In this document: one piece after another, positions 1 through 64,000 of the stretch
How positions within the stretch are numbered: position 1 is the stretch's first letter
How the letters are laid out: every line of letters begins with the position of its first letter
NCBI GenBank assembly: GCA_033816765.1
Contig: CM066292.1
Coordinates: 4,650,001 to 4,714,000, forward strand
DNA length: 64,000 nt
Direction of reading: 5' to 3'
Origin: Nothopassalora personata
Taxonomy: Eukaryota; Ascomycota; Dothideomycetes; Mycosphaerellales; Mycosphaerellaceae
Made by a program: the position numbers and the translations under genes
The notes under the pieces: generated by a model
What the model was told of the DNA's origin: nothing
Seen by the model: only the letters and a program-made list of their open reading frames with translations
Database searches by the model: none

Positions 1-740
1 AAACGGATTGAGCAGGAGGAGGAAGGACGGAACGAGATGGAAAAGCATAAGAATATACCCCTATCACACTGCAGCGTTAGGTTACGGCATCAAGCGAATC
101 ATGGCATGGCTACAGAATGGCTTTTACAGGTAGAAAGAGAGAACGTTCTACGTCAGACTGGGCGATGCGGGAGTGGCTACACTTTGTCTACCTGCTACCG
201 ATGCTAAGTACATAGACACAATCCTTTCGGCTTCACTCTGCTGCTCTTGTTCTATCGCCTCCCGTAGTCTTTCTGCGGATCGCCAGCCTTAAGTCCCATG
301 TTCATGACCCGACTGGCAAAGTCTGGAGAGTGAATCACGAAGAAGCCGATCAGGGGGAGGTGAGTGCGTAAGCTTCGACGGGAGATGTGCCGTGCTGTAG
401 GAATGTGACGCGGATCAAGATGCAGTCACTGGGTGATGGAAGGATAGGAAGGCTGGGGAGTGGAGGGAGGATAGGTGGAAGGCTGTGGACATGGTAGGTC
501 GAGAGTCTGAGAGGAACCACGGCGAGGATTCTCTGGGTATATTGTGGCATGCGGCCTGGTACAGATCCTCATTTCTCGAATGGACGAAGTCATCATGTGA
601 GATCTGAGGCTGCAGGCGATCTGAAGGTTGCTTCACAGAATCTCATTCGAATAGATCAGTGTTGCTCCGCTTTGGGGGGACGTGATGCGCCAGTCTGCAC
701 ACATCGGCGTGAGACTTGAGTTATGAGGCGCTCTTCGATA
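1..740. other. No gene recognised (window start)
   Basis: Only short overlapping ORFs are present, with no recognisable domain and no clear splice structure. The stretch immediately before 741 would be the 3' flank of the minus-strand gene that ends there. I see no tRNA, repeat or transposon signature. Confidence 0.5.
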
Positions 741-1790
741 CTACATATTTCCATACCCACCACCAAAGCCCATGCCCATGCCCATACCTATACCCATACC
801 ATATCCACCACCCATTCCTCCAAGATCGACGGGCCGCCACCCACGCCGTTTCTCTTCCCAGCGCGCCAGAAACCCTGCCATATCTCGAAGTAGCTTCTTG
901 GCTTCGTCGACGCCGTCCTTATTGGCTATCTTATGGACTCTCTGCTGGCAGTGTGCAACCCAAGCTGGACCGTAGCCATGCTCCGCACGCTTCTCCTCCA
1001 GGGTCTTGGTCGCTGCTTCGAATAGCTGCTTGGCTTCGGCATCTTCGTCCAGCCATTTGTCGGAGTATGGATCGAACTGAGCGAAGTTCATGGTGTTCGC
1101 TAATTTGAAAGGGTTGAAGTTGTTGAAGGGCATGCCAAAGTTTTCAAAGGGCATGCCGACAGCACCGTTATGTCTGCCCATGTTCACTGCGGTATTGCAG
1201 GGTCCGATCTGTGGCTGTGGTGCGTGACGCAGCTTCGCCACGGGTGCATTCGCATTCACTACAGGCTCAGGTCGTGGGGGTGCTGGTACCCAGGCATTGG
1301 TCTGTGCTGTTCGTGGAGGAGGCGATGCTGGCCGTACTTCTGGAGGCGCTGGCTTCTGATCTGCAGCAGGAGCCGGTGCTGCTCTCTGGGCTGGATCAGA
1401 GGCTTGATTTTCTAGAGCAGCGCGCATCTCAGCTAGACCGCGTCTTACTAGCTCATCGTACGGCAACGCAATGTCTTCGGGCAAGACTTCGTCGTCGCAC
1501 CTGAACCGTGGTATCTCGTGGCCGCGACGACCCGGGTCGAAAGCCAAATGATCCAGATCGACTGGGTTCGATCGTGCTACCGTTTCGTGGTAGTTATGAG
1601 GCGCAACTCCAGGAGGCAGTTGGCGAGGGTGAACTGCGGCTTGTGCAGTTTGAGCAGGCGCTACACGAGGCGCTGCGTTGTTAGCTGGTGCTAGATTATT
1701 GTCTGGTGCTAGATTATTGTCTGGTGCTGGCTCTGCTGCTTGTTGCAAGAGTCTGCGGCCTTGGCCATATCGTCTCTCGAAGTGTGCCAT
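741..1790 (-). CDS. Hypothetical protein with Ala/Pro-rich N-terminus and Gly/Met-rich C-terminal tail
   Basis: One long open frame on the minus strand. The first in-frame ATG is at 1790-1788 (349 residues). The frame is open further upstream through a TTG at 1811, so a small upstream exon is possible. Visible features: an N-terminal half rich in Ala, Pro and Asn with a short DNNLAP repeat (around residues 20-45); a charged, probably helical block (KWLDEDAEAKQLFEAATKTL and the following ~60 residues, with a Trp-rich end); and a low-complexity Gly/Met tail (GMGIGMGMGMGFGGGYG). There is no signal peptide and no membrane segment. I do not recognise the family. The charged block looks like a folded conserved part and the rest looks disordered, which fits an RNA-binding or scaffold role only weakly. 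Confidence 0.7.
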   Translation of the reverse strand: MAHFERRYGQGRRLLQQAAEPAPDNNLAPDNNLAPANNAAPRVAPAQTAQAAVHPRQLPPGVAPHNYHETVARSNPVDLDHLAFDPGRRGHEIPRFRCDDEVLPEDIALPYDELVRRGLAEMRAALENQASDPAQRAAPAPAADQKPAPPEVRPASPPPRTAQTNAWVPAPPRPEPVVNANAPVAKLRHAPQPQIGPCNTAVNMGRHNGAVGMPFENFGMPFNNFNPFKLANTMNFAQFDPYSDKWLDEDAEAKQLFEAATKTLEEKRAEHGYGPAWVAHCQQRVHKIANKDGVDEAKKLLRDMAGFLARWEEKRRGWRPVDLGGMGGGYGMGIGMGMGMGFGGGYGNM

Positions 1791-2409
1791 TTCTGCTTCG
1801 GTCAGTGTCAATGATCGTGCTTCTGGACGTCTCTGATCAGTGGTACAGCGGTAAGATCGGAAAATGTGCTGAAGTGAATTTCAAACGATGATTCTGACTT
1901 GTTGCAATTGTAAAGACTGGTGGTAATCATCGGTGTACCATATGTGTAGGGGCATGGTCATGAGGCAAATGGTGCTTAAACGCGGATGCACAATCGAACT
2001 GGACGCGTTGCTATGCGATATGGTCTGTTGTGCATGTCACGTGGAATGCTGCGTCGCCACAAGCATGTGCTCCACGGCGCGACCGCTCTGCTATGGCGCA
2101 GGTGTGGGCAAATGATGGTCGGTGGTGATGTTGCGAAGACAACGTGAATGTCGCGTGGATGTCGCCTCAGGTTTTAGTGGGGTCTGTTAGTCAACCCTAA
2201 TCCCTGTCAATTGAACTGACGTACCGCCGCGAGCTCGAAGCTTCATGTGTTCGTCAACCTTCAACTTCTATTCGATACGGCTATCCTTCTATATCTCGAC
2301 CACCCTTCCACTTCGCAGCATCCTCGCCTCTGTGTAGCAATATTGGCAATACCCTCAAGATCACCACCAACAGCACCTCCACTGTTCGTCGCTGCAGGCA
2401 CCCGACACC
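1791..2409. other. Divergent intergenic region
   Basis: Lies between the 5' ends of the minus-strand hypothetical gene and plus-strand ufd1, so it should hold both promoters. Only short ORFs without known domains occur. A pyrimidine-rich, CA-containing leader lies at about 2280-2409, directly before the ufd1 start. No repeat was seen. Confidence 0.5.
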
Positions 2410-3580
2410 ATGGTATGCAGCCCATCCACGTGTGATCGCCTAGCTTCAGACTGACAAACGCCTCCAGTCATACTACTACGACGAGACCGACCCGATGCAG
2501 ATGTATCGCAGCGCCATGATGAACCGCGGAGGACGACCACGCCGATTCGACGAGTACTACCGATGCTACCCTATCGCTATGATGCCTGGCCCCGAGCGTG
2601 AAGCTGCCAATCACGGCGGCAAGATCTTCCTACCAGCGTCCGCCCTCGACAAGCTTACCCAACTTCACATCACATATCCTATGCTATTTGAGCTTGTCAA
2701 CGGCGCAAGAGGCAAAAGTACGCACGCCGGCGTGCTCGAGTTCACAGCGGAAGAAGGACGATGCTACCTACCATTCTGGATCATGACCGTGCTTGGTCTT
2801 GAGCCAGGTGACCTCCTGCAGACGAAGAGCACCGATCTACCACCTGGACAATTCATCAAGCTGCAGCCCCAGAACGTCAACTTCCTCGACATCAGTGACC
2901 CGAAAGCCGTGCTCGAGACCGCATTCCGGAACTTTTCGTGTTTGTCGCTGGGTGATGTCTTCACCTTCTCGTACAATGACACAGTCTACGAAATCGCAGT
3001 GTTGGAAGTGAAGCCGAACGTCGAGGGCAAACACTCTATCAGTGTGCAAGAGACGGATCTAGAGGTTGACTTCGCACCACCGGTTGGGTACCAAGAGCCA
3101 CAGAGGAATAGCGGGACAAGCACACCACGGAGCATAGGATCGACGATGGCGGGAAAGGGTGGTATTATGCACACAGAGGGGAGCATGGCACAGGCGATCA
3201 ACTACGCGTCCATTGCACCGAACTCGACCGAAGCAGCAAAAGCTGCAGCATCTGTCAACTTTGGTGGTACAGGTCAGCGTCTGGTTGCGAAGAAGGGCAA
3301 GTCCGCAGTTGCCACACCTACATCCACACCAGGCACATCGACACCGGTCACTGGCGGAGGAGGATCAGTAGGCATACCGGGGATCGGCCCAGCAAAGACG
3401 GCTAAGAGACGAAACGGACCACAGCCTCTCCGATTACCTCCTGGTAAGCTCTTCTTCGGCTACGAGATCAAGCCTTTGAAGGACAAGGATGCGGAGCAGA
3501 ACGCTGCCGAACAGGAGAAGAAGCACTTCTTCAGTGGCGAAGGACAGACACTCAGAAAGAAGAAAGACCAGAAACCTTGA
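2410..3580 (+). CDS. ufd1: Ubiquitin fusion degradation protein 1 (Ufd1), Cdc48 cofactor
   Basis: Ufd1 pairs with Npl4 to recruit ubiquitinated substrates to the Cdc48/p97 ATPase for extraction in ERAD and proteasomal degradation. Exon 1 is the ATG alone (2410-2412). A 55-bp intron follows (2413-2467), starting GTATGC, with a CTGAC branch-like motif and CAG acceptor. Exon 2 (2468-3580) begins SYYYDETDPMQMYR, giving about 371 residues. The N-terminal Ufd1 double-psi/alpha-beta fold begins at FDEYYRCYPIAMM and covers residues ~25-210 (PASALDKLTQLHITYPMLFE, FLDISDPKAVLETAFRNF). A Gly/Ser/Thr-rich linker follows. Near the C-terminus FSGEGQTL fits the SHP-box pattern FxGxGxxL that binds Cdc48/p97. 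An in-frame ATG at 2495 would also work, but the spliced start adds the acidic N-terminus typical of fungal Ufd1. Confidence 0.93.
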
Positions 3581-4091
3581 ATGTGACTTCTGCTTTATAA
3601 TTGGCGTTACTGATATGGCGAACTCTTCTCTCGGCACAAGACAGTCTGCGCGCGTCCTTGCGGCTGAAGAAGAAGGTCCCTGCCTGTCTTACCATCTGAC
3701 ATGATTTGGGCGTTCGCGATTCCTCTACAACACTGGGACCTGCATAGCGTGGCGTTCGGCAGATAGAAAGATATCTCGGGCGTGCCCCATCGGCACCGTA
3801 CGGCGCCACATATCACATAATGACTGAGCAATCACGACTTCCACGAGTCACTTTCTGCCCACGACCTGGAATTCACGCTCAGATACCTGACCATGTACGT
3901 GGTCTTGATACAGTATCCGGTCATCACCACACAGCATCGGGCATTCGATGTCTGGATTGCTTCTCATCTCCAGTCCTGACCGATACTCGACGCCCAAGTT
4001 TCGGCAGCCGAATATTCTCGGCAGCGGAAATTTTTTAGTATTATGATTTTGAAAAAATGGTTACTCATCATGAACAACCAATCAGCTTCAA
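3581..4091. other. Intergenic, ufd1 3' flank to tRNA
   Basis: No supported gene. Short ORFs on both strands lack domains. An AT-rich stretch with T and A runs (about 4030-4066) precedes the tRNA gene. Confidence 0.5.
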
Positions 4092-4192
4092 GGGCGCATG
4101 GTTTAGTGGTATAATACCTCTTTAGCATCTGCCCTGAGCGGCGAGAGCTTGCAAGTTAGAGGTGGTCCTGGGTTCGATTCCCAGTGCGTCCA
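4092..4192 (+). tRNA. tRNA-Ala (anticodon AGC) with a 29-nt intron
   Basis: Acceptor arms GGGCGCA (4092-4098) and TGCGTCC (4185-4191) pair over 7 bp with one G-U, followed by discriminator A at 4192. The anticodon stem CCTCT/AGAGG (4117-4121 and 4158-4162) encloses TTAGCA, then an intron at 4128-4156 in the canonical position one base 3' of the anticodon, then T. This gives the loop TTAGCAT with anticodon AGC (4124-4126). The T arm is CTGGG-TTCGATT-CCCAG. The spliced anticodon loop TTAGCAT matches that known for yeast tRNA-Ala(AGC). Confidence 0.93.
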
Positions 4193-4196
4193 ATCA

Positions 4197-4200
4197 TTTT
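4197..4200 (+). terminator. RNA polymerase III terminator of tRNA-Ala
   Basis: A TTTT run starts 5 nt after the tRNA 3' end, the usual Pol III stop signal. Confidence 0.7.
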
Positions 4201-4662
4201 GCTCACCGGGTGATCCGGATACTTTTTGCTTTCGAGCCAGCGTTTGACTCTTTTGGGAGTTGGTCTCCGGGTTGTCCTTGGTGCTCACTACTACAGCCGT
4301 ACTCTAGTAGCCGGTAATCCAATCCTGTATCCTGTAGAACAAGTCATACTCTGCGTAATTGCTCGCGTCTCATCTACCAAGTCTTGGACCAATGCAGGCC
4401 GCTTCGACCCAGAGAAGGTGGACGTCCGTCTGGCGTTAGACTGTCACTCAAATGTTCATTTGTTGCGCCGGGCAGACACTGTAAGTTGGACTCTCTATTC
4501 GGCTAGCGTGGCGAGCTTTACCGGAGTGTTGCACAGCTTGGGATCACAGGGCAACCTGTTTTGCCTGTTGAGACCACGCTTCTCTTCTCTCCAACACACT
4601 TCATCACGCTGGTCCCGCAAGTCGTCTACTATTACTCTCATAATCGACACCTTTGACACGTG
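4201..4662. other. Intergenic upstream of the M18 aminopeptidase gene
   Basis: Probable promoter and 5' UTR of the gene starting at 4663. A 145-codon ORF crosses this region (4226-4663) but has no domain and runs up to the start of the strong downstream frame; I do not call it. No repeat seen. Confidence 0.45.
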
Positions 4663-7356
4663 ATGGTCCGCAACGTAGCATCAATGCAGTCCCTCCATGA
4701 CGAGATGAACCACTTCACCATCGGCTCGCCTTCCTCGCAGCCAGGACCGTCCCATGACACCCCCGAACCTCCCCTCCAGAAGCTCGATGGCTCTCGAGCT
4801 AACATGCAACTCTGCGGGAATGATGAATACACGAAGAGCCTCATGCAGAAAGTAGCTTCCGGACAGGCTACGGACGAGGAGACGGCTGCGTTCAACAAAC
4901 ATGTCAATCAGGCACGAGCGTTGCCTTCGATACAGAACCTCTTACAGCATCCTCATGAGGAGCGCTTGCCTTTCCCTTTTGCTGCATCTTCTGGTCCAGC
5001 CGATCCAGCCACGTTGTTGATGGACCTGCCGTCCGACCTCAACGAGCGCGTTGCGGGTGTGACAACACTCTTGGAACAAAAACACCGAGAAGGCGAGGAG
5101 TCTCCGGAAGTGCAGGGAAAGCGGAATGAGTACTGGGCTGGGTCTCCACGTCCACCTGGCGTGCCTGCGAGCAGCCAGTCCCCGGAAGATTTCAAGAGTC
5201 CTGCGCTGCTCGACTACGAACAGCAGCTTAGGGAGCTGGAGGCAAATAACAAGAGGCGGCTACTGCTAGCGCGAGGCGAGCAGTCATCAACACCCGTTGA
5301 CCAGACACAGCTCAAGCAGTCTGAACGGACGCGTAGGGAGGGGCACGCCTTGCCCTACTACCAACAGCAGCTTAAGGAGCTGGAGGCACACAACAAGAGG
5401 CGGCTACTGCTAGCGCGAGGCGAGCAGTCATCTACACCAGATGACCAGTCACAGCTCAAGCAGTCTGAACGGACGCGTAGGGAGGGGCACGCCTTGCCCT
5501 CCTACGAACAGCAGCTTAAGGAGCTGGAGGCACAGAACAAGAGGCGGCTACTGCTAGCGCGAGGCGAGCAGTCATCTACACCAGATGACCAGACACAGCT
5601 CAAGCAGTTTGCAGAGCAGTGCAAGCAGATGGTACCTACAATGCACGTCGTGCCGGATGTGGAGCCACTATCTGCAGGTCTTTCTACTAGACTGAGTGAG
5701 AGTGTAAGGCGTTCTTGGGAGAGAGAACAGAGCGACTCTGTCCGAAGCTATGATCATCACGGCAGACCTCTGATTACCGCAGAGGTTGGCGCCCTACGTT
5801 GGGGCTCAGAATGCCATGAACACTTGGAGGCACCGCAGAACGCTCGGAAATCAAAGGGTCTGGCAGCAACTCACGCTGCCAACCAGGAGGCGCTTCGCTT
5901 CAAGCAAGCAACTCACGAGAATGCTGCCAAGTACACCGAACCATTCTGCAAATTCTTGACAGAGAATCCGACTGTGTTCCATGCAGTGGATGACCTGAAG
6001 CAGCAACTGAAGCAAAAGGGCTGGACCGAGCTGTCGGAGCGTGAGTCTTGGGACATCAAGCCGGAAGGCCACTACTTTGTTGAGCGAAATGGCTCATCCT
6101 TGATCGCTTTCGCGGTGGGAGCAAAGTACAAGCCTGGCAATGGTGCAGCCATCCTGGCAGGCCATGTTGATGCTCTCACTGCGAAGGTGAAGCCAATCTC
6201 ACATGTGCCTAACAAAGCTGGCTACCTTCAGCTTGGCGTTGCGCCATATGCCGGGGCGCTGAATAGCACCTGGTGGGATCGCGATCTGAGTATCGGTGGC
6301 CGTGTCCACATTCGAGACGGCGACAAGATCTTGACGAAGCTTGTCAAGCTGGACTGGCCAATTGCACGTATTCCTACGTTGGCTCCGCACTTTGGTGCTG
6401 CCGCGTCCGGGCCGTTTGACAAGGAGACACAGATGGTGCCCATCATTGGCTTGGACACCAGCAACTCAAGCTCATACGGCACGTACGGAGCAGAAGACGG
6501 CTTCAGCCAGCCACCATTAGTCGGCAGCATGGGAGGTCGTGTCGAATACTTCGTCGAGACTCAACCGCCTGCTCTTGTAAAGGCCATTGGCGAGGCGCTT
6601 GGCCTCGACGCAAGTAGCTATACCGACATTGTCAACTGGGAGCTTGAGCTGTTTGATCTGCAGTCAGCTACCGTCGGTGGCATCAACAAAGAGTTCATCT
6701 TCGCTGGACGCATTGATGACAAACTCTGCTCTTGGGCCGCTCTTCAAGCCCTTATCGAAAGTCAGGAGAACGACACAGCCCACAGCGGTATCATCAAGGT
6801 CGTCGGCCTCTTCGACGATGAGGAGATTGGTTCGTTGCTACGACAAGGAGCCAAGGGCAACTTCCTCCCATCAACCATGGAGCGTGCTGTCGGCTCCCTT
6901 GCCGGTCACCACCCCAACTCTGACCTGATGGGACGCACTTACGCGAACTCCTTCATGGTCTCATCAGACGTCACGCATGCCGTCAACCCTAACTTCCTCG
7001 GCGCATACCTCGAGAACCATGCGCCACACCTCAACGTCGGAATCGCGATTGCGGCGGATTCGAATGGACACATGACTACCGACAGCGTGTCTACCACCAT
7101 CTTGAAGCGCTGCGCAGACAAGGTCGGAGCGAAGTTGCAAGTCTTCCAGATTAGGAATGGAACTCCTTCGGGCGGTACCGTAGGACCTATGCTATCTTCG
7201 GCGATTGGTGTGAGGAGCATTGATGCAGGTCTGGCGCAGTTGAGTATGCACAGTATTCGGGCCACGACTGGCGCGTTGGACCCGGGACTTGGCGTGCTCA
7301 TGTTTGCTGGTTTCTTGAATGGATTCGAGGGAGTTGACAGGGAGTTTCAAGGCTAG
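4663..7356 (+). CDS. M18 family aspartyl aminopeptidase, vacuolar aminopeptidase I (Ape1/Lap4)-like, with repeat-bearing N-terminal extension
   Basis: A zinc exopeptidase of family M18; yeast Ape1 is delivered to the vacuole as a large assembly. About 897 residues with ATG at 4663; an in-frame ATG at 4684 is an alternative. The catalytic part is residues ~400-897, the usual M18 size. Metal and active-site motifs are visible: GHVDALTAKVKP (His ~501), FAGRIDDKLCS, LFDDEEIGS, SSDVTHAVNPNF, and the C-terminal LSMHSIRATTG carrying the last metal-site His. HVDALT resembles the Ape1 branch more than cytosolic aspartyl aminopeptidases. The ~400-residue N-terminal extension is unusual; it contains three tandem 48-residue repeats with the core ELEAxNKRRLLLARGEQSS. 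Single uninterrupted frame with no intron needed. Confidence 0.92.
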   Translation: MVRNVASMQSLHDEMNHFTIGSPSSQPGPSHDTPEPPLQKLDGSRANMQLCGNDEYTKSLMQKVASGQATDEETAAFNKHVNQARALPSIQNLLQHPHEERLPFPFAASSGPADPATLLMDLPSDLNERVAGVTTLLEQKHREGEESPEVQGKRNEYWAGSPRPPGVPASSQSPEDFKSPALLDYEQQLRELEANNKRRLLLARGEQSSTPVDQTQLKQSERTRREGHALPYYQQQLKELEAHNKRRLLLARGEQSSTPDDQSQLKQSERTRREGHALPSYEQQLKELEAQNKRRLLLARGEQSSTPDDQTQLKQFAEQCKQMVPTMHVVPDVEPLSAGLSTRLSESVRRSWEREQSDSVRSYDHHGRPLITAEVGALRWGSECHEHLEAPQNARKSKGLAATHAANQEALRFKQATHENAAKYTEPFCKFLTENPTVFHAVDDLKQQLKQKGWTELSERESWDIKPEGHYFVERNGSSLIAFAVGAKYKPGNGAAILAGHVDALTAKVKPISHVPNKAGYLQLGVAPYAGALNSTWWDRDLSIGGRVHIRDGDKILTKLVKLDWPIARIPTLAPHFGAAASGPFDKETQMVPIIGLDTSNSSSYGTYGAEDGFSQPPLVGSMGGRVEYFVETQPPALVKAIGEALGLDASSYTDIVNWELELFDLQSATVGGINKEFIFAGRIDDKLCSWAALQALIESQENDTAHSGIIKVVGLFDDEEIGSLLRQGAKGNFLPSTMERAVGSLAGHHPNSDLMGRTYANSFMVSSDVTHAVNPNFLGAYLENHAPHLNVGIAIAADSNGHMTTDSVSTTILKRCADKVGAKLQVFQIRNGTPSGGTVGPMLSSAIGVRSIDAGLAQLSMHSIRATTGALDPGLGVLMFAGFLNGFEGVDREFQG
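5215..5610 (+). repeat. Tandem 144-bp in-frame repeats inside the M18 gene
   Basis: Copies start at 5215, 5359 and 5503, spaced exactly 144 bp (48 codons) apart. The first two are full and the third is partial, ending near 5610. They are almost identical in DNA, so they expanded recently or are homogenised. Each encodes a charged helix with the core NKRRLLLARGEQSS. The core resembles a short motif (LLEQQNKKRLLMARQEQ type) that I recall recurring in many otherwise unrelated fungal proteins. Confidence 0.9.
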
Positions 7357-7618
7357 ATGGTAAGAAATTCGATGGATCGATGTTGTTGACATCTGATGAG
7401 TGATATTATGACTTCCAGAGATACGACCAACCATCGATATACCTGTGATGGAGTGGTTGCTGCCATTGCATTCTCCACGCACCTGCCACTCCACTCTTAC
7501 CTTTCGCCCTGCAACTCTGACCTTGCCTTGCGTTGCTACAAGCACTCCTATCCCTGCCTCACGTACGCAACATACTCCAGCCATCACCATAATAATTTCG
7601 AACCCCATCGTAGCAGCC
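7357..7618. other. Short intergenic region
   Basis: 3' flank of the M18 gene and pyrimidine-rich upstream region of the small gene at 7619. No other feature seen. Confidence 0.4.
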
Positions 7619-8037
7619 ATGCTAATTCTCACTCCGCTCTACTCTCTCATCGGCTTCTTAGTATATTGGTTCAAGTTTCACCTCGCCGTGAGTTGCAACC
7701 ACCCACATGTTCTCAACTCAACTCACAACGTCTAGCGCAAAACCTTCAAGCGCGAATTCTTGGACGACGATGTCACGCGCGAGCGTGCGGGTAAGAAGGC
7801 CTTTGAGTCGCTCTGTTGAAGGGGATGAGTTGATTAGTGCGAGTAGAATTTGAATGGCAGGGAGTCGCGCAGGTTGATCCGGGGGGGGGGGGGGGTGATG
7901 AGGCGGAGCATTATAATGATCGGAGTGTTTTGGATGAGTGGCAGAGGGATATGACGGAAGAGACAAGGTGGAGATGGGTTGGGCATGGGAGACCTGCGTT
8001 GACGAGTTCTCCTTCGATGTCGAAGCCGACGCACTGA
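7619..8037 (+). CDS. Candidate small single-pass membrane protein (three exons)
   Basis: Proposed exons 7619-7687, 7736-7790 and 7838-8037, about 107 residues. Exon 1 encodes a hydrophobic N-terminus (MLILTPLYSLIGFLVYWFKF) that would be a signal anchor. Exon 1 ends at GTGAGT and intron 1 (48 bp) ends CTAG. Exon 2 encodes the basic/acidic RKTFKREFLDDDVTRERA and ends at GTAAGA. Intron 2 (47 bp) ends TTAG and keeps the frame. Exon 3 contains a 15-G homopolymer read as five Gly codons and ends at TGA. I do not recognise the family. The splice sites and membrane segment support exons 1-2; exon 3 depends on the homopolymer length being right. Confidence 0.42.
7881..7895 (+). repeat. 15-G homopolymer
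   Basis: An uninterrupted run of 15 G inside the proposed third exon of the small gene. Such runs are prone to sequencing error and to slippage; one base more or less changes the C-terminal frame. Confidence 0.95.
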
Positions 8038-8323
8038 GGACGGGGCCCTGGGGATTGAGGATTGAATAACCTATGGGGATGAGTTGTCGCGTCGCACAAC
8101 CCATTACGGCGTGAAGGGAGAAAGAGTTGGGTTTAAAGCCCGGAGAGATTCAGAGAAGAGTCCTGACGAGTCGGGCAAGCACCACACAGATTACATTAAT
8201 TTAAGACAAGTTCATCATTATACGTATAATCTCATGTCTCAACAGACTGACTTTCACCACCCTCACCTCACCTCACGTCACTTTCTTATCCTCCTTCCTC
8301 TTCCCCTCTAGCGACTCTCACCA
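8038..8323. other. Convergent intergenic region
   Basis: 3' ends of the small plus-strand gene and of the minus-strand transporter gene meet here. An AT-rich segment with GTATAAT-like motifs occurs at about 8190-8235. No other gene seen. Confidence 0.4.
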
Positions 8324-9590
8324 TCAAACAGCGTCCCCGTCCACCGCCACATCGTCATTCTTCTTCCTCCCAAAGCTCGTCAAGTTCCACCTCTTATTCC
8401 TCTCCTTCCTCGTCCTGGCACCCGTATCACCCGTCAAATCCGTCAATCCAGGGACCACAGTCGAGAGATCACCAAGCGGGATCCGGAGCGGGAAGTCGAC
8501 GGTCGGCAGAATCAGGCCGGCAAAGATGTACCAGCCGAAGCAGCAGGCACAGAAGAGGAGGGCGCCGGCGGTCTGTGAGAAGTGTTAGGAAGTGGAGATG
8601 CAACGAGAGAGGGAGAGGGGGGGCTGGTTTCTTACCAGTTGACAATTGTGTGCCCTTGCAACATTCCCATTCGCGTTCTCTAGGAAGGTTCCAGCGATGC
8701 AGCCACAAGCGGCAGTAATGCAGGTGAAGATAAGTACGAAGGGGACGTTGGTGCGGAAGGAGCAGATGAAGAAGAAGAACACTAGGATGGTCATGGCGAT
8801 CCAGTACATTCCTACGAATACTGTCAGCTTATTGACGGATTCCTACACTTTGCGTAAGATGTACCGTAGTCAGAAAGGTAGGCGGGCGAGGCGAGACCCG
8901 CGATCGGATTAGTGGTGGGATTGGATGAGAAGGATGCGTAGGTGCCGAACCAGGGAATGAGTTGGGAGCCGTACGAGGCATACAAGCTGCCTGTTCGAAC
9001 TGTCAATGACATGGCTTCCATCACGCCCCTCCCCACAAAAGGATACGTCTTACCGAACGTCATAAACACCAAGAACGGGAACGTATTCCCCAGAAGGAAT
9101 TCTAACAAACCCGCAACCCACATCAAAACCGCACCAAAGAAGATAACATTGGCACTGCAACGCAAAACGTCAGCAATCCATGCCCCAATAGTGCCCACCC
9201 ATCAAGTCAGTCGGAGGAAGGTCACACTCACTTATTCGCAGCAGAGTACCCATTACTCTGCCTCCAATCCATCAACTGCATACTAACCGGCATGAGACTT
9301 ATCTCAAACCCCAGAATCCCCAACGGCGTCGGATTGCCCAAAATCTTCTGCAGCGGATGCTTCAACGGCGGGCTGACAACTTTCGGCTGGAGGTACAGTC
9401 TTTCGAACAGGTCAGACGAGATGGTGACAGATCCCGTTCCGGACGTTCCGATCTGCTTGAGCACATTCTCGGGATCGGTTTCGTCCAAGCTTGCTCCGTG
9501 GAGGCCGTTTCGGTTCGATTTGCCGTTGATTTCCGCGTCTTGGTAGTCACGGGCGATGCTGTCGCCGGCTTGGGGTTGGGCGCTGCTCAT
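8324..9590 (-). CDS. GPR1/FUN34/YaaH family transporter (acetate/ammonium-type)
   Basis: A six-helix membrane transporter of the family that includes yeast Ady2/Ato1 and Yarrowia Gpr1, linked to acetate or ammonium transport. Exons (minus order): 9590-9232, 9154-8865, 8811-8636 and 8572-8324, with introns of 77, 53 and 63 bp, all GT-AG and in phase; about 357 residues. The family signature appears as NPTPLGILGFEISLM at the start of helix 1 (motif normally NPAPLGL). Later helices read FFGAVLMWVAGLLEFLLGNT, MYWIAMTILVFFFFICSF, VPFVLIFTCITAACGCIAG and AGALLFCACCFGWYIFAGL. An ~85-residue hydrophilic N-terminus and a Lys/Arg-rich C-terminal tail face outside the membrane core. A CT-rich leader lies just upstream. 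Substrate is inferred from the family only. Confidence 0.92.
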
Positions 9591-9640
9591 GGTTCTTGCG
9601 GGCGGGTGGGAGCGTGGTAGTGGTAAGTGATCAGTGGTGA

Positions 9641-9688
9641 GTGAGAGAGAGAGAGAGAGAGAGAGGGAGGGAGGGAGGGAGAGGGAGG
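9641..9688. repeat. GA/GGGA simple repeat
   Basis: (GA)n grading into (GGGA)n on the plus strand, so CT-rich on the coding strand. It lies about 50-100 bp upstream of the transporter ATG and is probably part of its 5' UTR or core promoter. Confidence 0.9.
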
Positions 9689-10436
9689 TTTTAGCACAAG
9701 GACGGAGCAACAGTCGCTTCAAGTGAAAGCGCGAGGACCCGTTTCCCTATAGCATTTTACTTCTCTAGGAGGTCATAGCTTCAATATAGCCATCGAAAAT
9801 CGTGCGGAGAATCCATGCTGTGATCAGGTGAGGTAACGCTACGTCTGGGTAGTTCTAGAGCCGTGACCCAGGAGGTTAAAGGAATTCCTTTTATGCGATG
9901 ATGCCGAGGTGTCAGCGGGATGGGAGCAATTCGTCCGACAGTTTCGTTAGAACTGGGCCAGGGTGTTGGTTATTGGGTGCGGTCATTGTGATGGTTCGAT
10001 TGAGAAGGCGTAGTGTTTGTGGTGATGATCTGGGAGACGCATGACCGCGAGAAGCGATGCTGTAATCATCGGTAGCCAGGAATGAGATGATGATAATGCG
10101 GCCACGATGCGATGGTGTTGGCCGTGTGCTCTGCGCTTTTCTCAGGACCGACAGAAGAGGTGAAGTCCCAAACGGATGTGGAGTACCTGGTCTTCCGAGC
10201 ACAACCAGGCAGGGTCAAGGGTTGCGTGACAGGTCCGGGTAGCTCCGGGAAAGGCTGGAAAATCCCCCATATGATGATATGCATTGTGCTCGGAAGTGGC
10301 CGGGCGTGAATGTTCGTCACACATGCAGTACTGTAGTTCTATCGGATGCGACCGGTACTTCCGAAATCCGAGGTGTCTAATGTACGTACGTACACAGCGC
10401 TGGAGACCGCCTGGTGCTCACCGCGGAGAGCGCGAG
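9689..10436. other. Intergenic, promoter side of the transporter gene
   Basis: Only short ORFs with no domain or good splice signals. Contains an imperfect palindrome ACGTACGTACGT at about 10383-10393. Nothing else supported. Confidence 0.4.
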
Positions 10437-10727
10437 CTACCTTTCATCACTGACACGTTTACCTCCAGTCCTCCTCTGCCTTCCAAGAACCTCTTCCACC
10501 AAGTTATCGAGCTCCCTGAGCTCAGCGTCTCTATGCCCACCAGGAATTTCCAGCTTCTGATGCAGCAGATCGTACAAACACTGTACTTCGTGGCTGAGAC
10601 TTGCGGTCTGCGTGAGCAATCTTCGACATCTTTCATGAATAAGATCCAGGAACTGAAGTTCGTGGTCTAATAGTGGCGCAAGGGGGGATTCCGGCGAGTA
10701 AGAGCGGGAACGTTGGCTGTCGGACAT
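10437..10727 (-). CDS. Possible small helical protein, or last exon of a longer gene
   Basis: A 96-codon frame starting MSDSQRSRSYSPESP, with a middle part that looks like an amphipathic coiled coil (LLDHELQFLDLIHERC, SHEVQCLYDLLHQKL, ELRELDNLVEEVL). The frame is open upstream of the ATG for some distance. Two further minus-strand frames with charged helical content (10797-11159 and 11081-11311) lie just upstream. They could be exons of one spliced gene, but I could not find a convincing set of splice sites joining them. Confidence 0.35.
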   Translation of the reverse strand: MSDSQRSRSYSPESPLAPLLDHELQFLDLIHERCRRLLTQTASLSHEVQCLYDLLHQKLEIPGGHRDAELRELDNLVEEVLGRQRRTGGKRVSDER

Positions 10728-11288
10728 GTTGTAGGCTTGATAAAATCGGTATCTGACCGGAACAGTGTGGGAGTGAGGCCAGGAGCTGTGAGTGTGTTAA
10801 AGCAAACACGGCACTTGCGGTGATCCCGATGCAAGTGGTGCACGCTGCCGTCGGGAAAGGCAGGCTTGGAAAATCTGCTTTGCTTGAACAACTTCGCAAA
10901 TTCTACTAACTGCGCGAAGATGATTCTCTTCGTCAACGTGGCGGTGTTCCGGTGCATCATAGTAGACCGATTGCCCGGGTGGATCATCTCCTTGATGCTC
11001 ATGAGTGCATTTCGAGGTTTGTTGCAGAATTCTGTTAGTCGTTTGGGCCAGCAATCGTGCCAGCTTCTGCTCAAGACGCTCTACTGGTCGTACCTCATCG
11101 GACGTGTTACTGCTCTGCTCCTCGCTGGAATTTGCCCAGGTTGCAGCGTTCGAAGGCACTCGTGGATTTTGCGAAGATCCTTGTCGAATGCTTTACTTCG
11201 CCCATGCACTTCATTGATACAGCCTAGCATCTTTTCCATCATGGTTTCAAGTGCATGCAAGCGACCCGATCTTGCCTCATTCACGGGT
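10728..11288. other. Unresolved minus-strand region with helical ORFs
   Basis: Holds overlapping minus-strand frames at 10797-11159 (VRPVERLEQKLARLLAQTTN) and 11081-11311 (SGRLHALETMMEKMLGCINE). Both look like charged coiled-coil protein but overlap in different frames around 11081-11159. A real gene with an intron here is possible; a relic is equally so. Confidence 0.35.
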
Positions 11289-13415
11289 TCAGATGTCTCT
11301 ATCGCCAGCAACCTTCAGCAGCTCGTTGTGACATGCTTCGATCGCCGCCCTAGCTGCTGCCCATTCGGACTTGTCTTCTGTGCGAACGACGACTCTGCCG
11401 CCCTCGTTGACCGACTGCTTCAGTCTGCTTTCGAGGTCGGCGAGAACTCTCCTTGCATCCTCCCTGGCCGTTTCGGTAAATACTTCTCTATCGTGCGTCC
11501 AATTCTTCTGCAGCCTGCGTAGCGCCCACACAAGACCAAGCGCAGCGATCGCGCCTGCCTCATAGAGAGCAACCCCACCAGACGCTATCCACAACCAGGC
11601 AGCTAGAGCTCCCGATCCGCCGATCGTACTAAGCGAAGTAAGCATTAGAGCTTGTGCTTTGCGATGCATGGATGGTACCAGCCGATGCAGCATTTGCTGT
11701 CGTGTCAGATGAATCGTTTGTGGCCACGGCGGGTCAAACATTGCGTTCAGTCCGCTCTGCTCTTTGACACGTGCCAGCAACGGTGGCAGCTGCATCAGCT
11801 CTGCCACTGTTTCGATCTTTCCGGAGGGCAATTCTCCAGACTGCACTGCTTTGTACTCACCAATCTCGTCCTTCATGACCTTGTCGAGCAGACCGCTCTC
11901 TGCAGCTGGATCTGAGGCCGAGTCGCCTTTGAGCTCTTCTACTGTGGCCAAACCTGCTTCGACCATCCTTCCGCTGAGGAAAGCGAGATTCTGCTCTGCT
12001 TCGACTAACCAGCCACGGCGCAGAACATCACCGGCAGATATCGATACTTCGTCGATCCGCCAGAACAGACGCCACCAGGTCGTCCGGCGCCAAGTGGGCG
12101 ATAGTAGAGCCGCGCTGAAGTTCATCTGCAAGTCTCGATGAGCTCCTTCCGACCATGAGTTGATGGCAGACTGTATTGACTGCCGCTTCGCTTCTGGGAC
12201 GGCGAGCGCCGAGGATGCAGCTTCGGCTGATGCTTCCGAGCTGGAAACTGCGTTTTTGGCGCGCGACAATATCGACTCGAGCATGTCTGTTACAGCTGGT
12301 TTCATAGCATTTGCAGTCGTGCCAGGTGGGCGTGAGATCCAGTTCGATATGCTCTGGACGCGACTTGCCTGCCACTGCTGGCTGTAGATGGCGCCGTTCG
12401 CATTGCTGCTGCGGAAGAGAGCTAATGCTTGCTCGGCAAGCTCAATATCGATGGCACCCGCCTCCTGCATTTCGCCTATGCCACGGAGAGGAAGGCTCAA
12501 CGCCGCGTTGATGAGTTGTCCATCGACCAACGAAGCCGGCAGCCTGCCAAACTCTACAGCGCCGCTAACACCCTCGGCGACTATCAATGCTTGGTGGACG
12601 GGATATCGTACGAAGCCAACCCTGCTTCCAGCGCCGGGTATCGTGACCGGTGGAACGAGAATACTTTCTTCCAGCTCTTTTGCACCTTCTGCTGCGTCGG
12701 AGGATACATATCCGCTGGCATTCAGTCCTGAAACCAACATCTCGGCGTTCCATCTTCTCAGTCTAGGACTTGGGATCCTCATCTCTTGTACCACGGGTGA
12801 GCCGCCGAGCACTCCGGCTCCATTCTCTGTCTCGCCATGCTTGAACAAGATGCCTTTGCCCTCATCCTCGTGTAGTAGCCTCCTCTCCCAGTCTGCCTCA
12901 TCACCAAGCTCGTCTGCCAGTAATGCTCTTGCCAGCTTCCTTGCTGCACGTACTCCTTTCGCTCCGAGACCCAAGAATGCAAAGCGAATGACGGGATCAT
13001 GACTCTCCAAGCTTCTCAAGGCGAGCTGCAGTCGCGAGAGATCGACGTAGCTGCTAGCTTTATCTTGCAATAATAGCAATTTCTGGTGTAGTTCGCGGAA
13101 CTCGGGCGGTACTGTCGACGGAGCATTTACTGCTGTGCGTGATGCGAGCCCATCGCCGCTGCTGGCGAATTCCCGTGCAAAGATATTTCCAATACGGCTT
13201 TGCGGCTTTAGACCAGCTTTGTGTGCGTGTATTCCCTTCTGGAACGTGATCTGACGCGTTGCAAAGCTCCGGCTACTTTGTCGTGCATTTCGTGCCGCAC
13301 CGTTCGTCCTCGGCCGTGTCGTGCGCACTTCCAGCCAGGCGCATGATGGACAGACATAATGCTCTGCTTGAAGCCATCTCAGGCTACGACTGCTCACGCC
13401 CGTACGAGGAGGCAT
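11289..13415 (-). CDS. Mitochondrial inner-membrane protein, Mmc1-like (fungal)
   Basis: A 708-residue uninterrupted frame. The N-terminus (MPPRTGVSSRSLRWL, with Arg/Ser-rich sequence to about residue 60 and no acids) looks like a mitochondrial presequence. A conserved-looking central region contains RFAFLGLGAKGVRAARKLAR (around residue 145), which has a Rossmann or P-loop-like glycine turn. Two hydrophobic segments form a hairpin near residues 598-645 (LTSLSTIGGSGALAAWLWIA; EAGAIAALGLVWALRRLQ), followed by a charged helical C-terminus. The arrangement fits the fungal-specific mitochondrial protein I know as Mmc1, associated with the inner membrane. That assignment rests on recollection of family features, not on a search. 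The strong single frame makes the gene itself secure. Confidence 0.82.
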   Translation of the reverse strand: MPPRTGVSSRSLRWLQAEHYVCPSCAWLEVRTTRPRTNGAARNARQSSRSFATRQITFQKGIHAHKAGLKPQSRIGNIFAREFASSGDGLASRTAVNAPSTVPPEFRELHQKLLLLQDKASSYVDLSRLQLALRSLESHDPVIRFAFLGLGAKGVRAARKLARALLADELGDEADWERRLLHEDEGKGILFKHGETENGAGVLGGSPVVQEMRIPSPRLRRWNAEMLVSGLNASGYVSSDAAEGAKELEESILVPPVTIPGAGSRVGFVRYPVHQALIVAEGVSGAVEFGRLPASLVDGQLINAALSLPLRGIGEMQEAGAIDIELAEQALALFRSSNANGAIYSQQWQASRVQSISNWISRPPGTTANAMKPAVTDMLESILSRAKNAVSSSEASAEAASSALAVPEAKRQSIQSAINSWSEGAHRDLQMNFSAALLSPTWRRTTWWRLFWRIDEVSISAGDVLRRGWLVEAEQNLAFLSGRMVEAGLATVEELKGDSASDPAAESGLLDKVMKDEIGEYKAVQSGELPSGKIETVAELMQLPPLLARVKEQSGLNAMFDPPWPQTIHLTRQQMLHRLVPSMHRKAQALMLTSLSTIGGSGALAAWLWIASGGVALYEAGAIAALGLVWALRRLQKNWTHDREVFTETAREDARRVLADLESRLKQSVNEGGRVVVRTEDKSEWAAARAAIEACHNELLKVAGDRDI

Positions 13416-13551
13416 TGAGAGTTGGAGAGGGAAGTGCTTCCAAACAGAACATCACAAGCTTCAACACCCGAGTTCCGTTCGGGCCAAGTTCGCCCATCGT
13501 TCCTCCTTCGACATTATCCTTCATTCCAACTACAGTATTAAACATACATGT

Positions 13552-14319
13552 ATGTGCAACAGATCAGCGTCATTCAAGTCGTGCATGGCGACCTGCAGCA
13601 AGATGACCACCACAAAAGACATCCTCTCCCGACCTTGCCACCCACAAGACTCCTGCCTCCTCTTCACCCGCCTCCCAGCAGAACTCAGAACGTCCATCTA
13701 CGAATGCATCCTCACAGTAAAACCCGACGACGACTACCAATGCATCCGTCTCATGCGCCATCTCTCAGACGAACAAGCCCCTCCGTCAGTTCTCACCCTC
13801 CTTGAGACCTGCAGACTAATCCACAATGAAGCTCTCGGCATCTTCTACGAACAGAACCGCCTCAGACTCTCCTTCCGAACTTCCCTAGCAGCAGGCCTTG
13901 CACCGACGAATCCATTCCCCTACCTTTCCCCAACTCGGCTTGTCCATATCCAGGATCTGGTCGTGCGCGTGGCGAGTTTTGGATCTATTGTGCAAGTCTG
14001 TAGATTGCTGGCTAGGGATGTGCCAGGGTTAGAGGGTTTGAGGATTGTGTTGAGGGATGTTTATGACCATTATAACGATGGACAGGAGCGGGATGTGAGA
14101 ATGTTGCAGGAGTTTATAGAGCATTGTGAGTCGTTTAAGGTGGGTTTCGAGAAGCTGAGGGCGAGGTTGAGAGAGTTTCATTTGATCTGGGAGGATTCTT
14201 TGGAGTTGGAGTATTTAGAGGCGAGGGGGTGGAGGGAGTATGGTGAGGAGTTGAGTCGGGATATGGGGGCGAAGATTTTTCTGTATCGACGTGGTCCGGT
14301 TAGGACTGCTGCGACTTGA
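13552..14319 (+). CDS. 2EXR/F-box-like fungal hypothetical protein
   Basis: A 255-residue frame. Residues ~35-50 read FTRLPAELRTSIYECIL, the pattern of the F-box-like 2EXR domain common in Dothideomycete and Sordariomycete hypothetical proteins. It is followed by the typical LETCRLIHNEALGIFYEQN block. The rest is alpha-helical with Leu spacing (VQVCRLLARDVPGLEGLRIV). In-frame ATGs at 13588 and 13606 are alternative starts; the F-box-like domain lies downstream of all of them. The exact role is unknown; F-box proteins usually select substrates for SCF ubiquitin ligases. The 5' half is C-rich and the 3' half G-rich. Confidence 0.8.
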   Translation: MCNRSASFKSCMATCSKMTTTKDILSRPCHPQDSCLLFTRLPAELRTSIYECILTVKPDDDYQCIRLMRHLSDEQAPPSVLTLLETCRLIHNEALGIFYEQNRLRLSFRTSLAAGLAPTNPFPYLSPTRLVHIQDLVVRVASFGSIVQVCRLLARDVPGLEGLRIVLRDVYDHYNDGQERDVRMLQEFIEHCESFKVGFEKLRARLREFHLIWEDSLELEYLEARGWREYGEELSRDMGAKIFLYRRGPVRTAAT

Positions 14320-15086
14320 TGCTCAAGCGGAACAGAGCAAAGCAGCCCTTCAACGAAAATCTCGAGATGCTATCTCATCAGCTAAGCAAGACTACAAGCC
14401 GTCGGATCGCTTCTCTTCACTCTTTTGCATCATGCATAGAACGAGAACACGGCGCAAGCGATGCACTGGTGTCAAAGAACAGCAAACATTCCCTCTGTTG
14501 GTCTGTTCCATATATTGCAAGTAGCCCTCACGACGTGATTCGCCGCCTTATCGAAGCTACATATCATCATGTCGTCGGCCAATAGCACATAGAAAGGATA
14601 TGCCTTTGTGGTTAGTTGGACTGATGTGCGACCAGCGTGTACAACCATCGTCCGTGGTATGTTCGCAGCCCTCGCAAGGTGGAGTTCTTTTTTTAGGGCA
14701 AAGAAAGGGTCATTCCGGGTGTCAAAGCAGAGAATATGTAAAAGCTCTAATCAGGCTGGATTAGGGGTCAGACCAATATGCAATCGCAAACGCTCTCGCC
14801 TCGCTGCTTCACTCCCCGTGCGCTCGGCGTCTAACTGTGTCAAGAAGTCGTTCATTTGCGTCACTGGGGGAAAAATCAATAGAGTCTTCCTGCTACGCTC
14901 GATCTATGACTTACACGACAACGTTCCATCTCCTTTGCCGTCTCTGGGAACTTATCCAACGGCTTGCCCGTCTTCAGTGACACTAGAGGCGTCAACTTCC
15001 CGTCGTTACTCGTGACTTTGCTATTAGCTACACGAGCGACACTGTTTATATTGCTGTATCGGGTCAGTTAACAAATTGATGCTTAT
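14320..15086. other. Intergenic, no gene recognised
   Basis: Three plus-strand ORFs of 77-135 codons occur but none has a domain, a good start context or coding-like composition. No repeat or RNA gene seen. Confidence 0.4.
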
Positions 15087-15278
15087 TCATAGAGAGCTTG
15101 CATACACTGCCTTTAACTTCGTCTCCAACTTCTCAATCGCCTTGGCCGTATTATCCTTGGCCGTAGCAGATGCATCATCTCCTGCAGACGGCTCTGTCTT
15201 CTTCGCCACAGGACTTGATTTGTGCACTATAGGCTTGTTTGCTGCGGCCGCTGGAGGAGTCTTGGTTGGAGTGGACAT
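15087..15278 (-). CDS. Small Ala/Lys/Pro-rich hypothetical protein
   Basis: A 63-residue frame from the ATG at 15278 (MSTPTKTPPAAAANKPIVHK). It has a disordered Pro/Ala/Lys-rich first half and an amphipathic helix at the end (KAIEKLETKLKAVYASSL). The frame is open upstream, but that part lacks coding character. Composition resembles small nuclear or histone-tail-like proteins. I do not recognise a family; existence is moderately supported by the clean start and composition. Confidence 0.45.
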   Translation of the reverse strand: MSTPTKTPPAAAANKPIVHKSSPVAKKTEPSAGDDASATAKDNTAKAIEKLETKLKAVYASSL

Positions 15279-16227
15279 CGTTGGTTGATTTAAGCTTGAA
15301 TGGAGCAAAGTTAAGTAGTGTGAACGATGATCGGCATGTGCAGAAGGACAGAACCAGCTCCCCATCTTACACTCCATGTTCATTCTTAATGCGCATTCTG
15401 TGTCGTCATTGTATGGAGTGAGCGAAAGCGCAACCGAGTGGACCCTTGGAAGTGTTGCAGGGATACAACCCGTGTCTAATGCGGAAAGCAATCGTGCTCG
15501 TGGTCACATTATCGAGCAGTAGGCAAGCAAAGTCCAAGATAGAGCCATCGAATAGCACGGTATTGCTAGTTCGGACAGGGTGAGAGCCCCTCGTGCATTG
15601 CGACAACACCTGCCTCTAGTGGTAGAAACCTCTAGCTAAGAGCTCTACGACGAACCAATCTCTAGACATCCCGAGCTTAGCGTTCACTATCTCTAGATAT
15701 AAGTTGTTACAAATATGGTCTGTCTGGATTCTTCCCTCCCGTCAGACGACCAACTTCCTAAACCGGACCGTCGACTTTCTGGAAGCGAACTAGAGTTGGT
15801 GTTCTATGGACATTCCCGCGTACGGAGACCTATCCCTCCACCTACAAACCGGACATTAGTAGCTGTATCTGATATGCCATAGTAAAGGCACACGTATTCT
15901 TGTCTCTGTTCGACCTCGACGAATGCTGCACTGCAAAAGTGTCTCGCCGGAAGGTCGCTCCAAGAGTTTGGCTGTGCTTCACGCACCTCGGGGCACTATG
16001 ATCGTTCAGAGGCTGGCTGGATCTTTCGACGATAGAAAGGCGATGAAGAAACCTTAAGTCGGTCCCTAATTGTAGTGCTTCAGCTATGTTTGTAATGGTG
16101 AAAAAGGGCAAAAGATCAGGGCTCGGCCGGGTCGGCTACTAACGGCGGTCGGCTTCACCATTCACTTCGGGACGCACGGGCTTTGAACTAGACAAAAACT
16201 TTTCTTCCAGAACCCGAGATTGCAAAA
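15279..16227. other. Intergenic, no gene recognised
   Basis: Short ORFs only. The sequence directly next to 16228 supplies the T-run terminator of the 5S gene (AAAAA on the plus strand, 16224-16228). Confidence 0.45.
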
Positions 16228-16346
16228 ACATACAACACAGGGGATTCCCGTACGGTCACCCATTACAGTACTAGTCCTGCGATTCCGTGCTTGAGTACGG
16301 CAGAGCGAACGGGATGCCCTATTTTCACGAATCTATGGTCGTATGT
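16228..16346 (-). rRNA. 5S ribosomal RNA
   Basis: 119 nt on the minus strand starting ACATACGACC and ending GTTGTATGT; the ends pair as helix I (9 bp with one G-U). Fungal 5S landmarks are in order: AGGGCATCCCGTTCG, the CTAGTACTG/GGGTGACC region containing the internal control box, and GGGAATCCC. A T run follows the 3' end as Pol III terminator. Some positions differ from common ascomycete 5S sequences (for example CATAGATTCGTGAAAATAGGG at the start of loop B), so it could be a minor variant or a decaying copy. Dispersed single 5S genes are normal in filamentous ascomycetes. Confidence 0.88.
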
Positions 16347-16915
16347 ACTTGCCATCCAAAGTTTTCAATATATAGAGCCTCAGAATTGTACCCAACGAAC
16401 ACACATTAGCCCCAGGATATGAATAGATCAACCTGCCGCATCGACTTCTAAGCAATCTTTGAGGCAAGTTGACCTGCTTCGATGCCTAAGGAAATCCATG
16501 TTGCCTAAGACCCCATCCCAACGGCTGATTCGGCTTACAAGATAAGGCGATGTTCAACAGACGATTTCGTAGGGTCTCGTACGTGGGGTGGCCTCTTTTC
16601 TCCGGACCAGAGCACGATGGAAAGCGCAGCGCGAGCTAACGTACGACCCACTGTAGTTTGTGAGATCTATGGTTCAGTAGAACAGAGGGATAATCCCTCG
16701 GGCGAGTTGCTCGGTGCGCCTAAGAGTGTGTCCGAACACTTCGTCACATGGCTATAATGTTCAATCGAGGTTTAGAGGAGTGAACCTTCGGCAAGATAGT
16801 TGCTGAGATAGAGTATTATACCTTCGTGATAGCAACATTACAACTGCTTCATCATTATACGTTCTTTAAGCTCCATAAGCGGCGACCGTTGGCATGTACA
16901 TCTCATGCCAGAACT
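16347..16915. other. Intergenic, no gene recognised
   Basis: Region between the 5S gene start and the 3' end of the secreted-protein gene. No ORF of note, no tRNA fold that I could close, no repeat. Confidence 0.4.
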
Positions 16916-18294
16916 CTACTGAACGATCCTCTTCGCTGCCGTGAGTTCGTCCTTTGCAGCACCTGGCGTGCGGGTTAGGTCACCAACGTCTGGAATCACC
17001 ACCGGTGCCTCGGCAGCATCGACAACGAGAGGCAGGAAGGGGATGCAAGTGGCATCGGATGAAGTCTCGTCACTCATTCCGGAGCCAATGTAGTAAGTAT
17101 TGTCAACACCACACAGGTATGGGACTTCCTGAGGAAAGCCGGAGCCGCTGCAAGTAAGACCGCAAGTGCCATCTTCGTTGGCGGCGATAGTGCAGTCCAA
17201 CTGCTTTGCCTTGTCAGCGTCAAAGCCGTAGGTGATCAGCAGAGGATCGTCGTTACTACCGAGTCCATCGAGGGTCTCGCCCTGGGTGAAGAAGGCGGTA
17301 GTCTCGGCCGTGCCCAGGCCCTCAGCGATTGAAAGGGCGTTGCTGTCGCCCAAGCTGAAGATGGTGCCAAGATCCGCGGATAGTTGTGAGAAGTCGATGG
17401 GCATCTCGTTCATAAGGGCTCCACCCTCGGTGAGTGTATTGACAACCGCGTAGAGACCGTTTGGTGCGACTGGACCAGGAAGACCGACACCGAGGTCAAC
17501 CTGAGCATTGCTGCTGATGATGTTGAACTTGGTCGGAATGGCGATCGGGCCTTCGGTGACTGTAGTTGGGTCGAGAGTCTCGATGTATAAGCTTGTGGTT
17601 GTCTCGGTCTTGGTCGTCCTGCCCTTCCCGATCGTGGTCGTGCTAGTGAAGGTGGGAGCAGTGGTGATCTCCTTGCATTTCTATGTACTGTTAGCTACAT
17701 CGTCGAAAAGCAGGTAGTAAAAGCACGAACCTTGACAGTGCTCGTCTGAGTGATGGTAGCGGTCTTCTTGACGGTTGTCACCGAAGGCCTAATAGACAGG
17801 CACTTGCATGCCTTGGTCACATCGCCGCGCTCTTTGTAAGAATTTAAGCATGCTGGCTTGGTTGGCTTCGCTGGCTGGCCGTATGGCTGACCGTAGCCGT
17901 AGTTCTGCCTCTTACCAAGGGGATTCAAGTCTGGGATCTCAACATCAAGGAGAACAGATGATGACTTGCAGGTCGGTGCTACGGTCACGGTCCGTTGGGT
18001 CGTTGTAGAGCTGGTTGTAGTGACGGTAGTCTTCTCTGTCTTTGGGAGAGTAACAGTGCTAGTGATTGTAGTATGCTTGCCGGGAACCTTCTTGGTGCTG
18101 GTGTATTTTGTAACAACTGAGGTTGACGTGGAAGTCGTGGTAGCAGTGACGGTCTTCCCAGCGGGTACGCCTAGGTACGAGCTGCAGTATGGTTTGGCCT
18201 TTTCTGCGCATTCGTTGTCCGGACATTTGGCGCCATATGAGTGAGCGCCAACGACGACGACGGCCAAGGTGGCCAGGGTGGAGATTTGAACCAT
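16916..18294 (-). CDS. Secreted Thr/Ser-rich protein (two exons)
   Basis: Exons 18294-17731 and 17680-16916 with a 50-bp phase-0 GT-AG intron; about 442 residues. Residues 1-20 (MVQISTLATLAVVVVGAHSY) form a signal peptide. Three Cys pairs follow early (CPDNEC, PYCSSYL), then a long Thr/Ser-rich, probably O-glycosylated stretch with TVTxT-type repeats. A dibasic GKRQNYGYGQPYGQP segment (~residue 130) looks like a Kex2 processing site. After another Thr-rich block the C-terminal ~200 residues look folded and include a Cys-rich stretch (DGTCGLTCSGSGFPQEVPYL). No GPI signal is visible. The product is likely exported to the cell wall or medium. Family not recognised. Confidence 0.85.
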
Positions 18295-18591
18295 TCTTGT
18301 TGAAACGAGTGTGGGTGTCTGACAAGACGGTGGTAGCGAATGTGAGTAAGAACGGTTGCTCCTGTGTGCTTTGCCTGGCTATTGATCGAGTTATCAGAGG
18401 TTGCACCGTCTATATAGTAAGCGAAGCAACCTTCCTAGGCAATATTGTGCTTGACATGTGCCGGGCCAAAATGGACACATGTGACTAGTCTGCAGCGGAA
18501 TGGGCGTCTTCAGCCAGCCTCGAGGGGATGGGAACGGTCTGCAACCGTTGCCAGGTCGCATAGATGGAGTAGCGTTGCCTTGGCAAAGGTA
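18295..18591. other. Promoter side of the secreted-protein gene
   Basis: 5' flank of the minus-strand gene. TATATAGTA at about 18411-18419 is a TATA-like element about 115 bp upstream of the ATG. No other feature. Confidence 0.4.
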
Positions 18592-18913
18592 ATTCGTTCA
18601 CGATGGAGGCAGCTTCGTCGCATATCGCCTTGCATGCCGAGGTCCACGATATCTCAAGAGGAACGTCTCCTTGGAATTCGCCAATGCCTTGCTAGACCGA
18701 TTGTCCGAACGCGAGGAGTATTTGAAGGTAGATCCACTCTTCAACGGACGAGAGATCGGACAGATCAACAGTCGAATGAGGGTTATGGCGTCCATGAAGC
18801 TAGCCAGATCGGTCGTCTACTGGGCTAGGCAAGTAGCCATGCCCACTCCCCTGTACCTCCTTGCCAGAATTGAGCCGATCTCCCACCAAAAACAGCCGTC
18901 TTGGCGGGATTAG
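18592..18913 (+). pseudogene. Open fragment of unknown protein, probably a relic
   Basis: A 107-codon open stretch without an initiating ATG at its beginning. It reads VHDGGSFVAYRLACRG, then LEFANALLDRLSEREEYLKV and MRVMASMKLARSVVYWARQV. It has coding-like composition but no recognised family and no clear splice partners. It sits in an area where the neighbouring transporter is broken, so I treat it as a gene remnant; it could instead be an exon. Confidence 0.3.
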
Positions 18914-19154
18914 GTACGTACCGTAAAGCCTTTTCACCACGACCTCCAAACTCACCTGATGGCTCCGCGAAAGCGCAAGGCTGCAACACCGGTTGACCGG
19001 TTGCTGGGCCATCTCAACGACCTGCGCGTACCCAATAAGTCTAGCCAACGGACTCTTGATATTGCTGCTGCTGTTGCTGAAGCCCGGGCCGATATGGTGG
19101 GCGTGGCTTTTTTCCTTGGGCAATAAAGGAGCGGTGATCTGGCTGTGACTAGCC

Positions 19155-19797
19155 GTGTCATTCCCTATCAGCAATGCATTCCTCAAGTGGGCATGGCTGT
19201 ACTTCATCGATGCGACAGTTTCGTACTCATTCAGTCTGTTCCTGCCCATCATCCTGGAAAATGGCCTCGGATATTCCACTGCTTTGGCTCAGATCTTGAG
19301 CTTCCCACCATATACTGTGGCAGCACCTTGGATGTTCATCGCCGTCTGGGTGGGCGATCGATGTCGCAAACGCGGTGCCCTTATTATCTCTAACGGCACT
19401 GTAGCTCTAGTCGGACTCTGCCTCACAGGCTTCACTACTTCCAGCCCGAATGCGCGCCATAAGGAGGGTGCTTTCTGGGTGTCGCTGGCGGTAACAGCAC
19501 TGTTCCAACCATTCTCACCTACATGCACAAAACAAGATTGTTGGGCAACGAAATGCTCTGTGGCCAGCGCTGTCTTGGTAGGAGCGAGTGGTATTTCCGG
19601 AATCATTCCAGCCAACATCTTCCGACAGCAGCATGCATCAGGATAAAAGCCAGCAATCATTACGGTGACCGTACTCAATGAGCTGAGTGTCTTGCATGTC
19701 GTCAAGAATTTCTATGTGTACGCGCGGATGAATCGAAGAGCCGACCGCGGAGAACTTTTCATCGCGAGGCAACAAGGCATTCGACTGACACTTTAGA
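19155..19797 (+). pseudogene. Decayed MFS transporter (allantoate permease-like) remnant
   Basis: The frame 19155-19646 reads as the C-terminal half of a Dal5-type anion:cation symporter: LFLPIILENGLGYSTALAQI, LSFPPYTVAAPWMF, VGDRCRKRGALIISNG, and later the GISGIIPANIFRQQHA block. The frame stops at TAA (19644-19646). Family sequence resumes directly afterwards (ITVTVLNELSVLHVVKNFYV, then ARMNRRADRGELFI) up to a TAG near 19797. The N-terminal six helices are missing or unrecognisable upstream. Premature stop plus missing half mark it as a pseudogene. Confidence 0.7.
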
Positions 19798-20779
19798 AGC
19801 GCTGAGGCCCGTAACCCGCTCCTTGGAAGGATGCACTGCTATCCTGCACGACACACTCATGTACAACAGGCAGCGCCCATCGCTCGCAATTGCAGCATTC
19901 TCCATCATTTAGCCAAGGTACTCGACAGTGCTTTGTTTGCCTAAGATACCGCTAGCGAGACGACAGGAATGATGTTGGACATAGCGACATCGCTGCAGGT
20001 TGGTCTTCTGATCAGACGGACCTTGGTAATATATGCTGACTATCAACACGGTCGGCACTGGCGTTAGGAAGGTTACCGTCTAACTATACCCTCGCCTTCG
20101 ACTACTGGATCCTCTCGACGTCCCTGCTATGGGCTACGTCTTGGGATGCTCCAACCGCTACTCACAGATGGCGTACTACTGCGTATGCATGCTTGGCTTA
20201 CGCGGTCCTGGAACCAGTCTGACACTGTTTTGATGATATCGGTGTCGGACGTGTTCATGTGGTTGCTCTTCATGGGTTATTATTTGCACATAGCAGCAGG
20301 ACCTTTGGGCTGTAGCCTGTATAGCTCTGCTGATTGAAGCCGTCTTGAAGAAGAAAGCGACAAAGGCGTCGGTGTGAGAGATGAGCAATACACAGGCGGG
20401 TACGACGATGAGGAGAAACACGATATCCGAACGGACGACAATGCTCGGACCACACCTGATGTCGAAGCTGGGATGTCCCTGGCAAGTCAACCTACACGGA
20501 ACCTCAACCAGAACGACTTCAAGCAGTGTTCCACCCATAGCATGCCTTGGTCTTTCGGTCGACACTGTTACTCCCTACGTGAACGGCCGCAGCTAGCAAC
20601 GCAGGTCACTTCTTCGCCAGATTTTTGTCCTCCGAGGACTCCATTGAGTGCCTGAAAGGCTCCAAGTTTGGGTAGTGCATGATCGCTGGACCCTGCATGT
20701 TCTGTTTGCTGTTCTCCAAGTAGAGAAATCGATGAATGTTCGAACTACAGTAATGAGCCCGACATTAGATATTCGGTAG
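19798..20779. other. Degraded region, no gene recognised
   Basis: Frames are broken by stops; fragments such as LGCSNRYSQMAYYCVCMLG have coding flavour but match nothing I know. The region ends where the duplicated unit begins at 20780. Confidence 0.4.
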
Positions 20780-21284
20780 ATGGATAAAAAGGTTATCTAA
20801 CCAAGTCTTGCGCGCACAATTGACCTTACTTGAAGTGAATGGGTTATAGGTCCGTGCCGTGGACAAGCTAGATGTAAACAGCTGCCTTTCTTCCACCTTC
20901 ATAGACACAACAATCAAGACACATGCATCACCAATCAAGTACCTTTACATTGGTCGACTTTCCAGTGAGCCGGCGGACATCTGCGTGCATGGTCCGACAA
21001 AATCATAGCGAAAGTACCTTGGGAGGTGGGGATTGTTGGATGCATTGTCAATGTCACCGGCACAGCGATAGTGCTATGGCAGAAACGGAGACAGCAACGC
21101 AAGACTTCAGTGTAATACTCATTTGCATGACATGTCCCTCTAGTATATTCGAATGGCCGCGGTATCTGAAGCTTCATTTTTGATGTCCTGCCGCACAGCG
21201 CGGACCTCGTGCTCATATCAGTCTCGATTCGTCCTGCAACATCTTCAAGCCTGTATGCATCCATCATAACTCATCCTATTGCAT

Positions 21285-21991
21285 CTAAATGTATTCCCAG
21301 GCAGACAAATCGCCGTTGAAGGGAACGGCACGGATTTGAAAACTCTCACCGGACAAGTCAGTACGGCTGGCGGCGTAGATCTGGTACGCTTTTGCTTGGC
21401 CGTCTGTCATCATGAAGTTAGCGAAGATACCGACTGTACTTCGATGCTCTACTCACCCGGATCGTTGGAAGAATCGTTCGTGGGCACAGCAATGAAGCTA
21501 TTGTTCTCAAAGATAAGGTATCCCTGGGCAATACCAAAGCCGTGGACGATGGAGTCGTTGTTAACGGAGCCGTTAAATGCTTGAGTGAACTTGAGCGAAC
21601 CGTCAGCAGCGACGTAGACTTGCTGGACATCCGGCACCTCTGTGTAGAGATCGAGAGTGTCGTCTGGGAGGTAGTAGCTGAAGACCGTGTCGTTGGTTCT
21701 GCGGGTGGTGCTCGAGTCCTTGATATCGTCTGGAGTGTAGGTTGCGGTATCCTTGTTCAACCAGAATGACGAGCTATTAGCGGCAACTTGAGCATGCGCG
21801 ATGGTGCCGGCGGTCTCGAGGGCCACACCAGTGAATTCAATGGTTCGAGTCGCGGGGTGGTGGGCCTGTATACTTGTTAGTCGGTTCTCTTTGGGCATGC
21901 TGTGCAGACATCTGCAGTAACGGTAAATTACCTCTTGGGATGGCAGAGCAGCTGCGGATGCAGCGAGTGCAAGTGCGAAGAAGACCTGCAT
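21285..21991 (-). CDS. Small secreted protein, duplicate copy 1 (three exons)
   Basis: Exons 21991-21932, 21865-21457 and 21388-21285, about 190 residues. Intron 1 (66 bp) has GTAATT, a GACTAAC branch site and CAG. Intron 2 (68 bp) has GTGAGT and AAAAG. Intron 1 is a multiple of three without stops, so an unspliced reading frame also exists. Signal peptide MQVFFALALAASAAALPS. The mature part is acidic with several N-glycosylation sequons (NSS, NDT, NGS, NDS, NNS) and no obvious Cys. The third exon continues naturally as IYAASRTDLSGESFQIRAVP and ends WEYI. Family not recognised. Small, secreted and transposon-flanked would suit an effector or surface protein, but that is inference. Confidence 0.82.
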
Positions 21992-22614
21992 TTTTACTTG
22001 GCTTGGTGAGTGGCCTCGAGGTTCGGCATGAAATCAATGTGAACGATGCTTGGGTTGATGGAGTGTGGGATGCGAGCCTTTATAAACAGTCGATAATCAC
22101 TAAGGTCACATTGATGCCATTTCCTGACCTCATGTCGTTGGCCATGTCGTGAACTTTTATGGGTCCATACGAGGTCCCAACAACTAAGTAATGCACCGAT
22201 ATGCAAGGCTAGTGGTGTGATGTCTCGCAGCAAAGCTGTGCGAGGTACTCCCGAGTGAATTCATACAGCGTCTTTTAACAGCGCAGTAACAAAACCGTTC
22301 CCGCGTCGCCCGTTAATCCTAGCAAAAACCAGGATTACAGCAAATCGGCCAAGAGCGACAGTAAGGCAGCTGAACTTGATTTGTGAGTCGGTTTTCGATT
22401 AAGGAGGAACCATCGCCGTGTCGGTCCCCATACACCCGCTTCGCGGGTGTCGGCCACCCCAATGAAATCGCTCATCTCAGTGATAGTATCTATTGCAACA
22501 CGCGTTATCTTATCAACATAGTCGCTTAGGTATACCGCGAAGAAGAGTCTGTTATCTAGAAGGCCGCATAATGAAAGCGAGATGCGCAAAACTCACCTAG
22601 CATTCAGTAGATTA
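21992..22614. other. Promoter region and spacer before the RIPed island
   Basis: 5' flank of the secreted-protein gene; TTTATAAA near 22080 is a TATA-like box about 90 bp upstream of the ATG. Two hairpins occur: TAATCCT/AGGATTA around 22314-22336 and a strong 8-bp stem at 22432-22450. A minus-strand open stretch (22335-22589) starts with TTG and has no domain. Sequence is not RIPed. Confidence 0.5.
22432..22450. repeat. Perfect 8-bp stem hairpin
   Basis: ACACCCGC, loop TTC, GCGGGTGT. Present identically in unit 2 at 41265-41283. GC-rich hairpins of this kind occur at some transposon ends (for example Helitron 3' ends), but no CTRR end is next to it. Confidence 0.75.
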
Positions 22615-22862
22615 CCTATTAATGTCTACCAACCACCCTATGCAGGCCTGTCCGAGTTGTGGTGGTATAGAGCGGCGCTTATGTAAGTAGGGGTATTTGC
22701 CGGTCCCGGGACCGTGAAATCAGGTCACGTGACGAGTAGCGCAGTAGCTAGATAAAGAAGAGGATTGGCGGACCTAAACCCTTATACCCTCTACTCGAGA
22801 GGTATAAATTGAATTGTTTCCTTAATGCTACGCTTACAATGCTTAACTACGCAGTATATATC
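22615..22862 (+). repeat. 248-bp inverted repeat, left arm (un-RIPed version)
   Basis: Reverse complement of 38408-38655, same length. Starts CCTATTAATGTCTACC and ends GTATATATC. Could be a copy of an LTR (TG at TGTCTACC, CA just beyond at CTCAACA) or a terminal inverted repeat. The differences from the right arm are dominated by C-to-T at CpA and G-to-A at TpG in the right arm. Confidence 0.85.
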
Positions 22863-23794
22863 TCAACAGCTATACTAGGTTCTGCTAGCTTGCCTAAATG
22901 TCCAATTAAACTAAAATAAAATTAGGGCAAGTTAGACCTAAGGGACCCCCGCTAAACCTAAGGTTAACATAACCTATTAGTCGTTAATATATCCTCCCCT
23001 ATTACGAACCTGTCCTTAGGTTCTAAAGCAGTAAGCCCGGGCACTACAGGTAGCGTAGTTAGTTGCTATAAGCTAAGGTAGTCTTATAGTAGTACAATAG
23101 CTTACCCTACTATTTAGCTTAATATATAAGATGTTAGGTAATCCTAGGGCCTACTAGCGATAGTTTATAAAGATCGAAAGAATTCTTCTAATAGAGAGCG
23201 TAATAGTAACGTTAATAACCGCGACTCGCGCTATGTTAGTATTAATCGAATAGGCTAGATAGTCGAATAATACGAACGCCATTTATAAAACAAGTAAGTG
23301 TTAGTACTAGTAACCTAATAAATCTAAGGACGAGTCTATCGCGTAGCTAGAAAGTTAGTTAAGGGAAGATAAGTAACTATAAGAAACAAGTAAGATCTAA
23401 GGACTAGAAGCATCCGTACCCGAAGCATTAACTAGAACTAGAACTAGAATTAGAACTAGAAACCTATAGGCTATAGCTATAGCCGGAAAATTAACTAGAA
23501 ACTAGGAGCCTATAAACCTGCACTAACTACTTAGTTCCACTTATTCTTACATAACTCCTTTATCTAGACCTACTCGTTATCGTAGCTAACACTAGTCTTA
23601 TTAGACGCGTCCCTAAGTAGCTAGCTAGTAAAGTTCCTATAGTAGTTACGGAAGAAGCTCTTATCGCGCCCTTTGCTTATAAAGCACATCTACTCGAGAG
23701 TAGTAACTAAGCTAAGCTACTTGTCTATTAATTTTATAGCTCGGACGCGCTAATTATATATCTTCTTATAGAAGAGCTCCGAGTCTAGGCGGAC
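22863..23794. other. RIP-degraded sequence, origin unclear
   Basis: AT-rich, CpA-depleted, no open frame. It may be the beginning of the element whose LTR is the left arm, cut off by element A at 23795. A hexanucleotide array (ACTAGA)n lies at about 23431-23462; it is 12 bp longer in unit 2 (42264-42307). Confidence 0.6.
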
Positions 23795-23989
23795 TATTAA
23801 GGGATGTCGTAATGTATAGCACGCCTACGACCTCTAGTCGTAGATAAACTAATTCTTGCCTTTTATTTAAGACGCATTACGCGTCGTAAGGTATACGCAT
23901 ACGTGTCACGTACGGCTTAGTAGCCGGTCGCGACCGCATGTTACATGTAAGGCTATATATAAGGATTAGCCACTAGGCTACCCCTTATA
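23795..23989 (-). repeat. 3' LTR of Gypsy A
   Basis: 195 bp, matching 30199-30393. On the minus strand it starts TATAAGGGG (TGTAAGGGG in the un-RIPed relative at 39368) and ends CCCTTAATA (CTTAACA in the relative). Confidence 0.85.
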
Positions 23990-24296
23990 ATTGCCTCCCC
24001 TCCCGTGCGAGCTGTCCTTAGCTCGCTAGTTGCTACGTAGAGGCTCCTACGTACTTCTAGAACTATAGTTGCTATACGGCCTATATACGGGTTACGTACG
24101 TATCGTTATATAGGTGTAGGTAAGTAAGGCTTAGTTACTATACCGACGTAGCTAGTTAGGGGCATAAAACTCTAGCCTAACCTAGTTCTATTTCGTAGTA
24201 CGTTCCCTAGCGTACTACCTCCGTCGCACTACTACTACGCACCCGCACCGCACCCGTACCGTAAGCGCCTCGCTAGCATTATTATTATTATTATTA

Positions 24297-25333
24297 TGTC
24301 GGACGGGCCCTCCTCGCCGCCATTCTCTAGCCGCTCCGCCTCCTCTAGTAGCACTAGTAGCGATAGTACTACTAGCCCCTTAGAAGACGAGCGCCGCTAG
24401 GCGGCTCTAGTACGTAACGCACCTAGAACGCCTAGTAGTCGCAAGCGACTAGCATCTCCCTCGTAGCTACTAACGCCCTCGCCCGCTACTAAGCTCTCGT
24501 AGCGGATTAACATATATATACGGTGCCTCCTATACTTCGTTAGGGGTAAGTCTCTACGCGCGCCGCCTACGATTCGTATACTAACTACTTACTAGACGAA
24601 GCCGATAACTGTAATAGTGTTACTACCGGCGAGCTCCTAAGGAAGTGTAGCCGCTGTAGGCGTAATAGATACAGCTACGTGCTTAATACTAGCTACGCTA
24701 TCGCCTCGCTAGTAAGTCGCCTACGCGCCGCGCGCTCCTAGCGCGACTTCCTTACGGCCATGATAGGCTAGGCGCCTATAGACCTCTAGTAGTAGGAGCT
24801 AGTAGAGTAGATCTGCCTATATGCCTAGCTAGGTAACGACATTACGGAGGTAAGTCGCTACTTCGCTCCTACGAGTCGACTACTACTCGCGTACGGGGGC
24901 TCTAGTGCGTCTCCTATGCTTCGGCTAACCCTTTCTATAGGCTATTAGGCAATTTAATGCCTATAAGCATAAGCGTACCGGGGAAACCCGTATACGTGCT
25001 TCTACCGCCGCTACTACTACCGCCGCCCCCGCCGCCGAAGCCCTCGCGCTCTAGTAGGAGTAGAACCGCGCCCTTAATGGGCTGTTCGAACTCGGCCGCG
25101 CCGTAAGTCGTATGTTCCTCGTATACGTGTACCCTACTAACCGTAGTCCTAGTTCCTATAGGCGTAGAACATTAATACTACCGCCGCCGACTAGGCGTTC
25201 CTACCTAAGTTACTACGTAACGACAACTGAGGCGTTCGCCTTACACGCTACTCGCGGGCTCCTCGCCTACTACTACTCTACGTGGCCCCTAGTAGGTGCG
25301 CTACTCTTTAGCTTTTGTTTTATTTATAGTTAA
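24297..25333 (+). pseudogene. Accessory Cys-rich ORF of Gypsy A, antisense to pol, RIPed
   Basis: Lies between the end of pol and the 3' LTR of element A and is read on the opposite strand. It starts MSDGPSSPPFSSRSASSSSTS, a Ser-rich disordered N-terminus. A later block, after a frame change, contains LLRKCSRCRRNRYSYV preceded by a CLLY/VRGKSL segment. KCSRCRRNRYSY fits half of a Zn2Cys6-type cluster (CxxCx6C with the last Cys changed to Tyr by RIP). Many in-frame TAG codons look like former Gln/Trp. Element B retains the 3' half of the same ORF (32266-33060), so it is a conserved part of the family. The frame change could be a lost intron or an indel. Function unknown. Confidence 0.6.
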
Positions 25334-25372
25334 GAAAAGTTTTATTTATGCCCTAGTACTCCTATACTAGTC

Positions 25373-28300
25373 TTATTTACTTCTCCTTAACGCCTTATAG
25401 TCGGCTACTATACGATCCGCATTCGCGAGGCCCTCCGCCGGTTCCTAGCTGTTATACTCCTCTAGCTAGTCCTTCTACTAGACTAGATACTATAGCTTAC
25501 CCTTACGCTTACGCCTATCTAGTACTACCTCTACCTTATACTCTCCGTCCTTATTAGCTAGAGGGGGTACGGGTCCATCCTTATCGCTACCGATATACGG
25601 CTCGAGGAGAGAGACATAGAAGACGTTATAGAGCCTTAAGTCGGCTAGTAGCGCTAGGCGGTATACCTACGAACCGATAGCGTCCGTAATACGGTATAGG
25701 CCGATAAACCTCGGACCTATCTTCTTCTTTAGCACTGCTAACTTGAGGTTCTTCGTTAATAATAGGACTAAGTTACCTACGCGGTAGGTCTTAGCTTAGT
25801 AGGTCTTATTATAGTAGCGAGCCTAGCTTTCTACTATAGCCTTCTATCGCTCCTCGAGTGTAGCGCGTAGTTTTCGCATGCGACTCGTAGCTATTACCGC
25901 TACTGGTACTTCCCCCCCTAGGTCTCGTCTCGAGATCTAGTTAGTATAGGGGTAATCTTAGGTCGCTAACCGTACGCTATCTCGAACGGACTCATCCGTA
26001 GTATTAGGTAGATACTATTATTAGCTACGAATTTAGTAACTACAAGCCACTTAGCCTACTTAGTTTAATTGTTACTATAGTAATAACGAAGGTATTGTTC
26101 GAGGGTTTAGTTTACCCTCTTAGTTTAGCCGTTAGTCTAAGGGTAAAAGGCCGTAGATAGCTTACGCTTTACACGCGCCTCGAAGTAGAAGTTACTCTAA
26201 AACTAACTAGTAAAGACCGGACCTCGGTCGCTTACTATACCTAACGGGACACTATAGTGTCGCACGACTTTATCTCGTAGGAGCCTCGTAAGCTCTACGG
26301 CTATGTAAGTCTTCGTCGTCGGGATGTATAAGCTTATTTTTAAGTAGCGATCGACTATCACTAGGATCGCATTATATACGCAACCGGCTCGCGTACTTAG
26401 AGGTAGGTCCGTAATAAAATCTATAGTAATTTCCTACTACGGCCGCTCCGGTCTAGGAAGCGGTTATAGCCTACTATAGGGTCGATAGCGTTTAGCCTTC
26501 GAACCCTAGTAGGTTCTATAGGCTTAGACGTATTGCTTTACGTCCGTACTAAGTGAGTCCTACTAATAATTACGTCGCAATAGCTCTTTAGTCTTAGTCC
26601 TTCTAAAGTAACCCGCGAGGACGTCGTCGTAGTGTATGCGAATTAGATGCGACCTAATTGCGTGATCCCTAGGTACTACGATCGCGTCTCCGTAGTACAT
26701 AAGGTTATTCTTTACATGCTATCCCTTAGCGTCCCTCGCGCTTAGCGCCTACGCTAAGTATGCGATACACTAGTCGTCTTACTACTACGCGATCTTTATT
26801 AAGAGTAGGATTAACTCACCCGTCGAGCTATAAGCTTAACCCTATATTACTATAGCGTACACTGCTACTAGTAACGACGGCTTGTCTTAATAGGGAAGGT
26901 TACCTCTCCGTACTACTATTACCGCGCCTATGTCGCCCTACATTACCTCGTAGGTAGTAAGTACGCGCTTTACCGTCGGCTCGCTTATCCCTTCTAGAGA
27001 CTCCTTCTAGAAAGACAGCTTACTTTATAAGGTAGGTAGCAAGTTCGAAGTTTATTACGTTATAGCTACGTAGTTACTACGTCTCGAAGGCGCGTCGGCT
27101 AGGTTAGTCTTACCCGGCCGATGCTCTACTATAAAATTAAAAGACTATAGAAACGTAGCCTATCGAGCTTACCGCCCATTTAGCTACTTTACTATTATAA
27201 AGCCCTATAGGTTAGCGTAGTCGACTAGTACTCGTACCGTATACGTAGCGCCCTCTAAGTATAGCCTCTAATGCTTAAAAGCCTTAACTACTATAAGTAG
27301 CTCCTAATCGTGCGTCTCGTAGTTACACTCGGCTAGTATTATCTTACGTAAATAGAAGGCAATTAGATGCTACTTAGTCCTAAACAGCTAAGAGATAATG
27401 CCTATAATCGTAAAACCTAAGGTATCCGTCTTAACCCTCGTACGTAACGAAGGATCGAAGTGCCTTAGGATAGGTGCTCCGAGGAACCTAGCTTTTAGCC
27501 GTTAGAACGCTTACTCCTCGTAAGCGGACTACATAAGAGGCCCTTACTTCTTACTATTCTTACATCCCTTTAGTAGGTCTATTAATAGCTTCGCAATCCT
27601 CGAGTACCCTTCGATAAAGTGCCTATAGAAGTTATAGAATCCTAGGAAGGATTGAACCTTATAAAAACTCGTAGGCGTAGGCCATTCCTCGATTGCGGCT
27701 ACCCTACTCCTATCTATCGATACGTCTACGACGCTTACGATGAATCCTAGGAACTCGGCATTCTCCTAGAAGAAGCGACACTTCTTAGGGTTTACGAACA
27801 GAGCAAACTTCCGTAGCCTCGTAAGCACTTCGCGCACGGCTCGCACGTGTACCTTACGCGTCTCGCTGTAGATAAGGATATTATCTAGGTAGACTACGTA
27901 AATGTTATTAACTAAGCCGGTTAGCGCCTTATTAATATACCCTTAAAAGGTTGCTAGTACGTTAGTTAACCCGAACGGCATTACTAGGTACTCGTAGTGT
28001 CCGTATCGCGTGCGAAACGTAGTCTTCCACTTATCGCCTCGCTTAATAGAGATACGATAGTAGGCGTCCTTCAAATTAATTATAGTAAAGAACCTAGAAC
28101 CTAATAGCCTATCTAGCGTCTCGCTAATTAGGGGCAGGGGGTATCGGTTCTTCACTATAATCTTATTTAAGCCTCTATAGTCTATATAGAGCCTAAGGGT
28201 GCCGTCTTTCTTTAGTACGAATAAGATAGGCGCACCCGCCTCGCTTACGGACCGCCTAATCCACCCCTTCTCCATTGCTTACGTAAGGTACTCCTTTAAG

Positions 28301-30165
28301 GCCTCTAACTTAGTTAAGGACTAGTAGTATAGCGGCTTAAAAGGGGGTTTCTTTCCTTTAACGAGATTAATCGCATACTTAACCCCGTCGGGCATCTTAC
28401 GCTTCGCCTACTTATTAGGTACGTATACATCTCGGAAGTCTATAAATTCTTTAGGCTACGAGGGGCCCTCTCCTTCGGGTACTACTATAGTAATAGCCCA
28501 AACACTTATCGCATAAACCTACTTTAAGCTCTCGAGATCCCTAAGGAACTCGCGTACGTTACGCTACTAAATCGTAGGCGTCTCTATACCGTAGTACCAC
28601 TAGTCCTTATAATCGCTCTTTACGATCCGATTGCGGTACCTCTAGGGTCTACCTAAAATTACTAATAGCCTACCTATAGGTACCGCGTAGTAGATAGCGT
28701 TACTCACGCGCTCTACTCCCGCGTTATTAGCGAGTCGTAGCCGAACCGTAAAGGCGCCGTAGTAATACCCTAGGTTATATATATACGACTCTAACTTCGG
28801 TAGCCTTGCCCTATTAATAGGTTGCATTTAATGTCGGAGTATATACTTATACGGTACTAGGCTAAGATCCGTATAGTTATCTAGGAGAAACGTAGCCTCG
28901 CGAAAGCCCTTACGAGTCTCGACTACGCCTCGTAAGTAACGCGCTAGACACGTATCTACTCGCCTTAAAGGGTCGACTTTAGGAAAACTCGGACTTAGGA
29001 GCGACCCACTTATAGTCCTCTACCTTTTCCCTAGTCGCTGCCCTTCTTAGTTAGAGCCTTCGTAGCGTCTACCCTACGAACCGCTTACGCGTTACGGTCC
29101 TTCTATAGGTGCCTATTCGGGTAATCTGTCTTAATGTAACCCTTCTTATAGCATCTATAGTACTCCGCTTTAGTCCTATCGAAGGTTATAGACGATCCGC
29201 CGGCGTCCCGCTAGTAACTTGTACCCGGGTCGCGCGACGCCTAACTATACTTCTACTACTTCGAGCTACGATCGCTTCGCCCTTAGTCGCCCTTAGTCTC
29301 TCGCCTACGGCGACTATGCTACCCGCGGTCGTGCCCTCCGCTACTACGCTCCGTGCTTTTAATACGCGAAGCTAGGATTACTAGTTCCTCTCTAGTTATT
29401 AGGATGTTATGAAACTTAACGATTGCGGACCGTAGGCTAGGCGTAAGCTTAGCGAGCATGTGTCGTACGCGTTACGCCTCCGTATAGTCCCCTAACTAAT
29501 CCTCTATAACATCTAGCTTAGTCGTAAACTAACGTACTATCTAGTTGTCCTTCTATTTCACCGCCTTATACTCTAACATTACGTTAAGTACGCGGTTTAT
29601 AGGGTTACCGTATACGTCTCGATAGAACTCCTTAAAGTCCTAGTATATATACCCTTTAAGGTTAAGGACGCTATAGTTAGCGTGCTATCGCTCACTTGCC
29701 TCTCCGCTTAGGTACATAACCCTATATAGGACCTTTAACTCGTTCGTCCTATACGTGCCGCCTAAGAGGGTAAAGATAAGAGAGAGCTCCCTTAGGAATA
29801 CCCGTGCTTTCTTAATCGAGTCCCCTCTAAAAGGCGTAGGTTCTTTAAGACGTAAACGTGTCGTATACGATGCGACCGCGCCTCGAGCTACGATATTATC
29901 GTTAGTCACTATAGATGGAGGAGGGGGAGGGGGAGTAGGGGATAGTTCTCCGCCGGATTCGCCCTAAGGGTCCGCCGGTAGTACGCTTACGTCCCGTAAG
30001 ATCTCTAACTGTTTAATCTCCCTCTATATCTCCTTCTCCTTAACCTCTACCCGAAGGGCATCCCTCCTTACGACTAAGGCTACACGCCTCGCTTATTACT
30101 AGGCCCTAGGGCTTAGGGGAGCCGTAGGCGTAGCGCTACTATCGTCGCGTTCGGACTCTATAGCG
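25373..30165 (-). pseudogene. gag-pol of Gypsy A, RIP-inactivated
   Basis: Read 30165 to 25373 on the minus strand. Gag is charged and helical, with a CCHC knuckle near 29130-29180 read as YYRCYKKGYIKTDYP; Tyr replaces the expected first and last Cys, consistent with RIP. The clearest open piece is RT at 28275-27943 ([29 protein letters not shown]). It is followed by the RT catalytic motif as YLDNILIYS, where the second Asp has become Asn. RNase H (VVKAFKH), integrase and a chromodomain (EYKVEVVLDRRKRKGKL; 25560-25440) follow. Pol ends about 40 bp before the end of the convergent accessory ORF. Confidence 0.85.
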
Positions 30166-30198
30166 TGTATAGATTATAACGAAGAGAAGAATTAGAAC

Positions 30199-30393
30199 TG
30201 TTAAGGGATGTCGTAATATATAACACGCCCACGACCTCTAGTCGTAGATGAACTAATTCTTACCTTTTGTTTAAGACGCATTACGCGTCGCAAGGTGTAC
30301 GCATACGTGTCACGTGCGGCTTAGTAGCCGGTCGCGACCGTATGTTACATGTAAGGCTATATGTAAGGGTTAGCTACTAGGCTGCCCCTTATA
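30199..30393 (-). repeat. 5' LTR of Gypsy A
   Basis: 195 bp, ending (minus strand) CGACATCCCTTAACA, followed by the primer-binding region GTTCTAATTCTTCTC. Confidence 0.85.
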
Positions 30394-30395
30394 GA

Positions 30396-31307
30396 TTCCC
30401 TTAAGCGTTTATAACGGATAGAGATAAGCTATTTATATTAAACTACTAGAAGACGCTTATAGGAACGATCGGAATTAAATATAAGCTATTAATAGCATAT
30501 TATCCGGAAATAGACGGACAAACCGAAAGGATAAATTAAACGCTAGAACAATACCTACGACACTACATCAATTATGCATAAGATAACTAGGTTTCATTAC
30601 TGCTAATAGCGTAGATTGCACTAAACAACCATAAATCGGAGACAACTTTAACGATACTATTCTATGCGAACTTTAGTAAAGATCCTAACCTATTTAGAAC
30701 ACCTAGATCCTACCTGTAAGCCGAAAGAGCGATCGTAACGACGGACACTCTTAAGGAAGTGTATAAAGAAACACGTAAGGCGATTAAAGATATATAACAT
30801 AAACTGTCTTAATAACGGTAGGACATAAGAAAAATGGCACCTCTACTAAAAGAGGGGGATAAGGTCTATCTCCTTATAAAAAACTTAAGAATAAGGAGAT
30901 AGACTAAGAAACTGGATTACGTTAAGGTCGGACTATTTCTTATCGATAAAGTTATAGGACTAGTTAACTACCGCCTACGACTACCACTAGACGTAAAAAT
31001 CCACCTAGTCTTCTATATCTCTAAGTTAGAACCCGTAGATACCGAAACACCCTACTAGGAAAGCTTCCATTTCGAGCCGGAAGTAGAAAACGAATTTAAA
31101 GTCGAAAGAATCCTAGATAAGAAAGGTTAGCGATACCTTGTTAAATGGAAAGGATACGACGAATTAGAAAATACCTAGGAACTAGAAAAGAACCTATAAA
31201 ACTGTTAATAAAAGATCCGAGAATACTATAAGAAAAATAAAGACCTATAAGTTAACCCGCGGAGAGTAGTTCGGGTTCCTCCTAGAACTCGTTACCGAGA
31301 CCCTTAA
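30396..31307 (+). pseudogene. Integrase C-terminal part and chromodomain of Gypsy C pol
   Basis: RIPed plus-strand frame. The integrase core reads ITDRDKLFI, then AYYPEIDGQTERIN (catalytic Glu region) and IALNNHKSETTLTILFYANF. A later block is LKEGDKVYLLIKNL. The chromodomain is FKVERILDKKG, RYLVKWKGYDELENT. In-frame TAA/TAG replace expected Gln/Trp (for example the stop in YLVKWKGYDELENT*E). The frame ends at 31307, overlapping the 3' end of the convergent accessory ORF by 56 bp. Confidence 0.8.
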
Positions 31308-31809
31308 TAGCACCCTATGTGCCTAGTAACAAGTTAAGAGCTAGACCCTTATAAGGGATATCCGAAGGAAGTAAAGAAGCCTCTTCTATCTCCTACTCCT
31401 CGATCTCCCTTTCCTTAACGGAAATCGCCTCCTCGGCGCGACGATCTACTAGATCCATCTACTAGCGTAAGCGCTCCTTACGCGCGCGAGCAATCTTTAG
31501 GTCCTCGAGAGCCTTCTTATAAACCCGCATCGCCTCCTCCTAAGCGGACCGAGACTCCTAGATTTTCTAACGAAGACGAGCCTTCTCCTCTACTAACCTC
31601 TTAAACTCCGACTAAGTTACTCTTACATCGCACCTTTAGCCGCGACGAAGACACTTACTATACTTCCCGGAACGAATGTGCACCTTACACACGCGACTAT
31701 GCTTTTCACACGTTAAGCATTTCTTAACTATAACTTCTCTCGCGGATTTAACGAACTCGTAGAGACGGCGGCGACGGATAGTACTAGAAGGGCGTTAGTG
31801 GATAGGCAT
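31252..31809 (-). pseudogene. Accessory Zn2Cys6-like plus coiled-coil ORF of Gypsy C, antisense to pol
   Basis: 185-codon minus-strand frame from ATG 31809 to TAA 31252-31254. It is interrupted only by TAG/TAA codons that look like RIPed Gln/Trp. Residues ~32-62 carry the spacing C-x2-C-x6-C-x11-C-x6-C (CLTCEKHSRVC, then SKCLRRG, then RC). The Tyr three residues before the fourth Cys (KYSKC) is a single G-to-A change from Cys. Restoring that reading gives the exact Zn(II)2Cys6 binuclear cluster pattern. A long charged coiled coil follows (SEFKRLVEEKARLR, MRVYKKALEDLKIARARKER), the usual dimerisation arrangement of Gal4-type factors. It lies tail to tail with pol, before the 3' LTR. Its role in the element is unknown. 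Confidence 0.7.
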
Positions 31810-31900
31810 CGTAAAAGGAAGAAGCTATACGCGAATACATAGAGGATACCGTTCGTTATAAGTAAGCTTAAGGGACTAAGCTAGGCTAGAAGGGGGATAG

Positions 31901-32265
31901 TGTTACGGTTCGGTCTAAACGGTAGCCCCGACTAGACACACGTAACACTAATTACTTAGAGACACGTAATACTAATTATCTAGACACACGTGACACTAAT
32001 CACTTCACGGACTAATTAGTGTAATTAGTATACTTAGTAGGACTGATTAAGGTAATTATACTAAGCTATAGGCTCTACGCCGCGAATCTCTTTTATATTT
32101 AGGAACGCTAAGAACCCTTATAGTTTCGATGCGTTTAACTTATGTTACTATCTTACTAATTGGAATACAACTCTTATTCCTATTATTTATCTTCGCTTAG
32201 CTTACTTTAGCCTCTCTAAAGAATACCGCCACGTCACTTAACTTATCTCTCCTTTAAGACTAGCC
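31901..32265 (+). repeat. 3' LTR of Gypsy C (right end approximate)
   Basis: Starts TGTTACGG right after the purine tract. Contains a tandem-like ACACGTAACACTAATTA family of repeats at about 31937-32000. The end is set by the start of element B homology; the terminal dinucleotide was not identified with certainty. Confidence 0.65.
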
Positions 32266-32368
32266 CTAGAACGAGATAATAATAAGGGGACACCCGCGTA
32301 CGCTTTACCGGCGCCTCTACTACTACTGCCCCCTCCTCCGCCGCCGCTACTACGTCCGTAGTTCTATA

Positions 32369-32795
32369 TTGATTGATTGATTATTCCATTAACGTGCTAT
32401 TTGAGTCAAAGACTATGCAACACGGGTCTCGAGAACGAGACCAAAATTTGAGAGAAGGAGAAAAGCCCCGTCGTACCCCGGACGTAAAAACTCCTTAAAA
32501 GATGCGAGCAACGCTCGCTATTCGAACCGTAAATCGAATATATTGCGGCGTAGTACGCGCGTACCCGGTAGTCGTGTCTTGTCGAGAATTGCGGTTTGTC
32601 GCCTTGCCCCGGGCGAGACAAGTTTTGCGCCCGTGTCTCGTTCTTGTTTTAAAAAGCCAAGCCGGCCGTACCCGTACGCACCGAGCAAAATCCCAAGAAA
32701 CACCCGTTGCCTCTGTTTCAATCCAGTCGCGTTCTCCGGTCTCGAGTGTAGCTCCTCGGTCGCAGTGGCCTCGCTGTCGTCCCCCCCTCGGCCTC
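32369..32795 (-). mobile_element. 0.43 kb non-LTR (LINE/SINE-like) insertion, unit 1 only
   Basis: Absent from unit 2, where 58518 joins 58519, so its borders are visible. Flanked by TCTATA on both sides (32363-32368 and 32796-32801), with a 3-nt loss at the right. On the minus strand it ends in (AATC)n, a microsatellite-type tail as in LINE/SINE 3' ends. It is not RIPed (many CA and TG), unlike its surroundings. It contains a perfect GGTCTCG-AGAA-CGAGACC hairpin (32427-32444) and a B-box-like GGTTCGAAT (minus strand, about 32520-32530). No protein domain seen. A 5'-truncated LINE or a SINE both fit. Confidence 0.7.
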
Positions 32796-33153
32796 TCTAT
32801 AAGAGTAGAATAGGGCCCTTAATAGGCTCTTCGAGCTCGGCCGTACTATAATTAACATACGTGTCGTATACGTGTCCTATACTAACCGTAGTTATAGTTC
32901 CTATAGGCTAGAAACATCGATACTACTACGGCCGATAGGGCCTTCTTACTACTAGCCCTACGGGGCGAGTATAATAAGGAGGATAATAAGGAGGATAATA
33001 ACGAGTAATCGCGCGCTCCGCGTATATTAGCCGCCTACTACGCGCCTATCTCCTATCTACGTAGCGCCGTAGCGCGCCCTATAAAAGTTTATTTTTAAAA
33101 TAAATACTCTTCTCTCTACTCTTCTCTCTTCTTACCTCCCTCTCTAATTTTAT

Positions 33154-33263
33154 TACTATCGGGGGTGTTCGCTCGACTAAGTAAGCGAGCCTTTTAGTCC
33201 GATAGAAGACACTATAGGTTAGTGTCTTCTATACTAGTTATAGCTAAGTATACTATCGGGGGT
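33154..33263. repeat. Structured 110-bp box with two hairpins between 13-bp direct repeats
   Basis: TACTATCGGGGGT occurs at 33154-33166 and 33251-33263. Between them: GCTCG/CGAGC (33171-33175, 33186-33190) and a perfect 13-bp stem ATAGAAGACACTA with TAGTGTCTTCTAT (33202-33214, 33220-33232; 5-nt loop). It lies between the accessory ORF remnant and pol of element B and has no counterpart in element A. Same in unit 2 at 58874-58983. Confidence 0.85.
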
Positions 33264-36200
33264 AGAGGTCCTTATATCTAGCTACCGGAGGGTTAAGGCC
33301 TAAATGCATAACCTATACCCTTATTTTAGCGCCTTATACGGCCTTCGTAGGTACCTTATATTTAACTACTATACGCGTAGCCTTCGCGGATCCTTCCGCC
33401 GGCTTATACCGTCTTCGCTAATGCCTTATATTCGGCTACTATACGCGTAGTATTCGCGAGTCCTTATGCTAGCTCCTAGCTATTATACTCTTCTAGCTAG
33501 CCCTTCTATCGTACTAGGTACTACACTTTACCCTTATGCCTACGCTTTCCTAGTACTGCCTCTACTTTATATTCCCCGTCCTTATTAGCGAGGGCTATAG
33601 TACCTCTATCCTTCTCGCTACCCGCGTACGGCTCGAGGAGGGATACATAGAATATATTATAAATTCTTAAGTCGGCTAGTAGTACTAGGCGGTACGCCTA
33701 CGAACCGATAGCGTCGATAATGCGGTACGGTCTAATAAACTTCGGACCTATCTTCTTCTTCGGTAATGCTAACCTTAGGTTCTTCGTAGATAATAAGACT
33801 ATATCGCCTACGCGATAGCTCTTAGCCTTATAAGTCTTACTATAGTAGCGGGTCTAATCGGCTACTACGATTTCCTAACGCTTCGTAAGCATAGCGCGCA
33901 TCTCTCGTATACGGTTAACTAAGTCTACCGCTACTAGTACCTCCCCTTCCCGGATCCCGCCTCGAGATCCTATAGGTATTAGGGCAATCTTAGGTCTCTA
34001 ACTATACGCTATCTCGAATGGGCTTATACGTAGCGTAGGGTAGACGCTATTATTATATATAAATTTAGCAATAGCTAGCTACTTAGCCTACTCTATCTAG
34101 TTCTCGCTATAGTAATAACGAAGGTACTATTCTAAGATTTAGTTTACCCTCTTAGTCTAGCCGTTAGTCTAAGGGTAGAAAGCTATAGATAGCTTACGCT
34201 TTACCTACGCCTCGAAGTAGAAGTTACTCTAGGACTTGCTCGTAAATACTAACCCGCGGTTACTTACTATACCCGCTAGTATACTATAATACCGTACGAC
34301 TTCGTCTCGTAAGATCCTCGTAAGCTCCGCCGCTATATATATCTTAGTCGTAGGAATGTACAAGTTCATTTTAGAGTAGCGATTGACGATTACTAGGATT
34401 GCATTATATACGTATTCTCCTCGCTTACTTAGCGGTAGGTCCGTAATGAAATCTATAGTAATTTCCTACTATAGACCGTCTAGCCTAGGTAGTAGCTATA
34501 GCTCGCCGTAGGGTCGATAGCGCCTTGCCTTCGAGGTCTAATAAGCCCTATAGTTTCTTATATACTCCCTTACTTCCTTACTAAGTAATTTCTACTAGTA
34601 ATAACGTCGTAGTAGCTCTTTAGTCTTTACCTTACTAAAGTGCCCTACTAGTAGGTCGTTATAATGTATGTAGAGTAGCTATGCTCTTACTATATAGTCT
34701 TCGGGTACTACAATCGCGTTCCCGCGATATACTAACCCGTCTTTTATATACTAGTCCTTAGCGTCCCCTTCGCTAGGCGCCTACGATAAGTATACGACGT
34801 ACCTATCGTCTCTCCCCTATACGATTTTTATTAGTAGTGTAAGTAGATTACCTAGGCCGCCCTACATTATTATAGCGTATACTCTTACTAGTAGCGATCG
34901 GGTCCCCTACGGCTCGTAGGCTCCTACTACTATTATCGTCGCCTTATCCTACATCTTCTCGTAGGTAGCGGTTACGCGCCTTACTATAGGCTCGTCCTCT
35001 CTTAATAGGGATTCCTTCTAGAAAGATAGCTTACTTTATAGCGTAGGAAGTAAGTTCGACGTCTACTACGCTACGCGTACGTAGTTACTACGTTGCGATA
35101 GCGTATCGGCTAGGTTACTCTTCCCCGACCTATGCTCTACTATAAAGTCGAAAGATTATAGAAACGTCGCCTATCGAGCTTACCTCCCGTTTAGCTACTT
35201 TACTACTATAAAACCCTATAGGTTCGTATAGTCGACTAGTACCTAAACCGTATACGATACGCCTTTAAGGTACGGTCGCTAATACTTAAATGCCTCTACT
35301 ACTACGAGTAGCTCTTAGTTATAGGTCTTATAATTGCACTCGGTAGGTATTATCTTACGAGAATAGAAGGCAATTAGATACTACTTAGTCCGAAATAGCT
35401 AAGAGATAATGCCTATAATCGTAAAGCCTAAGGTATCCGTTTTAACCCTCGTACGTAACGAAGGATCGAAGTGCCTTAGGATAGGTGCTCCGAGGAACCT
35501 AGCTTTTAGCCGTTAGAATGCTTACTCCTCGTAAGCGGACTACATAAGAGGCCCTTGCTTCTTACTATTCTTATATCCCTTTAGTAGGTCTATTAATAGC
35601 TTCGTAATCCTCGAGTACCCTTCGATAAAGCGCCTATAGAAGTTATAGAATCCTAGGAAGGATTAAACCTTATAAAAACTCGTAGGCGTAGGCTATTCCT
35701 CGATTGCGGCTACCCTACTCCTATCTATCGATACGCCTACGACACTTACGATAAACCCTAGGAACTCGGTATTCTCCTAGAAGAAGCTACACTTCTTTAG
35801 GTTCGTAAATAGGGCGAACTTTCGTAGCCTCTCTAGTACCGCGCGTACGGCTCGTACGTACTCTTTACGCGTTACGCTATAGATAAGGATGTTATCTAGG
35901 TAGACTACGTAGATATCGTCTACTAACCTAGTAAGGGCCTTATTAATGTACCCCTAAAAGGTAGCTAGTACGTTAGTTAACCTAAAAGGTATAACTAAGT
36001 ACTCGTAGTAACCGTATCGCATGCGAAACGTAGTCTTCTACTCGTCTCCTCGCTTAATAGGAATACGGTAGTAGGCATCCTATAGGTCGATTATAGTAAA
36101 GAGCCTAGCGCCCTATAGCCTATCTAAGGTCTTACTAATTAGGGGTAGTAGGTACCGGTTCTTTACTATAATCTTATTTAGGCCTCTATAATCTACATAG

Positions 36201-38226
36201 AGCCTAAGAGTACTATTCTTCTTTAGCACGAATAGGATAGGCGTACCCGCCTCGCTTATGGATCGCCTAATCCACCCCTTCTCTATTACTTACGTAAGGT
36301 ACTCCTTTAAGGCCTCTAGCTTAGTTAAGGACTAGTAGTATAGCGGCTTAAAAGGGGGTTTCTTTCCTTTAACGAGATTAATCGTATACTTAACCCCGTC
36401 GGGCATCTTACGCTTCGCCTACTTATTAGGTACGTATACATCTCGGAAGTCTATAAATTCTTTAGGCTACGAGGGGCCCTCTCCTTCGGATACTACTATA
36501 GTAATAACCCGAACACTTATCGTATAAACCTACTTTAAGCTCTCGAGATCCTTAAGGAACTCGCGTACGTTACGCTACTAAATCGTAGGCGTCTCTATAC
36601 CGTAGTACTACTAGTTATCCTTATCGGCCTTTACTATCCGATTACAATACCGCTAGGGTCTACCTAAAATGACTAACGGCCTACCTATAGGCGCTATATA
36701 GTAGATAGCGTCGCTTACGCGCTCTACTCCTACATCGTTAGCTAGTCGCACGCGAACCGTATAGGCGCCGTAGTAATGCCCCTAGTCCTACGCGTACGAC
36801 TCTAGATTTAGAAGCCTTATACTACTAATAGGCTATATCTAGTATTAGAGTATATACTCGTACGATACTAAGCTTAAATCTACACCGTTATCTAGAAGAA
36901 ACGTAGCCTCGCGAAAGCCCTTACGCGTCTCGACGGCGCCTCGTAAGTAACGCGCTAGACTCGTATTAACTTACCTTAAGGGGTCTATATAGAAACTCGG
37001 ACTTAGGAGCGACCCTTACATAGTCCTCTACCTTTTCCCTATTCGCCCTTCTTAGTTAAAGCCTCGATAGTTTCTAACCTACGAACCGCTTACGCGTCGC
37101 GGTCTTTCTATAGGTGTCTATTCCGGTACTCCGTCTTATAGTAACCCTTCCTACCGTAGCCGTAGTACTCTACTTTCGACTTCTAGCTAGTTAAAGACGA
37201 GCTACCGGCGTCTCGCTACTAACTCGCACCCGAGGCGCCTAGTACTTAACTCTACTTCTATTACTTTAGGCGATCGACCCGCTTATGTACGCCCTTAGCT
37301 TTACGCTTATAACGTATATACTACCCGCGGTCGTGCCCTCCGCTACTACCTCGGTACTCGGTACTTTCGATACGCGAGGCTAGGACTACTAGGTCTTCTC
37401 TAGTCGTAGGGATATTATAGTAGCTAACGATAGCGGACCGTAAGCGAGGCGTAAGCTTCGCTAGTAGGTGCCGTATACGTTACGCTTCCGAGTAGTCGCC
37501 TAACTAGTCCTCTATAACATCTAGCTTAGTCGCGAACTGTCGCGCTATCTAGTTATCCTTCTATCTCGTAACCTCGTACTTTAATATAACGTTAAGTACG
37601 CGATTTATAGGATCGCCGTATACGTCTCGATAGAACTCCTTAAAGTCCTAGTATATATACTCTATAAGGTTAACGGCGCTATAGTTAGTATACTATCGCT
37701 CGCTTACCTCTCCGCTAAGATATATAACCCTATATAGGACCTTTAATTCGTCTATCGCGTATATAGTACCTAAGAGGGCAAAGATAAGTAAGAGCTCCCA
37801 AAGGAATACCCTTACCTTCCTTATCGAATCCCCTCTAAAAGGCGTCGGCTCTTTTAGACGCGGTCGCGTCGTATACGCTACGGCCGCGCCTCGTACTGTA
37901 ATATTATTATTAGTAGTTATAGAGATAGAGGTAGGGGTTGTAGTAGGGAGGTAACATTCTCTCCTCCCTCCTATACGCTCTAGAGGCGGTACGCTTATAG
38001 CGCGTAAGATCTCTAGCCGCTCGATCTCCCGCTATATCTCTTACTCTTTAATCTTAGCCCGTAAGGCCTCTCTTCTCGTAACTAAGGCTATACGACGCGC
38101 CTACTACTATACTCTAGGGCTTAGGGGCGGCGTAGGCGACTCGCCGTCGTATACGTTACGATCGGGCTCTATAGTGTATATAGATTATAACGAAGGGAAG
38201 CTTTAGAACTATAAGGGCCGTAAGGC

Positions 38227-38407
38227 TATAAGGGGATGTCGTAATATATAGCATACCTACGATCTTCTAATCGTAGATAAACTAAAGCTTACTTTCTTCT
38301 ATTAACGCTATACGCGTCTCCTAGTATACGTATACGCGTTACGTGCGGTATGCTAAGCCGGGCATAGCCGCATTACATGTAAGGGTTAGCTATAGGCTAC
38401 CCTTATA
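38227..38407 (-). repeat. 5' LTR of Gypsy B
   Basis: 181 bp, diverged relative of the A LTR (shared TGTCGTAAT, AATCGTAGATAAACTAA and CATGTAAGGGTTAGCTA blocks). Inserted directly against the end of the inverted-repeat right arm. Confidence 0.8.
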
Positions 38408-38655
38408 GATATATACTACGTAGTTAAGCATTATAAGTGTAGTATTAAGGTAACAATTTAATTTATACCTCTTAAGTAGAGGGTATAGGGGATTAAGTCC
38501 GCTAATCCTCTTGTTTATCTAGCTACTACGCTACTCGTTACGTAACCTAATTTTACGGTCCCGGGACTAGTAAATACCCCTACTTACATAAGCGCCGGTC
38601 TATACTACTATAACTCGGATAGGCCTACATAGGGTAGTTAGTAGACATTAATAGG
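38408..38655 (-). repeat. 248-bp inverted repeat, right arm (RIPed version)
   Basis: Reverse complement of 22615-22862. In a 50-base comparison the left arm (reverse strand) has CCACCACAAC, GACAGG, TGCAT and GGTGGTTGG. The right arm has CTACTATAAC, GATAGG, TACAT and GGTAGTTAG. All of these are CpA-to-TpA or TpG-to-TpA changes. Confidence 0.85.
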
Positions 38656-39367
38656 CATATCCTTAGGCAGTCCTTTACTAGTATCGTTCCCTAGTTTATT
38701 CACTTAGGCATTATTTCCCCTTCCTAGGGTTACCCCGGATTTAGCTAATAATTGAGTTTCGCTTATTTAAGTACTAACTTTATTAATTATTTTAACCTCC
38801 TACTAGTTAATCTTAGCTTACCGGATCTTCTATTCTAATTAAAGGCGAACTTTCTTAGTAGCCTTAGCTTAGGCTCGTAGATCCTAGGCTAAGGACCGGG
38901 TCCTCGGGTGCGGATTCTTTAGAATACCTACGGGTACCTTCCCTTTTACTTTATTAGACTATATAGGGTAGGTAGATACCTCGTTAAGCTCGCCTAAGTC
39001 GATCGCCTACTCCGCTTTACTTTCTCCGAATAAGACCTAATATATCCTAGTAGCCTTCTCCGTTTAGCTAGACCGTGCGTCCTAAGGGCTATACTCTATT
39101 AAATGCCTAAAATTAGGAGGGGGCTTAGAATAATTAGGAGGCGTAACCTTTATTACCCTAGTATAGTCCCTACCTATCTATTACTTACGTAGTACGGGAA
39201 TCTTATACTAGTTATTAAACTCGATCGGCCTATAATGTTCTTTAAGTAGAGGGAGTATATAGAGTAGTTTTGGTTTACTATAGTCCCTCCGAAAGTTGAA
39301 CTTAGTAGGACGCGGATTGCCTTCTTTCCCTAGATACTACTAGTTATTCGGGGCGAGGTATACGTAG
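38656..39367 (-). pseudogene. RIPed minus-strand ORF, possibly gag-like, family unknown
   Basis: Minus-strand frame with stops only at likely former Gln/Trp codons. Readable pieces include VKGKVPVGILKNPHPRTRSL, then AKATKKVRL and INKVST. Lys/Arg-rich and helical, it could be a Gag or nucleic-acid-binding protein of the element whose LTR is the 248-bp arm. Nothing decisive. Confidence 0.4.
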
Positions 39368-39612
39368 TGTAAGGGGTAGCCTAGTAGCTAACCCCTACAT
39401 GTGGCCTTATATGTAACATGCGGTCGCGACCGGCTGCTAAGCCGCACGTAACACGCATAAGTACACCTTACGACGCGCGATGCGTCTTAAACAAAAGGCA
39501 AGAATTAGTTCATCTACGACTAGTAGGTCGTAGGCGTGCTATACATTACGACATCCCCTTAACAGTTCTAATTCTTCTCTTCGTTGCAATCTATACACGC
39601 TATAGAGTCCGA
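39368..39612 (+). mobile_element. A-family Gypsy 5' end in plus orientation, un-RIPed, truncated by the duplication junction
   Basis: LTR 39368-39564 (197 bp, TGTAAGGGG...CCTTAACA, intact TG/CA ends), then 48 bp of leader (GTTCTAATTCTTCTCTTCG...) that stop at 39612, where unit 2 begins. CA and TG are retained here (GTAACACGCATAAGTACACC), where the A LTRs have TA. Confidence 0.85.
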
Positions 39613-40117
39613 ATGGATAAAAAGGTTATCTAACCAAGTCTTGCGCGCACAATTGACCTTACTTGAAGTGAATGGGTTATAGGTCCGTGCCGTGGACAAG
39701 CTAGATGTAAACAGCTGCCTTTCTTCCACCTTCATAGACACAACAATCAAGACACATGCATCACCAATCAAGTACCTTTACATTGGTCGACTTTCCAGTG
39801 AGCCGGCGGACATCTGCGTGCATGGTCCGACAAAATCATAGCGAAAGTACCTTGGGAGGTGGGGATTGTTGGATGCATTGTCAATGTCACCGGCACAGCG
39901 ATAGTGCTATGGCAGAAACGGAGACAGCAACGCAAGACTTCAGTGTAATACTCATTTGCATGACATGTCCCTCTAGTATATTCGAATGGCCGCGGTATCT
40001 GAAGCTTCATTTTTGATGTCCTGCCGCACAGCGCGGACCTCGTGCTCATATCAGTCTCGATTCGTCCTGCAACATCTTCAAGCCTGTATGCATCCATCAT
40101 AACTCATCCTATTGCAT

Positions 40118-40824
40118 CTAAATGTATTCCCAGGCAGACAAATCGCCGTTGAAGGGAACGGCACGGATTTGAAAACTCTCACCGGACAAGTCAGTACGGC
40201 TGGCGGCGTAGATCTGGTACGCTTTTGCTTGGCCGTCTGTCATCATGAAGTTAGCGAAGATACCGACTGTACTTCGATGCTCTACTCACCCGGATCGTTG
40301 GAAGAATCGTTCGTGGGCACAGCAATGAAGCTATTGTTCTCAAAGATAAGGTATCCCTGGGCAATACCAAAGCCGTGGACGATGGAGTCGTTGTTAACGG
40401 AGCCGTTAAATGCTTGAGTGAACTTGAGCGAACCGTCAGCAGCGACGTAGACTTGCTGGACATCCGGCACCTCTGTGTAGAGATCGAGAGTGTCGTCTGG
40501 GAGGTAGTAGCTGAAGACCGTGTCGTTGGTTCTGCGGGTGGTGCTCGAGTCCTTGATATCGTCTGGAGTGTAGGTTGCGGTATCCTTGTTCAACCAGAAT
40601 GACGAGCTATTAGCGGCAACTTGAGCATGCGCGATGGTGCCGGCGGTCTCGAGGGCCACACCAGTGAATTCAATGGTTCGAGTCGCGGGGTGGTGGGCCT
40701 GTATACTTGTTAGTCGGTTCTCTTTGGGCATGCTGTGCAGACATCTGCAGTAACGGTAAATTACCTCTTGGGATGGCAGAGCAGCTGCGGATGCAGCGAG
40801 TGCAAGTGCGAAGAAGACCTGCAT
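40118..40824 (-). CDS. Small secreted protein, duplicate copy 2 (three exons)
   Basis: Same gene as 21285-21991, offset 18833. Exons 40824-40765, 40698-40290 and 40221-40118. The predicted protein of about 190 residues is identical in both copies, including signal peptide and glycosylation sequons. Neither copy shows RIP-type changes, although they lie next to heavily RIPed DNA. Dosage may therefore be doubled. Confidence 0.82.
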
Positions 40825-41447
40825 TTTTACTTGGCTTGGTGAGTGGCCTCGAGGTTCGGCATGAAATCAATGTGAACGATGCTTGGGTTGATGGAGTGTG
40901 GGATGCGAGCCTTTATAAACAGTCGATAATCACTAAGGTCACATTGATGCCATTTCCTGACCTCATGTCGTTGGCCATGTCGTGAACTTTTATGGGTCCA
41001 TACGAGGTCCCAACAACTAAGTAATGCACCGATATGCAAGGCTAGTGGTGTGATGTCTCGCAGCAAAGCTGTGCGAGGTACTCCCGAGTGAATTCATACA
41101 GCGTCTTTTAACAGCGCAGTAACAAAACCGTTCCCGCGTCGCCCGTTAATCCTAGCAAAAACCAGGATTACAGCAAATCGGCCAAGAGCGACAGTAAGGC
41201 AGCTGAACTTGATTTGTGAGTCGGTTTTCGATTAAGGAGGAACCATCGCCGTGTCGGTCCCCATACACCCGCTTCGCGGGTGTCGGCCACCCCAATGAAA
41301 TCGCTCATCTCAGTGATAGTATCTATTGCAACACGCGTTATCTTATCAACATAGTCGCTTAGGTATACCGCGAAGAAGAGTCTGTTATCTAGAAGGCCGC
41401 ATAATGAAAGCGAGATGCGCAAAACTCACCTAGCATTCAGTAGATTA
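40825..41447. other. Promoter region and spacer (unit 2)
   Basis: Copy of 21992-22614, including the TATA-like box and the 8-bp hairpin at 41265-41283. Confidence 0.5.
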
Positions 41448-41695
41448 CCTATTAATGTCTACCAACCACCCTATGCAGGCCTGTCCGAGTTGTGGTGGTA
41501 TAGAGCGGCGCTTATGTAAGTAGGGGTATTTGCCGGTCCCGGGACCGTGAAATCAGGTCACGTGACGAGTAGCGCAGTAGCTAGATAAAGAAGAGGATTG
41601 GCGGACCTAAACCCTTATACCCTCTACTCGAGAGGTATAAATTGAATTGTTTCCTTAATGCTACGCTTACAATGCTTAACTACGCAGTATATATC
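41448..41695 (+). repeat. 248-bp inverted repeat, left arm (unit 2)
   Basis: Copy of 22615-22862; its right arm would lie at about 64128-64375, outside the window. Confidence 0.85.
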
Positions 41696-42639
41696 TCAAC
41701 AGCTATACTAGGTTCTGCTAGCTTGCCTAAATGTCCAATTAAACTAAAATAAAATTAGGGCAAGTTAGACCTAAGGGACCCCCGCTAAACCTAAGGTTAA
41801 CATAACCTATTAGTCGTTAATATATCCTCCCCTATTACGAACCTGTCCTTAGGTTCTAAAGCAGTAAGCCCGGGCACTACAGGTAGCGTAGTTAGTTGCT
41901 ATAAGCTAAGGTAGTCTTATAGTAGTACAATAGCTTACCCTACTATTTAGCTTAATATATAAGATGTTAGGTAATCCTAGGGCCTACTAGCGATAGTTTA
42001 TAAAGATCGAAAGAATTCTTCTAATAGAGAGCGTAATAGTAACGTTAATAACCGCGACTCGCGCTATGTTAGTATTAATCGAATAGGCTAGATAGTCGAA
42101 TAATACGAACGCCATTTATAAAACAAGTAAGTGTTAGTACTAGTAACCTAATAAATCTAAGGACGAGTCTATCGCGTAGCTAGAAAGTTAGTTAAGGGAA
42201 GATAAGTAACTATAAGAAACAAGTAAGATCTAAGGACTAGAAGCATCCGTACCCGAAGCATTAACTAGAACTAGAATTAGAATTAGAACTAGAATTAGAA
42301 CTAGAAACCTATAGGCTATAGCTATAGCCGGAAAATTAACTAGAAACTAGGAGCCTATAAACCTGCACTAACTACTTAGTTCCACTTATTCTTACATAAC
42401 TCCTTTATCTAGACCTACTCGTTATCGTAGCTAACACTAGTCTTATTAGACGCGTCCCTAAGTAGCTAGCTAGTAAAGTTCCTATAGTAGTTACGGAAGA
42501 AGCTCTTATCGCGCCCTTTGCTTATAAAGCACATCTACTCGAGAGTAGTAACTAAGCTAAGCTACTTGTCTATTAATTTTATAGCTCGGACGCGCTAATT
42601 ATATATCTTCTTATAGAAGAGCTCCGAGTCTAGGCGGAC
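41696..42639. other. RIP-degraded sequence (unit 2)
   Basis: Copy of 22863-23794, with the ACTAGA hexanucleotide array two units (12 bp) longer, at 42264-42307. Confidence 0.6.
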
Positions 42640-42834
42640 TATTAAGGGATGTCGTAATGTATAGCACGCCTACGACCTCTAGTCGTAGATAAACTAATTC
42701 TTGCCTTTTATTTAAGACGCATTACGCGTCGTAAGGTATACGCATACGTGTCACGTACGGCTTAGTAGCCGGTCGCGACCGCATGTTACATGTAAGGCTA
42801 TATATAAGGATTAGCCACTAGGCTACCCCTTATA
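42640..42834 (-). repeat. 3' LTR of Gypsy A (unit 2)
   Basis: Copy of 23795-23989. Confidence 0.85.
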
Positions 42835-43141
42835 ATTGCCTCCCCTCCCGTGCGAGCTGTCCTTAGCTCGCTAGTTGCTACGTAGAGGCTCCTACGTACT
42901 TCTAGAACTATAGTTGCTATACGGCCTATATACGGGTTACGTACGTATCGTTATATAGGTGTAGGTAAGTAAGGCTTAGTTACTATACCGACGTAGCTAG
43001 TTAGGGGCATAAAACTCTAGCCTAACCTAGTTCTATTTCGTAGTACGTTCCCTAGCGTACTACCTCCGTCGCACTACTACTACGCACCCGCACCGCACCC
43101 GTACCGTAAGCGCCTCGCTAGCATTATTATTATTATTATTA

Positions 43142-44178
43142 TGTCGGACGGGCCCTCCTCGCCGCCATTCTCTAGCCGCTCCGCCTCCTCTAGTAGCACT
43201 AGTAGCGATAGTACTACTAGCCCCTTAGAAGACGAGCGCCGCTAGGCGGCTCTAGTACGTAACGCACCTAGAACGCCTAGTAGTCGCAAGCGACTAGCAT
43301 CTCCCTCGTAGCTACTAACGCCCTCGCCCGCTACTAAGCTCTCGTAGCGGATTAACATATATATACGGTGCCTCCTATACTTCGTTAGGGGTAAGTCTCT
43401 ACGCGCGCCGCCTACGATTCGTATACTAACTACTTACTAGACGAAGCCGATAACTGTAATAGTGTTACTACCGGCGAGCTCCTAAGGAAGTGTAGCCGCT
43501 GTAGGCGTAATAGATACAGCTACGTGCTTAATACTAGCTACGCTATCGCCTCGCTAGTAAGTCGCCTACGCGCCGCGCGCTCCTAGCGCGACTTCCTTAC
43601 GGCCATGATAGGCTAGGCGCCTATAGACCTCTAGTAGTAGGAGCTAGTAGAGTAGATCTGCCTATATGCCTAGCTAGGTAACGACATTACGGAGGTAAGT
43701 CGCTACTTCGCTCCTACGAGTCGACTACTACTCGCGTACGGGGGCTCTAGTGCGTCTCCTATGCTTCGGCTAACCCTTTCTATAGGCTATTAGGCAATTT
43801 AATGCCTATAAGCATAAGCGTACCGGGGAAACCCGTATACGTGCTTCTACCGCCGCTACTACTACCGCCGCCCCCGCCGCCGAAGCCCTCGCGCTCTAGT
43901 AGGAGTAGAACCGCGCCCTTAATGGGCTGTTCGAACTCGGCCGCGCCGTAAGTCGTATGTTCCTCGTATACGTGTACCCTACTAACCGTAGTCCTAGTTC
44001 CTATAGGCGTAGAACATTAATACTACCGCCGCCGACTAGGCGTTCCTACCTAAGTTACTACGTAACGACAACTGAGGCGTTCGCCTTACACGCTACTCGC
44101 GGGCTCCTCGCCTACTACTACTCTACGTGGCCCCTAGTAGGTGCGCTACTCTTTAGCTTTTGTTTTATTTATAGTTAA
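43142..44178 (+). pseudogene. Accessory Cys-rich ORF of Gypsy A (unit 2)
   Basis: Copy of 24297-25333 with the same RIP stops and the same frame change before the KCSRCRRNRYSY cluster. Confidence 0.6.
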
Positions 44179-44217
44179 GAAAAGTTTTATTTATGCCCTA
44201 GTACTCCTATACTAGTC

Positions 44218-47200
44218 TTATTTACTTCTCCTTAACGCCTTATAGTCGGCTACTATACGATCCGCATTCGCGAGGCCCTCCGCCGGTTCCTAGCTGTTAT
44301 ACTCCTCTAGCTAGTCCTTCTACTAGACTAGATACTATAGCTTACCCTTACGCTTACGCCTATCTAGTACTACCTCTACCTTATACTCTCCGTCCTTATT
44401 AGCTAGAGGGGGTACGGGTCCATCCTTATCGCTACCGATATACGGCTCGAGGAGAGAGACATAGAAGACGTTATAGAGCCTTAAGTCGGCTAGTAGCGCT
44501 AGGCGGTATACCTACGAACCGATAGCGTCCGTAATACGGTATAGGCCGATAAACCTCGGACCTATCTTCTTCTTTAGCACTGCTAACTTGAGGTTCTTCG
44601 TTAATAATAGGACTAAGTTACCTACGCGGTAGGTCTTAGCTTAGTAGGTCTTATTATAGTAGCGAGCCTAGCTTTCTACTATAGCCTTCTATCGCTCCTC
44701 GAGTGTAGCGCGTAGTTTTCGCATGCGACTCGTAGCTATTACCGCTACTGGTACTTCCCCCCCTAGGTCTCGTCTCGAGATCTAGTTAGTATAGGGGTAA
44801 TCTTAGGTCGCTAACCGTACGCTATCTCGAACGGACTCATCCGTAGTATTAGGTAGATACTATTATTAGCTACGAATTTAGTAACTACAAGCCACTTAGC
44901 CTACTTAGTTTAATTGTTACTATAGTAATAACGAAGGTATTGTTCGAGGGTTTAGTTTACCCTCTTAGTTTAGCCGTTAGTCTAAGGGTAAAAGGCCGTA
45001 GATAGCTTACGCTTTACACGCGCCTCGAAGTAGAAGTTACTCTAAAACTAACTAGTAAAGACCGGACCTCGGTCGCTTACTATACCTAACGGGACACTAT
45101 AGTGTCGCACGACTTTATCTCGTAGGAGCCTCGTAAGCTCTACGGCTATGTAAGTCTTCGTCGTCGGGATGTATAAGCTTATTTTTAAGTAGCGATCGAC
45201 TATCACTAGGATCGCATTATATACGCAACCGGCTCGCGTACTTAGAGGTAGGTCCGTAATAAAATCTATAGTAATTTCCTACTACGGCCGCTCCGGTCTA
45301 GGAAGCGGTTATAGCCTACTATAGGGTCGATAGCGTTTAGCCTTCGAACCCTAGTAGGTTCTATAGGCTTAGACGTATTGCTTTACGTCCGTACTAAGTG
45401 AGTCCTACTAATAATTACGTCGCAATAGCTCTTTAGTCTTAGTCCTTCTAAAGTAACCCGCGAGGACGTCGTCGTAGTGTATGCGAATTAGATGCGACCT
45501 AATTGCGTGATCCCTAGGTACTACGATCGCGTCTCCGTAGTACATAAGGTTATTCTTTACATGCTATCCCTTAGCGTCCCTCGCGCTTAGCGCCTACGCT
45601 AAGTATGCGATACACTAGTCGTCTTACTACTACGCGATCTTTATTAAGAGTAGGATTAACTCACCCGTCGAGCTATAAGCTTAACCCTATATTACTATAG
45701 CGTACACTGCTACTAGTAACGACGGCTTGTCTTAATAGGGAAGGTTACCTCTCCGTACTACTATTACCGCGCCTATGTCGCCCTACATTACCTCGTAGGT
45801 AGTAAGTACGCGCTTTACCGTCGGCTCGCTTATCCCTTCTAGAGACTCCTTCTAGAAAGACAGCTTACTTTATAAGGTAGGTAGCAAGTTCGAAGTTTAT
45901 TACGTTATAGCTACGTAGTTACTACGTCTCGAAGGCGCGTCGGCTAGGTTAGTCTTACCCGGCCGATGCTCTACTATAAAATTAAAAGACTATAGAAACG
46001 TAGCCTATCGAGCTTACCGCCCATTTAGCTACTTTACTATTATAAAGCCCTATAGGTTAGCGTAGTCGACTAGTACTCGTACCGTATACGTAGCGCCCTC
46101 TAAGTATAGCCTCTAATGCTTAAAAGCCTTAACTACTATAAGTAGCTCCTAATCGTGCGTCTCGTAGTTACACTCGGCTAGTATTATCTTACGTAAATAG
46201 AAGGCAATTAGATGCTACTTAGTCCTAAACAGCTAAGAGATAATGCCTATAATCGTAAAACCTAAGGTATCCGTCTTAACCCTCGTACGTAACGAAGGAT
46301 CGAAGTGCCTTAGGATAGGTGCTCCGAGGAACCTAGCTTTTAGCCGTTAGAACGCTTACTCCTCGTAAGCGGACTACATAAGAGGCCCTTACTTCTTACT
46401 ATTCTTACATCCCTTTAGTAGGTCTATTAATAGCTTCGCAATCCTCGAGTACCCTTCGATAAAGTGCCTATAGAAGTTATAGAATCCTAGGAAGGATTGA
46501 ACCTTATAAAAACTCGTAGGCGTAGGCCATTCCTCGATTGCGGCTACCCTACTCCTATCTATCGATACGTCTACGACGCTTACGATGAATCCTAGGAACT
46601 CGGCATTCTCCTAGAAGAAGCGACACTTCTTAGGGTTTACGAACAGAGCAAACTTCCGTAGCCTCGTAAGCACTTCGCGCACGGCTCGCACGTGTACCTT
46701 ACGCGTCTCGCTGTAGATAAGGATATTATCTAGGTAGACTACGTAAATGTTATTAACTAAGCCGGTTAGCGCCTTATTAATATACCCTTAAAAGGTTGCT
46801 AGTACGTTAGTTAACCCGAACGGCATTACTAGGTACTCGTAGTGTCCGTATCGCGTGCGAAACGTAGTCTTCCACTTATCGCCTCGCTTAATAGAGATAC
46901 GATAGTAGGCGTCCTTCAAATTAATTATAGTAAAGAACCTAGAACCTAATAGCCTATCTAGCGTCTCGCTAATTAGGGGCAGGGGGTATCGGTTCTTCAC
47001 TATAATCTTATTTAAGCCTCTATAGTCTATATAGAGCCTAAGGGTGCCGTCTTTCTTTAGTACGAATAAGATAGGCGCACCCGCCTCGCTTACGGACCGC
47101 CTAATCCACCCCTTCTCCATTGCTTACGTAAGGTACTCCTTTAAGGCCTCTAACTTAGTTAAGGACTAGTAGTATAGCGGCTTAAAAGGGGGTTTCTTTC

Positions 47201-48200
47201 CTTTAACGAGATTAATCGCATACTTAACCCCGTCGGGCATCTTACGCTTCGCCTACTTATTAGGTACGTATACATCTCGGAAGTCTATAAATTCTTTAGG
47301 CTACGAGGGGCCCTCTCCTTCGGGTACTACTATAGTAATAGCCCAAACACTTATCGCATAAACCTACTTTAAGCTCTCGAGATCCCTAAGGAACTCGCGT
47401 ACGTTACGCTACTAAATCGTAGGCGTCTCTATACCGTAGTACCACTAGTCCTTATAATCGCTCTTTACGATCCGATTGCGGTACCTCTAGGGTCTACCTA
47501 AAATTACTAATAGCCTACCTATAGGTACCGCGTAGTAGATAGCGTTACTCACGCGCTCTACTCCCGCGTTATTAGCGAGTCGTAGCCGAACCGTAAAGGC
47601 GCCGTAGTAATACCCTAGGTTATATATATACGACTCTAACTTCGGTAGCCTTGCCCTATTAATAGGTTGCATTTAATGTCGGAGTATATACTTATACGGT
47701 ACTAGGCTAAGATCCGTATAGTTATCTAGGAGAAACGTAGCCTCGCGAAAGCCCTTACGAGTCTCGACTACGCCTCGTAAGTAACGCGCTAGACACGTAT
47801 CTACTCGCCTTAAAGGGTCGACTTTAGGAAAACTCGGACTTAGGAGCGACCCACTTATAGTCCTCTACCTTTTCCCTAGTCGCTGCCCTTCTTAGTTAGA
47901 GCCTTCGTAGCGTCTACCCTACGAACCGCTTACGCGTTACGGTCCTTCTATAGGTGCCTATTCGGGTAATCTGTCTTAATGTAACCCTTCTTATAGCATC
48001 TATAGTACTCCGCTTTAGTCCTATCGAAGGTTATAGACGATCCGCCGGCGTCCCGCTAGTAACTTGTACCCGGGTCGCGCGACGCCTAACTATACTTCTA
48101 CTACTTCGAGCTACGATCGCTTCGCCCTTAGTCGCCCTTAGTCTCTCGCCTACGGCGACTATGCTACCCGCGGTCGTGCCCTCCGCTACTACGCTCCGTG
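44218..48200 (-). pseudogene. gag-pol of Gypsy A (unit 2), part 3' of the element D insertion
   Basis: Copy of 25373-29355. RT remnant at 46788-47120 is identical in protein to unit 1. The rest of gag continues at 55506-56315 beyond element D. Confidence 0.8.
48196..48200. repeat. Target-site duplication of element D (left)
   Basis: CCGTG, repeated at 55501-55505; single copy at 29351-29355 in unit 1. Confidence 0.95.
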
Positions 48201-48384
48201 TGTCACGGGCAGCCCGCGACCCTTCACTGACGATGCGTCGTCCCGGCGGAACCTCGGACCTTCCGCATCGGGTTAGCGCGGCTTGGCGTTGCTTTATCTA
48301 TCCGCCGCGCCTCGCGCTCCTCTTTCGTAGCTTCGTAGAACAACAACTATCTCATTCGGACCCTATGGTACGCGCGCCCTTACA
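48201..48384 (+). repeat. 5' LTR of element D
   Basis: TGTCACGGGCAGCC...GCGCCCTTACA, 184 bp. Contains GTAGAACAA (48335-48343), complementary to the site just inside the LTR. Confidence 0.96.
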
Positions 48385-48386
48385 GT

Positions 48387-48395
48387 TTGTTCTAC
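48387..48395 (+). promoter_or_regulatory. Candidate self-priming primer-binding site of element D
   Basis: TTGTTCTAC starts 2 nt after the 5' LTR and is the exact reverse complement of GTAGAACAA at 48335-48343 in the same LTR. No tRNA-type PBS beginning TGG is present at this position. In Tf1-type elements the mRNA 5' end folds back on such a site to prime reverse transcription. Confidence 0.6.
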
Positions 48396-48553
48396 CTCCC
48401 TACCCAGATCGCGGATCCAGGTAAGGGACGCGTAACAACAGGAACAGACTCACAGAACCGCGCACGGCGTAGATACAGAACTCGCGACTCGCAACATCGC
48501 AACAGAGGCAAACGGATTCAGAACACGGAACACGGTAAGGCACTAAGCAACAG

Positions 48554-50587
48554 ATGCCCAAGGAAACCAACGCACCAAAGGCCTCAGCAACAGGCCGCGT
48601 TGAAGGAAACAACATGACTTCCCAGCAGTCACAGACACAAGGCAAGCGCACCTCTCTTTTCCCCGACCTCTCCAGTTTCGACAGTCAGACACAAGGAGAC
48701 GACACTCGGCGAGTCACAGTTGACACCGGTGTCGCGCTTCAGCAAGAGCTGGACAAGGCATGGAACAAAGCACAAGACAGGGAGCAGAACGGTGAGCTTG
48801 ATTTCACAGAACTCTTCGAGCCCAGGGTGGGAGAAGAGGAGGACACACCAGTCTTCATTTCACACGACGAAGCCGAACACATCGCTGCCGCCGACTTCCA
48901 GAACATCACCGCCGAAGACCTGGCCACACTGACCAAGGAACACCCGAAGACCGTCCACGATTTCGTGCTACGAGGATTCAACACTGCCATCATATCTAGC
49001 CAACAACTCGATGTGATGCAACGCGCCAATGCACTTCAGAACAAGCAGTACCGTACGCTGTATGCCGAGTACGATCGCATCCACGGGATGCTCAAGACCG
49101 AACAGACCGCCCTCGCGAAGATGGCCCAGGACCTTAAGAATAAGAACGCCGACACCCTCAAACTCAAGGCTGTCGAGAAGAAGTACAAGGATGCGAACGA
49201 GCTATGTCAGCAGTTCGCCGATATCACCGACTCGGAGAAGAAGAAGAGCCAGGCATTACAAGCTGAGGTTGATGACCTGAAGGTCCGTCTGCAAGCAGCA
49301 GAGGACCAGGCACGAGGACGTCGTTCGCGCTCGCGCCCACGCTCACGCCCACGATCACCACCACCCCGCGAGACCTCACTCGAGGTGCTCCAGCGTCGGT
49401 ACCGTGAGGCGGCAGCAGGAGGAGGTGGCGGAGGAGACGATGATGACGATGGCAATGGAGACAAGGACAGGGATCGCCGTGGTCGTGACCATGACCGACC
49501 ACGTCGTGATGAGCGCCAAGGCACACAAGGCACGCAGCGGTCAGGCGGTGGTCGCAGCAACCGCACGCAGCAGACACCTCTCGTGGACCTGCCGGAGCGT
49601 CTCATCAACATCGACCCCACCCTCGACCGCAGCATGAAGATCGGCAAGGGTGTGCCTGACCCAAAGAAGTTCAAGAACGATGACGACCCGACTCATGACA
49701 GCTGGTACACAAGCATCCTGCTGAAGTTGACAGTCGCGACGTTCCGCACTGAACAGGACGCCCTACGCTTCCTGTATGGATGGACGGACGGTGAGGTGCA
49801 GAAGACTGTGAAGCCTCGCATCCCCATCCCCGGGCACCAGGCTTTCAACGAGTTCATGACTGGCGAAGAACTGTTGGACTGGATGACTCGACAGTACGGC
49901 GTCCGCAACGAGGCCACCAAGGCTGCAGTGGACATCACTACCTGCAAACAGGCTCAGAAGGAGAACTTCGTCCCATTCTTCGCACGCTATTCCAAGCTGA
50001 GGGCATGGGTTGACTGGAGTGACGAGACCGAGTTGATGCTGTTCCGCACACGCCTCAACAAGCGCTACTACATCAAGACCTTCGGAGACCGCGAGGTGGA
50101 CCGACGTCTGAACAGCATGCAGGACGTGATCGAAGAGTGCACTGCACTGGACGAGCAGTTCTACGAGACCGAGCAGCTGTACCCTCAAGAGAACAACAAC
50201 CGCCCACGCGGCAATGGAGGAGGCAACCAGAACGGCAACGGCAACGGCAACCAGAACCAGGGCAACACAGCTGCAGCTGCAGCCGCTGGTGCTGCCGGCG
50301 CCGTCGTTCAGCGCCCACCACAGTACGTAGGCACCAAGAAGAAGGAAGACTTGCCAGCTCACCTTCGGGACCTCCCACCGCTCAACTATGAGGGTCGCGA
50401 GGAATTGAAGAAGCAGGGCAAGTGCTACCGATGCCGCACCGGACCCCACTTATCCAGCAATACCGAGTGCCCGATGTATGGCTACGACGGCGACTATCGC
50501 CCACCGCGCCCGCGTAACAACAACGGAGGCAACACCAACCTCAGTTCCCTGGCCGCCGGGCAGGGAAATGGCGAGGCCACTGCCTAA
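48554..50587 (+). CDS. gag: Gag polyprotein of element D
   Basis: 677 residues from ATG 48554, after a 169-nt leader behind the LTR. Capsid-type Gag: a helical N-terminal half with a coiled coil (KMAQDLKNKNADTLKLKAVE), an Arg/Ser-rich segment (RGRRSRSRPRSRPRSPPP), and an acidic Gly/Asp block. The conserved retrotransposon capsid region is about residues 360-560 (FKNDDDPTHDSWYTSILLKL, FVPFFARYSKLRAWVDW). A zinc knuckle near residue 624 reads CYRCRTGPHLSSNTEC, with spacing C-x2-C-x4-H-x6-C, slightly longer than the usual CCHC. It forms virus-like particles in the cytoplasm. Ends at TAA 50585-50587, inside the frameshift stem-loop. Confidence 0.93.
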   Translation: MPKETNAPKASATGRVEGNNMTSQQSQTQGKRTSLFPDLSSFDSQTQGDDTRRVTVDTGVALQQELDKAWNKAQDREQNGELDFTELFEPRVGEEEDTPVFISHDEAEHIAAADFQNITAEDLATLTKEHPKTVHDFVLRGFNTAIISSQQLDVMQRANALQNKQYRTLYAEYDRIHGMLKTEQTALAKMAQDLKNKNADTLKLKAVEKKYKDANELCQQFADITDSEKKKSQALQAEVDDLKVRLQAAEDQARGRRSRSRPRSRPRSPPPRETSLEVLQRRYREAAAGGGGGGDDDDDGNGDKDRDRRGRDHDRPRRDERQGTQGTQRSGGGRSNRTQQTPLVDLPERLINIDPTLDRSMKIGKGVPDPKKFKNDDDPTHDSWYTSILLKLTVATFRTEQDALRFLYGWTDGEVQKTVKPRIPIPGHQAFNEFMTGEELLDWMTRQYGVRNEATKAAVDITTCKQAQKENFVPFFARYSKLRAWVDWSDETELMLFRTRLNKRYYIKTFGDREVDRRLNSMQDVIEECTALDEQFYETEQLYPQENNNRPRGNGGGNQNGNGNGNQNQGNTAAAAAAGAAGAVVQRPPQYVGTKKKEDLPAHLRDLPPLNYEGREELKKQGKCYRCRTGPHLSSNTECPMYGYDGDYRPPRPRNNNGGNTNLSSLAAGQGNGEATA

Positions 50588-50604
50588 GCGTGGCAGACAG
50601 TGGT
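50563..50604 (+). promoter_or_regulatory. Candidate -1 programmed ribosomal frameshift signal (gag to pol)
   Basis: Slippery heptamer GGGAAAT (50563-50569) is in the X-XXY-YYZ register of the gag frame (CAG GGA AAT). A 6-nt spacer GGCGAG follows. Then a stem: GCCAC (50576-50580) with GTGGT (50600-50604) and TGCC (50581-50584) with GGCA (50592-50595), bulge GACA, loop TAAGCGT. The alternative stem GCCACTG/CAGTGGT is also possible. The gag stop codon is in the loop. Pol is in the -1 frame, open from here, and has no early ATG. Confidence 0.7.
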
Positions 50605-53600
50605 CAACCGAACAACCAAGGACAGAAAGAGCATGAGATTGAGAGACACAGAGTGCAAGAGCAAGACACGGATACAGACTATGGTGAGGAGCTGAAGATA
50701 TCGGCCTGCGCATTGGAGCCGCAGCAACCAGATGTACACCCTCACATAGTACTCCCAGTAATGATACAGCATGGGAAGGCACGAGGCCTTGTAGACTCTG
50801 CTTCCACCTCTCTCTTTCTCGACTGGAAGTTCACACGCAAACACAGAATACCCTTGATACCCCTTGTGCGCAACAAGAACCTGACCCTTGGGGATGGTAA
50901 GGCTGCTGCACGTCGCATCACGCACGTAGCCCTCGTCGATGTTGATATCGACGGTCATCACGAGCAAATGCTATGCTACATAACCGACCTCGAATACGAC
51001 ATCGTCCTGGGCCTGCCGTGGCTGAGCACGCACAACCCAAACATCTTCTGGGAGACCGGTGAAGTGGCACTCAGATCAGACTACTGCTTTGGTCACTGTC
51101 TTAAGAACAAGACATCGACAACAGTCCAGTCCCTGAACCATCGACACCGACAACGTAAGGAAGCAATGAAATATGGACCAGAGCCCTTCACCGATGATCG
51201 CAGCTTCACGGCAGGAGGGGCAGAAGCAGAACTGAACCTATCCTCGATGGGCCTGTACGACGATGATGAGGAAGTCGAGTGTATAGGCGTCACGCAGCGC
51301 GCCTTCGAGATGTACGCGCACCGACCTGGCGCTGAATGTTTCTACATACTATCTACCGGCAAAGAGGACGAAGAAGGCGATGGTGAGATCAAGCTGAGCG
51401 CAATGGCAGCTGATGACTTGGATCAGTTCCTGAACAAGGAGTTCAACCATAACCCGAAGGAGAAGCTCCCACCAGAATACCATGATCTCGTAGATGCATT
51501 CTCAGCGAAAGACCATGAAGGACTTCCTCCTCACAGACCTGGAATCGACCACGAAATTCACATCAAGCCTGATGGGCCCCAAGAACCGCCATACCGTAAG
51601 CCCTACGGACTGGCGCCTCAGGAGAATGAAGCAGTCAAGAAGTGGGTCACCGAACAGGAGCAACAAGGCAAAGTCCGGCCAGCAGGACAGAAGACGAGCC
51701 AATCGCCGGCACCAGTACTGGTAGTCAGAAAGCCAGGCGGTGGACTGCGCGTGTGCATCGACTACCGAGGACTCAATGCGATCACTATCAAGAACAGGTA
51801 CCCTATACCGCTAATCCAAGAGACACTGAACCGCATGCACGGCAAGAGGTACTTCACGAAGCTGGACATCGTCGCAGCCTTCAACAAGCTTCGCATTGCA
51901 GAAGGGCACGAATGGCTTACAGCATTCGCTACACGATATGGGGTGTACGAATGTCTTGTGTTACCATTCGGCCTATGCAATGGCCCTGCGTCGTTTCAGT
52001 CATACATTAACAGCGTGTTACAAGAACACCTGGATGACTTCGTCTCCGCGTACCTGGACGACGTTTTAATTTTTAGCGACACACTGGAGGAGCACATCGA
52101 ACATGTGCGCAAGGTACTAGCAAAATTGAGGGATGCCGGACTGACGGTCGACATCGACAAGTGCGAGTTCCACCAGCAGCGAGTTAAGTACCTGGGACTT
52201 ATTATCACCCCAGATGGCATCGAAATGGACCCAGAGAAGCTTGAATGTATCCAGTCATGGGAAGCACCTTCCAACCTCAAGGATGTGCAGGCGTTCCTCG
52301 GATTCGCCAACTTTTACAGACGGTTCATCGAGGCCTTCTCACGCCTCGCAGCGCCGCTGACCGAATTGACCAAGTCAAATGGACCTAGTAATCACAAGAA
52401 TCGCAGGGTTGACTGGACACCAGCATGCCAAGCAGCATTTGACGCTCTGAAGGCAGCATTCAGCAAAGCCGGTATGCTCGCACACTATGTGCCCGGTAGG
52501 CAAACAGTAGTCGAAACGGACTCATCAGATTTCGTGAACGCCGGAGTGCTTTCTCAGTACGACGAGGAAGGCGTGCTTCACCCTGTAGCATTCTATTCAA
52601 AGAAGCTGAGCCCGCAGGAATGCAACTATGAGATTTATGACAAGGAGCTTCTAGCGATTATTAAGGCCTTCGAGGAATGGCGCCCGGAGTTGGCCTGCGA
52701 GGCGGATGATGACACCATCGAACCCGTGAAGGTGTTCACGGATCACAAGAACTTGGAGTACTTTATGACCACTAAGCAGCTGAATCGGCGCCAGGCACGT
52801 TGGGCCGAATTCCTGTCCCAGTTCAACTTCCGTATTGTCTATCGACCAGGTGTCCAAGGCACAAAGCCTGACAGCCTCACGAGACGCAGCCAGGACCTTC
52901 CGCAGGGGGTGGACGATCCGCGAAATCAGCATCAGCATCAGACGTTGCTGCCGCCTGAGCGATTTCTTAAGATCGACTCGATGCGCGCAACTGTCGAAGA
53001 TGCGGCTGAGGATGTTGCACCTGTTGAGAACACACCTACCGCACCAATTGAGGAAGCCCTGAACCCGGAGGCCACCGAATTCATACCGTCCACGCAGACG
53101 CAGACAGCATCCGAGACGGAACAGGAAGCCGAACTCGAGTACAGAATGACAATGGCTTATGCCGCGGATGCAGACCTGAAGTCAGCTATCAGAGCCCTGC
53201 AGAAGGGCGAGACCCCAGCACTCCTTCAGAAAGCGAAGGTGCATCCAGTACACTGCAAGGTCGAAGGGGACCTGCTGTACGTCCGTAACCAGTATAATGA
53301 CTGGAGTCTATGGGTGCCAGAGGACCAGAAGCTCCGCACTCGGATAGTCAAGATGAACCATGACACCCTAGCGGCCGGTCACCCAGGCAGAGCCCGCACC
53401 TACGAGCTCGTTGCACGTGAATTCTACTGGCCTGGTTTGGCTAGATCTGTGCGCAGATACAACGCGAATTGCCGCAGGTGCCGCACGACGAAATCTGTGC
53501 ATACCCAGCCACCTGGATTACTGCACCCACTTTCGGTGCCAGAACGACCTTGGCAACACATCGCAGTTGACTTTGTGGTTGACCTGCCACCAAGCGAACT

Positions 53601-55392
53601 CGACGGCATGACTTACACCAATGTTATGACAGTCACCGACAGACTCACTAAGGAAGTGGAACTGATACCCATCGGCGCGATGACAGCGCAGAACGCGGCG
53701 CGACTTTTCTTAAAGCACGTGTTCACCCGGCATGGCCTCCCAGAAACCATCACGTCTGATCGCGGAAAGCAGTTCATCGCCACTTTCTGGAAGCGCCTAT
53801 GCAAGATGCTGCGCATCAGCAGGAAGCTGAGTTCCTCCTACCACCCTGAAACGGATGGGCAATCAGAACGCACTAACCAAGAGATGGAACAGTACTTACG
53901 CACCTTCACGAATGAGGCACAGAGCGACTGGGCCGACTGGCTGTGCTTAGCGCAGTTCGCTATTAACAACCGAGTGTCGGAGACCACTGGAGTGTCACCG
54001 TTCTACGCCAATGTTGGATATAACCCAGAGTTCACCGAGCGTATCGATTTGCAAGCAGGCAAGGACCGACACATGACAACCCTTCAGCGACTCGACAGCA
54101 AGTCAGCCGAAGCCTTCGCCAAACGCATCTGTGAGCTACATCGCAATCTTCAAGAGAACATGAGGATGTCACAGGCGCTGCAAGCCGAAGCAGCAAACAG
54201 GCACCGAAGCATCCCACCAGACTACAAGGTTGGCGACTGGGTGTATCTAAGCACGAAGAACATTCGCACCACTCGACCATCCAAGAAGCTGGACCGCAGA
54301 TATGCAGGACCGTACCAGATCACGGAGGTGATGCCCGCTAGGCTGTCATACAAGCTGAACCTGTCGGATGCATTGAGCGGACTCGATAATTGCTTCCACA
54401 CCTCCCTGTTACAGCGAGCCGACAACCCCGATCTCCCACCGCTCGAGGGACAGCACCTGGCACCGCCGCCGCCAGTGGCCATCGAACCCGACACAACTGC
54501 AGCTGACGCAGTCGCCGATGTCACAGTCACAGCCCCGGCACCAGAATATGAGGTGGACAAGATCTTGGACATGTACACGCGGAAGCGCGCAGGCAAAGTG
54601 AAGAAGGGAAAGAAGCGCAAGGTGGACACTTGGTACAAGGTGCGATGGACTGGCTATCAGGATATGGAGGCCGGAGAGACTTGGCAACCTGCAGAGGACC
54701 TGTTTGTGAGGGCAGCCGCCGCTCTTGCGGACTTTCACCACAGCCGGCCGGATTTGCCCACGCCTCAGGGCTTCGCAACGCCATCTGACTGGTCTCCAGT
54801 CAATGAGGTGCTCGGACTTAACACGATCAGGGTCGACAGAGACACCGCCACAAATAAGCCTAGCCGAGCCTTGCCTCTGATAGAATCTGGTCAGCGCATG
54901 TTCACTACGCACCGCTACGATGATCAGGTTACAGGAAAGTCCGTCGTCCCAACTGAGGATCACGGTGCAAGCCGCCGCCCTCAGCTCTACGACAGAACAG
55001 ACAGTTGTACCGATGTTCTAGCGAACCCTGCAGAGCCTGCATTGATACCCAACCTTGGTCAAAAGGATCAGACGCGAGCGTTCGCCGAAGAGGGGCTTAG
55101 GCCCTGGGCGTGCCAGCAGTATGAGCAAACAGAGTCTGATGCGCAAGCCGCAGCAGTAGTGACAGAGATGGAGGACGACCTTGAAGACGATTGGACGTTT
55201 GCACGATTATGGAGTTCGACAGGCAAGGGTGATAAGTGGCCGCACAAGACGATGGATAGGCGAGTTAATGGACTGAACGCTCAGAGGACTGAGACGAGTT
55301 TTGAGAGGGGGGGTACTGTCACGGGCAGCCCGCGACCCTTCACTGACGATGCGTCGTCCCGGCGGAACCTCGGACCTTCCGCATCGGGTTAG
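50569..55392 (+). CDS. pol: Pol polyprotein of element D (protease, RT, RNase H, integrase, chromodomain)
   Basis: About 1,600 residues in the -1 frame relative to gag. Numbering from 50590: protease with LVDSAST (Asp ~69); RT ~350-560 with RVCIDYRGLNAITIKNRYP, LVLPFGLCNGPASF and the catalytic YLDDVLIFS (~488); RNase H ~640-750 (ETDSSDF, YDKELLAIIKAFEEWR). Integrase has an HHCC zinc domain (HDTLAAGHPGR ... CRRC, ~923-960) and DDE residues at VDFVVDLPPS (~993), TSDRGKQF (~1057) and ETDGQSERTNQ (~1092), plus the GPY motif YAGPYQI (~1238). A chromodomain at ~1320-1375 (YEVDKILDMY, YKVRWTGYQD, ETWQPAEDL) marks it as a chromovirus and would guide integration to modified histones. A 210-residue tail follows and the stop lies inside the 3' LTR. 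Confidence 0.95.
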   Translation, partial: WRGHCLSVADSGQPNNQGQKEHEIERHRVQEQDTDTDYGEELKISACALEPQQPDVHPHIVLPVMIQHGKARGLVDSASTSLFLDWKFTRKHRIPLIPLVRNKNLTLGDGKAAARRITHVALVDVDIDGHHEQMLCYITDLEYDIVLGLPWLSTHNPNIFWETGEVALRSDYCFGHCLKNKTSTTVQSLNHRHRQRKEAMKYGPEPFTDDRSFTAGGAEAELNLSSMGLYDDDEEVECIGVTQRAFEMYAHRPGAECFYILSTGKEDEEGDGEIKLSAMAADDLDQFLNKEFNHNPKEKLPPEYHDLVDAFSAKDHEGLPPHRPGIDHEIHIKPDGPQEPPYRKPYGLAPQENEAVKKWVTEQEQQGKVRPAGQKTSQSPAPVLVVRKPGGGLRVCIDYRGLNAITIKNRYPIPLIQETLNRMHGKRYFTKLDIVAAFNKLRIAEGHEWLTAFATRYGVYECLVLPFGLCNGPASFQSYINSVLQEHLDDFVSAYLDDVLIFSDTLEEHIEHVRKVLAKLRDAGLTVDIDKCEFHQQRVKYLGLIITPDGIEMDPEKLECIQSWEAPSNLKDVQAFLGFANFYRRFIEAFSRLAAPLTELTKSNGPSNHKNRRVDWTPACQAAFDALKAAFSKAGMLAHYVPGRQTVVETDSSDFVNAGVLSQYDEEGVLHPVAFYSKKLSPQECNYEIYDKELLAIIKAFEEWRPELACEADDDTIEPVKVFTDHKNLEYFMTTKQLNRRQARWAEFLSQFNFRIVYRPGVQGTKPDSLTRRSQDLPQGVDDPRNQHQHQTLLPPERFLKIDSMRATVEDAAEDVAPVENTPTAPIEEALNPEATEFIPSTQTQTASETEQEAELEYRMTMAYAADADLKSAIRALQKGETPALLQKAKVHPVHCKVEGDLLYVRNQYNDWSLWVPEDQKLRTRIVKMNHDTLAAGHPGRARTYELVAREFYWPGLARSVRRYNANCRRCRTTKSVHTQPPGLLHPLSVPERPWQHIAVDFVVDLPPSELDGMTYTNVMTVTDRLTKEVELIPIGAMTAQNAARLFLKHVFTRHGLPETITSDRGKQFIATFWKRLCKMLRISRKLSSSYHPETDGQSERTNQEMEQYLRTFTNEAQSDWADWLCLAQFAINNRVSETTGVSPFYANVGYNPEFTERIDLQAGKDRHMTTLQRLDSKSAEAFAKRICELHRNLQENMRMSQALQAEAANRHRSIPPDYKVGDWVYLSTKNIRTTRPSKKLDRRYAGPYQITEVMPARLSYKLNLSDALSGLDNCFHTSLLQRADNPDLPPLEGQHLAPPPPVAIEPDTTAADAVADVTVTAPAPEYEVDKILDMYTRKRAGKVKKGKKRKVDTWYKVRWTGYQDMEAGETWQPAEDLFVRAAAALADFHHSRPDLPTPQGFATPSDWSPVNEVLGLNTIRVDRDTATNKPSRALPLIESGQRMFTTHRYDDQVTGKSVVPTEDHGASRRPQLYDRTDSCTDVLANPAEPALIPNLGQKDQTRAFAEEGLRPWACQQYEQTESDAQAAAVVTEMEDDLEDDWTFARLWSSTGKGDKWPHKTMDRRVNGLNAQRTETSFERGGTVTGSPRPFTDDASSRRNLGPSASG
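55303..55313 (+). promoter_or_regulatory. Polypurine tract of element D
   Basis: GAGAGGGGGGG, 3 nt before the 3' LTR, primes plus-strand DNA synthesis. It lies inside the pol reading frame. Confidence 0.85.
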
Positions 55393-55500
55393 CGCGGCTT
55401 GGCGTTGCTTTATCTATCCGCCGCGCCTCGCGCTCCTCTTTCGTAGCTTCGTAGAACAACAACTATCTCATTCGGACCCTATGGTACGCGCGCCCTTACA
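55317..55500 (+). repeat. 3' LTR of element D
   Basis: 184 bp, identical by eye to 48201-48384. The pol frame ends within it at 55392. Confidence 0.96.
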
Positions 55501-55505
55501 CCGTG
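55501..55505. repeat. Target-site duplication of element D (right)
   Basis: CCGTG, matching 48196-48200. Confidence 0.95.
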
Positions 55506-56315
55506 CTTTTAATACGCGAAGCTAGGATTACTAGTTCCTCTCTAGTTATTAGGATGTTATGAAACTTAACGATTGCGGACCGTAGGCTAGGCGTAAGCTT
55601 AGCGAGCATGTGTCGTACGCGTTACGCCTCCGTATAGTCCCCTAACTAATCCTCTATAACATCTAGCTTAGTCGTAAACTAACGTACTATCTAGTTGTCC
55701 TTCTATTTCACCGCCTTATACTCTAACATTACGTTAAGTACGCGGTTTATAGGGTTACCGTATACGTCTCGATAGAACTCCTTAAAGTCCTAGTATATAT
55801 ACCCTTTAAGGTTAAGGACGCTATAGTTAGCGTGCTATCGCTCACTTGCCTCTCCGCTTAGGTACATAACCCTATATAGGACCTTTAACTCGTTCGTCCT
55901 ATACGTGCCGCCTAAGAGGGTAAAGATAAGAGAGAGCTCCCTTAGGAATACCCGTGCTTTCTTAATCGAGTCCCCTCTAAAAGGCGTAGGTTCTTTAAGA
56001 CGTAAACGTGTCGTATACGATGCGACCGCGCCTCGAGCTACGATATTATCGTTAGTCACTATAGATGGAGGAGGGGGAGGGGGAGTAGGGGATAGTTCTC
56101 CGCCGGATTCGCCCTAAGGGTCCGCCGGTAGTACGCTTACGTCCCGTAAGATCTCTAACTGTTTAATCTCCCTCTATATCTCCTTCTCCTTAACCTCTAC
56201 CCGAAGGGCATCCCTCCTTACGACTAAGGCTACACGCCTCGCTTATTACTAGGCCCTAGGGCTTAGGGGAGCCGTAGGCGTAGCGCTACTATCGTCGCGT
56301 TCGGACTCTATAGCG
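55506..56315 (-). pseudogene. gag of Gypsy A (unit 2), 5' part separated by element D
   Basis: Copy of 29356-30165. The open piece at 55835-56059 encodes the same 74 residues as 29685-29909 (FRGDSIKKARVFLRELSLIF), the Gag N-terminal region. Confidence 0.75.
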
Positions 56316-56348
56316 TGTATAGATTATAACGAAGAGAAGAATTAGAAC

Positions 56349-56543
56349 TGTTAAGGGATGTCGTAATATATAACACGCCCACGACCTCTAGTCGTAGATG
56401 AACTAATTCTTACCTTTTGTTTAAGACGCATTACGCGTCGCAAGGTGTACGCATACGTGTCACGTGCGGCTTAGTAGCCGGTCGCGACCGTATGTTACAT
56501 GTAAGGCTATATGTAAGGGTTAGCTACTAGGCTGCCCCTTATA
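56349..56543 (-). repeat. 5' LTR of Gypsy A (unit 2)
   Basis: Copy of 30199-30393. Confidence 0.85.
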
Positions 56544-56545
56544 GA

Positions 56546-57457
56546 TTCCCTTAAGCGTTTATAACGGATAGAGATAAGCTATTTATATTAAACTACTAGA
56601 AGACGCTTATAGGAACGATCGGAATTAAATATAAGCTATTAATAGCATATTATCCGGAAATAGACGGACAAACCGAAAGGATAAATTAAACGCTAGAACA
56701 ATACCTACGACACTACATCAATTATGCATAAGATAACTAGGTTTCATTACTGCTAATAGCGTAGATTGCACTAAACAACCATAAATCGGAGACAACTTTA
56801 ACGATACTATTCTATGCGAACTTTAGTAAAGATCCTAACCTATTTAGAACACCTAGATCCTACCTGTAAGCCGAAAGAGCGATCGTAACGACGGACACTC
56901 TTAAGGAAGTGTATAAAGAAACACGTAAGGCGATTAAAGATATATAACATAAACTGTCTTAATAACGGTAGGACATAAGAAAAATGGCACCTCTACTAAA
57001 AGAGGGGGATAAGGTCTATCTCCTTATAAAAAACTTAAGAATAAGGAGATAGACTAAGAAACTGGATTACGTTAAGGTCGGACTATTTCTTATCGATAAA
57101 GTTATAGGACTAGTTAACTACCGCCTACGACTACCACTAGACGTAAAAATCCACCTAGTCTTCTATATCTCTAAGTTAGAACCCGTAGATACCGAAACAC
57201 CCTACTAGGAAAGCTTCCATTTCGAGCCGGAAGTAGAAAACGAATTTAAAGTCGAAAGAATCCTAGATAAGAAAGGTTAGCGATACCTTGTTAAATGGAA
57301 AGGATACGACGAATTAGAAAATACCTAGGAACTAGAAAAGAACCTATAAAACTGTTAATAAAAGATCCGAGAATACTATAAGAAAAATAAAGACCTATAA
57401 GTTAACCCGCGGAGAGTAGTTCGGGTTCCTCCTAGAACTCGTTACCGAGACCCTTAA
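56546..57457 (+). pseudogene. Integrase end and chromodomain of Gypsy C (unit 2)
   Basis: Copy of 30396-31307 with the same RIP stops. Confidence 0.8.
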
Positions 57458-57959
57458 TAGCACCCTATGTGCCTAGTAACAAGTTAAGAGCTAGACCCTT
57501 ATAAGGGATATCCGAAGGAAGTAAAGAAGCCTCTTCTATCTCCTACTCCTCGATCTCCCTTTCCTTAACGGAAATCGCCTCCTCGGCGCGACGATCTACT
57601 AGATCCATCTACTAGCGTAAGCGCTCCTTACGCGCGCGAGCAATCTTTAGGTCCTCGAGAGCCTTCTTATAAACCCGCATCGCCTCCTCCTAAGCGGACC
57701 GAGACTCCTAGATTTTCTAACGAAGACGAGCCTTCTCCTCTACTAACCTCTTAAACTCCGACTAAGTTACTCTTACATCGCACCTTTAGCCGCGACGAAG
57801 ACACTTACTATACTTCCCGGAACGAATGTGCACCTTACACACGCGACTATGCTTTTCACACGTTAAGCATTTCTTAACTATAACTTCTCTCGCGGATTTA
57901 ACGAACTCGTAGAGACGGCGGCGACGGATAGTACTAGAAGGGCGTTAGTGGATAGGCAT
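57402..57959 (-). pseudogene. Accessory Zn2Cys6-like ORF of Gypsy C (unit 2)
   Basis: Copy of 31252-31809, ATG at 57959, same Cys pattern and the same stops. Confidence 0.7.
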
Positions 57960-58050
57960 CGTAAAAGGAAGAAGCTATACGCGAATACATAGAGGATACC
58001 GTTCGTTATAAGTAAGCTTAAGGGACTAAGCTAGGCTAGAAGGGGGATAG

Positions 58051-58415
58051 TGTTACGGTTCGGTCTAAACGGTAGCCCCGACTAGACACACGTAACACTA
58101 ATTACTTAGAGACACGTAATACTAATTATCTAGACACACGTGACACTAATCACTTCACGGACTAATTAGTGTAATTAGTATACTTAGTAGGACTGATTAA
58201 GGTAATTATACTAAGCTATAGGCTCTACGCCGCGAATCTCTTTTATATTTAGGAACGCTAAGAACCCTTATAGTTTCGATGCGTTTAACTTATGTTACTA
58301 TCTTACTAATTGGAATACAACTCTTATTCCTATTATTTATCTTCGCTTAGCTTACTTTAGCCTCTCTAAAGAATACCGCCACGTCACTTAACTTATCTCT
58401 CCTTTAAGACTAGCC
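58051..58415 (+). repeat. 3' LTR of Gypsy C (unit 2)
   Basis: Copy of 31901-32265; right end approximate. Confidence 0.65.
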
Positions 58416-61400
58416 CTAGAACGAGATAATAATAAGGGGACACCCGCGTACGCTTTACCGGCGCCTCTACTACTACTGCCCCCTCCTCCGCCGCCGCTAC
58501 TACGTCCGTAGTTCTATAGTAAGAGTAGAATAGGGCCCTTAATAGGCTCTTCGAGCTCGGCCGTACTATAATTAACATACGTGTCGTATACGTGTCCTAT
58601 ACTAACCGTAGTTATAGTTCCTATAGGCTAGAAACATCGATACTACTACGGCCGATAGGGCCTTCTTACTACTAGCCCTACGGGGCGAGTATAATAAGGA
58701 GGATAATAAGGAGGATAATAACGAGTAATCGCGCGCTCCGCGTATATTAGCCGCCTACTACGCGCCTATCTCCTATCTACGTAGCGCCGTAGCGCGCCCT
58801 ATAAAAGTTTATTTTTAAAATAAATACTCTTCTCTCTACTCTTCTCTCTTCTTACCTCCCTCTCTAATGTTATTACTATCGGGGGTGTTCGCTCGACTAA
58901 GTAAGCGAGCCTTTTAGTCCGATAGAAGACACTATAGGTTAGTGTCTTCTATACTAGTTATAGCTAAGTATACTATCGGGGGTAGAGGTCCTTATATCTA
59001 GCTACCGGAGGGTTAAGGCCTAAATGCATAACCTATACCCTTATTTTAGCGCCTTATACGGCCTTCGTAGGTACCTTATATTTAACTACTATACGCGTAG
59101 CCTTCGCGGATCCTTCCGCCGGCTTATACCGTCTTCGCTAATGCCTTATATTCGGCTACTATACGCGTAGTATTCGCGAGTCCTTATGCTAGCTCCTAGC
59201 TATTATACTCTTCTAGCTAGCCCTTCTATCGTACTAGGTACTACACTTTACCCTTATGCCTACGCTTTCCTAGTACTGCCTCTACTTTATATTCCCCGTC
59301 CTTATTAGCGAGGGCTATAGTACCTCTATCCTTCTCGCTACCCGCGTACGGCTCGAGGAGGGATACATAGAATATATTATAAATTCTTAAGTCGGCTAGT
59401 AGTACTAGGCGGTACGCCTACGAACCGATAGCGTCGATAATGCGGTACGGTCTAATAAACTTCGGACCTATCTTCTTCTTCGGTAATGCTAACCTTAGGT
59501 TCTTCGTAGATAATAAGACTATATCGCCTACGCGATAGCTCTTAGCCTTATAAGTCTTACTATAGTAGCGGGTCTAATCGGCTACTACGATTTCCTAACG
59601 CTTCGTAAGCATAGCGCGCATCTCTCGTATACGGTTAACTAAGTCTACCGCTACTAGTACCTCCCCTTCCCGGATCCCGCCTCGAGATCCTATAGGTATT
59701 AGGGCAATCTTAGGTCTCTAACTATACGCTATCTCGAATGGGCTTATACGTAGCGTAGGGTAGACGCTATTATTATATATAAATTTAGCAATAGCTAGCT
59801 ACTTAGCCTACTCTATCTAGTTCTCGCTATAGTAATAACGAAGGTACTATTCTAAGATTTAGTTTACCCTCTTAGTCTAGCCGTTAGTCTAAGGGTAGAA
59901 AGCTATAGATAGCTTACGCTTTACCTACGCCTCGAAGTAGAAGTTACTCTAGGACTTGCTCGTAAATACTAACCCGCGGTTACTTACTATACCCGCTAGT
60001 ATACTATAATACCGTACGACTTCGTCTCGTAAGATCCTCGTAAGCTCCGCCGCTATATATATCTTAGTCGTAGGAATGTACAAGTTCATTTTAGAGTAGC
60101 GATTGACGATTACTAGGATTGCATTATATACGTATTCTCCTCGCTTACTTAGCGGTAGGTCCGTAATGAAATCTATAGTAATTTCCTACTATAGACCGTC
60201 TAGCCTAGGTAGTAGCTATAGCTCGCCGTAGGGTCGATAGCGCCTTGCCTTCGAGGTCTAATAAGCCCTATAGTTTCTTATATACTCCCTTACTTCCTTA
60301 CTAAGTAATTTCTACTAGTAATAACGTCGTAGTAGCTCTTTAGTCTTTACCTTACTAAAGTGCCCTACTAGTAGGTCGTTATAATGTATGTAGAGTAGCT
60401 ATGCTCTTACTATATAGTCTTCGGGTACTACAATCGCGTTCCCGCGATATACTAACCCGTCTTTTATATACTAGTCCTTAGCGTCCCCTTCGCTAGGCGC
60501 CTACGATAAGTATACGACGTACCTATCGTCTCTCCCCTATACGATTTTTATTAGTAGTGTAAGTAGATTACCTAGGCCGCCCTACATTATTATAGCGTAT
60601 ACTCTTACTAGTAGCGATCGGGTCCCCTACGGCTCGTAGGCTCCTACTACTATTATCGTCGCCTTATCCTACATCTTCTCGTAGGTAGCGGTTACGCGCC
60701 TTACTATAGGCTCGTCCTCTCTTAATAGGGATTCCTTCTAGAAAGATAGCTTACTTTATAGCGTAGGAAGTAAGTTCGACGTCTACTACGCTACGCGTAC
60801 GTAGTTACTACGTTGCGATAGCGTATCGGCTAGGTTACTCTTCCCCGACCTATGCTCTACTATAAAGTCGAAAGATTATAGAAACGTCGCCTATCGAGCT
60901 TACCTCCCGTTTAGCTACTTTACTACTATAAAACCCTATAGGTTCGTATAGTCGACTAGTACCTAAACCGTATACGATACGCCTTTAAGGTACGGTCGCT
61001 AATACTTAAATGCCTCTACTACTACGAGTAGCTCTTAGTTATAGGTCTTATAATTGCACTCGGTAGGTATTATCTTACGAGAATAGAAGGCAATTAGATA
61101 CTACTTAGTCCGAAATAGCTAAGAGATAATGCCTATAATCGTAAAGCCTAAGGTATCCGTTTTAACCCTCGTACGTAACGAAGGATCGAAGTGCCTTAGG
61201 ATAGGTGCTCCGAGGAACCTAGCTTTTAGCCGTTAGAATGCTTACTCCTCGTAAGCGGACTACATAAGAGGCCCTTGCTTCTTACTATTCTTATATCCCT
61301 TTAGTAGGTCTATTAATAGCTTCGTAATCCTCGAGTACCCTTCGATAAAGCGCCTATAGAAGTTATAGAATCCTAGGAAGGATTAAACCTTATAAAAACT

Positions 61401-64000
61401 CGTAGGCGTAGGCTATTCCTCGATTGCGGCTACCCTACTCCTATCTATCGATACGCCTACGACACTTACGATAAACCCTAGGAACTCGGTATTCTCCTAG
61501 AAGAAGCTACACTTCTTTAGGTTCGTAAATAGGGCGAACTTTCGTAGCCTCTCTAGTACCGCGCGTACGGCTCGTACGTACTCTTTACGCGTTACGCTAT
61601 AGATAAGGATGTTATCTAGGTAGACTACGTAGATATCGTCTACTAACCTAGTAAGGGCCTTATTAATGTACCCCTAAAAGGTAGCTAGTACGTTAGTTAA
61701 CCTAAAAGGTATAACTAAGTACTCGTAGTAACCGTATCGCATGCGAAACGTAGTCTTCTACTCGTCTCCTCGCTTAATAGGAATACGGTAGTAGGCATCC
61801 TATAGGTCGATTATAGTAAAGAGCCTAGCGCCCTATAGCCTATCTAAGGTCTTACTAATTAGGGGTAGTAGGTACCGGTTCTTTACTATAATCTTATTTA
61901 GGCCTCTATAATCTACATAGAGCCTAAGAGTACTATTCTTCTTTAGCACGAATAGGATAGGCGTACCCGCCTCGCTTATGGATCGCCTAATCCACCCCTT
62001 CTCTATTACTTACGTAAGGTACTCCTTTAAGGCCTCTAGCTTAGTTAAGGACTAGTAGTATAGCGGCTTAAAAGGGGGTTTCTTTCCTTTAACGAGATTA
62101 ATCGTATACTTAACCCCGTCGGGCATCTTACGCTTCGCCTACTTATTAGGTACGTATACATCTCGGAAGTCTATAAATTCTTTAGGCTACGAGGGGCCCT
62201 CTCCTTCGGATACTACTATAGTAATAACCCGAACACTTATCGTATAAACCTACTTTAAGCTCTCGAGATCCTTAAGGAACTCGCGTACGTTACGCTACTA
62301 AATCGTAGGCGTCTCTATACCGTAGTACTACTAGTTATCCTTATCGGCCTTTACTATCCGATTACAATACCGCTAGGGTCTACCTAAAATGACTAACGGC
62401 CTACCTATAGGCGCTATATAGTAGATAGCGTCGCTTACGCGCTCTACTCCTACATCGTTAGCTAGTCGCACGCGAACCGTATAGGCGCCGTAGTAATGCC
62501 CCTAGTCCTACGCGTACGACTCTAGATTTAGAAGCCTTATACTACTAATAGGCTATATCTAGTATTAGAGTATATACTCGTACGATACTAAGCTTAAATC
62601 TACACCGTTATCTAGAAGAAACGTAGCCTCGCGAAAGCCCTTACGCGTCTCGACGGCGCCTCGTAAGTAACGCGCTAGACTCGTATTAACTTACCTTAAG
62701 GGGTCTATATAGAAACTCGGACTTAGGAGCGACCCTTACCTAGTCCTCTACCTTTTCCCTATTCGCCCTTCTTAGTTAAAGCCTCGATAGTTTCTAACCT
62801 ACGAACCGCTTACGCGTCGCGGTCTTTCTATAGGTGTCTATTCCGGTACTCCGTCTTATAGTAACCCTTCCTACCGTAGCCGTAGTACTCTACTTTCGAC
62901 TTCTAGCTAGTTAAAGACGAGCTACCGGCGTCTCGCTACTAACTCGCACCCGAGGCGCCTAGTACTTAACTCTACTTCTATTACTTTAGGCGATCGACCC
63001 GCTTATGTACGCCCTTAGCTTTACGCTTATAACGTATATACTACCCGCGGTCGTGCCCTCCGCTACTACCTCGGTACTCGGTACTTTCGATACGCGAGGC
63101 TAGGACTACTAGGTCTTCTCTAGTCGTAGGGATATTATAGTAGCTAACGATAGCGGACCGTAAGCGAGGCGTAAGCTTCGCTAGTAGGTGCCGTATACGT
63201 TACGCTTCCGAGTAGTCGCCTAACTAGTCCTCTATAACATCTAGCTTAGTCGCGAACTGTCGCGCTATCTAGTTATCCTTCTATCTCGTAACCTCGTACT
63301 TTAATATAACGTTAAGTACGCGATTTATAGGATCGCCGTATACGTCTCGATAGAACTCCTTAAAGTCCTAGTATATATACTCTATAAGGTTAACGGCGCT
63401 ATAGTTAGTATACTATCGCTCGCTTACCTCTCCGCTAAGATATATAACCCTATATAGGACCTTTAATTCGTCTATCGCGTATATAGTACCTAAGAGGGCA
63501 AAGATAAGTAAGAGCTCCCAAAGGAATACCCTTACCTTCCTTATCGAATCCCCTCTAAAAGGCGTCGGCTCTTTTAGACGCGGTCGCGTCGTATACGCTA
63601 CGGCCGCGCCTCGTACTGTAATATTATTATTAGTAGTTATAGAGATAGAGGTAGGGGTTGTAGTAGGGAGGTAACATTCTCTCCTCCCTCCTATACGCTC
63701 TAGAGGCGGTACGCTTATAGCGCGTAAGATCTCTAGCCGCTCGATCTCCCGCTATATCTCTTACTCTTTAATCTTAGCCCGTAAGGCCTCTCTTCTCGTA
63801 ACTAAGGCTATACGACGCGCCTACTACTATACTCTAGGGCTTAGGGGCGGCGTAGGCGACTCGCCGTCGTATACGTTACGATCGGGCTCTATAGTGTATA
63901 TAGATTATAACGAAGGGAAGCTTTAGAACTATAAGGGCCGTAAGGCTATAAGGGGATGTCGTAATATATAGCATACCTACGATCTTCTAATCGTAGATAA
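58416..64000 (-). mobile_element. Gypsy element B (unit 2), runs off the window
   Basis: Copy of 32266-38280 without the 0.43 kb insert: the uninterrupted site reads GTTCTATAGTAAGAG at 58511-58525. Contains the RIPed gag-pol of the A family and the start of its 5' LTR (63947-64000). Confidence 0.85.
58874..58983. repeat. Structured 110-bp box (unit 2)
   Basis: Copy of 33154-33263 with both hairpins and the TACTATCGGGGGT direct repeats. Confidence 0.85.

Follow-up and report, generated by a model that had tools for sequence, protein, structure and literature searches.

In Cladosporium fulvum (Fulvia fulva), a close relative of the fungus studied here, the accessory chromosome Chr15 carries a 12.9 kb tandem duplication with candidate-effector genes; the portions of the report available to us describe duplicated genes pseudogenised by C/T changes and RIP footprints on nearly all elements (PMC10823647). 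In Pseudocercospora ulei, also a relative, the LTR family RLG_Mira is young and unscarred amid scarred regions, and the authors state in the excerpted text that no RID orthologue was detected (PMC13041039). In clonal lineages of Pyricularia oryzae, RIP is expected to be disabled for lack of meiosis, according to passages of PMC12543289. Colletotrichum higginsianum is described in extracts of its genome report as having RID and DIM-2 orthologues, RIP-like marks in some families and segmental duplications tied to elements, and its sexual reproduction as never reported (PMC5576322).

We analysed a window of 64,000 bp from Nothopassalora personata (C6:4650001-4714000 of the 54.5 Mb, 40-contig genome), together with 40 kb to its right and 10 kb to its left, giving 114 kb in total. 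As in C. fulvum, there is a tandem duplication in a RIP-scarred genome, but here the three gene copies did not differ and appeared intact, and no scars were seen in the young elements examined (compare PMC10823647). The old scarred regions and the recent expansion of an unscarred LTR family resemble those excerpted for P. ulei, whereas homologues of RID, DIM-2 and DNMT5 were found here (compare PMC13041039). The likeness to P. oryzae is that RIP would be expected to be idle under clonal growth, although that inference is made at the population level in the text available and ours concerns one array and one element family (compare PMC12543289). With C. higginsianum, as excerpted, the locus shares the presence of RID and DIM-2, RIP marks and duplications tied to elements; those duplications were linked to subtelomeric elements, whereas the present one is an internal tandem triplication (compare PMC5576322). 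The present case sits between the compared systems, with the machinery present and RIP idle, and is clearly a new example of an event of known kind. Among the titles and abstract openings surveyed, no pristine tandem triplication of RIP-scarred DNA was recognised.

Self-BLAST of the 114 kb and a three-way alignment revealed three head-to-tail units, A, B and C (Table 1). The initial annotation had described a tandem duplication of 18.8 kb units with dense RIP mutations. The array is real, but it has three units rather than two, the count of two having arisen because the window ends inside B. The insertion-free unit is about 18.4 kb, as the 18,833 bp of A include a SINE-like insert, and the first 1.84 kb of the unit is unscarred. 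The LTR at the A/B junction belongs to the inverted old element E3, and the B/C junction (65332/65333) was the same base for base over the 51 bases compared. Each outer flank (left of 20780 and right of 83748) was single in the 114 kb compared, with no second copy at the array junctions; the right flank is itself E3, which belongs to a large family. The first 1.83-1.84 kb of the unit, approximately, had three full-length matches in the assembly (A, B and C), the 38 other listed matches being short. Identical junctions, head-to-tail units and single outer flanks are the features of a tandem triplication, and we regard the array as confirmed to be a recent one, as far as the assembly represents the chromosome. 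It is very improbable that a haplotype or unitig was joined twice to produce the array artefactually. The array does lie in repeat-rich DNA and was seen in an assembly, but a haplotype error would be likely to duplicate the flanks as well and unlikely to use the same breakpoint twice, and each unit has private insertions or substitutions. For these same reasons, the false tandem derived from haplotypes, which the initial annotation had named as the case that would overturn its reading, is unlikely.

Table 1. Features of the array and its surroundings (window numbering, continued past the window where needed).
Feature	Position	Strand	Description	Basis
Unit A	20780-39612	+	18,833 bp including SINE-like insertion	Self-BLAST and three-way alignment
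Unit B	39613-65332 (end past window)	+	25,720 bp including LTR retrotransposon	Self-BLAST and three-way alignment
Unit C	65333-83748 (wholly beyond window; L005, L006)			Self-BLAST and three-way alignment
A/B junction	39612/39613		LTR of inverted old element fused to unique DNA, 1-bp overlap	
Unscarred segment of A	20780-22615	+	275 CpA+TpG	Same sequence in all three units
Small secreted-protein-like gene	21285-21991	-	Three exons	Homology to 193-aa Fulvia fulva CLAFUR5_07257
RIP-scarred old element DNA of A	22616-39612	+	16,571 bp without insertion	Alignment and RIP indices
E1, old scarred LTR element	23793-30401	+	205-bp LTRs, 91.7% alike	Self-BLAST
E2, second old scarred element	33419-38348	+	About 80% identical to E1	Self-BLAST
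E3, inverted old LTR element	83505-90091 (L006, L007)		Relative of E1; its LTR spans the right breakpoint of the array	
277-bp tract	29684-29960 in A; 74249-74525 in C	+	C differs from A/B at 8 sites	
SINE-like insertion private to A	32368-32793	+	426 bp	Three-way alignment
LTR retrotransposon private to B	48201-55500	+	7,300 bp, unscarred	Reverse transcriptase, RNase H, integrase, chromodomain

The old part shared by the units was heavily scarred. In A, its RIP product index was 2.29, its substrate index 0.23 and its composite index +2.05; the composite index was -0.55 in the left flank (20.8 kb) and -0.47 in the gene segment. Nine family-copy loci (L011-L019), each taken with 1.5 kb flanks, had composite values of +1.95 to +2.37. 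The repeats showed the RIP signature of CpA/TpG depletion and TpA excess, which was absent from the neighbouring unique DNA. When 22 family copies were compared over about 1 kb (B and C were omitted as near-duplicates of A, and some copies cover part of the stretch), 7,429 of the 9,142 pairwise differences fell at RIP sites, the copies differing chiefly by C-to-T at CpA. Because the family copies differ mostly at such sites, RIP must formerly have been active here.

The three-way alignment comprised 18,416 columns after both insertions had been excised; two further one-base gaps in it reflect the cutting at the insertion site and the chosen unit ends. Pairwise, 8,576 bp of A aligned with 8,588 bp of B with no mismatches and one 12-bp gap, followed by 3,018 bp at 100%, and the rest of the unit had two substitutions (33149 T/G and 37020 A/C), both transversions. 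These two transversions and the 12-bp microsatellite difference set A apart from both B and C, while B and C differed from each other by one base inside the microsatellite. Private to C were one A-to-G difference outside the tract (31235 in A) and eight differences from A/B within 277 bp.

The unit start gave the most informative view of RIP since the array arose. The first 2,658 bp were identical in A, B and C, and there were no changes at the 275 CpA/TpG of the gene segment in any of the three copies. The scarred part (16.6 kb) retains 483 CpA/TpG per unit; shared scars are a weak test because little remains in scarred DNA for RIP to hit, and the unscarred gene segment is a better one. Across the 758 targets of each of the three copies, changes in the RIP direction were absent outside the 277-bp tract, which by the rule of three (3/2274) limits the share of targets hit to about 0.13%. 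In the period since the array arose, no action of RIP on these new long duplicates was detected. The order of RIP first, duplication later and no visible RIP since is strongly supported.

Much of what the initial annotation had claimed about RIP agreed with these data. Its two A/B transversions, microsatellite change and two TE insertions were all recovered in the full alignment, its proposal that RIP predates the duplication is upheld, and its view that RIP had spared the new copies is sustained by the unchanged gene segment. Its argument from shared scars reached a conclusion that holds, but is weaker than it looks with so few targets remaining. The count of RIP-type against other differences was as it had noticed for A and B, which had none of RIP type; once C was included, RIP-context differences did occur, all within the one 277-bp tract.

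Five of the eight tract differences are of RIP type, with CpA/TpG in A/B and TpA in C, and one is a C-to-T change at CpG. At the remaining two, the C allele at 29749 is a transversion and C has CpA at 29750 where A/B have TpA. Twenty other family copies were aligned, consisting of L011-L019 (the next-best loci) and L033-L043, which were chosen as the best matches to C and hence are biased towards it. All eight C alleles occurred together in L035, which has four other tract differences, and seven of the eight were present in nine other copies (L013, L018, L033, L037-L039 and L041-L043). Among the 20 copies, L033 was closest to C in the tract, with two sites differing, and no donor identical to C there was found among 37 non-array matches (from the best 40 of 515 first-look candidates). 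The A/B alleles are those of E3 at seven of the eight sites; A/B and E3 differ at only two positions in the 277 bp, versus 51 columns, ten of them beyond the match end, over the whole 1,046 bp. We rejected de novo RIP in C, which is scarcely credible in spite of the five RIP-type sites, as RIP could not produce the alleles at 29749 and 29750 and should hardly have passed over the other 18 kb, and as all eight alleles are found jointly in L035 and seven of them in nine other aligned copies. The best explanation of the clustered differences is gene conversion among copies of the element. It is possible that the ancestor of A and B was converted from its neighbour E3, rather than C having been overwritten.

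The LTR retrotransposon in B has identical 184-bp LTRs, a 5-bp CCGTG target duplication, long open frames at 48554-50587 and 50590-55392, 1,090 CpA/TpG and a composite index of -0.51. All 19 full-length matches that were scored (the best 19 of 446 first-look candidates) were about 100% identical to it, and a 401-bp piece was identical in 40 of 40 matches (the best 40 of 204 candidates), indicating at least 40 copies. In an alignment of seven full copies, namely that in B and six of the 18 other full-length matches, 15 columns varied over 7,300 bp. Of these, 12 were substitutions seen in a single copy, one was a gap, and the other two belonged to one LTR variant that copies shared. All seven were unscarred, with composite indices of about -0.51. 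Single changes in the RIP direction numbered two (5169 in B and 6541 in L045), against three at sites of this kind that ran the opposite way (1494, 7114 and 100). LTR pairs were identical in five of the seven copies, and a separate 5-bp target duplication flanked each of the seven. Below the best-scoring matches there may be scarred relatives of the young elements.

We read the 426-bp insert in A as SINE-like, based on its shortness, terminal ATTG repeats and a flanking TCTATA repeat; two to three target bases were apparently lost at the insertion. Its matches were 100% identical in 40 of 40 cases (the best 40 of 396 first-look candidates). Repeats under 400 bases often escape RIP, according to the text seen of PMC10823647, and because this element is near that length it counts little as a test of RIP. 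A 193-bp piece of it, 100% identical and inverted, lies past the array (L008, 99053-99245).

A search of the genome contigs with the PF00145 profile identified four stretches in three genes. The RID-type gene (C1:47894-48834) was full length against a 706-aa Dothistroma septosporum protein, with two exons that were 62% identical over residues 1-556 and 80% identical over residues 558-706, separated by a GT-AG intron. Its translation carries PCQ (motif IV) and EQT (motif VI), the latter being the hallmark of most Masc1/RID proteins, with EET in some, in the passages available (PMC6709928). With full-length homology and both motifs, it resembles the RID/Masc1 proteins, and the homologue looks intact. 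Its distance from the beginning of contig C1 is about 48 kb, and its position may be subtelomeric. The methyltransferase at C7:3016165 was closest to 9bap, a 1,456-aa DNA (cytosine-5-)-methyltransferase, and we interpret it as DIM-2-like. For that at C7:1642698 the best match was 7r76, which bears the name 'DNA repair protein Rad8' and which we take to be DNMT5, so that this gene would be DNMT5-like. MAT alpha-box matches were found at C12:636845-637207 (profile 88-181; L050) and C9:304785-304910 (profile 42-83; L051), and a SPO11-type match at C6:2068291. The two MAT matches, being on different contigs, represent either two genes or a displaced mating-type fragment. As judged by homology, the fungus possesses genes for RIP as well as some involved in sex; their use is a separate matter. 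The suggestion in the initial annotation that the lineage may have lost RIP is not supported in the form of a missing RID or DIM-2, and since homologues of RID, DIM-2 and DNMT5 are present, with RID full length, loss of these genes does not appear to be the cause of the missing marks.

We propose the following history, which we consider probable. E1, E2 and E3 would have been scarred before any duplication. The starting segment of 18.4 kb would have combined one unscarred, gene-bearing piece with about 16.6 kb of retroelements killed by RIP, its left break lying in unique DNA and its right break in the LTR of the inverted old element, and a non-homologous event, of which the 1-bp overlap would be the trace, would have joined two segments head to tail. 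The third unit was presumably added by homologous exchange between two long units. Private insertions and substitutions would probably have come last: the SINE-like element entered A, the LTR retrotransposon entered B, and gene conversion from another family copy replaced a short stretch either of C or of the A/B ancestor. RIP, having scarred the old elements earlier, would not have marked the array at any time since its origin, nor the young retrotransposon copies examined.

The cause that we favor is that the lineage skipped the pre-meiotic stage at which RIP acts, presumably through clonal growth. This clonal interval seems the most likely cause because the RID, DIM-2 and DNMT5 homologues persist and RID is full length. 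In Neurospora crassa, RIP occurred in unlinked duplicates in about half of the spores of one cross, as the excerpt of PMC11969663 has it, and mutations of the sexual cycle are mostly RIP-derived in the text seen of PMC7296669. Because of this frequency per cross and this share of sexual-cycle mutations, a clonal interval is our first choice, although taken alone we would put its probability at about one half. In three units of 18.4 kb, the three private substitutions of the array amount to about 5e-5 per site, and the 12 single-copy substitutions in seven LTR copies of 7.3 kb to about 2e-4 per site, part of which may be copying errors. From these values, we infer that the burst and the array belong to the same quiet period, the burst perhaps having started earlier.

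RIP could also be broken for good in the species in a component other than those checked, through expression, a cofactor or a subtle missense change. We find this rather doubtful. It would account for 40 or more LTR copies that show no difference over 401 bp and for 40 or more identical SINE-like copies, and the scarred regions and unscarred young LTR family of the related P. ulei offer a precedent, but the RID homologue here is full length with the family motifs, P. ulei differs in that its authors, in the text available, detected no RID orthologue, and the evidence here fits a clonal interval equally well. Alternatively, RIP might be fully active and the array very young, without a cross so far, the array and the burst both being younger than the last sexual cycle of the strain and thus specific to the strain or culture. 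The scarcity of private substitutions in the three units (three outside the tract and the microsatellite) would agree with this; however, the LTR copies have had time to reach many insertion sites (at least 40 places) and to gain 12 single-copy substitutions among seven copies, and the SINE-like family was active too, so we consider such recent origin unlikely, less probable than broken RIP. The broadest account is less probable still. In it, a complete RIP toolkit, recent clonality and a datable start of the quiet period would go together, DNA duplicated earlier than that start being scarred and DNA duplicated later being pristine, and the triplication, with its three intact copies of a secreted-protein gene bordering dead DNA, would be a dosage change made possible, and perhaps advantageous, by the silence of RIP.

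Whichever cause applies, the array is a natural test piece, with RIP-exhausted and RIP-naive DNA in one unit and three copies of it. A single locus tells that RIP worked before the birth of the array and left no mark after it, and with RID and DIM-2 homologues present, the array separates the loss of RIP genes from RIP not being used. It could also serve as a marker for cryptic sex, as a RIP-competent cross should leave CpA-to-TpA changes in the three gene copies, and it shows how a gene can be multiplied in a genome that has destroyed its duplicates in the past.

The gene so multiplied appears intact in all three copies; the copy in B (40118-40824) and that in C were identical to that in A. 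The predicted protein starts MQVFFALALAASAAALPS, which looks like a signal peptide by eye, and has relatives in D. septosporum and Pseudocercospora eumusae (six proteins found in all); the main open frame had no Pfam match. A pair of short repeats (about 110-125 bp each, 79-94% alike) occupies 20828-20940 and 22264-22389, which are 49-161 and 1485-1610 in unit positions; the genome-wide listing gave 38 further matches. RNA genes were rejected as an identity for these repeats, as a search of 19000-24000 gave no Rfam match up to E = 1 and the window contained no tRNA. The closest match of one flank protein was from F. fulva, at 82%. In the left flank, a tandem repeat at 5207-5608 (258-bp match, 94.6%, offset 144 bp) lies inside an M18 aminopeptidase-like open frame at 4660-7356.
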